Of a stretch of 64,000 bases of DNA, positions 1 through 64,000 are shown one piece after another. Position 1 is the stretch's first letter. Each line of letters begins with the position of its first letter. This DNA is from Camillea tinctor (lineage: Eukaryota; Ascomycota; Sordariomycetes; Xylariales; Xylariaceae), in NCBI GenBank assembly GCA_022578605.1, contig MU394078.1:248001-312000 (forward strand), written 5' to 3'. A program made the translations under genes and the position numbers. The notes beneath the pieces are model-generated. The model did not search any database, had not been told where the DNA came from, and saw only the letters and a program-made list of their open reading frames with translations.

Positions 1-1311
1 AGATTAAAGAAGGGGAAGAGACCCTTCAGTACTACAAAACCTCGAAAGAGTATGTTCTTGAGCGACACCTCAAACGGGAGGAGGCCTTGCTGCCTAATGC
101 AACCCCAGTCAAAGTATTTCGAAATAAAAGCAAAGGTAGCAAGGTAGAGCAAGAAGATGTCTACCTCCGCAAAGACGTTGTTGCTGTCAAGAGCGCCGAG
201 ACTTGGCACAAGCAAGGCCGTGCCCCGAGAGAGGGAGTCGAACCGTTGAAACATGCCCCTTACCGTGCAGCTACAACAAACCGACGGAGGGAGATCGCTG
301 AAGCCGAGGCAGCGACTGGCAGGAAGGTGATGCAGCCATTATACAGCTTCGAACAGACTGATTGGATCATCCCTGATCCGATTCAAAATGGGGTAATTCC
401 AAAGAATGAGTACGGGTATGTGGGATATTAGGACCAGTTCTAGAAATGTACCAACACTAACTATTATAGGAACATCGATATGTTTGCTGAACACATGTGT
501 CCTGAAGGTAAGTTTAAATCGATTTACCCTAAACCCGTAATTCTCGTCTAATAAAGCAACAGGAGCCATTCATGTGCCGTACCGAGGATGTGTTCGTGTA
601 TGCAAGAGAATGGGCATTGACTACGCAGAGGCTGTGGTTGGATTCGAGTTCGGACACAGGATGGCAGTTCCCGTTATCCAAGGCGTCGTGATCGCTGAGG
701 AGCACTACGAACGTCTAATAGAGGAGCTAGAGAAAGATGAGGCGGAGCGAGCAAGAAAGGAAAACGAGAAGCGCCGGAAAGAGGTTTTAGCTATGTGGAG
801 GAAGCTACTGATGGGACTACGAATAGCGGACAGGCTACGTCAGGACTATGGTGGTCTAGATGAGTCCGTGGATGTCTTCGCCCATGAACGCGATGATGAT
901 GATGATGATGATAGGAATAAGGATTTTGAGAAAATGCGCGAAAGAGACGAAGAGATGGCCGGAGGTTTCTTGCCCGAAGGATACGAGGAGGAGGAGGAGG
1001 AAGAGAAAGAGGAAGAACAGCAGGCTGGATCTCGGCACACATCTGGTTTCTTCCCTTTGGCTCAAGATGACGATGATGAAAATGACGATGACCCTTTTGA
1101 AGTAGAGTATGATAATCAGCCTGCGGAAGAGGCAGAAACGTCCCTTGAGCCGGAAATAATGGCTTCGGAAAAGAAGGTGTCCCCGAAAAAAGCGGTGCCC
1201 AAGCCCAGGGCCAAGCCGAAACAGTCGACGCGGAGGCGATCAAGGAGAAAGAAGGTTGCGTCAGAGGAGGAAGACGAAGATGACTTTGAGCTGCCGGATA
1301 GTGACGACTAG
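1..1311 (+). CDS. RAD4: Rad4/XPC nucleotide-excision-repair protein, C-terminal part (5' end outside window)
   Basis: Partial gene; the window opens inside it. Exons in the window are 1-415 (codons in frame from base 3), 470-507 and 563-1311, with introns 416-469 and 508-562 (GTATGT and GTAAGT donors). About 399 residues are visible. They begin at beta-hairpin domain 1 (motif LERHLKREE), continue with the VYLRKDV...KSAETW segment, and reach beta-hairpin domain 3 (DWIIPDPIQNGVIPKNEYGNID, then IHVPYRG and MGIDYAEAVVGFEF). These match the DNA-binding half of Rad4/XPC, which recognises helix-distorting damage in the nucleus and starts nucleotide excision repair with Rad23. The tail is long and low in complexity: a run of seven Asp near base 890, Glu runs near 985, and a basic Lys/Arg stretch near 1200-1255 that could act as a nuclear signal. 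The transglutaminase-like domain must lie upstream. Identification is confident; the exact charged-tail boundary is simply the stop codon at 1309-1311. Confidence 0.93.
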
Positions 1312-4300
1312 ATAACAATATGGGGAACAATGCGGGGAAGATTATAGGGTCCACGTAGAGGTATTCTTATCCAGGAGTGTAAGCAGACAGAACAATGATA
1401 CCAACGGTACCAACCCCTTTACCATGAGTGACCAGATGATATGAAATGAAATATTATCCATCCTACCTAACTAGCAAATAGTAACCAATAGTCTCCTGTC
1501 ATCTTGTACCGAATCAACACCTCCACTTGGGAGCTCACTTCTACGGTCATTTCCTAGCCATTATCGTGTTTGCACCAATAAGATTTGTACTCCATTGAAA
1601 TAGCTCAGGGCGAACTACTTTCAAGTCGTTAGAGTTTGATGACGGCTTCACAGGAAACAGTCGGGTCGATCAATTTTATTTGGTAGTTGCAGTTCTGGCC
1701 CCTTTTGTGCAAGAATCCAAACTAATATATGATCAGAAGAGGTTAGTATCTGATCACACTGAATGGTGATACCATTGATTCACCTTGTTTGTGGCTTAGA
1801 GTTCTACCTTTTTTTCCCTTCACAGTTATACAGGCCCACGTAACATGTATAGTATTAGAAGCCATGCGTGTCGTAGCTAAAGACGAATGGTCATGGTGGC
1901 ACACCGAGGAAAGCTGAGCACAAGGATGTATATACCAAGTAAGCGCGGAGTTGTTCCCCGACTTGAGATTTCCGTGAATAATAATAAATAGGAAACGGGA
2001 GCTATCTGTCTATGTTTTAGGGGCATGTGATCACAATCTAAGATGCCCTTATATCCAACAATCACACCAACACTGTGGCAGATGTTATTGACAGTGGCTG
2101 CTTGAAAAAAAGAAAACATGACCACCTTCATTGAACTGGTACCATGTACGCCTTCAAGCTCCAGTTAGCACTATGACTCTGATTGGACGTAGCTATATGC
2201 AGTTAGCGAGAACGCCTCATCTTGACGTCTGCAATTGATTTAGTTTCTGAGGCACCGATTCGACCAGCCCATGACGTGGAGTGTATGTGATAGACCATGA
2301 AGAATCCGCGCTTCTTGAGAGGGTATATCAAACCGGAGTTACATTGGCTAAAGGTATGGTAATCCGTATCAACCTCCCTTTTGAAGAAGCGTTAAACCCA
2401 AGTAATTCTCCTTGGATTATGGGAGAAATCAGGATAGTCTCTCAAAAACATTCCGTGGTGTTCGTACGCCCACTAACAAGTAGGTATACATTGTTTCAGC
2501 ATCGGTGAGAATGAGGCTAGTACATGAAAATGCATGGCATTGACGTGTTCACCTTCTTTTGTGTAGCAAGAAGGCACAGCACTTCATCTTCCCTATCATC
2601 TAACATACGAAGTCCTACAACATGTTAGTTGGTAATGCTTTCTGTATGATTCATCCTAAATACAGGAGATGGTGGGCTCCTACGGTTACCTAGCATAGGA
2701 TCTGCTAGACAACAATGTCAAGTCATACAGAACGTGAGTGGTCTATATAGATGGAACTTTTGGACTTGGGACGCAATAGAGAGCTTATTGCATGTGAAAT
2801 GTAAAGGGAATAAAGTCCCGGTTCGAGGCAGTGATCGGAACGATAGCGAAGCCAGATGCCCGGATAGATGCATGAGTTGGAAACCAATGGCATCGAGTAG
2901 CCAGCTCTTCTAGAGACTGCAAGCCACGTTACGCAATTATTTCGTCTTTATCTTCCGACATGCGATCTGCGAGCTTACCGCCACGGGTACAGCAGAGAAA
3001 GTCCAGCCTTGCGGGGGGTATCGTGGAACCGGACACATTTTTTTCACGAGACCTGTCAGCACGCAGAAGATAGCAAGCCTGGTATTGGTGTCTCAGAGCC
3101 TCGATAGGGTCTTAGGGGTTCTACACAGCAAATAAACGAATGCTACAGATGATCTGTCTGATATGGGGTCGTATTCTGTTAGCTCCCTGGATAAGTTGAT
3201 AGACCGACCATTCGGACCAATGTTTGAGAGCGGCTTACCACGCATAGTCCTCGTAGACAGGGGAGTGAGCTTGGGAAGCTATCATGTCGTGCGACATATC
3301 GCAAGCCGCCAGCAGCAGACCCCGTATATAAAAATATATACATACATATACTAATCCACCTACATATATATATTACTTAACGTCTGAGCCCTGACGCCAC
3401 TCCCTTGTACCCAGGGCGAGACCAACGTGCTTGCTTGTTAACTGTGTGACGGTAGGTCAGGAGTTGGTTGTTAGATGATGCAATGGAAAGTAAAGATCGG
3501 ACGAGGGGTTCCTAGGCTATATGTCCAACCATTTTGATCAAGCCGGCGGCAATATTCGGGGATCAGGCTTGTTATAGACAACACTCGCTTTCTCCATGTC
3601 TAGCCCCCCGGCCAATACCGAGCATGGCACGGCACAGTGGACGCTATTCCCAGCACCCTCGCCGCCTCCTTCCCCCCATTTTCCAAAGTCCCAAGCCAAT
3701 TATCACGAGATGCAATACGCTAATTCCTTTCTGTAAAACGCGAACTAGTCCCGATTCTCCATATACCTAAATTTCAGAAAGAAAGAAAGAAAGAGGGAAA
3801 AAAAAAGCAACGGTGAGGGGTTTAAGGGGGCTTAATCGAGCCTCTCAGGAGCAGGTATCCGAATCACGATGGCGGTAGGTAGGACATGGCTTTTGATTCT
3901 CCCCCCTCCGGACGTATGACTCGAAGTGGTTGTACACCAACTTAAATATGCTGGGTTGACAAGATGATTTGAGATGGGAATAAGAGCTACCGGCGATCTT
4001 CTTATAATTCGGGGTTTGATTCCACGCCAGCAAGGTCCAGGATATGTTACCCGGGTATGTGGTCCCCATCCTGATACAATCGAGCCACGCAGATTAGCAA
4101 ATTCATACTTGGTATGTAACTCATGTATGCAACCTATGTATATAGGTATATACATATGAATATATATATATTTGGTATAAATACTTTGAGATGTTGATAG
4201 TACACGGGATGTAGGTAAAGATAGAAGGTTAGTAGCGGTAAGAAGTAACCTTGGGTAAGTGTAAACAAAAAGGAATGGAAGTAGAAGTAGAAAGTAAGTA

Positions 4301-4667
4301 CCAACCGTCTGTCACAACCCCCGAGCTTCCTTTATTCAAATTAAGTCATTACATGTAACCAAGAGGGGCAAGGGATGTCGATGAGTACATAACCTGTTCA
4401 CCTTGGAACCTACCTATGTACAAAGATTGCTCACGACAGATAACAGGCAGCTCCCGCCTTCTCGTAATATCATTTATATCTAGGACGGGGCACTTGCCTC
4501 TTACCTCGAGTGGACTTCTTCCACAGGGACCTTTTTATTTTTAATTCTTCTACTCGAACCTACCAACCTTAACTCTCTCTTCTCCCCTTTACATACCCTC
4601 TACAGCTTTCTTTCCCCTCGAAAGTGCTTTCTATAGGCGATCCCACAACACGACATCTCCCACTACC
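1312..4667. other. Long intergenic region without a convincing gene
   Basis: About 3.4 kb between RAD4 and the P450 gene. I see no conserved coding pattern on either strand. A 75-codon open frame at 2281-2508 is the most protein-like stretch but matches no family I know. The DNA contains TA-rich dinucleotide patches (about 3325-3375 and 4135-4175) and a CT-rich stretch at about 4535-4620 just before the P450 start, which is a usual fungal core-promoter feature. Confidence 0.6.
4535..4667 (+). promoter_or_regulatory. CT-rich core promoter / leader of the P450 gene
   Basis: A pyrimidine-rich run of TTCTTC, CTCTCTCTTC and CTTTCTTTCC blocks ends about 50 bases before the ATG at 4668, which sits in the good context CTACCATGC. 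CT-rich tracts just upstream of the transcription start are common in filamentous-fungal promoters. No TATA box is evident. Confidence 0.4.
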
Positions 4668-6646
4668 ATGCATCCTCAACAGGATATCATGTTCGACAAC
4701 GCGACTACTGACCCCCCGCGCTTGGCTTCCATGCCACTGCCCGGATCTATCCTCCAGCAGGTTTACGCCTCTACCACGCCTGCCATGCTCTTTGGGATTC
4801 TCTTGCTAGCTCTGGCTTGTAATAGAGTCTGGACTTGGTACCGTCTCCGTCACATCCCCGGTCCGTTCTGGGTCTCCTTTTCCAAGTATTGGCAGATCAA
4901 GACGCAAATGAAGGGCGATTGGTACTTGGACCTGAAGGAGGTTGGAGACCAGTATGGTACGTGAAAGGGAAAGAAAGTCAATATTACGCATATACTAATA
5001 GTTAAACCAGGCAAGCTATTTCGCATTGGTCCCAACCAAGTCATGACCACAGATGTCGAAGTTATACGACGCATGTCTCACTTTAAATCGCCTTATACTC
5101 GGGGCCCCTTTTACCAGGTGTTCCGATACCTCCCCAACCAAGATCATTCATTCTCCCTGCTAGACGATGCCGAACACACCCGACGACGAACTATTCTAGG
5201 TCCTGGCTATGCAGGTGGCCCACACCTTGAGAACTGTATCGATCGCCAATGTTCACGCCTCATCGACCTCATCGAGCGCAAGTTTGTTTCCACTCCTACC
5301 GAGTACCGGCCCTTCGATATGACCTTGAACATGATACTCTTTACTATCGATTGTATCGGCGATATGTCCTTCGGCGGAGACTTCGGCTACCTAGACGAAG
5401 GGGAGGATACTTACCGATTCATCAAGTGGAACGAAGATTTCTTTTATGCCGCCATTGTCATCTCCAATTACCACTGGCTGATCAAGATAGCCTCCAAGCC
5501 AATTTTGAACTGGGTCTACCCAACAGTCCAGTCCAAGCACGGCATTGGTAAATTCATTGGGTATGTCACGAGAAAAGAGTCCTTGGTAACCAAAATTGAA
5601 TCGTGCTGATAATTAAATAAACAACCCCAGGCTCGCTATTCGGGCAGTTGAGACACGTCTTGCTGCGACTGATAAGACACGGAAAGATGCCTTGTCGTTA
5701 TTCATCGACCACGGAGTCAGTAAGCAAGATGCCATTAACGAATTGCTGGTTCAGTTGTAAGTACCATATCTCCCTGAAGCTACTGCGGTTTCACTCATAT
5801 CATAACAGAGTCGCTGGCGCGGATCCAGTTGCCACCGCTATCCGCATGACCATGTTATTCCTGACGTCTAATCCAAAGTCGTACGACAAACTCGTGGCTG
5901 AGATCGATGATGCTATTGCCCATGGTAAAGTAAGCTCGCCTATTAAGGACTCGGAGGCTCGGCAACTTCCATACCTCCAGGCAGTTATCAAGGAAGGTAT
6001 TCGTACATTTCCTGTCGTTACGGCCCCGCTATTCAAGAAAGTTCCTAAAGGTGGCGATGTAATCGATGGCCACTTTGTTCCCGAGGGAACGGAAGTTGGA
6101 CATAACGTCCTTGGTATCATGCGTTCGACCGAGCATTGGGGCGATGATGTTGAGATTTTCCGGCCCGAGAGATGGATCGAGGCAGATGAAAAGACCTACG
6201 ACATGATGAGTAGCGTCCGTGAGTAATTTCGAAATTCATTTATCCCTCATCCGAGACTGTTTCGGGAGTAAAAACACCCCTCCTGGCTCAACGTATAACT
6301 TTTGACTCCCGAGACACAACTTTGAGGGGTAATAGGTTACTTGATATGGCAATTACTGACTCCATTTATCGTAGTGGAAATTCACTGGGGCTCTGGGAGG
6401 TTCAGATGTCTCGGTCGAAACGTCGCCGGGATTCAGCTGAACAAAATGTTTGTCGAAGTAAGTCGGACTTTATTAATCTTGACAGGAGAAACCTTACTGA
6501 TACAGTTCATTGTAAACCAGTTGCTGAGACGTTATGACTTCTCCGTCGCTAAGCCGCAGGCGTCACTAAAAATCGTTAACTCGGGATTCTTTTTGATGTC
6601 GGAACTTGACTTTCGAGTTACCAAGCGAGAGAACTTGGAAAACTAG
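4668..6646 (+). CDS. Cytochrome P450 monooxygenase (pisatin-demethylase-like)
   Basis: Six exons: 4668-4956, 5011-5560, 5631-5756, 5809-6218, 6375-6457, 6506-6646, giving 532 residues, a normal P450 length. A single N-terminal membrane anchor (about 38-52) is followed by the proline hinge HIPGPFW (about 61-67), as in ER-bound fungal P450s. I-helix: VAGADPVAT (323-331). K-helix: EGIR, i.e. ExxR (384-387). PERF-like motif: FRPERW. Haem loop: HWGSGRFRCLG with ligand Cys470. Overall it resembles fungal CYPs of the pisatin demethylase type, which oxidise small hydrophobic substrates with a CPR partner. Substrate unknown. Two oddities: Trp replaces the usual Phe at the start of the haem loop, and Pro follows the I-helix Asp where Thr is typical. 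Intron 4 (6219-6374) is unusually long at 156 bp and belongs to the introner family described separately. An alternative acceptor at 6520 for the last intron would delete five residues in frame. Confidence 0.93.
6219..6374 (+). mobile_element. Introner-like intron, copy A (P450 intron 4)
   Basis: A 156-bp phase-1 intron that shares sequence with two introns of the gene at 46888-49492. Shared parts: 5' end GTGAGTAATTT; an internal hairpin made of GTTTCGGGAGT (6259-6269) and ACTCCCGAGAC (6305-6315), 10 of 11 paired; and a 3' box AATTACTGACTCC (6351-6363). The 5' end and the reverse complement of the 3' box (GTCAGTAATT) form a short terminal inverted repeat that includes the 5' splice site. The other introns of this P450 are 48-70 bp and lack these motifs. 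Confidence 0.75.
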
Positions 6647-6836
6647 GGGGTGCTAATGTAGGAACTGGGTATGGAAGTTCAAATTCAGATATCACGTTGA
6701 ATATGGGCGGTATAGGGTTTCTTGCTGCGCAGTTGTACTTATAATCTTGTCACAATAATAATAAAAGTAATGTGATTAACTTAAGTTATAAAGACTACCT
6801 TAAGCAGTTTCGAAATATATATTTTGATGTCTTGTG

Positions 6837-9800
6837 TTAAGCAGCCCCTGACTTGATCCTCAGTCGAAGCATCTTCTTCAAAAATCTAATGAGGCTGGCT
6901 ACGTTGATAGTTGGTCTGCCTCCCTCAAATTGTTCCATACAGCTCCCATATACGTGCGTAGTAATCGTATCGGCCAGTGTCTTTACATCTCTGCCATTTG
7001 ACCATCCCTTAGTCATGCTAAGCTTGAGGAATAACCGCATCACGGTCTCGATTTCCTTTTGGTCTGGCTCTGGCTCACTGCACAAGTCAATGTCTTGCTT
7101 CTCTACCAAGTTGCGGAGGTGCTTCAGCGAGTGCAACGGGCCTAAGGGCGAGAACTTGATCTCGGTGGCGAAGCGCCCCCGCAGCCCGGCGTTGGTCTTC
7201 ATGAGCTGGTCCATGTCGCGCATATAGCCCGCGAGCACGATGATCATCTTGCGGTGGTAGCGTGGCCTCGTGATGCAGTCAACAATCTCCCCGACCGCCT
7301 CGGCCGCGAAGTCGCTGTTGCCGCGATCTCTACCACCGCCACCGGACCCCAGACGGTACGCCTCGTCGATGAAGAGCACCTTGCCCAGAGCCTGCTCGAA
7401 CAGGTTGACCACCTTCGGCCCCGTTTGCCCCACGTACCTGCCGATGAGGTCCGTCGCCGAGCACGCGATCACCTCGGGCGTCGACAGGAGCCCCATGTCG
7501 TAGAACAGGTTGCCGACTATCTGCGCCGTCTGCGTCTTGCCCGTGCCCGGCGGCCCCTTAAACACGTACGTGAACGGGATCGCTTCCCGCGGGTCCTTCC
7601 CCCGCGCACGCAGGTTCTGCGCCGTCCGCTGGTACCCCTCGAACCGCGCGATCACCTCGTCGAACCCCACGAGCCCGTCGAAGTACGACCGGCACCGCGA
7701 GGTAGCCCGCGCGCCGCGCTCGTGGTCCGGGTCGAAGTCGGCGGGCTCAAGGACGATGGGCGGGGATTCGTGGAGATGAGGATCGCCCCCCTTACTGACA
7801 TTAGTAGACTTCTCGGGCCGCTGCTCCTTTTCCCTCTTCGCCCTATCGCGCTGCCGCCGCTTGGCCTGGTTCAGCAAGTTGACGACATCACCGCCATTGC
7901 CAAAGTTGGGGCGGTCGCGCGCGCGGCGCAGGACCTCGGCGGCGACCTCCAGGGCGGCCTCGGTGGCCGCCACGCCCTCCTCGTCCTCCGCCATCTTGAG
8001 CCGCAGGATCTGCCGCAGCCGCGCGTCGTCGTAGTCAGCGAAGCGGAAGGCGTCCTCAAGGGGGAAGCGCCGCCGCAGGCCCGGGTTGGCCTTCAGCAGC
8101 ATCTCCTCGAGCCGGTCGGCGTAGCCCAGCAGCAGCACGCAGCGGTCGGCGGCGGGCTCGCCGCTCACGCGCGACACCAGCGTGTCGAGCGCGCCGAGCC
8201 GGAAGTCGTCCGACTCGTCGCCCGCGCCCGCCCGGCTGCCGTGGTAGAACATGTGCGCGTCGTCGATGATGAGAACCTTGCCCCGCGTCGAGTCGAGGAT
8301 CGCCGCCGTCCGCGCCTCCGGCTCTCCGATGTACTCCCCTAGGAAGTCCCCCGGCGTCTTGAGAACCACCTCCTCGCTCCCCGACAGCAGCCCCATGTCT
8401 GCGAGCGCCCGCCCGTATAGTCGCGCCGCCGTCGTCTTGCCCGTCCCCGGCGGGCCCATGAATATTCGGTTTAGGGACGTCTGGAGCGGCTTGAGCCCCA
8501 GGATCTCCCGCCGGTAGTTGGCCTTCGCTTGGTCGAAGAGCTGATCGAGAGCCGCCTTGACGTCGTCCAGGCCGGGCATCTTCTGCAGCTCCTTCCACGC
8601 TTCGCTCTTCTCGCGGGCGTCTCCCGGCTCCGGGCCGATGATGTCCTGTCCTTTCAGGAGGGTCTCGTCCGGGGCCGTGTCAACCCAGTGCTCGAGCTTG
8701 GCTTTCTCTTCCTGCAGCCGCGAAGCCTGCCTCTCGAGGACTTTCACGTACGCCGATCGTAGCTCGTGCATGTTCCCGAACCCGCGCTCTTCCCGTCCAC
8801 GGCCCACCCTCCGGGCTAGGATGCGGGAGTACGGCCCCGACCAGCCCCCTTCGATCTTCAAGCCGTCCTGTCGGACAAGCTGGATGAATCTGCACTGGAG
8901 CACGTCGTCATCGTAGTCCTTCAGGTGTATCCTCCGCGAGAACAACCACTTGCCTTCCGGCGCGGCCCCGAGGACCGTCGGCGTGTTCTCGGCAGAGCCG
9001 GACAAGACGACTATCACGCCTTCGGGGAGTTTTCCGAGAATGTTCAGGAAGAGCGCGTAATGGTCGTCATCTACGTGGTCTGCATCCATGATAGATATGA
9101 CCTAAAATTTGTGGGTTAACACCTCTTTATATTTCTTTGTTTTTTATTCCGAGAGAAAAGGGGAAAGGTGTGGATAGACAGAAATGTGACTAAACATACA
9201 CCAGGTTCCGGATTTTCATTAATACTCTCGATCCTCGAAGCGTTCATGAGATGGTGACCAGTCATTTCCACGAATTTGGACATGTGTTTGTCTTGTCCCC
9301 AGACACCGCATTTCCGGAGAAAGTCGTAGTAGAGGCGCGCTAGAGTCCGTTTCCCTGAATTCTGTTGTTAGTTGTGCTTACAGACGTCTTCTCTTATACC
9401 ATGACAGCTGAGCTACGAAATGAATTAGAATTTTTTTGCACTTACCTGTTCCTGGATTTCCTAGAAAGACCATGTTCAGATCTTGCCTCTTCAGATGCCC
9501 CTGACGGCTCCGCCAAGCATCAATGGTCGTTTTGACTCTAAGAAATGCTGCCTTGACATCCTCGAGCCCAAACATGGCCATGGTCATGTCTAGAGCCTTG
9601 TTCTTTTCGCCGAGCTCTGCCTTTTGACGCTTCCACTCGCGCTCCGCAGGCGACTCGACCTTGGTCTTGAACACATTTTCTTCGCTGTCTAGAGAGGGAA
9701 TGCTATCTACGGAATCGTTTGGAGGCGCGACGGCATTGTCGAAAGGGTTGAAGAAAGGCGAAGGCGGTAGCGATATAGTTGCTGGGTCAATGTGCTCAGT

Positions 9801-10307
9801 GTTAAACTCGGATCCAGATTGATCTTCAGCTGATACAGGATGAGGAAGATGGCTAGCATCGTTTCCTACATCCTCCTTGTGGCTATCATTCCCCTCATCA
9901 ATAGAGCCCTGAGATGATGCGGAAGCTGTGGGTGGCGTGGCCTCCCCACTATCTTCAGTTTCACTATCTTCACAGCCGTGTATTTCTGTTATCTCCAGTT
10001 GTGATTCGTTTTGTTGTGTATTTTGGTTCTCTTGGCCATTATCCTTCGTGGGATCAACATCGCCTATGTCCGTAGATAAGTCCGAGGCAGGACTCGGCTG
10101 AGCATTTTTCTCTGTTAGATCATCACGGTTCTCTTCATCATCTAGTGCTGTATTGGCGCCACTTTCGGTGACAGTTGTGTCTGCTGAAGTCGCGGCTTCC
10201 GTCTTCTCTGAAGTTATGTCCTCTGAAGGAAGTTGGTTTGACCCAACCATGTTTGTATTGTCAGATACCGAAAGTCCAGATGGTTCATTCACGGTGCTAT
10301 CGCCCAT
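6837..10307 (-). CDS. Triple-module AAA+ ATPase of the CbbX/SpoVK-like family
   Basis: Minus-strand gene with exons 10307-9446, 9354-9200 and 9101-6837, giving 1093 residues. The introns (91 and 98 bp) interrupt the first AAA module. Residues 1 to about 230 are acidic and Ser/Thr-rich, probably disordered. Three AAA+ modules follow. Module 1 has Walker A GNPGTGK (283-289) but a poor Walker B (ISIMDAD, about 341-347). Module 2 has GPPGTGKTT (about 555) with IIDDAH instead of DE (about 617). Module 3 has GPPGTGKTQ (about 855) and a full VLFIDEAYRL (about 914-923). This layout fits fungal multi-CbbX proteins; bacterial CbbX is a Rubisco activase and SpoVK is a sporulation ATPase, but the fungal role is not established. 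Only the last module looks fully able to hydrolyse ATP. Most of exon 3 (about 7130-8950) is much more GC-rich than its surroundings. It is divergent from the AAA gene at 11404. Confidence 0.88.
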
Positions 10308-11403
10308 TGTGATGATCTAGGACTCGGGTTAGGTATATGACCTAACGCACTCAGGTGAAGATAGGAGAGAGGGAATGAATGGGATGTTGTTGTTTTTAGA
10401 AATTAGAGGTGTTTAGAAATGGCACCAGCGACATTTCTCACGCACATTATAAGGAGACCAGAGAAGCAGCTGACGGGTGGTTTTCTTGGAAAGAAAAAGG
10501 GAAAAGAGTGAATTTGGTATAATGTCAAAAAGCAATTCTTGTCTGCCAGAACCACTTGAACATATCTTGAAAGTATCTATGAGCGAACCAATGGGACGAT
10601 ACTATCAAGACAATTTTCGACCAAGCCTCAGAGATATAAGTATGCCTTACTTCTAGGCAGAATACCGTCTCTAGGATATCGTCCTATAGATCAAGGCAAG
10701 TATTCGATTCACCAGCCCCATGCGACCAGCTAGGCAACACTGCAGCCATGCTGATCAAGGCTCCACGAAGAGCAAGTAGCAGACACTCAATGTCAATATT
10801 ACTTCGTGCCTACCTAGGTAGAAAGCCCCAATAAGATAGAAAAACAGTCATAACATGAGGCTGCCAAACGAACATTGGCATGCACGAGGCACCATGGCTG
10901 AGTCCTGCACAATATGCAGATAAATCCTACTTCCAGGATAGCACCACTTTCCATTTGCTATGAGGTTGATCTAAATCGTAATGACTTTCCAATCATAAAT
11001 CACCGGGTGTTTTCCCCGATGCCTAGTAGCTAATATAGTACAGGGGTCGGCAGGCTGCGACATCTTCATTTGCATCGTGAGTATGTACCTATTTGAATAT
11101 CTATGCTGTCACTATGGAGGCCTCGAGAATGCCTAAGTGATTAGACGAATCGTTGTATAATACTACCCGCAAGACATGCATGGTTTCTACGGCGCAACTA
11201 GGCTACGACAGCGTCCTATGGGGGGTAAAGTGGATTTTGGTGAATATTTATTCTCAACATCAGCAAACCAAGGAACTCTCCAGCATAGAGCCTTTGATCA
11301 CTTGGCTGACTTAGACCTTTGCTTTAAACTATCTACCTATCTACCTATAGGGCGGCGTTTTACTTCACCCAGCCTCGCGCCGCCTAACAGTCATTACTTC
11401 ATC
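10308..11403. promoter_or_regulatory. Shared divergent promoter region between two AAA+ genes
   Basis: About 1.1 kb separates the ATG of the triple AAA gene (minus) from the chosen ATG of the Msp1-like AAA gene (plus). No gene is visible. It contains an exact TACCTAGGTA palindrome at 10811-10820 and TATCTACC repeats near 11330-11350. That it is a bidirectional promoter is inferred from gene orientation only. Confidence 0.4.
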
Positions 11404-12846
11404 ATGACACTACAGAGCCAAGATCCCCTTGAAATTCTACGAGTGGAGTCTTATAAGAATGCGTTGAGAATGTACATCAAAGGCCAGGATTCTGACATCA
11501 AGCAGACCGATGACAACAAGGACTCCGTCGTTCAAAAGCCCGAGAGTGCCTCTGGAACGAATTATAGCGTATCGTCGCCGCCAGATTCACAAACATTGTT
11601 GAGCAAACAAGAGGACCCAACCATTAATATTCTCTCCGTTGATGAGAACGATGGATCTGAAAGTGAAGATGGCGATCCATATTTGGTGGCCGAGAGGAGA
11701 GTCATGGCACAAGGATACCCTCATCCTGCCTGGACTTCCAAGAAGAACTCCAGAGGTCTAGGAGAAGATTCTGACGCGAGTGATTCGGAGCTTGCTAGTT
11801 ACAACTCAAGCGATGACATATACGATAGCGACCTTGAATCGGAAGTCTCCTTTACCTGCTATGCAAGGCGAGAGCACCAGAAAAAGATGAGAAAATGGCG
11901 GTCCCTGGCAACGAACAAACATGAGCACATGCTGCTCGATTGCATTGTTAATATAGGTATTACGCTACGTGCAATTTTTTTCTTGCATTGGTCCTGACCT
12001 ATGCCGCTACTTCTGTGGCTTACAGATGAAATCCCTCCGAACTATGCAGACATCGTCGTCGATAAATCAGTTATCGAAAAACTCGAGAATGTCACTTTTA
12101 CCACCCTTAAGAGGCCTCGGGCATTTAATCACGGTGTGTTGAAGGGAAATCGGGTTACGGGGGCCGTACTTTACGGTCCGCCAGGGACGGGAAAGTCGCT
12201 TCTAGCGAAGTCATTGGCTAAGCAATCCGGGTTTAACATGGTATCTGTCTCAACTGCAGAGATATGGCAGCAATTGCACGGCGAGGATGAAAAGGTTATC
12301 AAAGCATTGTTCTCTATGGGCCGTAAGCTCCAACCGTGCATTATCTTCTTAGACGAGGCCGATGCTATGCTTGGCACCCGACAGGGTGACGAGAAGCGAC
12401 ACATCCGCTCTATGCTGAACCAGTTCCTCATGGAATGGGATGGGCTCGCGAGCGGCTGCGATGCGCCTTTCGTCCTATTAGCTACAAATCGGCCCTTTGA
12501 CCTGGATCTAGCAGTACTTCGGCGCGCTCCTATGCATATCTTACTCAACGTGCCTACACCTCGCGAGCGGGAAGAGATTCTCCGGAAGCTCCTCGAGGGC
12601 GAAACACTAGGCCCCGGAGTCACGCACTACACGTTGGCACAGCGCACACAGTACTACACGGGTTCAGATCTCAAGAATATGTGCGTCGCTGCGGCTACGA
12701 GCTGCGTGGGCGAGCAGAGCGTAGACACAGAGGCACGGATGTTGATGTGGAAGCATTTCAACAAGGCTATGGAGACTATCAAGCCGTCAAGTCAAGGTGA
12801 TACGGGGAAAAGCAACTTTCAAAAGTTCGGGAGACATGCCAACTAG
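11404..12846 (+). CDS. AAA+ ATPase, Msp1/ATAD1-like catalytic domain
   Basis: Exons 11404-11956 and 12026-12846 (intron 11957-12025) encode 457 residues. The first ~180 residues are acidic and Ser/Asp-rich with no membrane segment. The AAA domain has Walker A GPPGTGKS (235-242), Walker B IIFLDEAD (about 290-297), sensor-1 region ATNRPFDLD and an arginine-finger region RRAPMH. The last of these lacks the second basic residue usually seen in RRxPxR. The stretch before Walker A (RPRAFNHGVLKGNRVTGAVLYG) is typical of fungal ATPases related to Msp1/ATAD1, which extract misplaced tail-anchored proteins. Without an N-terminal membrane anchor, however, this protein is more likely one of the soluble, expanded fungal AAA proteins of unknown substrate. 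The frame is open back to 11176 without a better ATG, so 11404 is chosen. Confidence 0.85.
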
Positions 12847-14510
12847 ACTGATGGACATGTAAAACTTGCAACTCGACTTTCATATCATGTACCTACCGAG
12901 AAAAGCTTGAGGACATCTATCATGTATTCAGATATTAATGTTCACTCTTAAATGGCAAATTCCAGTCGTACCGATTAGAGAACATCCAGGGTATGTGTGA
13001 TAGGGATACTTTCCTATGTTTCTAACCTAGTACACGGCAGTTTTTTTTTCGTATTATATACTACATCCTAACGCCTTGAAAAGTGTTTCTCTTCAGTGAT
13101 GTGGGCAAAGTGTCTTGTTATTGGCTCAGGTCGAGCGTTTGGTGGTTTAATGGTCGTGCGTTCCCCTCTTTGAGTGAAATCGTAAAGCCTATAGATGATC
13201 AACAATAACAAATCACGTATAACCCTTATGATAGTGGAGAGGAGCCCTCAGCTGCTTTTCCTGCTGATGCCTAGACCCAATCATCAGCTCCTCCGCCGAC
13301 CAGAAAGCCAGGGAATCTTTGGCTAGGCAATGAAGCCAAGCATCATCTCCAGCACCTCTTCTCGTTGGTGATCGACGATAGTTCCCTATGTGTTTGTCAC
13401 CAGGATCACAACTGAATATCTGAAATGAGGAATGAGAGCTGCATCAAATATTCTAAGTTTAGAAGAAAAGCCTCCTCAGACAACATTGCTATATAACCTA
13501 TAGCCTGCTATTTCCATCGCGTAGAAGTGCATCTGTTCAGATATAGGATACCAGGTAATGGAAAACAAGCACCGTCAGACTTAGTTATGCTACTCAAAGG
13601 AAACATACCAGAAGTTTCGATAAAATTTCAAACTTTTTACCTTAAGACTATATTTTGTGCTCAGAGGAGTCACTTCGTATATAGGAGATTGTATCTCGTA
13701 AACTTTGATGATTTTTATGTTGTTAATTTAGGGAATATAAAGAGGAGGCCCATAAGGTAACTTTTTAAGGTATATCTATACTGAGTCTTGGATTCATTGT
13801 TTTCCCAAATTGCCCAAGTAGTCCCCGCTAAAGGATGATATCCACACCCGTGTTTATTGAGGCGCATAACAAGAAGTCACATTCAAAAAGAATGTATAAT
13901 AATCAAACATGGAAGCTTATCCGTCTCCTGTAAACTGATCATATCATACTCAAAAGTACTGAAGCAAAAAGGAAAACTAGTGTATAGGTAGCGCTACCCT
14001 TATACATGTGGTCTGTCTTTAATGAAGCAGAAACACGCGGAAATGATAATGCTTAAAATTCCACCCATTGGACCCCTGTAGGTTAGCTGGAATAACTCCA
14101 CTGGCGAGTCACTTGAAACAGGCGGCCCTTGCAACAACACGAACACACTTGACCAAATACGGCACTATGAATCCTTCTGATTGGTCGGACCCCAACAAGA
14201 TCATCCTTAGGGCTTAGAAATGCTGGGAATGGCCTCCTTACCAGCACTATAAACCAGACAATGAGGTCTTGGTATACTGATGGCAACTAGCTGGTGAGAT
14301 GACAGGAGTAGATAGTATGGCTCGTGCATTTTATATATATCGACAGTAAGTCTGCCGTGTAAGAAGATACGATTTTCTACCTTTTTGTTTCCAACAGGCC
14401 CGTCAGTTGTTGTGTCTTTTCACGTTCATTCATTAGCTGGTGATAACGTTGATCCCATTCCATTCTTTTATACATCCCGCAGGGCGAGATATTCTATTTC
14501 TTTGGCCACA
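12847..14510. other. Intergenic region, no gene seen
   Basis: About 1.7 kb of AT-rich DNA with only short unconvincing open frames on both strands. A TATATATAT stretch at about 14331-14340 lies some 175 bases before the ATG at 14511 and may serve that gene. Confidence 0.6.
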
Positions 14511-16175
14511 ATGTTACGTTCTGCACTTACACTCTTTTTCGTCCCCCTCTCCACCGTGTTGGGCGCGGGTTTGAGCGACAGCTCTTTGGAGACACATGTT
14601 GACAGCCTAGCACTAGAATTCTCCTTCAAGCCGGTCAAGGAGGCCTACTGGACGAATTTACCTCATCATCGTCGCACCCCCTTTGCCGTGTCGCCCGATG
14701 GAAAATCCGCCTATCTAGCATACCTTGACTCGAGCGAAACCGACGTTCATGTGCAACAGGTTGATCCATCAACCTTTGCTGCTGTAGGGTCCACTGTTAC
14801 TGTAACTGGTGGAAAAGAAGCAGGAGGTCTAGTAGCACACGACGATGGATTCGCTCTGCTGACCAACGAGGCCCTCCCGTCGGGTACGGCGAATGCTCCC
14901 GCGGATAACACACCGGTTCCCGTGTTGTACCGATACACGAATGGCGAGCAAACATGGAAGACATTCCTTGGTGGGCCCGGAGTACATGAAGATTTTGGAC
15001 TAGCGGCCTCCCCTGATCTCAACGGAGATCTTGTTTTCTCCCAAGAAGCTAATATGTATGGGGCTTATTTTGTCGTGACCGACTACACGGGAGATGCTGC
15101 TGGTCATTTTGGCGATAGCATCCAATATGTCAAGCCGGATGGCACACTGCAGACTATCAACGGAGCCTCATCTGCCTGGGGATGTTCACACAACACAGGC
15201 ATTGCCTTTGAGGCAGCTGATGCGGCACCGTTCGCGAGCATCTGTGCAGAGGATCAAGGTGATATCTGGCTCAACACTGACACGCAATCCATGAGCGGCA
15301 TCAAAATATCTAACGAGAACACAACGAATGGTGCTAGCGGCGAACCCCTTGGAGGCATGAGTGGTTCGTATAGCGGTCTTGCTCGACTCATCGGCTCAGA
15401 CTCGTACGTCTTCGCGTGGGTCTCTCGAGGGGCTATAGATCTTCGAGCCAACGAATGGCTAGGTGGTGGAAATACACAAGCCAGCAACAGGACTAACAAC
15501 CGCAATGTCGCTATTGCCCAACTTACCAATAAGAACACGCTCAACGGCCAACCAGCAACCTCTGAGATCGGGGCTCATGATGGCGATTCGCAGGTTAACT
15601 GGGTAACCCAGGGTACCGCTGACTGTTCTAATGCTCATGTCGCCGCATTTGATGGCGAGAATGTCCTGGTTACCTGGGAGGAGATAGCCGATCCATTCTG
15701 TGAGAACATCGCGATGGGCTGCAGGGGCACTTTCACCGGCTCTTACTTCCAACTCATGGCGGGAGGGGCCAAAGTAGGCGAGCCTGTGAAGTCGATGGAC
15801 ACGTTCGTGGCCGGTGATATGGTGACCATGTCAGATGGTAGAATCTGCTGGCCCTATGTGAGCATGGACTGGAAGCTCGACCAAGCTGTTGGTTGGGACG
15901 GTCCGACCGATACGACTACCAAGATGAGTTTCGCTTGTATGAACCTCGATGGGACTGGCAGCTCGAACACTGCTAGCAGCACTTCCGGTTCCGCAGCTTC
16001 TCTCTCCACTTTCGCGACATCGGTATTAACGACGAAGGCGGCCTTGGCTACAGCACCAGCAGTAACGCCAACGCAAGCCACCGTGGAATCTGCGACATCG
16101 ATTCCTTTGCCTGTTGCACAGCCAGGCACTACCAGGGCGAAGAAGTCGTGTAGCAAGAAGCGCAGATCGCTCTAG
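14511..16175 (+). CDS. Secreted protein of unknown function, beta-propeller-like composition
   Basis: Single exon of 554 residues. It begins with a classical signal peptide: Leu/Phe-rich core LTLFFVPLSTVLGAG, likely cleaved near residue 20-22. The frame is open upstream to 14385, but ATG 14511 gives the signal peptide and is the natural start. The body is rich in Gly, Asp, Thr and aromatic residues with short repeated beta-strand patterns (AVSPDGKSAYLAY, DDGFALL, FDGENVLVTW), suggesting a beta-propeller or similar all-beta fold. It has a few Cys residues and several Asn-X-Ser/Thr sites (for example NRTNN). Residues from about 490 form a Ser/Thr/Ala-rich linker likely to be O-glycosylated. The end is a basic tail (KKSCSKKRRSL) rather than a GPI signal. 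I do not recognise a named family; an extracellular or wall-associated role is inferred. Confidence 0.75.
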   Translation: MLRSALTLFFVPLSTVLGAGLSDSSLETHVDSLALEFSFKPVKEAYWTNLPHHRRTPFAVSPDGKSAYLAYLDSSETDVHVQQVDPSTFAAVGSTVTVTGGKEAGGLVAHDDGFALLTNEALPSGTANAPADNTPVPVLYRYTNGEQTWKTFLGGPGVHEDFGLAASPDLNGDLVFSQEANMYGAYFVVTDYTGDAAGHFGDSIQYVKPDGTLQTINGASSAWGCSHNTGIAFEAADAAPFASICAEDQGDIWLNTDTQSMSGIKISNENTTNGASGEPLGGMSGSYSGLARLIGSDSYVFAWVSRGAIDLRANEWLGGGNTQASNRTNNRNVAIAQLTNKNTLNGQPATSEIGAHDGDSQVNWVTQGTADCSNAHVAAFDGENVLVTWEEIADPFCENIAMGCRGTFTGSYFQLMAGGAKVGEPVKSMDTFVAGDMVTMSDGRICWPYVSMDWKLDQAVGWDGPTDTTTKMSFACMNLDGTGSSNTASSTSGSAASLSTFATSVLTTKAALATAPAVTPTQATVESATSIPLPVAQPGTTRAKKSCSKKRRSL

Positions 16176-16684
16176 ACGATCATTGAGTGAGAGAGTACAT
16201 GTATATCCACTCAGGTATATAGGTATAAGAAAGAGAGCAGATCTGTAGAAGATGTATGCTTTATAAATTCCTGTATATAGCATTAGTCTTATAAGCTCGC
16301 AAGGTCATACATGCGTGTACTTTTTGATAATCTTAGCATATTGCACTCTTGACTGGCCAAATAATAGATGCATCTTTGAAATATGACAAGCCAAACAAAA
16401 AGAATATCTACCCAGGTAACTCAATAGATATCTATCAGTCATGTATAAAAGTATTATATCGTCGTCTATAATACATATATGCAGATCAGACCAACCTCTG
16501 CTTAAAAGCATAAAGTGGGTACATTTATGCATACCACGATATGCAATTTCAGTACCCTAAATATGTCTTTAAGCAACTCAACTTCATTTCATCTCATTTC
16601 ATAATTTCAATCGTTTTTCTACACAAAGACAAGTTCATCGGGATTTGATCCTTACAATACTCTTAGCAGAGGAAAATATCAGGA
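16176..16684. other. Intergenic region, no gene seen
   Basis: About 0.5 kb of AT-rich DNA between two same-strand genes. The last 100 bases carry repeated TTTCAT/TCATTT words before the next ATG. No open frame is convincing. Confidence 0.55.
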
Positions 16685-17788
16685 ATGCCTCGTACGCTGC
16701 CTTGGAAACGTAACAGGGATGAAGCTGAAGAGCCCACTCGGTCGGGTTCAAGCCGTTCACACAAAAACGATGAACCAGCATCAGACGCAGATTACAGTCG
16801 CGTGAAGAATTCACCAGCCACTCGAGGAAAGCAGTCTATGCATGCTATACCACGACAGAGTAAGCATTCAAGAAAAGGTCTTCCACTAGACTTATAAACT
16901 AACTTACCAGATCGATCTGCATCAGCCTCTCCGCCTCCAGAGCCGCTTCAAGAGAAGTGAGTAGTGACACGCTGAGATTACACTCATACTGCTCGTAATT
17001 GACCCGTGCTTAGTTTCATGATTGATGGTCCCGATCACGATGATCGCTACCGTATGGTTGAAGACGAGCTTCTAGCCACGGCGCAACAGTTTACAGCTCA
17101 TCTACACGCTGCTGAGTACCAACGGCTCAAAGCTGCATCCAGATCAGAGAATGCAGAGACTATCAAAACCATCTCGAGGCCGGTCGTCGGACGGATGACT
17201 GACGTAGTAAAGAAGAAGCAAGAGCGAAAAGCTCGGCTAGAACGGCAGAAGCTGGCTACTAGGAAAGCGCTAGCAAATAATGGCCGCGACGACGATAGCA
17301 CAGACAGCGAGGATAGTCCGTGGCGCGCGTCTCTACACGGACTAATGGAGAGCCCGAGGAAGAAGGTAGCAAGTTTGGATGGCCTTGTAAAGACTACAGT
17401 GACTACACGTGCTGCAGCAGGCTTCACCAGCTCCAAAAACCAGTCATCGATTAGAACCTACGGTATATCTCAGCCGACCTTTGATAGGCCCTCTAGCAGT
17501 CGCCCTAAGCAGACTCCCGATCTTATTAGCGGTGATGATAATGGTCGAGGCAACCTAGAGGCCTCTACTAGCAAGCATACATCAAAGCCTGCCGATACTA
17601 ATCGTCAAGAAAATTTGACTAAACAAACGGAAGAAAGTGATTCTTCGGACAGCTCGCAGGGCGATTTCATAAGCCGCCTTCAGAGGCGGCAAGCAGAACG
17701 AACACGTGCTCGAGAACAACGCAAAAGCACGGGCAAGATTGTCAAGTCTTCCCAGTCATCAGACAACATAGTTCCTTCATTTCTATAA
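16685..17788 (+). CDS. Uncharacterised protein with a short conserved-looking segment (three exons)
   Basis: Exons 16685-16859, 16911-16956 and 17014-17788 join in frame to 331 residues. The most ordered part spans exons 2-3, from NFMIDGPDHDDRYRMVEDE through AQQFTAHLHAAEYQRLK to ISRPVVGRMTDVVKKKQERK. This is an acidic helix followed by a basic coiled-coil-like helix (about residues 75-160). The rest is Ser/Arg/Lys-rich and probably disordered, including a SSDSSQGDF stretch and a basic tail RRQAERTRAREQRKS. I do not recognise a family; composition suggests a nuclear, DNA- or chromatin-associated protein, which is inference only. Its stop lies four bases before the stop of the convergent dioxygenase gene, so the two transcripts must overlap at their 3' ends. 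Confidence 0.75.
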
Positions 17789-17792
17789 TACA

Positions 17793-19123
17793 TCATTTGA
17801 ATGGCGTCTGGTACGGCCGCTCAGCCTGCGGAGTGATGCGAGCCAGATGCCTTCGCTGTCCGTTATGCCAGTCTAGCAGTGCCGAGTGCTGCGTCACTCG
17901 GTTGTCCCAGACTACGACGGTGCGTTCCTCCCACTTCACGCGGGCTTGGAAGTCGGCACCATACGCGAGATGATCATACAAAAATTTGAGGATAGCGTCC
18001 GACTCTTCCTTCTTCAGCCCAACGATGTTCCGGGTGACTAGAGATAGCATTTAGCAGCTGTTTATCTTCCTCACTTGTCGTACAATGGCTTAAAGATAGG
18101 CTTACATTGAGGGTTCACATATATCGCTTTCTCCCCCGTGGCAGGGTGGGTGCGGATGATGGGATGTGTGCTAATGACGGGCTCTCGCCTTCTGATGCTG
18201 CCTCTAGCGGTCGACGCATCGGCTTGCTCTACGCCAGAGTGCGTCGCGTAGAGTCCGTGCAATCGCTCCTTGAAGAGAGGGCTCAATCTGTTGTAGGCCT
18301 CAACAGCGTCGGTGAATAGGGTATCACCGCCTGTCTGTGGCTTGTCAAGGATATAGAGGAACGTCGTCCCCGGTGGCTGCTGCTCGTACGATACGTCTGA
18401 GTGCCAAGCCACGGAGCTCGTGCGGGCCTCGAAGAAGGCATCGGCGGCCTTGTCGCCAGCCCCACGATGGACGAGATGGATCTCAGGGTAGCCTTCAGGG
18501 CTGCCGGAGGTTGGGTGAATGTGGTGACGCCCGAAGTAGCCACCGAATTTGAGAGCGTCGGCGATGGGAAGATCCGCAAAGTCTTGATCTCGGAAAGCAA
18601 CAACCTTTCTTTCAGCAACAAACCGTGCGAGCTGGTCCTTTCCGGCATCGCTGAGGGAGCTCAACTGGACGCCTCGAACCTCCGTGCCAATTGTTGGCGT
18701 AAGGTCGGTTACTGTTGCACCCTGTGGCAGTAGCTCTGGGTATGTAGTGTCCGCATCTGAAGAACCCATAGGTCAATATTACGCCTTTTTACTAGGGTGT
18801 ATAATCACCATTGCCTAACATCACTTACCCTTTCCGTGTTCGTAGTGCTCGAAGGGCTGAAGGGGAGGATACTTTTGTTCAGGATTCCAGGTTGGGAGGT
18901 AATGCGGGTACTATCAACTGTTAATATCGACTTCTACTACTTGTTCGCTATGCATGGATCACACCTTTGCTGCTTCATAGCCCGACTTGCCTTCCTCTGC
19001 TTCCTTGGAGAACGACGTGGTACCTATTTCTTTGTATACACCAAAATAGCGAGGCGTCTTCAACGTCTGTGGTAGAGCCACAGACTCGACAGTGGTGGAA
19101 GTTTCAGTGGCAGAGGGAGCCAT
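17793..19123 (-). CDS. Fe(II)/2-oxoglutarate dioxygenase, TauD/JLP1 type
   Basis: Minus-strand exons 19123-18965, 18910-18829, 18756-18106 and 18037-17793, 378 residues. TauD-family enzymes oxidise taurine or other sulfonates (or sulfate esters) with 2-oxoglutarate and O2, releasing sulfite for sulfur nutrition. The facial triad is visible: HSD at 199-201 (WHSDVSYE) and distal His348 (WDNRVTQHSALLDW). The 2-oxoglutarate-binding Arg lies at about 360-364. The N-terminal extension with YPHYLPTWNPEQKYPP and PFEHYEHGKDAD is characteristic of the fungal sulfonate dioxygenase group. Substrate is inferred from family; 2,4-D-like or other sulfonates are possible. An upstream in-frame ATG at 19141 would add six residues; 19123 is preferred. 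Tail-to-tail with the gene at 16685. Confidence 0.9.
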
Positions 19124-21051
19124 GGCTACAGCAGATAGCAATGAATGTTAGGTTTTACTCCATAAGAGAGAATACTAGCTAAGAACCCTCCTTTTCTCCG
19201 GCTATATATGTTATTTGAAATACACCCCTTATCTTAGGGTCTCTGATGTGCGAGCAACACAATATTACGCAAAGGAGTCTCCTATCCAATGATAATATAG
19301 ACGTTCATGCTCCCTGTACATCCAAGTCGTCTTTACCCCCTCTCCAAGTATCTAATCAGATCGGATAAGCGCCCCAGCGGCGGAGTGCCAGGTCAGCCCC
19401 GCGCCAGACATCTGACGATGAGACGCCGATGTTGCTATCGCGGAGTCGGATCACGCAATACGACCGGGTCTATTCGTAGGTGCGAATTTGATCACCCCCT
19501 TCCTATCTAGGGTGACAGACACGAATTGGCGCGAATCTCTCCTTCTATGACGGCAATTCGTCTCATCGATGGTCAAGACAGTTGACCCCGCTCAATCTGA
19601 TCAACTAAACAGGACAGCGGCTTCGGCAATAGACCTCATAGTTTACTATTTGACCGTACACGCTTCCCCGCCCTCTTGTGCTCCAAAGTTTCAAGTATAC
19701 AATATAAGTGATTTTACCATCTCGGCGATCATTCACTCGAATGAGATTAAGGTATATTTCTTGATCAGTTTTGAGGCACTACATCTTGTAGTCTACTTTG
19801 AAGTTTGCAGGAAGTTATATTGACTGTTATGGAGACTTTGGAACAGCAATTTTGCAGCTAATCTAGGTAGTATTTATTTATAGATAATTTATATTTTACT
19901 CCCAAACATTCAAGTCAATGGAATGGGTAAATTTTATCAATTATAAAAACAATGTCGATATAACACAGTAACTATGGGAGCAGTATGTCGTGTAGGTACT
20001 CGCCTTAGAAGCTATATTTCTGAAGGGGGATGAGAATTCGGAAGCTTTATAAACTGTTATGAATCCGGAACATAAGTACGCTACCTACAATAAGCCATAA
20101 CAGTGGGCTGGCTTAGCAATTGAAATATGGCGTCGCAATGTCGATCGACGAGGCGTATTGGGGTTCGAGCGTGGGTAATTATTAATTAAGGAGACAACCT
20201 GCACGACCCGCGGATGTACAATCCGATCTCACGCCCCTAATCAAGTACACATTGGAAGCTTTTATGCAGAGATCGCCAAGATTACCTCTTTTTCTAAACT
20301 TCAAAACGACTTCGCAGAATGAGGAATGAAACCAGTTGCCCTACTCACCACATTGACAAAAAATGGCACCTCGCGAATTTTCGTCGAAAAATAGAGAGCA
20401 CAATACATTCTATAATCTACACAACTTATGGTATTTCTATGCTATGTTGGCGGTGACTAGGCAGTAAGGTACCTAACATGTTGATCCTGAATACTCAGAA
20501 AATCTCTACTTGAAATACGAAAGAGTTCGTTGCCAGTGTTCCAATCCGTTCAAACCATGGGCTTTTATTGTCTCCCACATCCATCATTTGAGCGCTGAGT
20601 GGACGGAAGTATACTGTCACCCAAATCAATACGCTCATCCTATGTAGTAATGAAAAGGTCATGGACTACATACTGGCTCTTGGTCCTGCGTACCGTGGAT
20701 CACTTCTCGGCGCGAGGTACGATTTTCATAGCAGGGAATTGCAGAAGCCTGCTCATCGCTGGTTTGTTCATAATGGGTACTCACAAGCACATGGCTCGGT
20801 CAGTCCTGGTAAGGTAAGACTACAAATGGGTCGAAGAGAGAAAATTCTAATATTTCACAATTCAAAATATCTTTAGTCTGTAATTACGAACGCCATTCTG
20901 CTTTACTAGAGCACCCTTCCGTTGCCCAAAACCGACACAACCAGCTTCTAGGGGGATGAACGGTCGTTAGTCCATCAACGATAAAGTCGTGGCAGAAGAG
21001 GTGGAACAGTCACAAGGGTTCGAAGATCAGGAGTGCACCTCTTCTATTATA
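19124..21051. other. AT-rich intergenic region
   Basis: About 1.9 kb between divergent genes. The part from about 19600 to 20560 is notably AT-rich with many short broken frames. This could be decayed repeat DNA, but I see no recognisable transposon protein remnant. No gene is called. Confidence 0.5.
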
Positions 21052-23160
21052 ATGGAAAACGCCGAAGCTGGACTGGGAAAACCCTTTGGCAGGCACAACT
21101 CTTCAACCTCTGGAGTCGGAGCTATGGCTTCGGCTACGGGACCAGGACCGGGGATGCGTACTTCCACTTACGGAAACACGGCTCGCAACTCATACCAGCA
21201 AACTCCCGTATACGCGCCCGCTCAGCATCATGTTTTCCGTCACTGGATATTCGAGGGTCTATCGGCTTTCGTCGCGGTTGGCATCATGGTGGCCATCTAC
21301 TTGATAATGGCTAATTTTGACCAACATACGGTACCCGACTGGCCCTTCAGCATCAACATCAACACCTTGGTCGCCCTGCTTTCGACTATTATGAGATCAT
21401 GTATGATGGCGGCGGTTTCAGAAGTCATCAGTCAGTTGAAGTGGTCTTGGTTTTCGAATCCGCGGCCACTGAGTCACCTGCAGGACTTCGAGAATGCCAG
21501 CAGAACGATCACCGGAGCGATGAAGCTACTGTTTATTGCACCCACGAACTTTCTGGGTGTGATCGGTGCCTTGGTCACCATCTTCTCGTTAGGACTGGGC
21601 CCCTTCACACAGCAAGCAATAAGATCCGTCACATGCCCCCAGGTATTGCCAGATATGCAAGCAAGTATACCCGTATCACATTATGTGCCTGGATATGGCG
21701 GGCTCTATTCTTCCAGTCCAGGCACGTATGATATTCCGACAGATATGAAGGGCGTCATGGTCAACGGTATCGTGAACCCGATGGGCAATGATACTGCGAT
21801 GAGAGCTAGCTGCCCGACGGGAAACTGCACATTTTCGAGCCACGAGGGTGTCACGCATTCCTCCATAGGTTTATGCAGCGCTTGTATCGACACAACCTCT
21901 CTTGTCAAAGATATGGGGCGTGATTCCACCAGGAGAAACTTCAGCTTACCCAACGGTATATGGGTCAGCCCGGAGTCGGACCAAAACTATTTCGCTGTCA
22001 GCACGGGGAGTCTGTCCTGGGCTTCGTCTCTAATCCATTCACAACTCGCAGCGAGGGCTGGCTGGGCTATGACTAACGTAACGGTGCTATCAATCACCAA
22101 TGCGACATGCTCTTCTAACCCTACTGACCCCAAGTCTATCAGCTGTCCCCATAACGCTACCTACGGCGATACTCCACAGGATTACATAGCGACATCATGC
22201 GCGCTGTATCCCTGTCTGAAAAACTTCCATGCTACACTTTCGAAAGGCGTGCTAGATGAAGTTGTCACCTCGACGGAGGTGGCACCTATCAACTTTATCG
22301 AAGCAGGGATCTCACCAGAAGAGGAGTCTAGGGGTGTACTAGACGATGTTTTGAGCTCGGTATTCAACCTTTTGAAAGAGGGCCTCTCGCCGAACAAGGT
22401 AGAGATTCAGGAGACAAACGCAAACCACACGGCGGTTAAGAGCCCATGTTCTATTGATGACAAGTTGTACGAAATATCGACCTTCTCTACTGTACCGAGA
22501 ATCCCTGGTCGTAGCTTTACCAGTGTCGATATCGACGGGATCATCCACTCGATACCGAACCAATGTGTGTTCAAGATGGGGCTTAACTACCAATTAGCTA
22601 TGGCTTCATTCCTGGAGAATAATCTCCTCAAGGGTTCCTGTCTCTTCAACCCGCACCAAGGAGATTTCCTCAACTGCGGCGACCAGTGGTGGCTCCACAC
22701 ACTCTACAATTCCAAGACGGCGACTTTCGATACCCTCAGCAAGGCGTTCGACCAATTTACTACGGTTGTGACTAACAAGATGCGCACTACCGGTGCCACC
22801 AACGACGACTCGATGCTCCACGAAGTAGTCCAGGGCACAGTTTACCAGACGACGATGTGTACGGAGTTTGACTGGCCGTGGTTGATCATGCCGACGGCAC
22901 TCGTCCTGGCTACTCTCGCTATGTTGCTCATTATGATCAGGAAGAACGTCAACGACCGCAGCCACCCAGTCTGGAAGTCGTCGGTGCTGCCTCTGCTGGT
23001 TTACGGATTCAATCATCACCAGCGAGGCCCGCGTCCGGTCTTGGATCTCGAACAGATGTCCGACCACGCCGAGATCACCAATGCTACGTTCCAGAGTGGC
23101 GAGGATGCAGGATTTTACGAACATGCGGGTTCGTTGGACTCCCGAAAAAGCGGGTTGTAG
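21052..23160 (+). CDS. DUF3176-family multi-pass membrane protein
   Basis: Single exon, 702 residues from the first in-frame ATG at 21052. The frame is open back to 20971 but contains only a GTG (20989), so the ATG is chosen. Gly/Ser/Thr-rich N-terminus, then HWIFEGLSAFVAVGIMVAIYLI (TM1). Next comes the family signature WPFSININTLVALLSTIMRS...VSEVISQLKWSWF with TM2. TM3 follows (FLGVIGALVTIFSLGLGPFTQQ), then a long extracytoplasmic region rich in Cys and Asn-X-Ser/Thr sites (CPTGNCTF, CSACIDTTSLVK). A last TM lies near the C-terminus (WLIMPTALVLATLAMLLIMI). This matches DUF3176, a family expanded in Pezizomycotina. Function is unknown; plasma-membrane location is inferred from the glycosylation sites. 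Confidence 0.88.
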   Translation: MENAEAGLGKPFGRHNSSTSGVGAMASATGPGPGMRTSTYGNTARNSYQQTPVYAPAQHHVFRHWIFEGLSAFVAVGIMVAIYLIMANFDQHTVPDWPFSININTLVALLSTIMRSCMMAAVSEVISQLKWSWFSNPRPLSHLQDFENASRTITGAMKLLFIAPTNFLGVIGALVTIFSLGLGPFTQQAIRSVTCPQVLPDMQASIPVSHYVPGYGGLYSSSPGTYDIPTDMKGVMVNGIVNPMGNDTAMRASCPTGNCTFSSHEGVTHSSIGLCSACIDTTSLVKDMGRDSTRRNFSLPNGIWVSPESDQNYFAVSTGSLSWASSLIHSQLAARAGWAMTNVTVLSITNATCSSNPTDPKSISCPHNATYGDTPQDYIATSCALYPCLKNFHATLSKGVLDEVVTSTEVAPINFIEAGISPEEESRGVLDDVLSSVFNLLKEGLSPNKVEIQETNANHTAVKSPCSIDDKLYEISTFSTVPRIPGRSFTSVDIDGIIHSIPNQCVFKMGLNYQLAMASFLENNLLKGSCLFNPHQGDFLNCGDQWWLHTLYNSKTATFDTLSKAFDQFTTVVTNKMRTTGATNDDSMLHEVVQGTVYQTTMCTEFDWPWLIMPTALVLATLAMLLIMIRKNVNDRSHPVWKSSVLPLLVYGFNHHQRGPRPVLDLEQMSDHAEITNATFQSGEDAGFYEHAGSLDSRKSGL

Positions 23161-24049
23161 GTTAGTATGGGACGGACGGGTCAAGCGCTTGGGGGAAGGG
23201 GGGGAATAAATAAAGAAGGATATAATATTATAAGGCAGACTTACTTACGTATAATTAATTCACTATACCCAAGAGTCGTATTGACTTTTCTATTCAAACC
23301 ACAGAGGATGCCTACTCCTACTCCTACTTGGTTTGACTTGACTTGACTCGAATACTTAGACACTGGGTAAACATGCCCCCTCCTCCCCCATCTGTAGGTA
23401 TGCCACAAACACAGCAGAGCGTACCATGGTTGCTTTGTGTATCATGCGACACATTGCTCCTAGCCCCTATCTTTTCCCGATAACGTAATCGACAAGGCAA
23501 CTCGTATTGATGCGTTAGAAGCCTACGATACTAGTAATGCCCCTATACAAATATTTTTCCAAATCCGAGCCGTCCGGTTCGTGACTAGCATAATCAGCGG
23601 TTCGGTAGGTCACGGTGGAGGCGAGGAGGTTCTATCCTGGGTCCACTTGGTTACAAGAATAATACATCATAATACAAGTATATAGCTCCTATTCAATTTA
23701 CTCAAAATAGAAAATGAGAAACGGCGGAGTTCAAGAAAACTGGAATAGGGGAATGTACCTAGACACTAGGTTGGAATAATAAATATCCCTGTATACGGGA
23801 ACCCCCTAATCAATGTATACATAAGCACGAGCCACATCTTATATGTATTTAGGTCCCTAGGTATGATAAGATAAGAAGTAAGCGATAAGTAGAAAATTCC
23901 ATAGGAAACGGCTTATCAATCGAGGGGCAACAATTATTTCATTTATCCGTTCGAACATTTCGTAAACCCCACCATCAACCCTCTAACAACTACTACAACA
24001 TTTTGCGACAGCATCAACATCAACGTTAACATCGATATTAACCGCCAAT
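23161..24049. other. Intergenic region, no gene seen
   Basis: About 0.9 kb, AT-rich with TACCTA/CCTAGG words and no credible open frame. The last 100 bases before NMD3 are rich in CAACATC-type repeats. Confidence 0.55.
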
Positions 24050-25676
24050 ATGTCGATGGACTTAGATGCGCCTATGCCCATAGCACCTCCGTCGGAGGCT
24101 GGGGGTACTACAGCAACGTAAGACAAGGCATTATTTGCATTGTTTCGTTTCTTTACTCTTTTAAGAACTTCACTTACTAACGGGCTATCTAAGAATATTC
24201 TGTTGCGACTGTGGTGCTGCGATCGACGGAACGACGGCGATTGATGCGAAATGTTACGCTTGCTACACACTTACGAAAGATATCTCGCATGGCATCCAGC
24301 GAGAGGCGACCCTACACTTTTGCCGGGATTGCGACCGCTGGCTACAACCACCCTCTAGCTGGGTTACCGCTCAGCCCGAGTCGAGAGAATTGCTCGCTCT
24401 GTGTCTTAAGAAACTTAGCTTGAATCGGACGAGGATCATCGACGCCAGCTTCATATGGACAGAACCCCACTCGCGGCGAGTCAGGGTGAAGCTCGTGATC
24501 CAGGCCGCCGTCGCCGACGATCGCGTGATGCAGCAGGCCCTAGAAGTGGTCTACGTCGTCGCATACCAGCAGTGCCCCGAATGTGCCAAGTCGTACACAG
24601 CCAACGTATGGAGGGCCAGCGTCCAAGTTAGACAGAAGGTTCTGCACAAGCGAACCTTTTTATACCTCGAGCAGCTTATCTTAAAACACGGGGCACATAA
24701 GGAGACCATCAATATCAAGGAGGCCAAGGATGGCATCGACTTCTTCTTTGCGCAGAAGAACCAGGCAGATCACTTTGTCGATTTTCTCCACTCGGTTGTT
24801 CCCGTCCGGATTAAGAAGTCGTCTGAACTTATTTCGCAGGACGTCCACACTTCCAAGAAATCCTACAAGTTCACCTACTCGGTCGAACTGATACCTATCT
24901 GTAAAGATGATCTGGTGGCCCTTCCCATACCGTTGGCCAAACAGATTGGCAACATCTCGCCTCTCGCCATCTGCTACAGGGTGGGCACGACGATCAACCT
25001 ATTAGACCCTAACACACTGCAAACTGCAGATGTCAGTGCGCCCGTATACTGGAGAACGCCGTTTACCGCATTGGCCGATGCGCCGGAGTTGGTTGAATTT
25101 ATTGTCATGGACTGCGAACCCAGCGGTCTGACAAAAGGCAAATGGGTTTTGGGAGAGACACAGCTCGCGAGAGCCTCCGACCTAGGGGTAAACGATAGGA
25201 CATACTTCGCACGGACACATCTAGGTGGCCTGCTTCACGCTGGCGACTCAGTCATGGGCTATATGCTCACAGGAACAAATTTCAACAACCCTCAATTCGA
25301 GGCCATCGAGGAATCAAATACGTACTCGTCCCGGATACCAGATGTGGTGATAGTCAAGAAGCACTACCCCAACCGCCGGAGGAACCGCAAGCGGAACTGG
25401 AAGGTCAAGCGCATGGCTAAAGATGAGGGCGAATTGCTACCCAAGAAGGCAGACCAGGAGCGCATGGACCGCGAGTTCGAGCAGTTCTTGCAGGACATCG
25501 AGGAGGACGACGAGTTCCGGTCTGGTGTACAACTATACAAGCAGCCGAAGCGGAAGCCTCAGGTGGACGAAATGTCGATGGCGACAACGGACGACGGTGA
25601 CGATGATGTTCCGCAGGTGGATATGAACGAGCTACTAGATGATTTTGACGAGTTGACTATGCAAGATGATCAGTAG
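24050..25676 (+). CDS. NMD3: 60S ribosomal subunit nuclear-export adaptor NMD3
   Basis: Exons 24050-24117 and 24194-25676 (76-bp intron) encode 516 residues, the normal NMD3 length. NMD3 binds nascent 60S subunits and carries them through the nuclear pore with the exportin Crm1. The N-terminal zinc-binding region is complete: FCCDCG (25-30), KCYACY (about 42), HFCRDCDRW (about 64) and QCPECAKSY. Then come the conserved central domains, including KHGAHKETINIKEAKDGIDF and a YKFTYSVELIPICKDDLV segment. The C-terminal part has a basic stretch (NRRRNRKRNWKVKR, nuclear-import type) and an acidic, Leu-rich tail (NELLDDFDELTM) that fits the leucine-rich export signal. Start context is good (CCAATATGTCG), and splicing gives TATIFCCDCG across the junction. 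Confidence 0.96.
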
Positions 25677-26700
25677 TAGGAAGATGGGTTTTTATGGGAT
25701 TTTATTGTTCAAGCAAATAGTTCATATGACATTGTTAGAATTGATATGATGCCCTAGTATATGACTTTAAAGAGATAACCACCCCTTTAGACCATATTTC
25801 TTGCTCCTTTTGAGGATATATATTAGAGAGGCCGTTTAAAAGTAAATAAATGAATTTATGACTTAGCGTTTCTTGTTTATTCTTATCAAAAGTGTGTTTC
25901 ACGAGAAATGATGAAGTTTAAAGCCAAATGTAGTTCCCTGCCCCTGGCTAGTACCAGAATACCTAGCTGCTAGCTTTTTTTTTTTCAATTGCCTTATTCC
26001 ACCGCCCCAACAAAGCGAACTCTTCATTGGCCCAAGCTTTAAAAGCTTAAATCACAGAAGAATTTTCTTCAAATCTTTTTTTTCTCCCTCCTGCTTCATC
26101 GCATTTCTTCTTCTTCTTCTTTTTCTCCTCTCTTCCAATGTAAACTAATGTGAGGGTTTTTCAATCGCACTTTGATGGTTGATTATTGACAAGATTGCAC
26201 CACTTGTGTGTATCGTGAACTATGTTCCAAACACGGAGATCAGTGTAGGGACCGAGCAAGTGCTCCTGGGTTTACTTTTTTTTTCTTTTCCTTTTCTTCC
26301 CGCTATGGTGGTCATAGTTTGCAGCTGATCATTTGACCCAACGTGCTGAAATGTCGCTGGAACTGGATTGGATTGGGGAGAGGGGAGCGGGGGAATCAGT
26401 CTGCTTAGGACCGGCAATGGCCGGCTCTATTTAAGCAGTAACTGTCAACATGTACCCCAGACCAGAGCAGACCCCCCAAATCCGGTACCTCGTACCTCGC
26501 TTTGTACCCCGCGGGTTATGGACCTTTGGACCTTTAGACCCGAGAACAGTGCATTGTTGGCATTGTTGACATTGTTTGTCATCCCTTGGTTTCTCCAACT
26601 AACCTCGGTCTTATTTTACCGTCTACCACTGGAAGCATGCGGATATCCAGAAACTCTCTGAGGTAGTAGAAAGCAACAACACCAGCTTCTTTGGCCCAGC
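25677..26700. other. Intergenic region with CT-rich promoter stretch
   Basis: About 1 kb with no gene. Pyrimidine-rich tracts at about 26070-26140 (TTTTTTCTCCCTCC and TTCTTCTTCTTC) and poly-T at 25974-25985 may belong to the promoter of the downstream dehydrogenase gene. Confidence 0.5.
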
Positions 26701-28008
26701 ATGAAAGCATATCGGATTGTGCGGCAGTCTCCTGTCGCTCAAAAGAGAGCATTCTCCTCTACGTCTCGGAGACTGGATAGCTATGGCTTCATAGGTCTAG
26801 GCCAAATGGTATGTCTTCCTCATTGTTGAACCCATTCATAATTCATAAACTCTTGAGCAGCGGCTGACATTTGCTTTTCTTTTTCTTGTTTCCTTAGGGT
26901 TACCAAATGGCCAAGAACCTCCGGTCGAAGCTCCCGCCTAGCGATTCCATACGCCTCTTTGATATCAACAAGGACGCGGTGCATCGACTAGCCGAGGAAA
27001 TGCGAACCTCCCAAGCGGGAGGTGCTAGCATTGAGCTTGCGCAGAATGCCCACGATGCGGCCAGAGAAGCGGTATGTTCTAACCACCTCTCCCTCATTCT
27101 TTTCCTTACCACCCCTTTCTATGATGAGTATGTTCTATCTATGATCTAAGTTGGGACCGGCTTGCCGGTCTTCCTGTGATTATTTTTTACATCTAAAGCC
27201 AATCCTCTGAAGAAAATAGCACCCAGATTGTCTTGTCCTTCCCTTGCATCAGCATGGACGACCCCCGCAGCTAACTGGTATACAACAGGACACGGTCATC
27301 ACGGTGTTGCCTGAGCCATCTCATGTTAAAGGCGTATACAAGGAGATAATAACCCCGGACTTACCGCAGAAAGACAGGATATACATCGATTGTTCCACCA
27401 TCGATCCGTCTTCGTCTAGAGAGGTAGCCAAATTAGTCTTGACCGCTAAGCAAGGACAGTTTGTCGATGCTCCCATGTCCGGTGGTGTTGTGGGAGCAAC
27501 CGCGGGAAGCCTCACGTTCATGCTCGGTTCCCCAAACGAACTGGTACCCAAGATCGAGCCGATTCTGCTGCGTATGGGGAAACGAGTTCTGCATTGCGGT
27601 GTTCAAGGTACAGGGTTAAGTGCCAAGTTGGCCAATAATTATCTGCTTGCTATCAACAACATCGCGACGGCTGAGGCCATGAACCTGGGTATCAGGTGGG
27701 GTCTCGAGCCCAAGACGCTTGCTAACATCCTCAACGTAAGCACCGGCAAGTGCTGGCCAAGTGAAGTAAATAACCCCGTCAAAGGGGTTGTCGAGACAGC
27801 CCCGGCGAACCGCGACTATTCGGGTGGGTTTGGCATAAGCTTGATGAAGAAGGATATCAACCTTGCCATCATAGCTGCGAATGAAGCTAAGGCTAAGCTA
27901 GAGCTAGGTAGCCGAGCCCGGGAAGTGTATGAGGAAGCGGAAAAAGACGAGCGGTGCAAAGGTAGAGATTTTTCTGTTGTGTATAGATTCATAGGAGGAA
28001 AAGAGTAG
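26701..28008 (+). CDS. HIBADH: 3-hydroxyisobutyrate dehydrogenase, mitochondrial
   Basis: Exons 26701-26808, 26898-27071 and 27289-28008 give 333 residues. The enzyme oxidises 3-hydroxyisobutyrate to methylmalonate semialdehyde with NAD+ in valine catabolism. The first ~27 residues are basic and Ser/Arg-rich, a mitochondrial presequence (RAFSSTSRR). The Rossmann motif GFIGLGQMGYQMAKNL is split by intron 1. The substrate motif DAPMSGGVVGA, the catalytic-Lys segment GLSAKLANN, and conserved TAEAMNLGIRWGL and STGKCWPSEVNNP regions are all present. Intron 2 (27072-27288, 217 bp) is longer than most here and contains a perfect small hairpin at 27155-27170; it lacks the introner motifs. Closely related beta-hydroxyacid dehydrogenases are the only alternative, but the specific NPVKGV...GGFGISLMKKD region supports HIBADH. 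Confidence 0.95.
27155..27170. repeat. Perfect GC-rich hairpin within HIBADH intron 2
   Basis: GACCGGC, a TT spacer, then GCCGGTC; fully palindromic arms in the middle of the 217-bp intron. Confidence 0.7.
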
Positions 28009-29254
28009 CATGGTAAACAACATGTTATGAAATCTACCTGTTTTTAACAACGCCACATCCTGAGCATTGATTTTTATATGTTCTATTCGATGTGATCGTC
28101 ATAAAGAATCAGTAACCAGGGGATACTACCTCTGTGGATATAGGTATCACCTGCTAGTCCAGCGGGCTGCGTTAGTTGCTCTGTAGCGTCCCGGATCGAC
28201 GCGGTTCCGGCTGACTGGTGAGCTCCACTTCTCATCCTATTTCATGTCCACCACCTTATATACGACGTCGTTGATATATTCAAGGTACTTCACATGAAAA
28301 TCACCCCTTGTCTGCAAAAACGGGGATTCTTTTAGGGGGCACATGTGGCTGTATCATATCACCATAGGAGTAGATTTGTCTTTGTTCCCAAAGGTATTTG
28401 TCAATTACACCATCAGGTATGTCTATAATATTTCATTCCTAGTGCGATTTTGGTAATATTCAACTTGAGGTTCAGTGAAAGTGGCTCCGAAGGTCTTTGT
28501 TAAAAAAAAAAAAAAAGGCTAGGGAAGTCCCCTTTTTCTCCTTGCGCGGATTTAACGATCGAGTTTCCCAAACGGTAGAATACAACCTTAAGCGAGCTTC
28601 CTAAGAGGGAGCCACTCCCCCTTGTCTTGACGTATCAGAGACTACTCGCTTACTCGTGACCGGTCATTTTGTACAAAGAGATTCTGTCCTGCCTATGCCT
28701 CCAGCTAGTGAGATAAACGGACGCCACACCATTGCCCACTACCTCGTATGTACATAGATGTAGTCCGATATCTGCTGAGACGATCTAGATTGAGAGCCTG
28801 TGGATTATAAATGACTTATAATATCACGTCGATCTTACCCGCCCAACCCACGTTGCTGACATGGATGTTGGGGTTTTTATCAAAAGCCATTGCTTTGTTC
28901 GGTTTCTTATATTTCGGGTTTATCCTCCCGTAGGGTGATTCGGTTTCCCGCCGGATGAAAACTTTGTCAGGTAGTCGTAGGACATGGGTATATATATATA
29001 TAAGTCACATTTGGTATATGACTACTTATACTGTCGTTATCGAAAGAAAGAAAACAAAAGTTCGATGAAACCAAAAAGGGTTAATTAGAAAAAAACAAAG
29101 AAAAGAAAAAGGCTCTGTCAAGTGACCAATTAGCTTAACTAACACGAATTATCCAGAGCGAAGGACCGGGGAGGGACGAATATCGAAAGAATCATTGAGA
29201 GGAAAAGAGGAGGAGAGAGAGAGAAAGAGGAAACATATGAGAATCCGATAAACG
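28009..29254. other. Intergenic region, no gene seen
   Basis: About 1.25 kb. Contains a poly-A run at about 28501-28515, a TA repeat at 28989-29000 and an A/G-rich stretch at 29040-29115 leading up to the RTA1-family start. No credible open frame. Confidence 0.55.
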
Positions 29255-30855
29255 ATGTCGAACACAACGACAACGGGTACCGGACACAGGTCCTTCAGAG
29301 ACTGCACAGAGGTTGGCCCATTCTGCCCCGTCGAGGCCACCGTCCTGGGGTATTATCCCAACCTCGGCGTCAACGCCTTCCTCGCCGCCGGCTTCGGTGT
29401 CTGTATCATCGGGCTCATCGTAACAGGCGTGTGGAAGAGGACATGGGGATACTCAGTGGCCCTGACGGCGGGCTGCGTTCTTGAGTTTGCTGGTGAGTAT
29501 TTTTCTCTTTTCCTATTATTTTCTTCTTTCTTTCTCTTTTTGTTACATCAAATTTTATGCCTGCGTACAATTCTGGTGGAGGTGTTGAATTTATCGTATA
29601 TCATCCCCTTCTTCCGGGGCTGAATGTAAGGGAGTGGAGAAAAGGAGTGTCCTCGCATTCTCTCTAACAAGCTCAACTCTCGAAGAGAGCGAGAGATATC
29701 AACGAAGGACAGAATAGAACCAACGCAAGAAAAGAAAGAAACAGAAAACCCAAACTAACCCCCATGCCCCCTCTCTACCACAGGCTACATCGCGCGCGTC
29801 CAACTCTCCTCCAACCCATGGAACTCCAGCGCCTTCCAGACCCAAATCTGCGCCATCATCCTCGCGCCCACGCTGATATGCATCAGCGTGTACCTCACCC
29901 TGAAGCACATCGTGCTCTCGCTCTCATCATCTTCCTCCTCCGCCCGGACCCTCTCGCGCCTGCCCCCGCGCCTCTACCCCCTGGTCTTCGTCCCCGCCGA
30001 CGTCTCCTGCCTCATCCTGCAGGCCATCGGCGGCGGCCTCGCCGCCAGCGCCGGCGCGGATAACCCCGCCCTCCTGCTCGCCGGCGACCGCGTCATCATC
30101 GCCGGCATCGCGCTGCAGTGCGTCGTGCTGGCGGTTTTCGGCGCCATGTGCGCGGATTACTATGTTAGGGTGCGGCGGTGGTTGCGGGGAGAAGGGGAGG
30201 AGCAGGAGAGGGCGGATGCGCGGAGGACGTGGGAGGATGGAAGGTTTCGCTTGTTTTGCTGTGCGGTCGTCGGCGCGTATTGCGGGATCTTGATTAGGTG
30301 TATTTACCGGTGAGTTTTTCTGCTTTTCTTTCTTTCCTTCTCTCTTTCTTTAGGGAATGGTCGAGTATGCTGACGAATCTTTTCCTAGTATCGCGGAGAT
30401 GGCTGGCGGTTGGGGAAATCCCATCATGCAAGACGAGCCATCATTTATCGTGCTCGAGGGATTGTAAGTTCAACCCCTTATCCCCCCTTTTTTATTTTTC
30501 TTTATGACCCCTTCCACCCTGGCTTGACTCTTGGATTATAACTCAGGGCCTCTTCATTACTATTTACGGCAGGAATTCAACACAGAAGTCTCTGACTAAT
30601 TTATGTCTCTATCACAGCATGATTCTCATCCCCGTCATCCTCCTCACTGCTTTCCCGCCTGGCTTCTTGTTCCCTGCTATGGCCGAACGCGAGGCCCAGC
30701 GCTTCAGGTCGAAGGGGAAGAGGAACAAGGTGAACAAGGGAGAAAAGGCTGCGGAAGCGACAGAGGAGACGATCACATCGGGCGACGAGGGCCAGACTCC
30801 TCGCGGAAAGGGAGTTGTAGCTACTGAGGGGGCAAGAGGACAGGAGAATGTGTAA
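29255..30855 (+). CDS. RTA1-family seven-transmembrane protein
   Basis: Exons 29255-29492, 29784-30309, 30389-30463 and 30618-30855 yield 358 residues. The segments run: NLGVNAFLAAGFGVCIIGLI (TM1), WGYSVALTAGCVLEFAGYIAR (TM2), QTQICAIILAPTLICISVYLTL (TM3), VFVPADVSCLILQAIGGG (TM4), VIIAGIALQCVVLAVFG (TM5), FCCAVVGAYCGILIRCIYRIAEM (TM6), and EGFMILIPVILLTAFPPGF (TM7). The order, the FVPADVSCLILQAIGGG signature and the short RCIYRIAEM linker are diagnostic of RTA1/RTM1/RSB1 proteins, linked to lipid translocation and to resistance against toxic lipophilic compounds. The hydrophilic, Lys/Glu-rich C-terminus is cytoplasmic. Intron 1 is long (291 bp) and purine/pyrimidine-tract rich; exon 2 is markedly GC-rich. 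Faces the FAD monooxygenase tail-to-tail. Confidence 0.92.
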
Positions 30856-31169
30856 TTTCCGCTATAGATGTACTGGTGTATGCATTTTCAGGAATTTTAT
30901 GTGTAGATATTTTAAATAGATACAAATGATACATAGAGAGGGAGAGCAATGGAAAAATCATCTATCTATTGCCCTCGCTCACAACATAAACCATATATTC
31001 TTCAGTCTTGAAAATGGGTATTTGAATAGAGTGGAATATAAGTGTAATAATAAATACAACTAACCTAGCCAGCAGGGATCGTGTTTATCAAGCAAAACGC
31101 CGTATCAATCCCCTTTCCAGATTCTTTATAACGCCTCTATAAAAAGTAAAATCGGTGATCTATCCTGTT
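30856..31169. other. Convergent 3' intergenic spacer
   Basis: 314 bp of AT-rich DNA between the stop codons of two convergent genes; probably 3' UTRs and polyadenylation signals (AATAAA-like words at about 31047-31056). Nothing else seen. Confidence 0.5.
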
Positions 31170-32837
31170 CTATAACCACTCGCTTGCACCATCCAACGCC
31201 GACAGCGGTCCTATATGAGCCACGTACCCATCCGGGCGCACGAGAACATACCCGGCCCCGTCCTTAAAACCGTACATATCGTGCAGCTCCCCACCAACAT
31301 CCACGTACCCAGCCTGGCCCTCGTCCACCACTACAATATGCACCTTGACCCTTGCGTCCTCGCCCGCTCGCTCAAGGAACCTTGCCTCAGCCCGGAGCAA
31401 GTCCCCCTCAGACGCCGCTGCCGCAGCAGCCATGCCAGAGAACAGTACAAGGTGATGTCTATCCGGCGTGAACAACTCCTGGAGCCACTGCTCCGCCTCT
31501 TCCCCTCCCTTCCGGATCCTCCCATCGGCAGCGCGATCCCCGCCACGAATCGGACCACGGAACCCCTCCGCCGTACCCACGGCCGCGCTGCGCCGGTAGC
31601 GCACGCGCAGCTGCGAGATGAAAGCGAACTGGCGCGCCACGCCGGCGCGCCACGCGACGAGCCACGGCAGGAGCCACGGCATGACCAGGTTGCGTAGGAA
31701 GACGAAGACCGGGTTCGTGGAGGCCACGTAGGAGAAGGCGCGGTCGGAGCTGCGCAGCAGGTGGCGGCCGACGGGGTAGCGCTCGGCGTGGTAGCTGTCC
31801 AGCAGCTTCTCGCGCCTGTGCTCGCCGTTCTCGCCCGCGCGGATCGCCGCGCCCAGCTTCCACCCCAGGTTCGCCGCGTCCTGGATGCCGGTGTTCATGC
31901 CCTGGCCGCCGGCGGGCGAGTGGATGTGCGCCGCGTCGCCGGCGACCAGCAGGCGCCCGTCGCGGTAGGCGTTGACGCCGCGGTGGTGCAGGCGGAAGCG
32001 CGTCAGCCAGACGGGGTCGCGCAGCGTGCCCCCGTAGGGGAACACCTGGCGGAGGAAGTCCTGGAAGTCGTCCAGCTTCGCGGGGGGCAGGTCCTTGGCC
32101 GCGACGTCGCTGCGCGCGTCGGCCTGCGCCGGCCGCGACACCACGAGCCGCACCGTGCCGTCGTGCAGCGGCAGGAACACCATGATCCCCCGCCCGAAGC
32201 ACATGTACGCGCGCCGCTCCGACGCCGCCGTGTCCGCGATGCGCACGTCGGCCAGGATGAACTCCTGCGGGTACGCGTCCCCCTCGAAGGTCATGTTCTC
32301 CGCGGCGTGGCGCACGCAGCTATGCGCGCCATCAGCGCCAACGACGTACCGGGCGCGGATAATCTCTTCCTCCCCCTCCCCGTCCCCTACAACCCGCACC
32401 GTCACGCCCCCCTCATCCTGCTCGATCCCCCTCGCCTCGCGCCCCATCTCGACGCGTGCGCCGCGGCGCGCGAGCTGCGCGTCGAGCCAGGCCTCGGTGT
32501 CGCTCTGCGAGATAGCCAGGGGCAGGGGGAAAGCCGTGCCGCGGGCGGCGCGCGCGAGGTCGAGGTTGACGTCGGCCACGTGCCGGCCGCCGACGCAGAT
32601 GCTGGTGCCCTCGGCGGTGTGGCCGCGCGCCAGCAGCTCCTCGATGTGCCCGTGGCGGCGCAGGATCTCGAGGCTCCGCGGCTGCACCACGATGGCGCGG
32701 CTGTAGGGCGAGCGCTGCGTGGCCTTGTCGATGATGCGGAATGAGACTTGCTGGGCGGCGAGCTCGAGGGCGAGGGTTAGGCCGGTGGGCCCGCCGCCGA
32801 CGATCAGGACGTCGACTTCGCTCGTTGTTGGCGGCAT
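31170..32837 (-). CDS. FAD-dependent aromatic/phenol-type monooxygenase
   Basis: Intronless minus-strand gene, 555 residues. It belongs to the p-hydroxybenzoate-hydroxylase-like group, which uses NAD(P)H and O2 to hydroxylate aromatic or polyketide substrates. Dinucleotide motif GGGPTG near residues 14-19; DG motif YVVGADGAHSCVR (about 164-176); second FAD motif RLLVAGDAAHIHSPAGGQGMN (about 295-315). The C-terminal ~120 residues (HLVLFSG..., HIVVVDEGQAGYVDVGGELHDMYG, YVLVRPDGYVAHIG) match the thioredoxin-like dimerisation domain of phenol hydroxylase/PheA-TfdB enzymes, so the protein is complete. The coding region is strikingly GC-rich and lacks introns compared with its neighbours. Substrate unknown; it could serve aromatic catabolism or secondary metabolism. 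A TATATATATA stretch and GA/CT repeat lie about 20-50 bases upstream of the ATG. Confidence 0.93.
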   Translation of the reverse strand: MPPTTSEVDVLIVGGGPTGLTLALELAAQQVSFRIIDKATQRSPYSRAIVVQPRSLEILRRHGHIEELLARGHTAEGTSICVGGRHVADVNLDLARAARGTAFPLPLAISQSDTEAWLDAQLARRGARVEMGREARGIEQDEGGVTVRVVGDGEGEEEIIRARYVVGADGAHSCVRHAAENMTFEGDAYPQEFILADVRIADTAASERRAYMCFGRGIMVFLPLHDGTVRLVVSRPAQADARSDVAAKDLPPAKLDDFQDFLRQVFPYGGTLRDPVWLTRFRLHHRGVNAYRDGRLLVAGDAAHIHSPAGGQGMNTGIQDAANLGWKLGAAIRAGENGEHRREKLLDSYHAERYPVGRHLLRSSDRAFSYVASTNPVFVFLRNLVMPWLLPWLVAWRAGVARQFAFISQLRVRYRRSAAVGTAEGFRGPIRGGDRAADGRIRKGGEEAEQWLQELFTPDRHHLVLFSGMAAAAAASEGDLLRAEARFLERAGEDARVKVHIVVVDEGQAGYVDVGGELHDMYGFKDGAGYVLVRPDGYVAHIGPLSALDGASEWL

Positions 32838-33948
32838 TCTTCTTCTGATAAGTCCCTAGGTATATATATATAAAGAGAGAGAGAGAGGGAGAGAAAAGGG
32901 GGGAGGTAGATATAAATTTTGGTAAGTGTTAAGTTTCACCGTCTCTTGTGGTTATTGGTGAAGTATTGATGGTAATACATAACGATGTTTCTTTTTCTTC
33001 TTCCCATATACTTACCTAACCTAGGCACTTATATATATATGTTAAAACGTGTTCATGATTCATACTCATTCTTCGCGTTCCGGTCTCAATATTCTTTTCA
33101 TTCCGATCCTTTCCTCTCAGGCTGTGCTAGAAAGGATAGAATGGACGTCTCTAAGCGGCACAGTGATTACTACCTAGTGTACGTGAGAGAGACTAGCCGG
33201 CTCCATTGAAACGTACACACTGCCAAATGCACGAACGTACGTAACCCTAGACATGTATGTAGCACGGTGCATAGCATAGCCTGTAACTGGTGGGAGGATG
33301 AGCTGAAATAGAAAAGAAACCTATAGTCAGGTGGTCCGGTGGCTGAAATTAAGGAGTACCTTTTTCGCTCACTTCGCTCCATTCCATCGAACAAGATCTA
33401 ACCAATCAGCATCTATCCCGTGCAGCTCCCGGCGCCGCATCGGTCGTTCGCGCTCACAAACCCCCGACCAAGACCGGTCGCTAGAGCTTATGGAAATGGT
33501 ATCTACTCCTATTAGCAGCTAGGTATATACCCGGTTCTGACCATAAGCCACGTTTATTTTGACTCATACCATGAACAATCAAGAGAATAAATCGGAGCTG
33601 TACGGTATCATGATGTTTCTAAACCTGGTTTTTATTCCTTATCTTAGCATGCACATATCTATCACTCAGTATACAGCTCATCAGACAAATGAGCACATTA
33701 TAGCTTGAGCCATATAAGTAAGCCCTAGATAGGCATATCATTTTCTGGGTACGTATTGTCCTATCTTCATTGTAGTAGCCATTCCATTACCTGTGGGAAG
33801 GAGGCGCAATGGCGGTCATCGAGCGTCTAATCATAATCCGTGGGTTAATGGGCTTACATATGTTTGAGCTCAGCCTGCGCTGAATATGTATTTTCATTTA
33901 CTCTCTTTTCCTATCTCTATCTCTCTTTCTCTCCCTTTTATAGAAAAA
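32838..33948. other. Intergenic region, no gene seen
   Basis: About 1.1 kb of AT-rich DNA. The first 60 bases hold a TATATATATATA box-like run and a (GA)n tract that are probably the FAD-monooxygenase promoter on the minus strand. No other element recognised. Confidence 0.5.
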
Positions 33949-36900
33949 CTACTTCCAAGCGCTCAACCCGGCCCACGGATCACTACTACTCTGTTGCGGT
34001 TGCGTAGTTCTAGGTTGTTGTATGGCACTTCCACCGTACGCGTAGTCTTGTTGCGGATAGTGTATCGTCTGTTGGGGTCCTAGGGGCGGAGGTCCTGGAG
34101 GGGGAGGAGGTGGAACGAATCCTGGGGGCATGAATTGTTGGGATGGTTGTTGCGCTTGCGGGTTTCCGTAAGTGCTGTACTGGTTCGTGGCAAAAGATGT
34201 TTGTGTAGGCGGAGGGGAGGCCGGACCTCGAGCCCCGACCCCGAGACCAAAGCTCGTCTGTGTCGCCGGGGGAGATACCGGTCCCGGATTCCGTCCCCAG
34301 CTGCTTGGATTATAGGCCGGTTGACCGTATTGCTGGTTATTCTGTTGCGGATTAGGTGTGTACGACTGTGGCGCTGGCGTGTAAGTGCTGCTGTTAGGCT
34401 GGGGGCTCGAAAACCCAGGGTAGCTGGCTTGGTTAGGGGGTGGCGAGGTCGGAACTTGGTATTGTCCAGTAAAGCTGGCTTGTGGATAACGGGGTGTGCT
34501 GTTGAAAGATAGCGGCGCGGGGGTTGGGCGCGTTGAGCCCGGACCCGGAGATGGTGATGATGCCGTGCCGGGGTCCATGGACATACGCTCCATCAGACCG
34601 CGGAGCCGCTCTCGCTCTACCTCCGCCTGCGCGCTCTTGTTCGCTGCCTGTTCTTGCTCAATCTGACTAAGAAGCTGGGCTCCTTCTGATCTACGATTAT
34701 TGACGAAGGTTTCGACATTCTTCTCGAGGCTGTCCACAGTCTCCTTCATCTCGGTATACCAATTCTTGGCACTCTGTAATCCTGACTCGAGGTCGAGAAA
34801 TTCCTGGTAAGCCCTCTTATACTTGTTGACAACCGAGTTTCTCTGTCTTTGTATGGCCTCGTATTTACTCTGCTCCGAGCGCACCCGTTTGTCTTGTAGA
34901 AGGCTATTAAAAGATGCCGTCAGCTCTTTCATTAGCGAGGACTGCTTGTGGTTCGCCTGTAGAAGCCGGTTCTGATGAGGGCGGAACTTTTCAAGCTCAG
35001 ACTGAAACAACTGGCTCTCATAATTCGCTATCGATTTTTTGTTCAGGATGAGAATTTGTGAAATATCGTCGTTGTGGACCTAAGACCCGTCAGTGATTTA
35101 AATCACACAAACCGAAAATCCTCGAGAACTCACCTTCTCCTTGAGATCTTTGAGCACTTGATTCCGTTCTCTCTTTACCAAATTTAACTTCTTAAGAATA
35201 TCCTCTACCCGGTTTATCTGTTGTGCGACGCTCTGGCTACTGTCATCAAAATCGGCATCAAGCAGATTTGGTTCGCCACCTGCCGGGCTTGTTGCGGTAC
35301 TTGACTTTGCCCTGGCCCTGTTGAGTGCACTCTGGAAAAGTGCATCCACCTCGCCAGTTTGTGCTGCATTTCGCATGTCTTCAAAATCGGTCTCGTTTTG
35401 CCGAAATTTGGAGTAAAGCTGTGCATCGCTCTTGGCTGCCTCGTCGAGGGCCTCCCTGTAATTCCGGATATTTCCTCGTAGTGTCATCGTAAGTCGGGAA
35501 CTTGGCTGCTGTGTCCATTCACTCTCGTACTTAGATCGCATCTTCTCGCAGACGCTCTCTTCCATGTCCAATTGCTTGGAGCTTCTATCCAGAACATTCA
35601 CGATCGCATCTTTATCTATTCGCAATGTGTCAAATATCGATATTGGATTCTCGTGGCCCGCCACATCATCACACCATGTCCGAAAGTCGTCGTCCGGCAC
35701 GATGTCCTGGTCGATGCCTCCTTTGAGCACTTGCAAGGCCCCCGGCAACCTGAGATAATCCAAGCTTGCCGCCATCTCACTATTTGCCAGGTCTACCCTT
35801 TCCGTCTCCGCACGGACTAGTTTCGCTTTTTCTTCATCATACAGACTCGCAGATTCAGTGACAGCAAAAGGGACAATCTTCGCAAAGAGGTCCGGGCCGG
35901 TAATTCGCTGGATATCCTGGCCGGCATAGAGCTCGTTTACCGGTATCGGCTTCGAGGCGGGAAGCTTGGGTACGGGAACTAAACTGGCCTCGGCAGGAAC
36001 TGTCTGGTGATATATATAGTCATTATCCTTGATTAGTTCTTTCAGCTTTTCCTGGATGGTGGTCAAGTTGCGTTTTGTAATATCGGCGAGTAAAGGTCCA
36101 GTATCAGCACTTAGATTCGCACTCGGCGGCATGGTGGCTGGGAAGTTGCTTGCTATCTTGTTCGCTTCCTTTGCCTGAACTTCAGCAGCTGTAAGTCTTG
36201 CCACAGCAACACCATAATTGTTCGCATCTTCATCAGCTAGCGCCTGGTAGTATTGTGCATTTGAGCTCAGTAGGTTGGCTTTGATCTGTAAGTCACAGTA
36301 AGTATGCATGTACGTATATAAATATATATATATATATATATTCAGAAACGTACCTGAGTAAATAGAAGCCAGACTTTCTCAAATATAGCCTTGTTGACAT
36401 TTTCCTGGACACCCTCAAGGGCTTGCTGATATAGATAGGCAGCCTGGCTAGAGAGTTTTGCTAGCAGCCCTACCTTTTTCTGGTCCGCCACCTGTTTTTC
36501 TAGGAATACCTCCTGGGCCTGTGCGAGCATGACTTGTATGAGCGTCTTCACGGTTTCTCGGCTCAGATCAGACGAGGGTGCATGCAAAAAGTTCTCGTTA
36601 ATGTAGGTGAACATGCCGGCGGAGGCTTGGAAAGAATGATATGCCATCTTAAGGCCGGCCTCTTCGGAGCGGGTTTGGAAGGCGGCATGGCAGGATAGTA
36701 CGGCGGAGATGTTGAAGATAATGGAGGCCTTTTCAAAAGCCAGCGAATATTGAGAAGTTGACTTGTGTGTAAATGCATCGAACCTAAAACCCACCCAAGG
36801 TGTCAGTCAGAAGCGGGAAGACAGGGTGTATGCACAGGTTCGCATCATACCAGGTAAAAGATATCTTGATGTGCTGCTCATCGACGGGAAACCTCAGGTC

Positions 36901-37125
36901 CAGCAGCTCGAGCTGGCCATAATACCTATATAGCAAATCCCGCCCCGCGGTGCTGTCCTTCCCGGCACCCCGCATATCTTGTCGCAGCCGGTTCAAGGTG
37001 GCGCACTCCTCTGCATACCTCTCCGGGTCATCCCCATAGGTATCTCGGATATAGGTCTTCAGTGGAGTGATCCAGTCGATCTCGTTGGTGGCCTTTAAAG
37101 GCACGGAGAGCATGGGAGTCTGCAT
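33949..37125 (-). CDS. BRO1: BRO1-domain endosomal sorting protein Bro1/Vps31
   Basis: Minus-strand exons 37125-36851, 36783-36354, 36285-35134 and 35079-33949, 995 residues. Bro1 binds ESCRT-III (Snf7) on endosomes, stabilises it and recruits the ubiquitin hydrolase Doa4 during multivesicular-body sorting. The N-terminus SVPLKATNEIDW and the segments GRDLLYRYYGQLELLDLRFP, FTWFDAFTH and FEKASIIFNISAVLSCHAA are textbook BRO1 domain (about 1-390). A helical V domain follows to about residue 740 (QELEKFRPHQNRLLQANHKQ-like segment), then coiled coil, then a Pro/Gln/Tyr-rich tail (about 800-995) with PPPPPPGPPP. The C-terminal end SDPWAGLSAWK is typical of filamentous-fungal Bro1 rather than the related palA/Rim20. 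The start at 37125 (MQTPMLSVPLK) is preferred; an in-frame ATG at 37263 would add a low-complexity leader encoded by hexamer repeats and is unlikely. Confidence 0.96.
36315..36341. repeat. TA dinucleotide repeat inside BRO1 intron 2
   Basis: A run of TA units (TATAAATATATATATATATATATATA-type) lies within the 68-bp intron 36286-36353, close to the donor. A plain microsatellite; likely length-variable between strains. Confidence 0.7.
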
Positions 37126-37263
37126 CGTGTCGTTGAACGTTCGCCGGTTCAGGTTCGAGTTCGGGCTGGGGTTCGGGCTGGGGTTCGGGCTCAGGCTCAA
37201 GCTCAAGCTCAAGCCTAGGTTCAAGTCTGACAGTTCAAGACGGCGACGGCGATTGTAAGACAA
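37126..37263 (-). repeat. Hexamer-repeat leader upstream of BRO1
   Basis: On the plus strand, 37150-37216 is a set of degenerate repeats of GGTTCGGGCT and CTCAAG units (GGGCTGGGGTTC twice, then CTCAAG three times). Read on the minus strand in frame with BRO1 it would encode alternating Leu-Ser and Pro-Asn. It most likely lies in the 5' UTR. Confidence 0.6.
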
Positions 37264-40200
37264 GGTTGGCCTAGAGATGTAGGATTTGCCTAAAGAGAAA
37301 ACAATTGGTGGTTTCTCGGCAGTATAAGGCCCCTACTTCTACTTGGTGATGGTGGAGAATGTATATGATGAATTAGTTCTCACGTTGCTGTGGGGTTTGC
37401 GGATTAGATTTAGAGCTCGAGTAGTTCATGCTGTCGTGGTTGTCGTTGTAATTGTCGTTGGTTTCGTTATCATCGTTTTCATTATTGTTGTCGTAAGTCG
37501 AATCGCACAAGTTAGGTCGAGTGGTAGTGCATCTTAGATAGTATGTATGTAGGTAGGTACTAGGTAGGTAGGCTAGGTAGGCAGGTAAGATAGATAAAAA
37601 ATAAAAAATAAAAGGTAGGTTAAAGTAGGTAGGTATGGTTATGTAAAATGGTTTAACCTATGGTTTACGGTTGTAGTACTTTAGGTAGTGGCTGCCATGT
37701 CACTACCCACATAGGTAAAGGTTGGCGGGACGTGGTGGGACAAGGTTTGGAGTGGATGCGGTCGGGGAATCAAGGATGTCCTGTCGTTGAAGAATGGTAG
37801 ATGACGCAAGAAGTAGTGTACCTACTTAAGTACTATGTACAGGTAACACGCGGCGCGTTTACAATTCGCAATCGAGCGCATAAAATTTGAACCAGGAAGA
37901 CAAGGTTGAATAAAAGAAGGAGGGGGGAAAGGAGGTTGGACATAATATGTTGACAGGTAAAAAATAACTAACCTAGTGTTAGTAGGTCAAAGATATCGGG
38001 TTTCTAATCTAGCCGCCGAGTCGGTGTGGTGTGTGAGATTAGGCGCCCTTTTTTTTCGTCTTGATTTTTTTCTTCTCTCGTTCTCTCGTTCTCTCTCCAT
38101 TTCATTTCCTACGCAACATTACCTTTTAAAATACATTGCTGTATGTACTTACCTAGCCCGCTAGCGTTGCATTTCGTTTACTGCGAGTTGGACCTGTGAT
38201 ATAAGGTGGGAGAACTATAGACATAGCGGGGTCATTTATAAGTGCTTATAGGCAACTTTAACTATCCATCACCTGATGCTTACTTACATTTGTTAAAAAA
38301 GAAACTAGACATCATCTAACCGAAAGTACGTCGCATATAATATATGTGATATAGCTTTGTTTGATAGCGTACCTGTATTGTTTTATCGTTTTTCTTCTTC
38401 GGTTTCCATAGTGTGGTTCATTTTATAAGCTGGAAAAAGGGAAAGAAAGGAAATGCCAAGTCAAACCCCAGCATAACGTTACGTTAAATACTAATAAACA
38501 CATAACCTACGTATTAAGGTACCTAGTAAAGGTCGATCAGGTTTAAGGTTACATGTGACAGAACCCAATTGATCGGTACCCTTTCCAAATAACACTTACT
38601 TATATGTAGGCTGATAGACCTCAAACACAGTATAGGCAAATAGTATCTATCCATTGATATAGAAAAGATAAATAATATCACCACTAAAAATTATTTCATC
38701 TACCCAACACTAGACAAATTCTTAGAAACATGAACCTATAACAGGTTTAGGTTAGGGAATAAAGAAAACTGCCGCAGTGAGATTGTCCCCCCTCTTGACC
38801 TGCGCGCTTATGTGTCTATTCAATATCAACACCTCCTTGCCTGCTCTCTCTCTGCCTGCCTCGCTTCCTACCTATAGCTTCCCAACATAGCACATCCCTA
38901 CCTCTACACTAGTAAATATATAGCTGCTAGTGCTACATAGTTGTTTTCCAAAGCAGAAAAAAAGGCTACAAACACCACGCTTATGCAGGTGACGGCCGAC
39001 GGAAGAGGGGTGGGGGGAGGGGAGGGGAGGATGTCGAATTGGACGGGAGCCGACCGCCTGGCCGTTCGGTCGCTCGCCCGTAGAACAGTAACCTAACACC
39101 AAACCCCATCCCCTACATATCTACTACCTACACTTACGGCTAGGGTCCGTCATTGGCTGGGTCACCCTCCTAGGTTCTTTTGCGGGAGAAGGAGAAGGGG
39201 GGGAAGGTGAGGAAAAGGGTACTTGGAGGCGCGGATTGGACGAGACAGCCATGCTGCATGGCGGCTAAAGATGCCTATCAGTTAAACCCAGCAGCGTATA
39301 GTCCAAAACCAAAAATGGCACATAAATTCATCTAACGCTATCCCTCGGTTGGCGTGCATCCAATTACATGCACAGTTGGGTGCTTAACTTAGATATAGAC
39401 ACAGACAACATATAAGTGAGTTAATGTGAAAACACTTGAACTAGTTAGTAATGTACTATAGGTTTTACCCAAACGAACCGCACCCAAGACCATGCCCTAC
39501 ATCCGCCATCATCCATTTCAACAAGGCAATGAGTTGAGAGAGGGGGTGAGGGGAAGAGGGGACAGGAGAGGCAAGACACATATACATGTAGACTGCCCAA
39601 CCGCCATCCTCATCCTGGTCTGGTCATGTAGATAGGTCCGAAACCCCTTAGCCGCCGTCCGCGGCAGCGGTTCATCCTCATGCTCAAGAACCTTCCTGCC
39701 TGTCTGCTTTAGGTAGGTCTGGGTTACCGTTACCTAGCGTATCGGAACAGCTCTCTTGGTCCCGGTAGAGGACCGAGGCCAGTTCTGCGGCCGTCTGTGA
39801 GATCGATCTCACGTAGCCTCCGGGTTACAGTCTGGTTCACCCCACGATCTGATAAACTTCATCCCTAAGGCATCTAGTGCCGGTAAATCGCCAGACTACG
39901 GGCATCAGAGGTCGCATTAGTATAGTAGATAGGTTGCTTTCTTAGAGGTCATGTAGTGACTTTTTTTTCCCTTTTCCATTTATGAGTGAGGAGAGTGGCC
40001 TAGGTGACGGCCTCTGCTAGTAAGGCACATATATACATGACCTATGTACTTTGCCAATGACAATTTGGTCTCCGCAGTATATAAACATACTGCGCCAACA
40101 TAAGGCTCATGTCGCTTTTTTGATGCTAACGCTCATGGCTTGGGATATGTCGCTCATCCACCATTGCCAGTTTCACATTTCTCCCTATGTATACAGACGC

Positions 40201-40388
40201 CGAGGGGATCATTAAGCCGACCCCAGCAACGCCTCATGTGAGCCCCCCTATTTTCTATGTCTAACCTGTGCAATATCCTCACACGTCGTCGGCCATCCTA
40301 ATCCCCTTCAAAATATGGTACAATGCTTCCCCTGGTCGGCCGTTTTCTGTTTTCGCCGTGCAGTATATACGTGGGAAGTCTGACAACT
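37264..40388. other. Long intergenic region rich in TAGG/CCTA repeats
   Basis: About 3.1 kb between BRO1 and the 3' end of MDJ1. At 37541-37625 there are many GTAGGTAGGTA and TAGGCAGG units, and CCTA/TAGG words recur (38140-38160, 38515-38530, 39710-39735). A G/A-rich strip occurs at 39000-39030. No open frame resembles a protein on either strand, and no tRNA-like B box was found. Confidence 0.6.
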
Positions 40389-42187
40389 TTAGCTCGAACC
40401 GGTATTATTCTTAGACTGATTATCCGATCGGTCACCAGTCTGGTTCTTATCGCTAGATGACTGCTCCTCATTGCCCTTGTGAGCAGGATGGTTTGTTAGG
40501 TTATGCCATATCGACTTCAAGAATCCTTCGTTTTGATGTGAGGCAGGATCATCGTCTTTAGATGCTTCTCCAGGTGACGTGGGTCTACATTCTCTTTGTC
40601 AGCCATAGTTCATATATATATCCTAGTATGTTCGTTGAAGAAAAACTTACGCTGGCCACTTTATATTCATGATTCGCCTAGCTGTCTTGTCGCCCATCTC
40701 ATCCGCCAACATCTCTACGATGGTGCGTTGGTTTGAAGAGAGATATTTAGGCATCGTTACCCGGAATTCGACCTTCAGGTCGCCCGATCCGCCTCGTCGA
40801 GCGCCAAGCTTTTTCATGCCCTTGCCAGGTAGCGAGATCTTGTCGCCAGTGTTGGTACCCGTTGCCACCTTGACCGTAACTTCACCTTCCAATGTAGGGA
40901 TAGTCACTTCACCACCCAACAACGCTGTCGTCAGCGGGAGGCTCGCCGTGTAAAGTATATCAGAGCCGACTCGCTTGAATCTTTGGTCGGGTGCGACTCT
41001 GATTAGGACGTAGAGGTCTCCCTTCGCTATCTTGGCGTTGTGATCGGCCGTACCGCCAGTAATAGGGGCATCGCCTTCTCCATCCAACCGCAACCTCATA
41101 CCGTCCTCAATACCTGCGGGGATATCGACAGTGATGGTCTTGCGTTCCCTAACAGCACCATTCCCAGCACAGGTTCTACACTCCGACCCCCGGGGTGTCG
41201 TCTTACCAGTACCCCTACACGTGCTGCACGTACTAGCCATTTGGAAACCCCCAGTCATGAAATGAACTTGATTACCGGTTCCACCGCAAGTATAACATGA
41301 AGACCGCTTGGTGCCTGGCTTCATGCCGCTTCCTGAGCAAGTACTACAGGATACCATGGGGTGTATCGTGATGGTTTTGCTAGTGCCCTTCGCCGCCTCC
41401 ATGAAGGAGATGTGTGTTTGTACCTCGATGTTTTCTCCAACGAACGTCTCAAAGGAACCCCGACCGCCGTGCTGGCCACCAAAGGGACTACCCTTGCCAC
41501 CGGTGAAAGCCGAGAATAGATCTTCAAAGTTGATATTCGCGCCAAAGCCACCGCCGAAGCCTGAGAATGGATTGCCCGCTCCGCCAAACGGATCACCAGC
41601 CCCAGGGTGGGGTGCCCCATTGGGATCGAATCCGGCTGCGCCAAATTGGTCATACTGTTCCTTCTTCTGAGGGTCTGACAGGATTTCGTATGCCGATTGG
41701 ATCTCGGAGAACTTGTCCTTTGCTGTCGGGTCCTTGTTGGTGTCAGGGTGATATTTTTTCGCTAAGCCGTAGTAGGCCTTCTTGATATCTGAGGATGTAG
41801 CCGACTTGTCTACACCCAATGCTTTATATGGATCTTTGATGGCGAGCGCTCTAGGTGTCGCATGGAAAGATTGCTAGAGGAGGAATACGGTGTTAGTAAA
41901 ATGGAAGAAGAAAAAAGTGTGTGAATAGCATCAAGTGGGGTGAGAAGGAGAAGGGGGGAGGAGGAGGGGCAGCATACTCGTTGTTGGAATGAGACCTGGC
42001 ACACTGGTCGCACGCATGGTCTCTGTGGTCTTGCCGTGAACGAGGAGGCAGAGCGAGATTGTATAGCACCTTGTATAGCACCTTGCCGTCTCAGATTGTG
42101 TTTTAGTCTCTGTTGTCTCCGACATATCTGGGCCGGAGTCAAGATGCGCGAGGGCAGCGCCGCCTTGGTAATGACGCTAGAGTTCAT
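40389..42187 (-). CDS. MDJ1: Mitochondrial DnaJ/Hsp40 co-chaperone Mdj1
   Basis: Minus-strand exons 42187-41978, 41873-40651 and 40584-40389, 542 residues. Mdj1 stimulates matrix Hsp70 (Ssc1) in folding imported proteins and maintaining mtDNA. The first ~75 residues are Arg/Ser/Gln-rich, lack acidic residues and form a matrix-targeting presequence. The J domain starts at DPYKALGV (84-91), with HPD at 112-114. A Gly/Phe-rich linker follows ([16 protein letters not shown]). The zinc domain has four CxxCxGxG-like repeats: [24 protein letters not shown] and the weaker CRTCAGNG. Two peptide-binding beta domains follow to KWPAPTS. The final exon adds a polar, Ser/Asn/Asp-rich tail, which is usual in fungal Mdj1. 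All three junctions keep the frame ([21 protein letters not shown]). Confidence 0.96.
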
Positions 42188-43828
42188 CTTGTAAGTGGGA
42201 AATCAAATAGAAACGGACTAGTAATTGTATGAAATTTTCATAACATGTCTACTTGGGAATGTATAGAAATAAAAATTGACACGTGAAAGAGTGTGTGATG
42301 TTTTTTTTTTCTTCGTTTTCTGTTTTGTTCGGATTGAGCAAAAAGAAAGAAAATAATAGAAGAAAAATTTGAGCTCGTTAATCGAATATGATCTTGTCGC
42401 GATGACGCTCCAACTTTTTTTTTTCTGCACTAAAAGACCGATGCCGAGAGAGCGGGAAGCTTCTCCAATGATCCAATGATTCAATTCGTCCTCCCGGTCT
42501 TCGGTCTTCGCTGCCTGAGGCCGTACCTCTGCAAAATGTCTATCTATTGATTGGTTCAGCAAGCCTGCAGCTAGCTCTAGACCTGCCTTGTAGTACCTAC
42601 CTACATAAGGCTAGTAAGTAAGTTACCTAGACACACTGGCGTGCTCCCGTCCTCACTTTCTGCGACTTACTAATACATATAGTGCAGATAGACCTCAATA
42701 TCTTCCAAGGTTGTGGCAGGTCATTGATATCCGATCTTCTCCCGCAAGAATACCAAGATAAAAAACCCCTCCTTATCTGCACCTACCCTGACCCCACCCT
42801 TCCTCTACTATACGATACGAGTCTAGGATTGTGGTACGGAGTATAGTCTATAAAGTATATACACTACATACCTAGGTAATTGAGGTAGATGGAAAAGGCT
42901 TGCTCATAATGAAAAGTTTTAACTAAGCCTTATCTTCGTAAAAGTTTTGGTATCTGGAGAACCAAACAATCCATTATGTCTATCAATGGATTTTAACCAA
43001 ATACCATCGCATTATACATTATACACCATGGAAAAGTGACAAATGTAGAACACTCTCGCGTCAAATTGGGGGTTAGGTAAGAGTTAGCTTGGTCGGCGAG
43101 GCGCGCTAAATCTAAGTGGTTATAGACGTACCTAACCTACCTCATAGCGGTCTTAAAGCTCCGGTCCACCGTTCCTTATCAAGGATAGGCACGCCGTGCA
43201 ACCCTTGGGTCAGCAGAACTTTAATTGTTTTCCCAGGTTCAGGTCGTACATCTTTTTCTTTTCTTTTTCTTCTTCTAATTGCACTAGCCATATGTAAATA
43301 ATAAATACTAAGTCTTAATATATATATATTGACTACAACTACCTAAGATATTTCCCTATAATGTCCTCTTTTTTTTTTCGTGCAAATCATGTGCTGTCAT
43401 GACCGTCAATATTTTACTGTGCCTAATAAGGTTATGTATTCCGACTTTTATAGGTTAAAATGAGGTGGGTATCCTTCAATTCATCATCGGTCCCCAAATT
43501 CCCCCGTCATATGATAAAGACCCGCCTGAACGCTAAAAACTCCTATGCAGATGCAAAGCGGAAAGGGAAGAGGAAAAAAAAGGGACAAGGAAAACACAAT
43601 TGGTTGTTGCAGCGTTTTCTTCAACACAAATCAAGTACCCGAAATCCACATATACCCTTTCAACTCCTATTGCCGTATATGTATAAAAGAAATGAATCTG
43701 TAGAAATCGAACAAGAATGTCCTGTCGTATGTGTGTATATACGTTCGCTTGTATGTTGGTTTAGTTATTTGTTTGTCCGTTCGTTCGTTCGTTCGTTCGT
43801 TCGCTCTTTTACGGCATGCATGAGCCAT
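42188..43828. other. Intergenic region with simple repeats, no gene seen
   Basis: About 1.6 kb between the 5' end of MDJ1 and the 3' end of the SAP30-like gene. Contains poly-T runs at 42300-42310 and 42415-42423, an exact TACCTAGGTA at 42869-42878, a TA run at 43318-43330 and a (GTTC)n tetranucleotide repeat at about 43773-43803. Open frames here are low-complexity. Confidence 0.6.
43773..43803. repeat. (GTTC)n microsatellite
   Basis: Six to seven tandem GTTC units (cGTTCGTTCGTTCGTTC...) lie in the 3' flank of the SAP30-like gene. Confidence 0.85.
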
Positions 43829-44470
43829 TCAAGGTAGAGGAGATGAGTGCGGTGCATTCTTATTCCTCCTCACCCTGACAACACCGGGGTTCCTGACCTT
43901 GTGGAGAAACCCGACGATGACATCGTTTTCCTGGATGCCCACGTCGTTGAAATGCTTCCTCACTGCCTTGGTAAGGTCCTCTTTGCTCTGTCGCCGGTAC
44001 TCTTGTCTTCGTGCCATGGTGGGCGAGCGCAGGCCGATGCCGGGTCGCGAAAGGACCCAGTAGTGGTATGAGTTGGAAAAGGCGGTTGGCGTGTCGAGGC
44101 GGTGCTCGCGACGGTAGTCGTGTAGGACGTCTCGGTCGAAGCTTGCCCAGCGAAGCTAGAAACAAGAGGACAATCGTCGTCAATTTCCAGCTGAGCTGAG
44201 ACATCTGTGTTGGTACTGCAGAGCGGTACAATGGTTGCTTACCCCTGGAGTGTTGCTAGGTTGTGTGACAGCCTGGGTTGCTGGTGGTGCGGTCGACGAA
44301 CCGTTGGTAGCGTGAGCATCTCGCAGCTGGGAGCCCGTAGAACTTCCTACTCGTCGCATCTTGCCGTTGGTCTGGTGGTGATTGTTTGAGCCGTGACCAT
44401 TGCGCTCCTTGACGTTCGCCGTCTCCGGCTTGGAGTCGTCGTGGTTGGCTTTCGATTTGGCTGGCGGCAT
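43829..44470 (-). CDS. SAP30-like Sin3 histone-deacetylase complex subunit
   Basis: Minus-strand exons 44470-44243 and 44155-43829, 184 residues. The N-terminal 76 residues are polar and disordered (Asn/Ser/Thr-rich). Exon 2 carries the conserved part: DRDVLHDYRREHRLDTPTAF, YHYWVLSRPGIGLRSPTMARR and KEDLTKAVRKHFNDVGIQENDVIVGFLHKVRN. The last segment fits the Sin3-binding C-terminal domain of SAP30, whose core is a (V)xxHFxxxxVxExDxxxxFxxxVxN pattern. SAP30 bridges Sin3 and Rpd3-type deacetylases in transcriptional repression. The protein is at the small end for fungal homologues and ends in a short basic tail (RVRRNKNAP). ATG 44470 (MPPAKSKAN) is chosen over a longer upstream frame starting near 44623 that has no matching character. 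Identification rests on pattern memory of the C-terminal domain. Confidence 0.75.
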
Positions 44471-45297
44471 TGGGGATGTATTTCGGATCAAAGAACTGCG
44501 GGAATCAAAGCGGAGGAGAAACTCAGACTCGAAGGAATCATTCCTAGGATTGTCAATGTGGAACTGCAATTCGCAGTATAAGAAAGAAAAGAGATAAGAG
44601 AGCCGAATATGTTGTGTAGGCACATCAGTGGGTGTGATTAGTCAAGAGGGGAGAGAAGAAGAGGAGAGGAGAGGAGAGGAGAGGAGAGGAGAGGAGATAG
44701 GGAAAGCTGACCGACAGACAATACAAAAAATACTACATTACATAGTACATAACCGTAGGTTAACTAAAAGACAGGGCTCACATGGTCTGTTCCATCGGGG
44801 ACCTTTTTTTTTTTTTTTTCTCCTTCTCTGGCTGGTCCAGCCACCAATGACGACACTTACAATGGGGCAGACCACTTTACTACCGAGCTCGGACCCTGCA
44901 TTTGGAAAGCCGTAAAGTGGGGAGGGAAAATAAAGACCACTCGTGACACCAGATGAAAGTCTATCAGAGTTGGTCCATGGGCGATCCCACAACCTAGTTT
45001 GATTTGAAAACGTCGATTGGCTGATAAGTGATAAGGCCTAAAAATAAATAATAATGAGATTATAGTGTACAACTATACGTCCCTTCCACAGACTCGTGCT
45101 TGACTTGAAAATTAAGCTTTCGCTTATACAAAGAAGAAGTATTGGCATAAACTTAAAAGTCTTCTTGGGTCTTGGGTATCTGTGTAAGTACTTAAGTACC
45201 AACATAACCTACATAGTAGTGCCATGTGGTTTATAAGTTGTAAATCACAACACAAAGAACCTTTAGGACTTCACATGCAACACCTTTGGAATCCCCA
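44471..45297. other. Intergenic region with GAGGA repeat and poly-T
   Basis: About 0.8 kb. Apart from the GAGGA microsatellite and a poly-T run at 44806-44820, nothing gene-like is visible. Confidence 0.55.
44661..44697. repeat. (GAGGA)n pentanucleotide microsatellite
   Basis: About seven tandem GAGGA units, in the presumed promoter of the SAP30-like gene on the minus strand (CT-rich there). Confidence 0.85.
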
Positions 45298-45963
45298 TCA
45301 TGGAACTAACTGAGGCCGAGCCAACGTGAACCCGACCAGAGTAACCTGCTGTCCCAGTCGATGGAGTTGCGTATCAGGCTCTGTCCACACTCTAATACGT
45401 TTGAACCCGAGTTTTTCGAGCACTCTCTGGCTGCCGACATTCTCTATATCAGCATTGGCGTATATGTGCTCTTCCGTCTCACCGGCCCCAATCGCCAATG
45501 AAAGTATTTCCACATCGACAGCTCGTCGGGGGAGATGCCACCAAGCGTCCAGGATGCCGTGTAGGAATTCCGTTGCATATCCCCGGCCCCAATACTCTCT
45601 CTTAATTTTGTATCCGATTTCCGGCCATCCTACATCTGATATGATTGAATGCACGCCGCCCTCTCCAATGAACTCCCCAGTCGAGGCAAGGAATACTCCA
45701 AAGAGGAAACTCCTTTCTGCTGAGTTGATGAGAGATGCAAGGACCACCCGTGTCTCCTCAAGGTCGCGGTCAATCTTGCCTAGTCTTGTCCCCGCCATAG
45801 CTTCGGGTTGGGTACGGAGTTCGTGAAGTGATTGAACATCTCCATGTTGAAGGGGTCGAATGATAAGCCTTTCCGTCCGAATTATCGAGCATTTCAAATC
45901 TTGAGGCAAGGGTATCGTTGGAAGTGTAGTCGTCACAACACGGGTACCCGATTCTGCCGTCAT
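45298..45963 (-). CDS. GNAT-family N-acetyltransferase (RimJ/RimL-like)
   Basis: Single-exon minus-strand gene, 221 residues from ATG 45963. The N-terminal half carries TERLIIRPLQHGDVQSLHELR, the standard start of Acetyltransf_3 proteins. Next comes FIGEGGVHSI, then WPEIGYKIKREYWGRGYATEFLHGILD, which contains the acetyl-CoA-binding pattern (Q/R)xxGxG/A as REYWGRGYA. The final ANADIENVGSQRVLEKLGFKRIRVW is the usual C-terminal helix-strand (N-x-x-S-x-x-V-L-E-K-L-G-F). These enzymes transfer acetyl from acetyl-CoA to an amino group; fungal members of this group are mostly uncharacterised, so the substrate is open. Between strands 4 and 5 there is a small insertion (IGAGETEEHIY). Upstream codons contain only a TTG, so ATG 45963 is used. 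Confidence 0.88.
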   Translation of the reverse strand: MTAESGTRVVTTTLPTIPLPQDLKCSIIRTERLIIRPLQHGDVQSLHELRTQPEAMAGTRLGKIDRDLEETRVVLASLINSAERSFLFGVFLASTGEFIGEGGVHSIISDVGWPEIGYKIKREYWGRGYATEFLHGILDAWWHLPRRAVDVEILSLAIGAGETEEHIYANADIENVGSQRVLEKLGFKRIRVWTEPDTQLHRLGQQVTLVGFTLARPQLVP

Positions 45964-46887
45964 TGGGGGCAAGCGTCGATATGATCTATCAAGCGCTTTG
46001 GCGAATTGTCCTATGCACTATGCATTTGTCCTTCTATGAAGTGTCAAACTCAACATGCATTTGGGGTGACATTCCTTCTACTGCGGCCTGCTCCCGTGTG
46101 ACTCACTCAGAGACGCGCATCTTAGTTTCACATAAGCCGGGCTGGCAAGCTGGCTATCTACGCAACTAAACAGGTGGGTCACACCAAACAGCTACCTATA
46201 TACTTCTATACTTCTCTCATTTCTTTATAGACAAGGAAACGAAGAAGACGCAAGAATGAAGTGACTAGGTTAGGTATATGGACACCAACACCAGACGGAA
46301 TTGCTTGAGGATTTATGCGAGAGTGAATGCCTGATGAAATAGGGGCAAATTGGACAACAGTCGAATTTTATCTACTATACGAAGATTTCATTACCTCATA
46401 TGCATTATGAACATTTTAGTCCACCCTATTTACCACACAGCAGCAGTATAATTAGAGGTGGAATTCCTATCTAAAACATCAGAGCCACCCAGCTTGGTAT
46501 CCTTAAGCCCACTGCTTAATACCGTATGCAACGGGCCGGTGCACATCAGATGATATTGAGCTCAGGTCAGGACCGACGAGAAGACAGTGGCATACTATTA
46601 TGGACGTTGCAGTATGTATTTAGGTTTGCTTTCAAGACGCTCATCCCATTACCTTTGCGCAAACAGGTTTGTCAAATTGATATGAGAAGCCCGTCACCCC
46701 AATGGTTGACGATAGAAGGGGTAGATAGGCAAGCTGAATGGTATTAAATACTAAGCACTTTGCCCTTCTTCTCTCTCCTTCATCTCTTGATCTTATGATC
46801 TCACGAAAACATAGCATAGCATCTTTTTGACTCTCTAAATTTTACTCCAAAACCATCTCTACTGTCTGAATAACAATCTGAGCCATC
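45964..46887. other. Divergent intergenic region
   Basis: About 0.9 kb between the acetyltransferase (minus) and the kinase/HAD/UPRT gene (plus). No gene. A CT-rich stretch (CCCTTCTTCTCTCTCCTTCATCTC, 46761-46784) about 100 bases before ATG 46888 is a likely core-promoter element. Confidence 0.5.
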
Positions 46888-49492
46888 ATGGCCACCCCGA
46901 AGGAAAAGCCGATAGTCGTCGGCTTGTATGGGGTTCCAGGGTCTGGAAAGACTTACTTGTTGCAGCATCTTCAGAAAGAGCTGTGCTTAGAAGAAATCAA
47001 ATTCTACGAGGGCTCTGAAGTTATTGTCAGTCTTACCACTGGGGGCCTAGATGCGTTTCGCAGGCTAGATGAGCAAGAGAAGCTTCGCATCCGGCAGCTC
47101 GCAATTAGTCGTATCAGACAAGAGTGTCTTGACAACAGATGTGCCGCCGTTGTCACTGGGCATTTCAGTAAGCAAACTCTCTGTACAATCTTATATGTAG
47201 CTTGTCTGTTCTCGTTGGTGTACCAGGGCGTGGTATTGCTGAGCATGTTGGTTCGTACTAACCCATGACTTGTAGTGTTCTGGCCTGAAGGACAGGTCAG
47301 TGGCGAACCTGTGTATACGCAAAAGGACCTCGAAATATACACACACATTCTTTATCTCGATGTCCCAGCCTCAGAAGTCAGGAAGCAGCGCCAAAATGAT
47401 ACTAGCCGAAGTCGACCAGCTCTATCTATCGAGCATCTCGAGAAATGGCAGGCAGAAGAAAAGGCACAAATACGACGCCTCTGCTACAGCAACAGAATCT
47501 TATTTTCTGTTGTTTCACCCCCATTCCTTGACCGAGTCCAGGAACTCATCCGTGACTTCTGCCGTCATACCGAACAACGCAATATCAACTTGGCCAAGGA
47601 GAAGCTGGACAGTCTACTTCCAAGCGCCAGTAGTTCTTTAGAGACGATTCTAATAATGGATGGCGACAAAACTTTGAGTGCCGAAGATACTGGGTCGAGT
47701 AAGTTTTTAAGCTACTTTGCTATACGTTTAATCGTTTGATCACTGGCAACATCACTCTACGTCATAATCAAAATAGTATTTCCAATTTCGTTCCTACAGT
47801 CCTGTTTCTATGGAAGTTCTCTCTAACTAAAGTCAATATACCTAGTGTTTTGGTCAATGTGTCGAAAATCTGGCGCCACTGAAGAGTGCCCTTTGAAGAG
47901 GCTATTCAGTAGTCCCATGGAATATAGTCATACAGCTTTTCGTCAAGCATCGCTGCTATATGAAGACCGCAACTCTGGGGAAGGGGACTACGAAGATGTT
48001 TGTGAAGAGGTAGCAACCAAAGCCTCCATATATCCTGAGTTCCTCTTGCTTCTGAAGCAGATTGAAGTGCAGCAACATGTCCAGTGAGTAGATTCTGGAG
48101 TCGTTTAATCCCCCCCTTTGGCCTGTCTCGGCCTGGCTAGGAGTCGAAATTTCCTATTATAATGAGGCGTATGAGTTCATGGGAGTTTGGACTCCCGAGA
48201 CAACGACCTCAAGAGTAGAAAATTACACAATATCGCAATTACTGACTTCCATTACCACAGTGTCATCGTCCTTACTTGCGGCATTGGGCCTATTTGGCAG
48301 AAAATTATTCATAAAGCAGGGCTTTCGAATTCTGTGGATGTTATTGGAAACGGCTTTGGTGATGGAGTCGTTGTCACACCCAAAGTAAAGGCTACTCTCG
48401 TCTCACACTTACAAGTCGTGCACAACCTGTACGTGTGGGCTTTCGGCGACAGCCCATTAGACCTCCCGATGCTAGCGGAGGCCGACCAACCCATCATTGT
48501 GGTGGGTGAGGAGATGAACAGGAGCCGTACAATGGACGGTGCCTTATTGAAAGCCCTCGATAGGAAGACTCTTCGCCATCCTCGTCAAGTACTCTTGCCC
48601 AACACAGCATCCCCACGACTAGATAAAACGAAGCTTCCAGTAGTCGGACTTTCCGATGGCGATCTGATTGATTTACTTATAAGTCGACGTGCTCATCTCC
48701 ATGTCATACATGCAACTGGCAAGAATGCGGCTAAGTTGCTCATGACGCCAACCCGTGATGCGGAATGTGCCGGGCCTGATCTCATCAAGGCGCATCGTCA
48801 TATCGGGCGATACCTAGCAACGGAATATATAGCAGAGCTAGTTGGTGTTGAAGACTACCCCATCAACCACGTCCAAGGCCATAAGACTAGCGGGTACAGA
48901 TTCTGTGATGAACAGAAAATACTAATTGTCGCCTTGATGAGGGGAGGAGAACCCATGGCGAATGGCGTCTTCAAAGTGCTGAAGCGGGCCAGATTTTTGC
49001 AGTGAGTAAATTTGGGAGCTATTAACCTCCTCCTCATCCTCCTCCTCTCTTCTCCCTCTCCTCCCCTTTTCAGCCTTCTCGAGAGTCAAAGCTTCCTATC
49101 ATCGCTCCTAAGATACGGTCTCAAGAGTCAAAAAGTTACCCGCTATGAGATTTACTGACTCCCATTGTTGTAGTGCAGACAATCCCGACGATATCAAGAG
49201 TCGGCACTTACAGCAACGGACCACAGTAGTCCTTGTAGATTCGGTGATTAACAATGGAGATACGGTGGTACGGTTCGTCAAGCATGTACGAGCCCTGCAC
49301 AAAAGCATCCGTATCATCATTGTCGCCGGAGTTGTGCAGAAGAATGCGATTTCAAGGGGAGCCTATGCGAAAGAATTATCTAGTTACGAAGACATAAGTC
49401 TAGTTGCTCTACGAATCTCAGGCAACAAATTCAAGGGTCACGGCATGACAGATACAGGTAACCGGCTATTCAACACTACAGATCTTGACTAA
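46888..49492 (+). CDS. Three-domain fusion: P-loop kinase, HAD phosphatase and UPRT-like phosphoribosyltransferase
   Basis: Exons 46888-47167, 47276-47698, 47846-48083, 48261-49001 and 49174-49492 encode 666 residues. Domain 1 (about 1-200) is a small P-loop nucleoside/nucleotide-kinase-like domain: GVPGSGKT (15-22) preceded by IVVGLY. Domain 2 (about 215-430) is a HAD-superfamily phosphatase of the phosphoserine-phosphatase type: IMDGDKTL (nucleophile Asp222, acid/base Asp224), motif II VIVLTCG, and motif IV FGDSPLDLPML. Domain 3 (about 455-666) resembles uracil phosphoribosyltransferase: AGPDLIKAHRHIGRYLATEYI, ALMRGGEPMANGVF, and VLVDSVINNGDTVVRF in the place of the PRPP loop. A role in pyrimidine or nucleotide salvage is inferred; the diverged PRPP loop leaves activity uncertain. 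Introns 3 (48084-48260) and 4 (49002-49173) are long and homologous to each other and to P450 intron 4. Confidence 0.85.
48084..48260 (+). mobile_element. Introner-like intron, copy B
   Basis: 177-bp phase-2 intron. 5' end GTGAGTAGATT; internal arms GTCTCGG (48125-48131) plus GGAGTC (48140-48145) facing ACTCCCGAGAC (48191-48201); conserved CTCAAGAGTA; 3' box AATTACTGACTTCC (48237-48250). The pentamer CAGTG occurs exactly at both junctions (48082-48086 and 48258-48262) and spans the splice sites, like a target-site duplication. Confidence 0.75.
49002..49173 (+). mobile_element. Introner-like intron, copy C
   Basis: 172-bp phase-2 intron, same phase and same CA|GTGAGTA...AG|T junctions as copy B. 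5' end GTGAGTAAATTTG; a CT-rich insert (about 49027-49072) is private to this copy; shared segments are TTCTCGAGAGTCAAAGCTTCCTAT-type (with copy B), CTCAAGAGTCAAAA, and the 3' box ATTTACTGACTCCC (49150-49163). Junction pentamers are CAGTG (49000-49004) and TAGTG (49171-49175). Confidence 0.72.
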
Positions 49493-50672
49493 GTCGATGA
49501 CTATGGATGATTCCAGTTGCCCCTATAGCTAGACTGTGATGTTGTTGTTGCGCGAAGAGTCAAAATTCGAGAGACGGAAAATATGGAGTTTTTGGAACAT
49601 TCGGTGGTAATGGTGAATCATAAGATGTCAACTTTACAGACAAGAAAAACAGAATAGTGAGAATAGAAGTTAGAGTGAGCATTCATTATGAAGTGCCAAC
49701 GTGCTCCCGAAACCTATCAGACATGAGTGTGCAAAAATAGTTACCATCCTAGGCATGTCTGACTCTTCGCACAACAACAATGTCACAGTTTAGCCATAGG
49801 GGTGACTGGAATCGCATAAATATTACATCGCCTCATGTTTTGATAAATCGAGAGGCTACTAATTTTCTTCGAAGCCAACTCGCTAGAAACGAGTACCATA
49901 TATTTTATATATTTCTTCTTACCACCCTAGCTAGATAGGTACCTACTAGTTGTTATACCCTAATAGCTCATGCTTACTTTGTCGCCGTATTTCTATCCTT
50001 TTTTCAAAAGAACATTGACATGTATATGGGATATTCTGTCAGAATAAGATTCGCTCTGATTTGAATGGTTAATCTGAGGAACCAGAGTGAGTCCCTTTAT
50101 GACACATGTCTACTTTCTCGTATAGACATTTCTTAAACGTTATACCTAGTAGTACGGCTGAACTGTAAATTTATGGACAGAGTTAAAACAAAACGGCACA
50201 TTGGTATTTATATTTAGCTCTATGGTAGCTCTATGGTATGTATCACTTCGAACGTATGAAACGTCCTTGTAAGTTGGCAATAGCCCAATTGGACATATTC
50301 AGATATTTCTAATAATGGTAAATACCTAGGTATATTATAAGATAGGCTACTTAGGTATGTAGTATTTTGATAGAGCTCGTGGAAGTCAGTTGACTTAGAT
50401 TTACCAGTCTATCGAATTCAATTTTAGGGTTGAATACAAACCTTTTTTCCCGTATGGTACATATGACCCAGCGCCAGAAACTTATGAAGCCATTTATAGT
50501 TTGAGAGGCAAATGGAGAGAGACACCGACGAGCACAATACATCTGCTAAACCGTACACACAGAGCAATCGAGTCTCTAGAAAGGAAATATCTCCCAGATC
50601 CAGCTACGGGACTCGCTTGCACATCTTGTCAAGAGTCAAGACCAATTATGCTAATTATCGCCCAATAACAAC
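49493..50672. other. Intergenic region carrying a terminal-inverted-repeat element
   Basis: About 1.2 kb. Besides the 305-bp TIR element at its start, it is AT-rich, with an exact TACCTAGGTA at 50323-50332 and no gene. Confidence 0.6.
49509..49813. mobile_element. 305-bp non-autonomous TIR (MITE-like) element, transition-mutated
   Basis: Left arm 49509-49562 and right arm 49760-49813 are ungapped inverted repeats of 54 bp each, starting GATTCCAG and ending GAAGAGTCA. They match at 47 positions; all seven differences are transitions (C/T or G/A). The 197-bp centre has no open frame. Flanks show no clear target-site duplication. It lies 16 bases past the stop of the three-domain fusion gene, so it may overlap that gene's 3' UTR, where it could fold into a strong hairpin. 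Confidence 0.75.
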
Positions 50673-51860
50673 ATGGATTCGACTACAAATAATAATTATA
50701 AGCTACCTAGCTATGAAGAAACAACTAGATCCTCGAACTTCGTTACGATTGAAGTAAGTGATGAAGATGCAAGACCTCCTCTCTATTCACCGTGTCGCCT
50801 TCAACGCCGGAAATTCCACTTTGACAGATATCTTTCGATCCTGGGGCTTCTTCTCTCCATCATCGTCGGCTGCGGCATTACTGCTGGAACTACGTACTGC
50901 CTAGTTAAACACGTCATACGCCTGATTTCGGAGGCCAAGGTCTCATCTGACCCCCAAGTCTGGATGCAAGAAGCAAAGACAAAGGACTACGACTCTTGCT
51001 ATCTCGGTTGCAACAACTGTCGTGACCCAGAATTTGCCTATAATGCTTGCATTCGAACCTCCGAGATTCACCCCCAAAACTCGAGCACGATCTGCGACGG
51101 CAGGAAGATGTGGAACTGGGCTGAACGCTACCCAGAGGAATGCCTTATGGCCCGTGGCGAGTTCTACCGTCTACAGGCCCTTGATGGTTTAAAAAAGAGC
51201 TATAGCGGCCAATATGCTCTCATCATTTTGACAGTATTTGCCGGTATAATGGGTGCAGGTACGGTGCACATGATCTGGTCGAGGATCATAGCCAGTAATA
51301 GGAGGCGCGTGGAGGAGATGAGGCAGGCTTGGCCGGGATGGCAGAATAACCGGGTGCGAGTGCGCACACGCATCCCCTTTAAACTGAGTTTGGCCGTTTT
51401 CGCCATGATGTTCGGCTGCCCGATCAATGCGTATGTCTGCGTAGGACACGACAAGCCGCATAATGCATACTTCGCCAACGCCAATAACACCATCTTCGTT
51501 CAGGCCTACGGCTGGTTCAGCAACTGCTACGACTGGACCAGCTGCACCCCCATCTGTACGGATATATGCTACGGCAATGGCGGCAGCTGTCAGCAAATGT
51601 GTACGACGCCATGCACCACGTTCACGGCTAAAGATAGGAGACCGGAAGACTACGTTAACCTGATCACGCCCCGGATCAAAAACTGTGGGTTCCGGCCTGT
51701 ATTTGGCCCTAGAGAGGCAACAGACTTGCGCCTGGCGAACCCAGGACTCGAGAAGAACTGGTGGGTGCAACTCAACGTCAACAGATACAATGTCACGAAT
51801 CCAACGGAAACGGACCCCGAAATCATATGTTTACATGATATTGGGAACATTCCGAACTAA
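50673..51860 (+). CDS. Cys-rich multi-pass membrane protein of unknown function
   Basis: Single exon, 395 residues, good start context (AACAACATGG). A PPxY-like proline/tyrosine-rich cytoplasmic N-terminus (YKLPSYEETTRSS and ARPPLYSP) precedes TM1 (LSILGLLLSIIVGCGITAG, about 55-75). An extracytoplasmic loop with paired cysteines follows (CYLGCNNCRDPEFAYNAC). TM2 is LIILTVFAGIMGAGTVHMIW (about 180-200), then an Arg-rich cytosolic loop (SNRRRVEEMRQAW) and TM3 (LSLAVFAMMFGCPINAYV). The rest is a second Cys-rich domain with many CxxxC spacings (CYDWTSCTPICTDIC, CQQMCTTPC) and N-glycosylation sites. The LPSYEE element resembles PY-type motifs that recruit Rsp5-like ubiquitin ligases. No named family recognised; a fungal surface or vacuolar membrane protein is inferred. 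Confidence 0.75.
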   Translation: MDSTTNNNYKLPSYEETTRSSNFVTIEVSDEDARPPLYSPCRLQRRKFHFDRYLSILGLLLSIIVGCGITAGTTYCLVKHVIRLISEAKVSSDPQVWMQEAKTKDYDSCYLGCNNCRDPEFAYNACIRTSEIHPQNSSTICDGRKMWNWAERYPEECLMARGEFYRLQALDGLKKSYSGQYALIILTVFAGIMGAGTVHMIWSRIIASNRRRVEEMRQAWPGWQNNRVRVRTRIPFKLSLAVFAMMFGCPINAYVCVGHDKPHNAYFANANNTIFVQAYGWFSNCYDWTSCTPICTDICYGNGGSCQQMCTTPCTTFTAKDRRPEDYVNLITPRIKNCGFRPVFGPREATDLRLANPGLEKNWWVQLNVNRYNVTNPTETDPEIICLHDIGNIPN

Positions 51861-54095
51861 ATGGAGGCTTTCTACGCACATAGCGAAGCACACCTCTTCT
51901 AGCTTGATCCCTTCAGCCTGTCCGCTTGGTATAAGTCACTGCAGCTAAGACAAAATACCACGGAATATCAACATAGTCATATCGTTAGCGTTATAGTCAT
52001 TAGCTTGGAACAGTATACTATAGTATTTCTTTTTAACAACGCACTTCTCATGAAACAGTGCGCAAAACGCTATCGATAAAAAAACAGCTGTTATGCAAAA
52101 GCAAGACTTAGAACATATGCTCCATTCGGGAAAGGGGATCACGCTATAGAATACGAGTTGCTCGGATGTGGGAGGCTAGGACGCGTGCAGGTTTAGGTAA
52201 GTTCTTTGGGAGGGGGTAACTTGAGTCGGTGAATCATATTATATCTGTGAAGTCTACTTCTGCTATTGTCAAAAGCCTTGAAATGAATATATACGACAAA
52301 GAGCGTAGAAAAGCCGTTTATTGTATATACTCAAAATAAAATTAGTGATAGAGCCACCACCCCCTCAAAACCAGATCATATTTACACACCATCGCATATA
52401 CCTACCGATCTTGAAAGAGGTGTATAATATACCTATATATCCTATATAGCTACTTCAAGATTGACATCATGTTTTGTAAGTTTATGCGTATGAAGCATCT
52501 AGGTTGCAATATAGAATAGAGCATAGCGGAACCACGAACTGCGCCTACATATATTGATCTGCAAGTCATCCGTCAAATGTGATATGTTGATGGGAGAACC
52601 CAACTGCCGGACACTACTATGCTTCATGAATGGTATGGAGGGTGCCTAGTATAGGGTTAGGTAACATTAATAACCCAGCTTGATTGTGTCCAGAAACCTG
52701 GAAAGCTAACAACTTTTCTGTTTCTCAGAGGGTCTAGAACGCCGTTGACACTATTGATGTTCACATAGATGGTCCACGTGATATAGTTTCTGACAGCGGT
52801 TCATATTTGGTTGAAGCTACGCCTAAGTTATGGCTTGAGGTTTTGATATGTGAAAAAAAACTGTGTGATGACGTTAGGCACTAGGCTATGATAGTTGTAG
52901 AATAGTTGTCTGGGTAGGGTGAAGAGTGATAGCCCACTCCGTATAATCAAAGTTCCCATGTTTTGCATTAAGAGTATAGTCCGTCCTTGTCCCGCCTTGG
53001 ACGGATGTCCAAGCACCCGTCACTTTTCAACTAGTCTCTACCTGATCTCGATGGAAGCACGGCCTAGATTAGTGAGTGCTGCGCCTGGATGACATCTAAG
53101 GTGGGCTCATTGACGACGTTCCCGTAGTCATGTAGATCTTTCACCAGAACATGCATAGTCTGCGTTGCTATTCATGTACATACAACTGCCGGGAAGCCGA
53201 GGAAGACGAAGGACCCATTTTCATAAAAAATAAGGGACGTTCTAGAGCGGCTATGAAGCAATCGCGACTTTGTTGCTTACCGGTTTACAACTTGGTCTTC
53301 TCTTTACAACTAACCGTGTCGTAAATAACTATCAACCCACAATATTAAGATGAGGATAGATTGAGCATTCTTGTAATCGGGTCAGTTGTGCTCTGCTAAC
53401 TAGTTTCGGCAGGTTACGACCACCTGACGCAACGGCATACCTAATGGAGATCCCAGCTCGTTTTGCTATTGTTTGGCCTTATCTTTTCCGTTGGAATATC
53501 CCTGGTCAGTGCCCTTCAGCTCCTCCACGTACGTAGCGCTTTCGATAGATATCCGGCCTCTGACACCACACCACGCGATAGGATTCGACACGATAGGGAG
53601 CGGTGATGGTCAAGGGCGATTTCTAGAAGCTCCCGAATATCAGGTATGTACCTGCACAGTCTGCAGGGGACGCGTGAAACGGACACGTGGGCGCTATCGC
53701 CTCGCTCCCGACGAATAAACGGTTTCGTCCCTGGATATGTAGAGCTCGCGTCTGGTGTCTGTATGATCATTGGCTAAGGAACTCCGCCTACTAACTGCTT
53801 AAACGACGAGACGGCAAGGGGAGAAGAAAAGGGAGGCGACAAGATCAACTAAAGCTAGCCAACTACATAAACTACCTGGTAAATCTGCGTCGAAGGAACG
53901 ACAAGGCGGGGCTGGCACTAGTCAAGTAAGATGTTGTTGTCGACTTTTCTTTTTTGGAGTAGAGAGTCGCTAATTATCGACGTTTTGGGCATAAGCACTA
54001 TCGAGGTTGCATCAGAGAGAACAGAGGTTAATGATGCTACAGTCAAGCTAACTTAGTTACCCAACCTAACATTGATATTTCCAATCTCTCATATA

Positions 54096-54122
54096 GTGTA
54101 GTGTAGTGTAGTGTAGTGTAGG
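54096..54122. repeat. (TAGTG)n microsatellite
   Basis: About five tandem GTGTA/TAGTG units in gene-poor DNA. Confidence 0.85.
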
Positions 54123-55407
54123 TGTAGTTTATACTAATACTAACCAGAACATAAGATAAATATCTGCTAACTTGATGTAAACGTTTTCCAAAGGAGCTCC
54201 CCCACAGCTCGTAACCGACGCACGGATATTGGGTATGTGCGTGTGTGTACATACATACGTGGGTGGTGTGGATGAATTAGTTACCCGGATAGATCCCGGT
54301 GGGTAGGTTGAGTCGTTCGTAGCATTGACGATGATGGCCTCTGAAGGTCGAATCGACACTTGACAGTTAAGCGAAATAAAACTCCGGGCCGTATGCATAT
54401 AAGGTAAGTCTATATGGATACCACTTATACACTACACTATATTATTGATCTATAGAGTTATCAATCAAACTCCCCACAAGGCCGACTTTGGTTTTGATTA
54501 ATGTCCCGAGCTGCGCGGGGGATCCCCTTACTTTTCATTTCTGGTCACATACAGACGAGACGCGCACGTGGGCTCATGTTTGTCATGAACTGATTCTGAT
54601 TTATGGTAGCGAGAAGATCGAAAAGACCATACCTGACATAGAGGGGAAAGGAAAAAACACCAGGGCGAATTGAGAAACTCCGGAATAGAGGCGAAACTTG
54701 GTACGGCACTGATGATATGGTGGATTGGTGGTGGATTTCGCTATACATGTCACATCCTGCTGAGATTGAAGGGCCCCAGTATCATAACGACATCTGGGGG
54801 ATGATCGGCTCGATCATCTTATATCTTTTACTATTTCAGATCTATCATCATACTGTCCATGCATGTCTTAAACCTCGCTTTGCCTGCTTCTAAAACCCAA
54901 ACAGGTTTAGTTTAGTTGATATAACTGAGTGTAGGTAAATTAACATGAACTATTGCACGGTAGGGAAATAAAAGTGCCTTACTAGAGATGGCTTGATTGA
55001 AGCTTACAACTTACACTACATATGTACAGGACCTATGTATGTATGTACTTACCTAGGTAGGTTAGGAGGTAACATTGCTTGTGTTGTATGGTATGCACTT
55101 GATAAGTCTCAAACTTCAACTCTTATAACCCGCGTTAATGTCCTCACTCATTCTGGTAACGTTGATGTTTCAAACAACTTGGGTATGTAACCGGGAAGAT
55201 CCGTTAATAAATCATAATTACCTATTACATATGGACTTACCTACTAATATCGGTTACCTAGATCTAGGTAGGTAAGTAGGTAGTAATTGTTTGAGTGCAA
55301 AGTACCGTGCTTATCTCGATTCAGACTGGAAACATGAGCTTGACTATATTTAGTTTATTACACTTTGTCTTGTCTGCATACCTTTTTTTTGCTTCTTCCC
55401 TGTCTCC

Positions 55408-55434
55408 TTTTTTTTTTTTTTTTTTTTTTTTTTT
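55408..55434. repeat. Poly-T tract
   Basis: Uninterrupted run of 27 T. Possibly a nucleosome-excluding tract or the tail of an old minus-strand retroposed sequence; the sequence next to it shows no retroelement. Confidence 0.8.
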
Positions 55435-56938
55435 CCCTTCTCTCATCCTTCCCTTCCATCCTTGTCATCTGCATAGCTTACGACATTTCCTCTCGTGGAG
55501 AAAAGCAAAGAGGAAAAAAAAAACTTTGCGGCATAACATAACATAGCCTTACCTTTACCTGCCTGCAGCTTGCTACATATTAGTGTACATAGCCCTCACA
55601 TCAAGTTGCAGGTCTTCATGTAATTCGTAGTGTAGTCGTAGTTCCTTCTTTCATTCCCATGGGCCAAGCAAGCATGGCAGGGTCACAATTAGGGGTCTGA
55701 CACCCCTGGTAGCGGGTTCGCGAGAAGGGTGGACAAGGAGAGAGGGGAACACACTTATACCACTTATACAGTGGGAGGCAATACCTAATCAAGACAACAA
55801 CTGGGATTATGGATGGATGCGCGCTTGAGTGGACACTAGACCTAGAAAGCCCCTGTCCAACTAGCTGGGGGTGGTTAGTAGTGCACAGAAAGGCCGCATA
55901 CACAGACCATGAACGGGTAAGCCAATCATTTAGACCTGTCAGCTTTTGGTCCCCGACTCTCTCACTCAACTCACTCACACACATAGACAGACATACACAC
56001 ACACACCATACTACACCACACTACACCATTCCCTCTGTCTCTTTCTCTCTCTCTCTCCGCCCACTTGCTCTCTTAAACATGGTGGCGCTAGGTAGAATCG
56101 ATAGTCGTGTGGATAAGTAGGTAGGCAGCATTTATCAATGTACATACGTACATACACACATAGACTTACACCACTAGGAACTACGCGCCACCACCTTGTA
56201 TGTCTGGCCTGTCTTCCCACCACACAATCTCATCTCTTCTTTTCGAATCTGCCCCGGCAAGCCTAACAGTAAGGCCCCGGACAGCGAAAGGGAACAGTCG
56301 ATTGATGAATGAATCGCTGCCATCAATACAAACATCGACCTTGCCCTGGGGTTGCCTGGCTCGCTAGATTCTCGTTAGCTTCTCGTTGATGTAATTCGGC
56401 CTCCTTAACTCGTGGGGTCCATTAATCCACCTTATTCTCCCTCTCTCTCTCTTTTATTTTCTTCTTTTCCCTTCTCCTGCACCATATATTCTTTCTTCTT
56501 GTTCTTCTGTTGGCTTGCCTGCTTTTTATATATGTTTTTAAAAAAAGTTAAGAAGATATTATCCGATTCCGCCTAGGTTAAGATCGTATACCCTCACCTA
56601 TACATCGGTCACTTGTACGACTCAGACCAACATCGGACATTGAACTTCTTATATCAGCCTACATTAACATACATCCATACATACATACATTACATACACG
56701 AATGACTAGTTGACATGACAAAGTAAAGAGGAGTTTGAGCCAGCCAGTCGGACTTGTCTTACTCCACCCCCCAGGCCGCCGGGTCCTCCTCCCCCTAATC
56801 CCAGACATTCCAAGCCAACCTCCGTGCTTCGTTGTGCTTCGACCCCCACCAGAGTTGACCTTTCCATACACCGAGCACCTGGCCAGTGTTGTTCATATCC
56901 CCGCCGACATCGCTTTTTTTCTTTTCTTTCCTTCCACC

Positions 56939-59900
56939 ATGGATGACGAGGTCGAGCGTCTTATGCTCGCACCTTTTAGGGAAATCGTCGAGAAAAGCAA
57001 TGCTGCCATTGAGAATGCGGGTGGAGCGGAGGAGACGTCGGCCGCGCCAATGCTAAAGGCTGCGCAGAGCCTGATGAAGGAGGGGGACAGAGCACTCAAG
57101 AGACTCGAGCCGCTGTGCATCAAAAACTATGAAGAATACGGTAGTAACTTTGTCGATGCGATTAAGGAGAATGGTATGGAGCTCCGTCTTCCTAATTGCA
57201 CCGAGTTTCTTTTCGTGGGGCGCGTTGTTAATGTTGATGAGTGTTCTAGATGAGATTGCGCAGTATCGATCCGAGTTGGAAGACTTGCTGTGGGATTTCG
57301 ACGATTTCATCGAACCCGACGAGTTCGATGCTGATAAATTCGATGAATTGCAAAAGGCCTCGAGGAAGGCCGCTCCCAAGGTCCTGGACATCCTCAAGCG
57401 GATGAAACTAGTCGCTCCGGCTTTGACAACATCGTCGTCGCAGCCCTCGAGGCCCGTGTCAGCAGTACCGGATATGGTGAACAACCGCATCCCCCATGAG
57501 CAAATGCCAACGAGTATGACCACCGACCCACTATCGCCGACAGTAGAGGAGCTGATGGAAGAACTAGGATTACCGCCGTTGAGCAGTATGATGGGCACAG
57601 TAGCCGGGCCGGATGAAGGTCTAGAAGGAACCTGGGAGGCACATCACCACCCTCCAGTCCCTCGAAGCGACGTCGGGAGGAGCAACTCCAACCGCTCCGG
57701 AGGGTCCGAAGCCGCCTCGGAGCCCCCGCCAAGACCGCCTTCGGTTGACCCTTGGCAAGTCGATAGAGCACCTCGGAGCCCAGGCGAGTATCCCGAGGAT
57801 GAGTATAGATGGGGGCCTCGCCTTGCGGCGCCCGATGATTCGCCCACGATCCCTCCAGCCCAGCCGGTTAGTCCCCGTGTAGAGCCGGCTAACCCTCTGC
57901 CGGGTCGAACACCTGACGATGATGTTGACGGGATGCAGAAGGAAAATGACGAGCACGATCGCCGCATGCGTGCCGCCTCCCAGAGCCAAGGCACACCGAG
58001 CGAAGGGTCTCGATCGCCTCTTCAGAACAACCGATGGACAAGTTCTACCCAGGACTCGTCTGACTCGGCACGGTCATCCGGCCAAGTCAAACGCACTCAC
58101 AGCGGATTCATCAATTTTAGTCGCTCTCTCTCCCACAGCAGCGACAAGACCTTTTACAGCCGCTCACCACACGACTCTGTGACCAACCAACCCCCACCAT
58201 CGGACTCGTCTTCTGTATTTGGGCCCCCGTTTGCCATTCCAGAAAACGCTGCCGTCAAGGGCAATCGCCACCATAGTCCTACGAGGAAGGACCGTGCTAT
58301 GAAGGCGCACATGTTGCGCCAGCATTCGACTGAATCCGTCAACAGCTCCGTCTTCGATGTAGTCGAGTGTATGAATCCGACAAGTCCTGTTACATCCGCG
58401 TCTGCTCATCGGGACTCTCTGCACTCGACCAGTCCGAGTAACCCCTACTCACCGAATGGGCAGCATCCTGCGTCTGGCTATCCAGGTAGCCCGCCCACGC
58501 ACCCGTATTCTCGGACGACACCGAGCATGTCCTCGAGTGTGACTTCGAGGAACCATTCTTCGTCGACGCTTACAGTACAGCCTGGATCGGATGTTGTCAA
58601 AACAACTATTGGTTTAGATGAGGGCCTGATACCTGTCTATGTCGACAGTCCAACATCCAGTGAACCGCCGATTCCCTCACGAGAAGCCGATTGCACTATC
58701 GGTCCCTTTAGCTCGTTTTACAAGATGAAAGGCTTCTGCAGGGGGGCCGAGGAGGCTATGCGAGGCCAGCTCGGTTTCAAGAGAATCAAGCGGCCCGTTG
58801 GGGTATGTCTTATATTTTCAACTTCGCTCGACAAGGCACTGATCTTGTACACAATAGGGTTTCTCGATGGCCGTCGTGGCAAAATGCACTCACTGCCTGT
58901 ACGAGCTCGACTTCAAATCCATAGAACAGGATTTGAATAACGACTGTAAGATTTATTCCGTCTTTCTATGGTTTACCTAGCTTACACGTTCTTTTCTTCC
59001 TCCCCTAGCTTGCGGAACTTTTAGGACGAGTAGCATCGAGTTTCGCCTACGTGTTCTTCAAAAGAGCCACCTGCCGATACGTCATGTCGAAGAGCAGCTG
59101 TACGGCTGCCTGTTCTGCATTCAACAGGGACATACTGTTGAGGAGAGTGATTCCACTGTCTTCTTTAACCAGAGACAGCTATTTGCTCACATGGCCCGCC
59201 ATCCTCGACCGCTCCCCCAAGTACCTGGCCTTACTGTTATTGAGGAGCCTGAGGTGCCCCAACACCTCAAAGACAACTTCGACCTCCACTTCCCGCACCC
59301 GCCCGTGCAGTCCGTCATGATGGGCATCTCGCAGGAGATCGCGAGGCTGCCTATGGCCATTGCGACGGAGAGTCGAAAAAACCAGAACGGCGTCATGCGC
59401 ACGCCACCTGACCGCACGGCGGTGCTCCATTTTGCCGTCGGCGCTAAGATTGTCGGCATCGAGTTTCCCGCTAAGTACGAAGGCAAGTGGGCGATCGGGT
59501 GGCATGACGGTGTGCGGGCCGCATTTGAGGTCGAGTCAGTACAAATCGAAGCGCCCCCGAAGGGCCAGGTCAAAATGCAAGGCACGAGCAACGTCCAAGC
59601 TGTAGCGCGCTGGAAGTGGAACCAGAAGGGTGACGACAGATGGTTGAAGTTCGACAAGGGGGATATTATCAAGAACATCGCCTGTAGGTTCCCCCTTTAC
59701 ACGGCTGCAATGAAGTTATGAGATCTCTAACACACATGTCACTCAGGGGCTTACACAGACCACTGGTGCTGGTCTGGCACCACGTCGAAGGGCTGGGGCA
59801 TCTTCCCACAGTCTCACCTCGACCCTAACTCTATCAGGACGGTGCAACCGGGAGACACGGCGAGCGTGTCGAGCTGGGAGAAGAAGGGGCCTCTGCGGTT

Positions 59901-60061
59901 TTCTCTCCGCAAGAATGCTGACCGTAAGTCTACGTTGTTGGCTTCCATTGAGACCCCGTCGATCGTTCCATTTAGGACGCGTATTCACTAGTTTCTTTTC
60001 TTTTCTATTTGTAGATGCCGGTGAGTCGCTCGTGCGCCCGCGGACCCGGAGTTCGGGTTAG
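56939..60061 (+). CDS. Uncharacterised fungal protein with zinc-finger-like Cys/His region and C-terminal SH3 domain
   Basis: Six exons: 56939-57173, 57250-58802, 58858-58945, 59009-59683, 59747-59923, 60015-60061; 924 residues, all junctions in frame. Residues 1-165 are helical and acidic (NFVDAIKENDEIAQYRSELEDLLWDFDDF). Residues about 170-570 are a Ser/Pro-rich disordered linker with many SP/TP sites. Then comes a conserved-looking block: GFCRGAEEAMRGQLGFK, KCTHCLYELDF, and a C2H2-like arrangement YGCLFC...LFAHMARH (about 640-690). The last 150 residues contain an SH3 fold: ALHFAVGAKIVGIEFPA-type strand region, then ARWKWNQKGDDRWLKFDKGDIIKNIAW, WCWSGTTSKGWGIFPQSHLD. It lacks the usual ALYDY at strand 1 but keeps the GWGIFPxxH end. 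Role unknown; a scaffold protein binding proline-rich partners is inferred. Good start context CACCATGG. Confidence 0.82.
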
Positions 60062-63000
60062 TTCTTGGTATAAGGAGGTCGGCCTGCCTCGGCTTCTCGG
60101 GTAGTGCAAAAAGAAGGGATACATCAACAACTACAACACACAAACACACACAGACGCCGTCACAGACACAGACACATGCACAGACCTTTTTTTCTATATA
60201 TATATCATCGCTTCGCAGATAATGAGTATGGGGAAGGGGAAATTAGTTGATACGCGAACCCAATGGATCAGGTACGTCAAAGCGAGGTGCTGACTGATAG
60301 ACTACTGTTTTTTATGGAATTTATGGACGGCGTGGAATTTCGGGAAGTTAGATATACCCCCTTCGTTATCATTTATTTATTTAGGTACCTATTATTTCGA
60401 GCATCCCGATATAGGGTTTATAGCAATGTAGGTCTGGAAGCTACAGCTAGGATAAAGCTTGACAAAAAGGATGGAGAGGGGGCAGGAAGGGGAGGGAGGA
60501 AGAAGCGGAAAAGAACTGTCATGTTAGCGTTTATTTACTGTGATAGGGATAGAAAACCTTTCTATAGCGTCTGGGGAGAGAAGCTAATCAACCACGTTAT
60601 CCCCTACTACCCCGAGGCACCAATAAGTTGTTGTCTCGAACCCACACGATATACCATAAACATTGCTCGGGGCTTTGGTGGATGCCGATTCTTTCTTCTT
60701 TTATGGAACCATGATTAAGGCGGGGAGGTCATGATGATTGATCATTTAAGTTAACCTAAGCTAGCATCCCTCTAGCTGTTTCCTCTTCTATCATATGCAG
60801 GTATGTATGCATGTAACATATGGTTTGTTTGCCTTGACGTCCCAGGTTGTAGAAGCTATTCGCATTACGTACAAACAAACGTCTTTTCCCTTTCTCTCTC
60901 CCTCCTTGCCGGTCCCCCCACAACCACTCCCACATTTATGGATATATGTATGCGCAAAACCCCCCTTACTTTGCCTGCCGCTCACACTTATGTGTGCTTA
61001 CGGGGACTAGGGAGTTGAATAACAACTACACCAATGACGGGTTGGAGAGGGAAGAATGGGAAGAAGGAGTTTGCGTTTTATTCCTGGAGATGAAATATGG
61101 TACGTTGTTCCTGCAGGTTCGTGGCACGAGGGGGGGTAGGAGTAAATATCGAGAGATTGATTAAGGGGGAGGTGAGATAGGGGTAGGGGACTTGGAGATA
61201 TTGCCTGGGGTTTGGGGAACAGGATTGGGGGGGGGGGAAGGGGGAGGGAGAAAAGGCGTGATTGGGGGAAATATTATTAGAGGCTTAAAAAGGAACTCGT
61301 GAACAACTAACTCTCCTTCTACATATTACGCTGACCGGAAAGGTCAGCATATAGCTATGACTTTTCGACTTCATACGTACATACAGAGGTATATAAGGTG
61401 ACACAGAGGCTCTAGTTGGAAAGAGAAAAGCAGATGGCCGGTATCGTGACATGGCAAACGTCAGCTGCTCTGATATATACGGCGTTTATCCTCGAATATC
61501 TTTTCTACTTAGTACATCACCCTGAGCCTTGTCTTGCCATTAAACTGGCTTTCGGCATTCTAGTATGTGTGCTTGAAACTATAAATAGCTTCATAGAGCG
61601 CTATAAGCATCAGATATCTATCACTAGCGATCTGAGGTTCATGTGGTGAAGCTTGTCGGGATTTGACCCTCGTAGACTAAACCCGTATAACAACAGATAT
61701 ATGCTAATTCTATAGCACTCATTGCATCCTCAGGCACTCGACATCTCGCTCCAACAGCTATCGCGCTGACATCCCCTAGCTCCCACCATCAGCAGCAAAC
61801 AAGATTAGTCCCCGACGTGCGTGCAGGATCGCGGGTACCACTGCCCACGTGGCGGTTGCCAGGCATGAGTGCTATTTCTCCCTAGGTGGCACACAACCGG
61901 ACTGTGGAAGGATTGGTTCCTCGTGTAGCGAAAAGCTACAGCGTAAACATCTCTGGGGTGAGATAGATGAGCAGAAACTTTTACTCTAGCCTAGCTGAGG
62001 GAAAGTCGGTTAGCTGCAGAAAGTAAGATATTAGATGGCGGTTTCTGATTAACAAGAAAACCGGTAGAGATAATTATAGCACATGCATGCAGTTACCCAC
62101 AAATAACATGTGTCTTGTCTGTAGTGTGATATCCGTTGAATAGGAACATGGCTATTTTACCAATCCACTGAGAGTACAAACTGTGCCCTCATCGCGATAT
62201 TTGCTAAAGGATAGCAACATCGAGAACGGTAGTGATGCGCACTCCGAAGGGAGACAATGCAGTTAGTCATCAGATATATAGTGCAGCCATGCTATTGGAA
62301 ACGTGGATAAGTTTAGGATGCGAGGTGTGCTTGGAGGACAGCGGGATCGTCAAGCCCCATGTTCGTAAGCATTTACTATGTTGCTAATGACAGCATGTGA
62401 TACTTTGATGTCGTTCGTAGATAAAAAGGACCTAATGTTTACGTTTCACATGATAACTGCCAGATACGTCTCACGTGAGAAGACCCCCTGATACCTGCCC
62501 TTCGCGGTAACGACTCCTCAGAATCAAACCGTAGGAAAGATACCTTCAGAGTGGCTAAGCTGCTAGGATATAACCTACTAGGCAAGATGCTGCTGCGGCA
62601 GTGGCGCCGTATGATTCATTGCTACCAGGGGGTTTTTGCAGACATTATGATCAACCTGCTGCTGGGGCACCCATGTACAAACCCTATCGTCGGATATACC
62701 TAGACGTGAATCATGATAACGAACCCCAGTCTACCATCGCTCCAGATAGATTGGGAAGGAGAAAATCAACGAGTTCACACACATGAATAACCTTAATTCT
62801 CGAGGAGGAGGTTCCCGATGCGGGTTGCCATAAGAAAAACTTGGACGGGCGTGTTATTTTTGGCCGTGCTAGTAGCACCAAAGCCAAACTCTTGCGATCT
62901 CCGGTCTTATATCGTTGGGGTCGGGTTCTCAACATTGCTTGATGCCGCATAATTAGAGATATCCCCCCACTTAGAGAGACTAGGCACGGTAAGTCCGACA

Positions 63001-64000
63001 AGAAGTGATGATGGGCAGCGGCTAGCCAAGTAAAAGAAAAGTAGGGCTAGGAGTGCCACGTGTGAAAAACGAGAGAAACTCATGGCTAGCTGCAGCCAGA
63101 TTCTCGGGCTCGCTCCTGAGGCAAAGAAAAAAGCAACCGCCTAATGACGGACATATCAGTAACATCTTTGCTTCTTCTATATTTCTAGAAGAGTGCTTCG
63201 GATCATCCTAGTCGGCTCTGGCTTGCCTCTTTCATGATACCCCTTCCTAGTAAGCAGCTGCAAGAGTGTATGCAAGGCATATATCTACTCGTGTAGTGCC
63301 GGCGGTTCTCGAAGAGCCTCCTGCACGATACGAGCCTCGATGTTGAAGGAAATGGGTGGTGTATTCAATGCAAGGACCAGCAGCTTTGCTATGCAAGGAG
63401 ACAGTAAAAGCAGGTCAGACTGGGCTAGCTCCTTGGCTTGGGCGACCGAAGAGGAAGCTGTCTAGCGAATACCAACCCCGAGACGTCTCAATTGCGAATA
63501 GCGTAACGCGAATCTATCCTACCTGAGGACAGTTGGGTTTCTTGCCAAAACCTTTGTATGAGTCGTGTCTCGCAAATATGAGTTAAATTCAGAATCGAGG
63601 CTGTGACTACAAAGGAAATTAAGTAGTAAATTACCTAATAAGCAATCCACGTCAGCCAAGTATAGGGGACGTGCTGGCCTTGCCGTTTATATCCCGCTAG
63701 GATTCTCGTCTCCATCGTGAAGGATCTGAGCATGAATATATAAGCGGGGTCTTGAAGGCCAAGATCTTTTTTCTTTCTTTTCGGGTTGAACATCATAAGA
63801 CCCTTTAGAGGCAAATAAAACCGCTGGGTAAGATTGCTGAAGAAGATGAGAAAAAAAAAGCGTAGAAGAAAAGGGACAGAGTAGGTATTTCGTACAGGCA
63901 TGCCTTATGAAAAATAACCGTCTCAGAGTAAGTATCGGTACCTTGAGAGAGGTAGCGTCTAGGAGCACGTACACTATACCCATGGAGGCACATGTGTGAA
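60062..64000. other. Gene-poor right end of the window
   Basis: About 3.9 kb without a convincing gene. A 77-codon hydrophobic frame at 61416-61649 is the only one of note and lacks support. Features seen: (CACA)n at 60135-60180, a TATATATATA run near 60197, G-rich DNA at 61196-61250, and a perfect 7-bp stem / 5-base loop hairpin at 61330-61348. Nothing resembles tRNA or rRNA. Confidence 0.55.
61330..61348. repeat. Small perfect hairpin in intergenic DNA
   Basis: GCTGACC, loop GGAAA, GGTCAGC. No U tract follows, so it is not a terminator-like structure; significance unknown. Confidence 0.6.

Follow-up and report, generated by a model that had tools for sequence, protein, structure and literature searches.

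Three predicted introns in two unrelated genes of Camillea tinctor are copies of one introner family that occupies roughly a hundred genomic places, and the insertion of these elements strongly favours A^TG inside existing genes (^ marks the insertion point or exon junction). Judged from the reading frame and from two deposited gene models, the copies appear to be spliced out as GT-AG introns.

Three related introns and their relatives in the genome

The window, by which we mean the whole stretch of 64,000 nucleotides that was analysed, carries the two host genes and the three introns at the following positions.

4668..6646, + strand: host gene 1, cytochrome P450, with five introns of 54, 70, 52, 156 and 48 nt; 532 aa
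6219..6374, + strand: introner copy 1, intron 4 of the P450 gene, 156 nt; joined exons ...GTCC^TGGAA
46888..49492, + strand: host gene 2, kinase/HAD/UPRT fusion, with four introns of 108, 147, 177 and 172 nt; 666 aa
48084..48260, + strand: introner copy 2, intron 3 of the kinase/HAD/UPRT gene, 177 nt; joined exons ...TCCA^TGTC
48088..48102, + strand: copy 2, 5' arm of the near-terminal inverted repeat, which begins at donor nt 5, from the sequence, the consensus self-alignment and the fold
48240..48246, + strand: TACTGAC, the putative branch site in copy 2, from the sequence and the family-wide box
48244..48258, + strand: copy 2, 3' arm of the near-terminal inverted repeat, stopping 2 nt short of the intron end and overlapping CTGAC
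49002..49173, + strand: introner copy 3, intron 4 of the kinase/HAD/UPRT gene, 172 nt, with a CTC-rich expansion; joined exons ...TGCA^TGCA

An earlier note on this DNA had proposed that the three introns are homologous and of mobile origin. Their coordinates, their lengths of 156, 177 and 172 bp and the GTGAGTA start of each are confirmed, and the three-way similarity is real, since a profile of the three introns recovers only those three within the window (next match E = 7.6). Pairwise local BLAST among their 3' halves gave E = 4e-7, 3e-5 and 1e-3; the CTC-rich stretch of copy 3 also matches simple repeats of the window (best E = 3e-5). The 3' box ATTACTGACTCC that the note ascribed to all three introns is exact in the P450 intron only, the other two having ATTACTGACTTC and TTTACTGACTCC. 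Its range of 48-108 nt for ordinary introns fits the other host introns of 54, 70, 52, 48 and 108 nt, but not UPRT intron 2, which at 147 nt lies beyond it. Both host genes stay open at the lengths given above when all introns are taken out, and the closest homologue of the kinase/HAD/UPRT protein among the matches listed is from Biscogniauxia mediterranea (72%). An Rfam search of the window gave zero matches.

Searches of the 44.7-Mb C. tinctor genome located the family at no fewer than 111 merged places (at least 111) on 57 contigs, and the sequence was read for 91 of these. The introner reading of the note is thus supported by many more copies in unrelated genes, the hosts including P450, GH13, sulfatase, monooxygenase and SDR genes, and its suggestion of a Sordariomycete-like origin was correct, C. 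tinctor belonging to the order Xylariales. With UPRT intron 3 as the query, 40 of 40 scored places (49 candidates) match, itself included, the weakest at E = 5.2e-14, a resemblance that chance is far from explaining. The 3' box pattern was found at at least 60 genome places, compared with 1 for the reversed control, and the four family patterns gave at least 60, at least 60, 30 and 18 matches against 1, 0, 0 and 0 for their controls. Diverged copies have few BLAST relatives (8 for the P450 intron, 3 and 1 for two other copies, self included), and one place, C65:42162, was recovered solely with itself as the query. Capture-recapture estimates 144 copies from two lists with 25 places in common, a figure that is only rough because both lists hold at least 60 matches. 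Ten same-strand pairs lie less than 1.5 kb apart, against 0.42 expected, and 3 of the 10 depend on copies met only through the fetching of a neighbour. As a separate observation on the copies, C>T stands at 21% before G, 20% before A and 12% before C or T.

Excision, orientation and structure of the copies

The longest frames upstream and downstream match in 40/48 copies, where chance would give one third, and the flanks score better for coding in the sense direction in 43/48, both strands scoring below zero in 14/48. Deposited proteins cover two introner hosts, the P450 and a kynurenine monooxygenase, and both read as if the copy had been spliced out: C. tinctor protein P0121 is identical over the P450 junction (copy 1, contig C28), and the monooxygenase protein also reads through its introner junction with the intron absent. 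No alignment gap falls at either UPRT junction in 121 homologue rows, or at the codon of the P450 junction in 80. Flanks of the form AGTG...AGTG suggest a 4-bp target-site duplication, of which splicing would lose one base; this candidate was rejected because the frames are kept and because the methionine at the junction is common to homologues without extra bases. There is no frame-compatible target-site duplication at the introner insertions.

The full-length form of about 178 nt is symmetrical over most of the consensus, which forms a hairpin with imperfect inverted repeats of about 33 nt close to its ends, set in by 4 nt at one end and by 2 nt at the other (consensus fold z = -5.05). Taken singly, only 22 of the 40 copies reach z < -2, and the predicted fold pairs at least 5 terminal bases in 30/40. 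A CTGAC box near the 3' end, the putative branch site, is common to the family. Compensatory change in the hairpin did not exceed that of shuffled alignments (84.1% of cells paired, 84.2% when shuffled) and RNAalifold on the copy alignment retained 7 pairs only; because pairing is not kept by compensatory change, there is no sign that the hairpin matters after insertion. Derivatives of 55-59 nt that consist of the ends only also exist.

Preference for A^TG at insertion

Junctions were taken from two sets of copies. The first started from 54 distinct profile hits that scored 25 bits or more, of which 41 full-length GT..AG copies were used for flanks; the held-out set used 36 of 40 loci, leaving aside the mini-copies L076 and L110 together with L099, which has no matched 5' end, and L104, which starts ATGAGT. 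Over all 77 copies the exon junction bases are C or T at -2 in 56, A at -1 in 42, T at +1 in 67 and G at +2 in 55. An A^TG junction is present in 33/77 copies, as against 1.71% of 51,450 positions in open reading frames of at least 300 codons (p = 1.4e-37). T at +1 was found in 39/41 copies of the first set and 28/36 of the held-out set; the latter is weaker at -1, with A in 14/36 and G in 10/36. The preference is also weaker in the most diverged third of copies, where A^TG accounts for 6/27.

A general splicing preference for A^TG was ruled out by 45 predicted ordinary introns, of which 12 have T at +1 (Fisher p = 2.3e-11 against the introners) and 3 have A^TG. The error of this control can be read from the 7 calls that reversed sequence yielded against 45 from the real sequence; shorter flanks gave T at +1 in 17/55 (28 reversed calls) and longer flanks in 8/30 (4 reversed calls). 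Two stricter sets of ordinary introns (n = 10 and n = 20) contained A^TG in neither. The A^TG preference probably belongs to the insertion step and not to splicing generally. UPRT introns 1 and 2 also have A^TG exon junctions.

In three genes the ATG predates the insertion, because the methionine of the split codon is common to homologues. For the GH13 enzyme this methionine is found in 4/4 PDB alignments listed (GFRMDV or GWRMDV), three of which are variants of one enzyme; for the arylsulfatase it is found in four variants of one enzyme (TLMAGKWHLG), and for the monooxygenase in 83/119 other proteins of the alignment, the top-scoring PDB homologue having E at the junction. One of these three genes carries two introner insertions. 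The junction methionine of the SDR gene occurs in 1/3 chains among the matches listed, and of the 80 rows aligned at the P450 junction 41 have V, 28 L, 10 I and 1 A. At UPRT intron 3 the junction H, followed by V, differs from nearly all homologues listed (mostly G/A/R/S, then A), so the YATG need not predate this insertion.

Movement, origin and known systems

We consider it probable that the C. tinctor family consists of canonical GT-AG introns that stem from a palindromic founder and are copied seamlessly into A^TG, presumably by reverse splicing. The descendants of such a founder would be spliceosomal GT-AG introns of about 178 nt in which CTGAC serves as the branch site. Once excised, the intron RNA would be able to pair its ends as a stable hairpin; it would enter a different transcript or an R-loop by splicing run in reverse, and the reinserted intron would then be copied to DNA and fixed. 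Each new copy would be exactly one intron long, in the sense direction, seamless and without a target-site duplication, and landing would be favoured between the A and the TG of an existing YATG within coding sequence. Three elements of this account are inferred, namely an RNA intermediate, a part played by the hairpin and an agent that would read A^TG.

The setting is less novel than the earlier note claimed, as mobile introns of Xylariales are already published: repeated stwintrons were reported from 14 Xylariales genomes, with derived canonical introns in Hypoxylon (PMC8469720, PMC9024468, PMC12403724). The sister stwintrons of Hypoxylaceae and Xylariaceae are likewise sequence-similar introns multiplying in this order, with examples of 184-207 nt (PMC8469720, PMC9024468, PMC12403724). 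They share with the Camillea introners a terminal symmetry, the paired near-terminal repeats from donor nt 5, the seamless insertion without target-site duplication and the small number of genes with more than one copy. However, stwintrons are two nested introns whereas the Camillea introner is one canonical excised intron; their 3' repeat stops 2 nt short of the HAG acceptor, while that of Camillea stops 2 nt short of the intron end, overlapping the branch site; and they are reported at seemingly random sites whereas Camillea introners prefer YA^TG. Stwintron identity was rejected for the Camillea copies, as removal of one GT...AG unit leaves both window genes, and 40/48 copies, in frame. A stwintron external donor split after the first G was also rejected, the base preceding GTGAGT being A in 42/77.

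Descent from the sister stwintrons, by which a stwintron became a canonical symmetrical intron like the type-2 cropped introns of Hypoxylon and went on multiplying in Camillea, is a possible but rather doubtful origin. The shared order, the similar layout of paired near-terminal repeats from donor nt 5 and the ends-only derivatives, as in Hypoxylon, are in its favour, but the published families show no insertion-site bias, and neither NTIRE-10 (GUAUAAAAAC with its partner) nor TTTCTAGAAA nor the 10-nt palindrome, in the five forms tried, has an exact match in 85 copies; with one mismatch allowed, these forms gave 1, 0, 0, 0 and 2 matches in the 85 copies. Such descent is a story of origin and is compatible with the reverse-splicing explanation, the two not being exclusive. 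The Hypoxylon introns CO27-5/EC38 are, like the Camillea introners, canonical, symmetrical and multiplying, and arose via internal deletion as did the Camillea mini-copies (PMC8469720); two examples are 93 nt long with a central 10-nt palindrome, compared with about 178 nt for the full Camillea form, and their sites are unbiased, unlike those of Camillea (PMC8469720).

Introner-like elements of Dothideomycetes, a different fungal class (PMC4457414; van der Burgt 2012 as cited in PMC8469720), are described in PMC8469720 as repeated canonical introns with a predicted stable structure and seamless insertion, as in Camillea; the preference cited there for them is AG/GY, whereas Camillea introners prefer YA^TG (PMC8469720). 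The eukaryote-wide survey found gene-enriched repeated introns, as in Camillea, and ascomycete introner families without terminal inverted repeats or target-site duplications, whereas the Camillea family has inverted repeats near its ends and no target-site duplication (PMC9860276). The Camillea introners are a site-preferring variant of the mobile introns of Xylariales, and the analysis adds to the earlier note the preferred target, the hairpin form of the consensus and the mini-copies.

It is unlikely that the copies are a MITE-like non-autonomous DNA transposon, inserted bluntly at CA^TG by a transposase or recombinase and spliced by chance when sense in a gene. The inverted repeats near both ends (about 33 nt) and the preferred CATG, a palindrome entered at its centre, agree with this account, but the inserted unit is exactly GT...AG, is sense to the better coding strand in 43/48 copies and meets unequal half-sites (A at -1 in 42, T at +1 in 67 of 77). 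A 4-bp AGTG duplication would also shift the frame by one, with which the frames and the conserved methionine disagree, and a 100-kb sample, chosen regardless of copies, contained 0 introners, though only 0.25 were expected at about 2.5 per Mb. Canonical Helitrons have a 5' TC start and a 3' CTRR end. A Helitron-type rolling-circle element, inserted between a host A and T without target duplication, would explain the A/T insertion point and the missing duplication, and is highly improbable given that 40/40 copies of alignment A2 start with GT and end with AG, with no TC start and no CTRR end.

Chance similarity or local gene conversion, to which the presence of two of the three window introns in one gene might point, has a negligible probability and is excluded as a source by the many genome copies (at least 111 places) and by a UPRT pair only 65.7% alike, the 17th percentile of all pairs. 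UPRT intron 3 has its nearest relative on a different contig (88%), and the ten pairs compared within one window or locus fall between the 3rd and the 70th percentile of all pairs; copies in the same gene look like separate insertions because they are no more alike than other pairs.

Fungal introners may move by reverse splicing, DNA transposition or other means, and the mechanism becomes testable in C. tinctor because these mechanisms predict different target reading, symmetry and orientation at a sharp pre-existing site. Camillea, moreover, is a genus not represented among the 14 Xylariales genomes in which stwintrons were studied in 2025, and the ends-only derivatives of 55-59 nt show a route from introner to ordinary-looking intron. 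It can be speculated, with somewhat less than even confidence, that an insertion machinery reads a pre-existing YA^TG and places one intron there without duplication, and that the A^TG footprint persists longer than the element's sequence, so that some ordinary introns may be decayed introners. Such a machinery would be unlike transposition that makes target-site duplications, and unlike reverse splicing at random sites, which has been proposed for fungal introners. If this is true, decayed introners would be countable by their A^TG footprint, UPRT introns 1 and 2 being possible examples.

The window introns and their family

Three introns of the window resemble one another across two unrelated host genes:

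6219-6374, intron 4 of the P450 gene (copy 1)
48084-48260, intron 3 of the kinase/HAD/UPRT fusion gene, hereafter UPRT gene (copy 2)
49002-49173, intron 4 of the UPRT gene (copy 3)

The earlier note had placed all three correctly, and their mutual alignment spans the whole length; the box ATTACTGACTCC, which it had assigned to each of them, is exact in one and inexact in the other two. With all introns removed, both host genes are open, the P450 over 532 aa and the UPRT gene over 666 aa. The closest match of the P450 is a Camillea tinctor protein, and the best 120 matches listed for the UPRT protein are headed by Biscogniauxia mediterranea (72%) and contain none named as C. tinctor. By NCBI taxonomy, Camillea belongs to Xylariaceae (Xylariales, Sordariomycetes). 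Copy 3 carries near its 5' end a 24-nt CTC/CCT-rich expansion that is missing from the other 39 copies of a 40-copy alignment. In the P450, five residues after KMFVE, kept by the 48-nt intron 5 used here (window 6458-6505), are missing from the deposited protein P0121, which means that a different splice site is used in the deposited model.

A profile built from all three introns detected no fourth member in the window (next E = 7.6). The further genomic copies for which a BLASTN or HMM search had been suggested do exist: a DNA query of one intron gave at least 40 matches (40 scored of 49 candidates), a typed family consensus at least 40 (40 scored of 100 candidates), and diverged copies used as queries 8, 3 and 1, self counted. 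Pattern searches matched the 3' box and the 5' box at 60 places or more each, a 3' variant at 30 and the centre at 18, with reversed controls giving 1, 0, 0 and 0, respectively. Merged, the family occupies at least 111 places on at least 57 contigs; sequences were read for 51 + 40 of these 111, and the other 20 are known by search match alone. Ten 10-kb stretches chosen regardless of copies yielded none (best E = 0.91).

In an alignment of 85 copies, pairwise similarity has a median of 72% and peaks at 88%, so that no pair is near-identical, and the median copy matches the consensus at 84%; judged on these similarities, the spread of the family is old. Uniform scatter of 112 places would give 0.42 pairs of copies closer together than 1.5 kb, and ten were counted; three of these, on contig C65, include copies encountered solely through a neighbouring copy, and seven remain without them. 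Orientation is the same within all ten. Copies in one gene or locus are no more similar than other pairs, so they appear to have arrived independently rather than by duplication on the spot. In the copy flanks, the sense strand has the better coding score in 43 of 48 cases, with neither strand above zero in 14 of the 48.

Anatomy, splicing and reduced forms

A typical copy is about 178 nt long, starts with GTGAGTAATTTTTGGAGTC, has the central block GTCTCGG...GGGAGTC...GACTCCCGAGAC and ends with CAATTACTGACTCCCATTATTACAG. After plain GT..AG excision, the longest frame upstream matches the longest frame downstream in 40 of 48 copies, and the deposited C. tinctor P450 and kynurenine 3-monooxygenase read exactly across the predicted junctions. 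Alignment gaps are absent from the two UPRT junctions in 121 aligned rows and from the P450 junction codon in 80 rows. An apparent AGTG direct repeat consists of the exonic A and TG adjoining the intron's own GTG and AG; as a target-site duplication it would leave the spliced message one base short, and it is excluded because the frames agree and a Met is shared with homologues.

Compared with its own reverse complement, the consensus contains an imperfect inverted repeat of about 33 nt, starting 4 nt and 2 nt from the two ends, and its RNA folds at -57.6 kcal/mol (z = -5.05). Predicted folds of real copies reach z < -2 in 22/40 and pair at least five terminal bases in 30/40. No compensatory upkeep of the hairpin was seen, as 84.1% of cells are paired versus 84.2% in shuffles, so the pairing is inherited, not maintained; slid structures bring it down to 31-43%. 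We read the founder as a hairpin whose copies drift.

Several loci depart from the typical form:

C64:207412-207466, L052, ends-only mini-copy of 55 nt, in a GH13 gene that also holds a full copy
L110, ends-only mini-copy within the 55-59 nt range
L076, ends-only mini-copy within the 55-59 nt range, its 3' end picked by the author
C74:52240-52480, L104, family copy with donor ATGAGT in place of GTGAGT, perhaps a broken intron or a non-canonical one
C8, about 577605, L043, matched by the family profile in its 3' part and not its 5' part, as in 'sheared' stwintrons

The three mini-copies (55-59 nt) hold nothing but the two family ends and resemble the type-2 cropped introns of Hypoxylon. A mismatch-free pattern for such forms recovers two of the three and no additional ones. 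L052 is flanked by open frames of 107 and 114 codons, and for L110 and L076 the sequence covered 11-12 upstream codons; the junction is A|TG (the bar marking the intron position) in L052 and L076, not in L110.

The target site and its prior state

Of the first 41 full copies, 28 have A as the last exon base ahead of the intron, 39 have T as the first base behind it and 35 have G as the second; the corresponding counts in 36 later-fetched copies are 14, 28 and 20. Pooled, A|TG occurs in 33/77 and YA|TG in 29/77. The background frequencies, taken over 51,450 positions in ORFs of 300 or more codons within the collected DNA (overlapping loci counted as they lie), are 1.71% and 0.72%, respectively. 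Among 45 predicted ordinary introns with a median length of 68 nt, 12 carry T at +1 and 3 an A|TG junction. In the third of the copies that has diverged most, the preference is less marked (A|TG in 6/27). UPRT introns 1 (window 47168-47275) and 2 (47699-47845), unmatched by the family profile, also have A|TG junctions and may be decayed copies.

In the clear cases, comparison with homologous proteins indicates that ATG preceded the intron. In the GH13 gene, the full copy interrupts the Met codon within GFRMDV, and this Met is common to the four oligo-1,6-glucosidase alignments displayed (three being variants of one enzyme); the joined exons at the 55-nt mini-copy of that gene read MKLMMDLVVNH versus MKLIMDLVVNH or MKIVMDLVVNH in those four alignments. 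The sulfatase copy interrupts the Met codon within TLMAGKWHLG, a stretch that does not vary among four displayed variants of one arylsulfatase, and the Met split in the monooxygenase gene is present in 83/119 other aligned proteins (85/121 when the query and the protein deposited for it are counted). Less clear are the SDR gene, with Met in one of three displayed chains, and the P450, where 80 aligned rows show V (41), L (28), I (10) or A (1) at the junction. Against a prior ATG, the residues at UPRT intron 3 differ from nearly all homologues displayed, and for the monooxygenase the PDB homologue with the highest score carries E at the junction. A partial protein labelled Phytophthora cactorum (P0242) shares 82% identity with the fungal monooxygenase, the label probably reflecting contamination in the record.

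Mode of insertion

In the published accounts, as far as the passages concerned go, Xylariales (stw)introns are seamless and without site bias (PMC12403724, PMC8469720, PMC9024468), ascomycete introner families lack terminal inverted repeats and target-site duplications (PMC9860276), and Dothideomycetes harbor introner-like elements (PMC4457414) with an AG/GY preference, as cited in PMC8469720. The 14 genomes of a 2025 study include, by its text, neither Camillea nor Biscogniauxia (PMC12403724). Among the papers listed by a literature search of main texts, none describes this family.

The main rival explanation is blunt DNA insertion. It would fit the near palindrome CA^TG (the caret marking the insertion point in the uncut target), which is split in the middle, as well as the inverted repeats of the family. 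We infer that insertion by reversal of splicing is the best fit, because the inserted unit equals the excised one, without duplication, in sense orientation and mostly in coding sequence.
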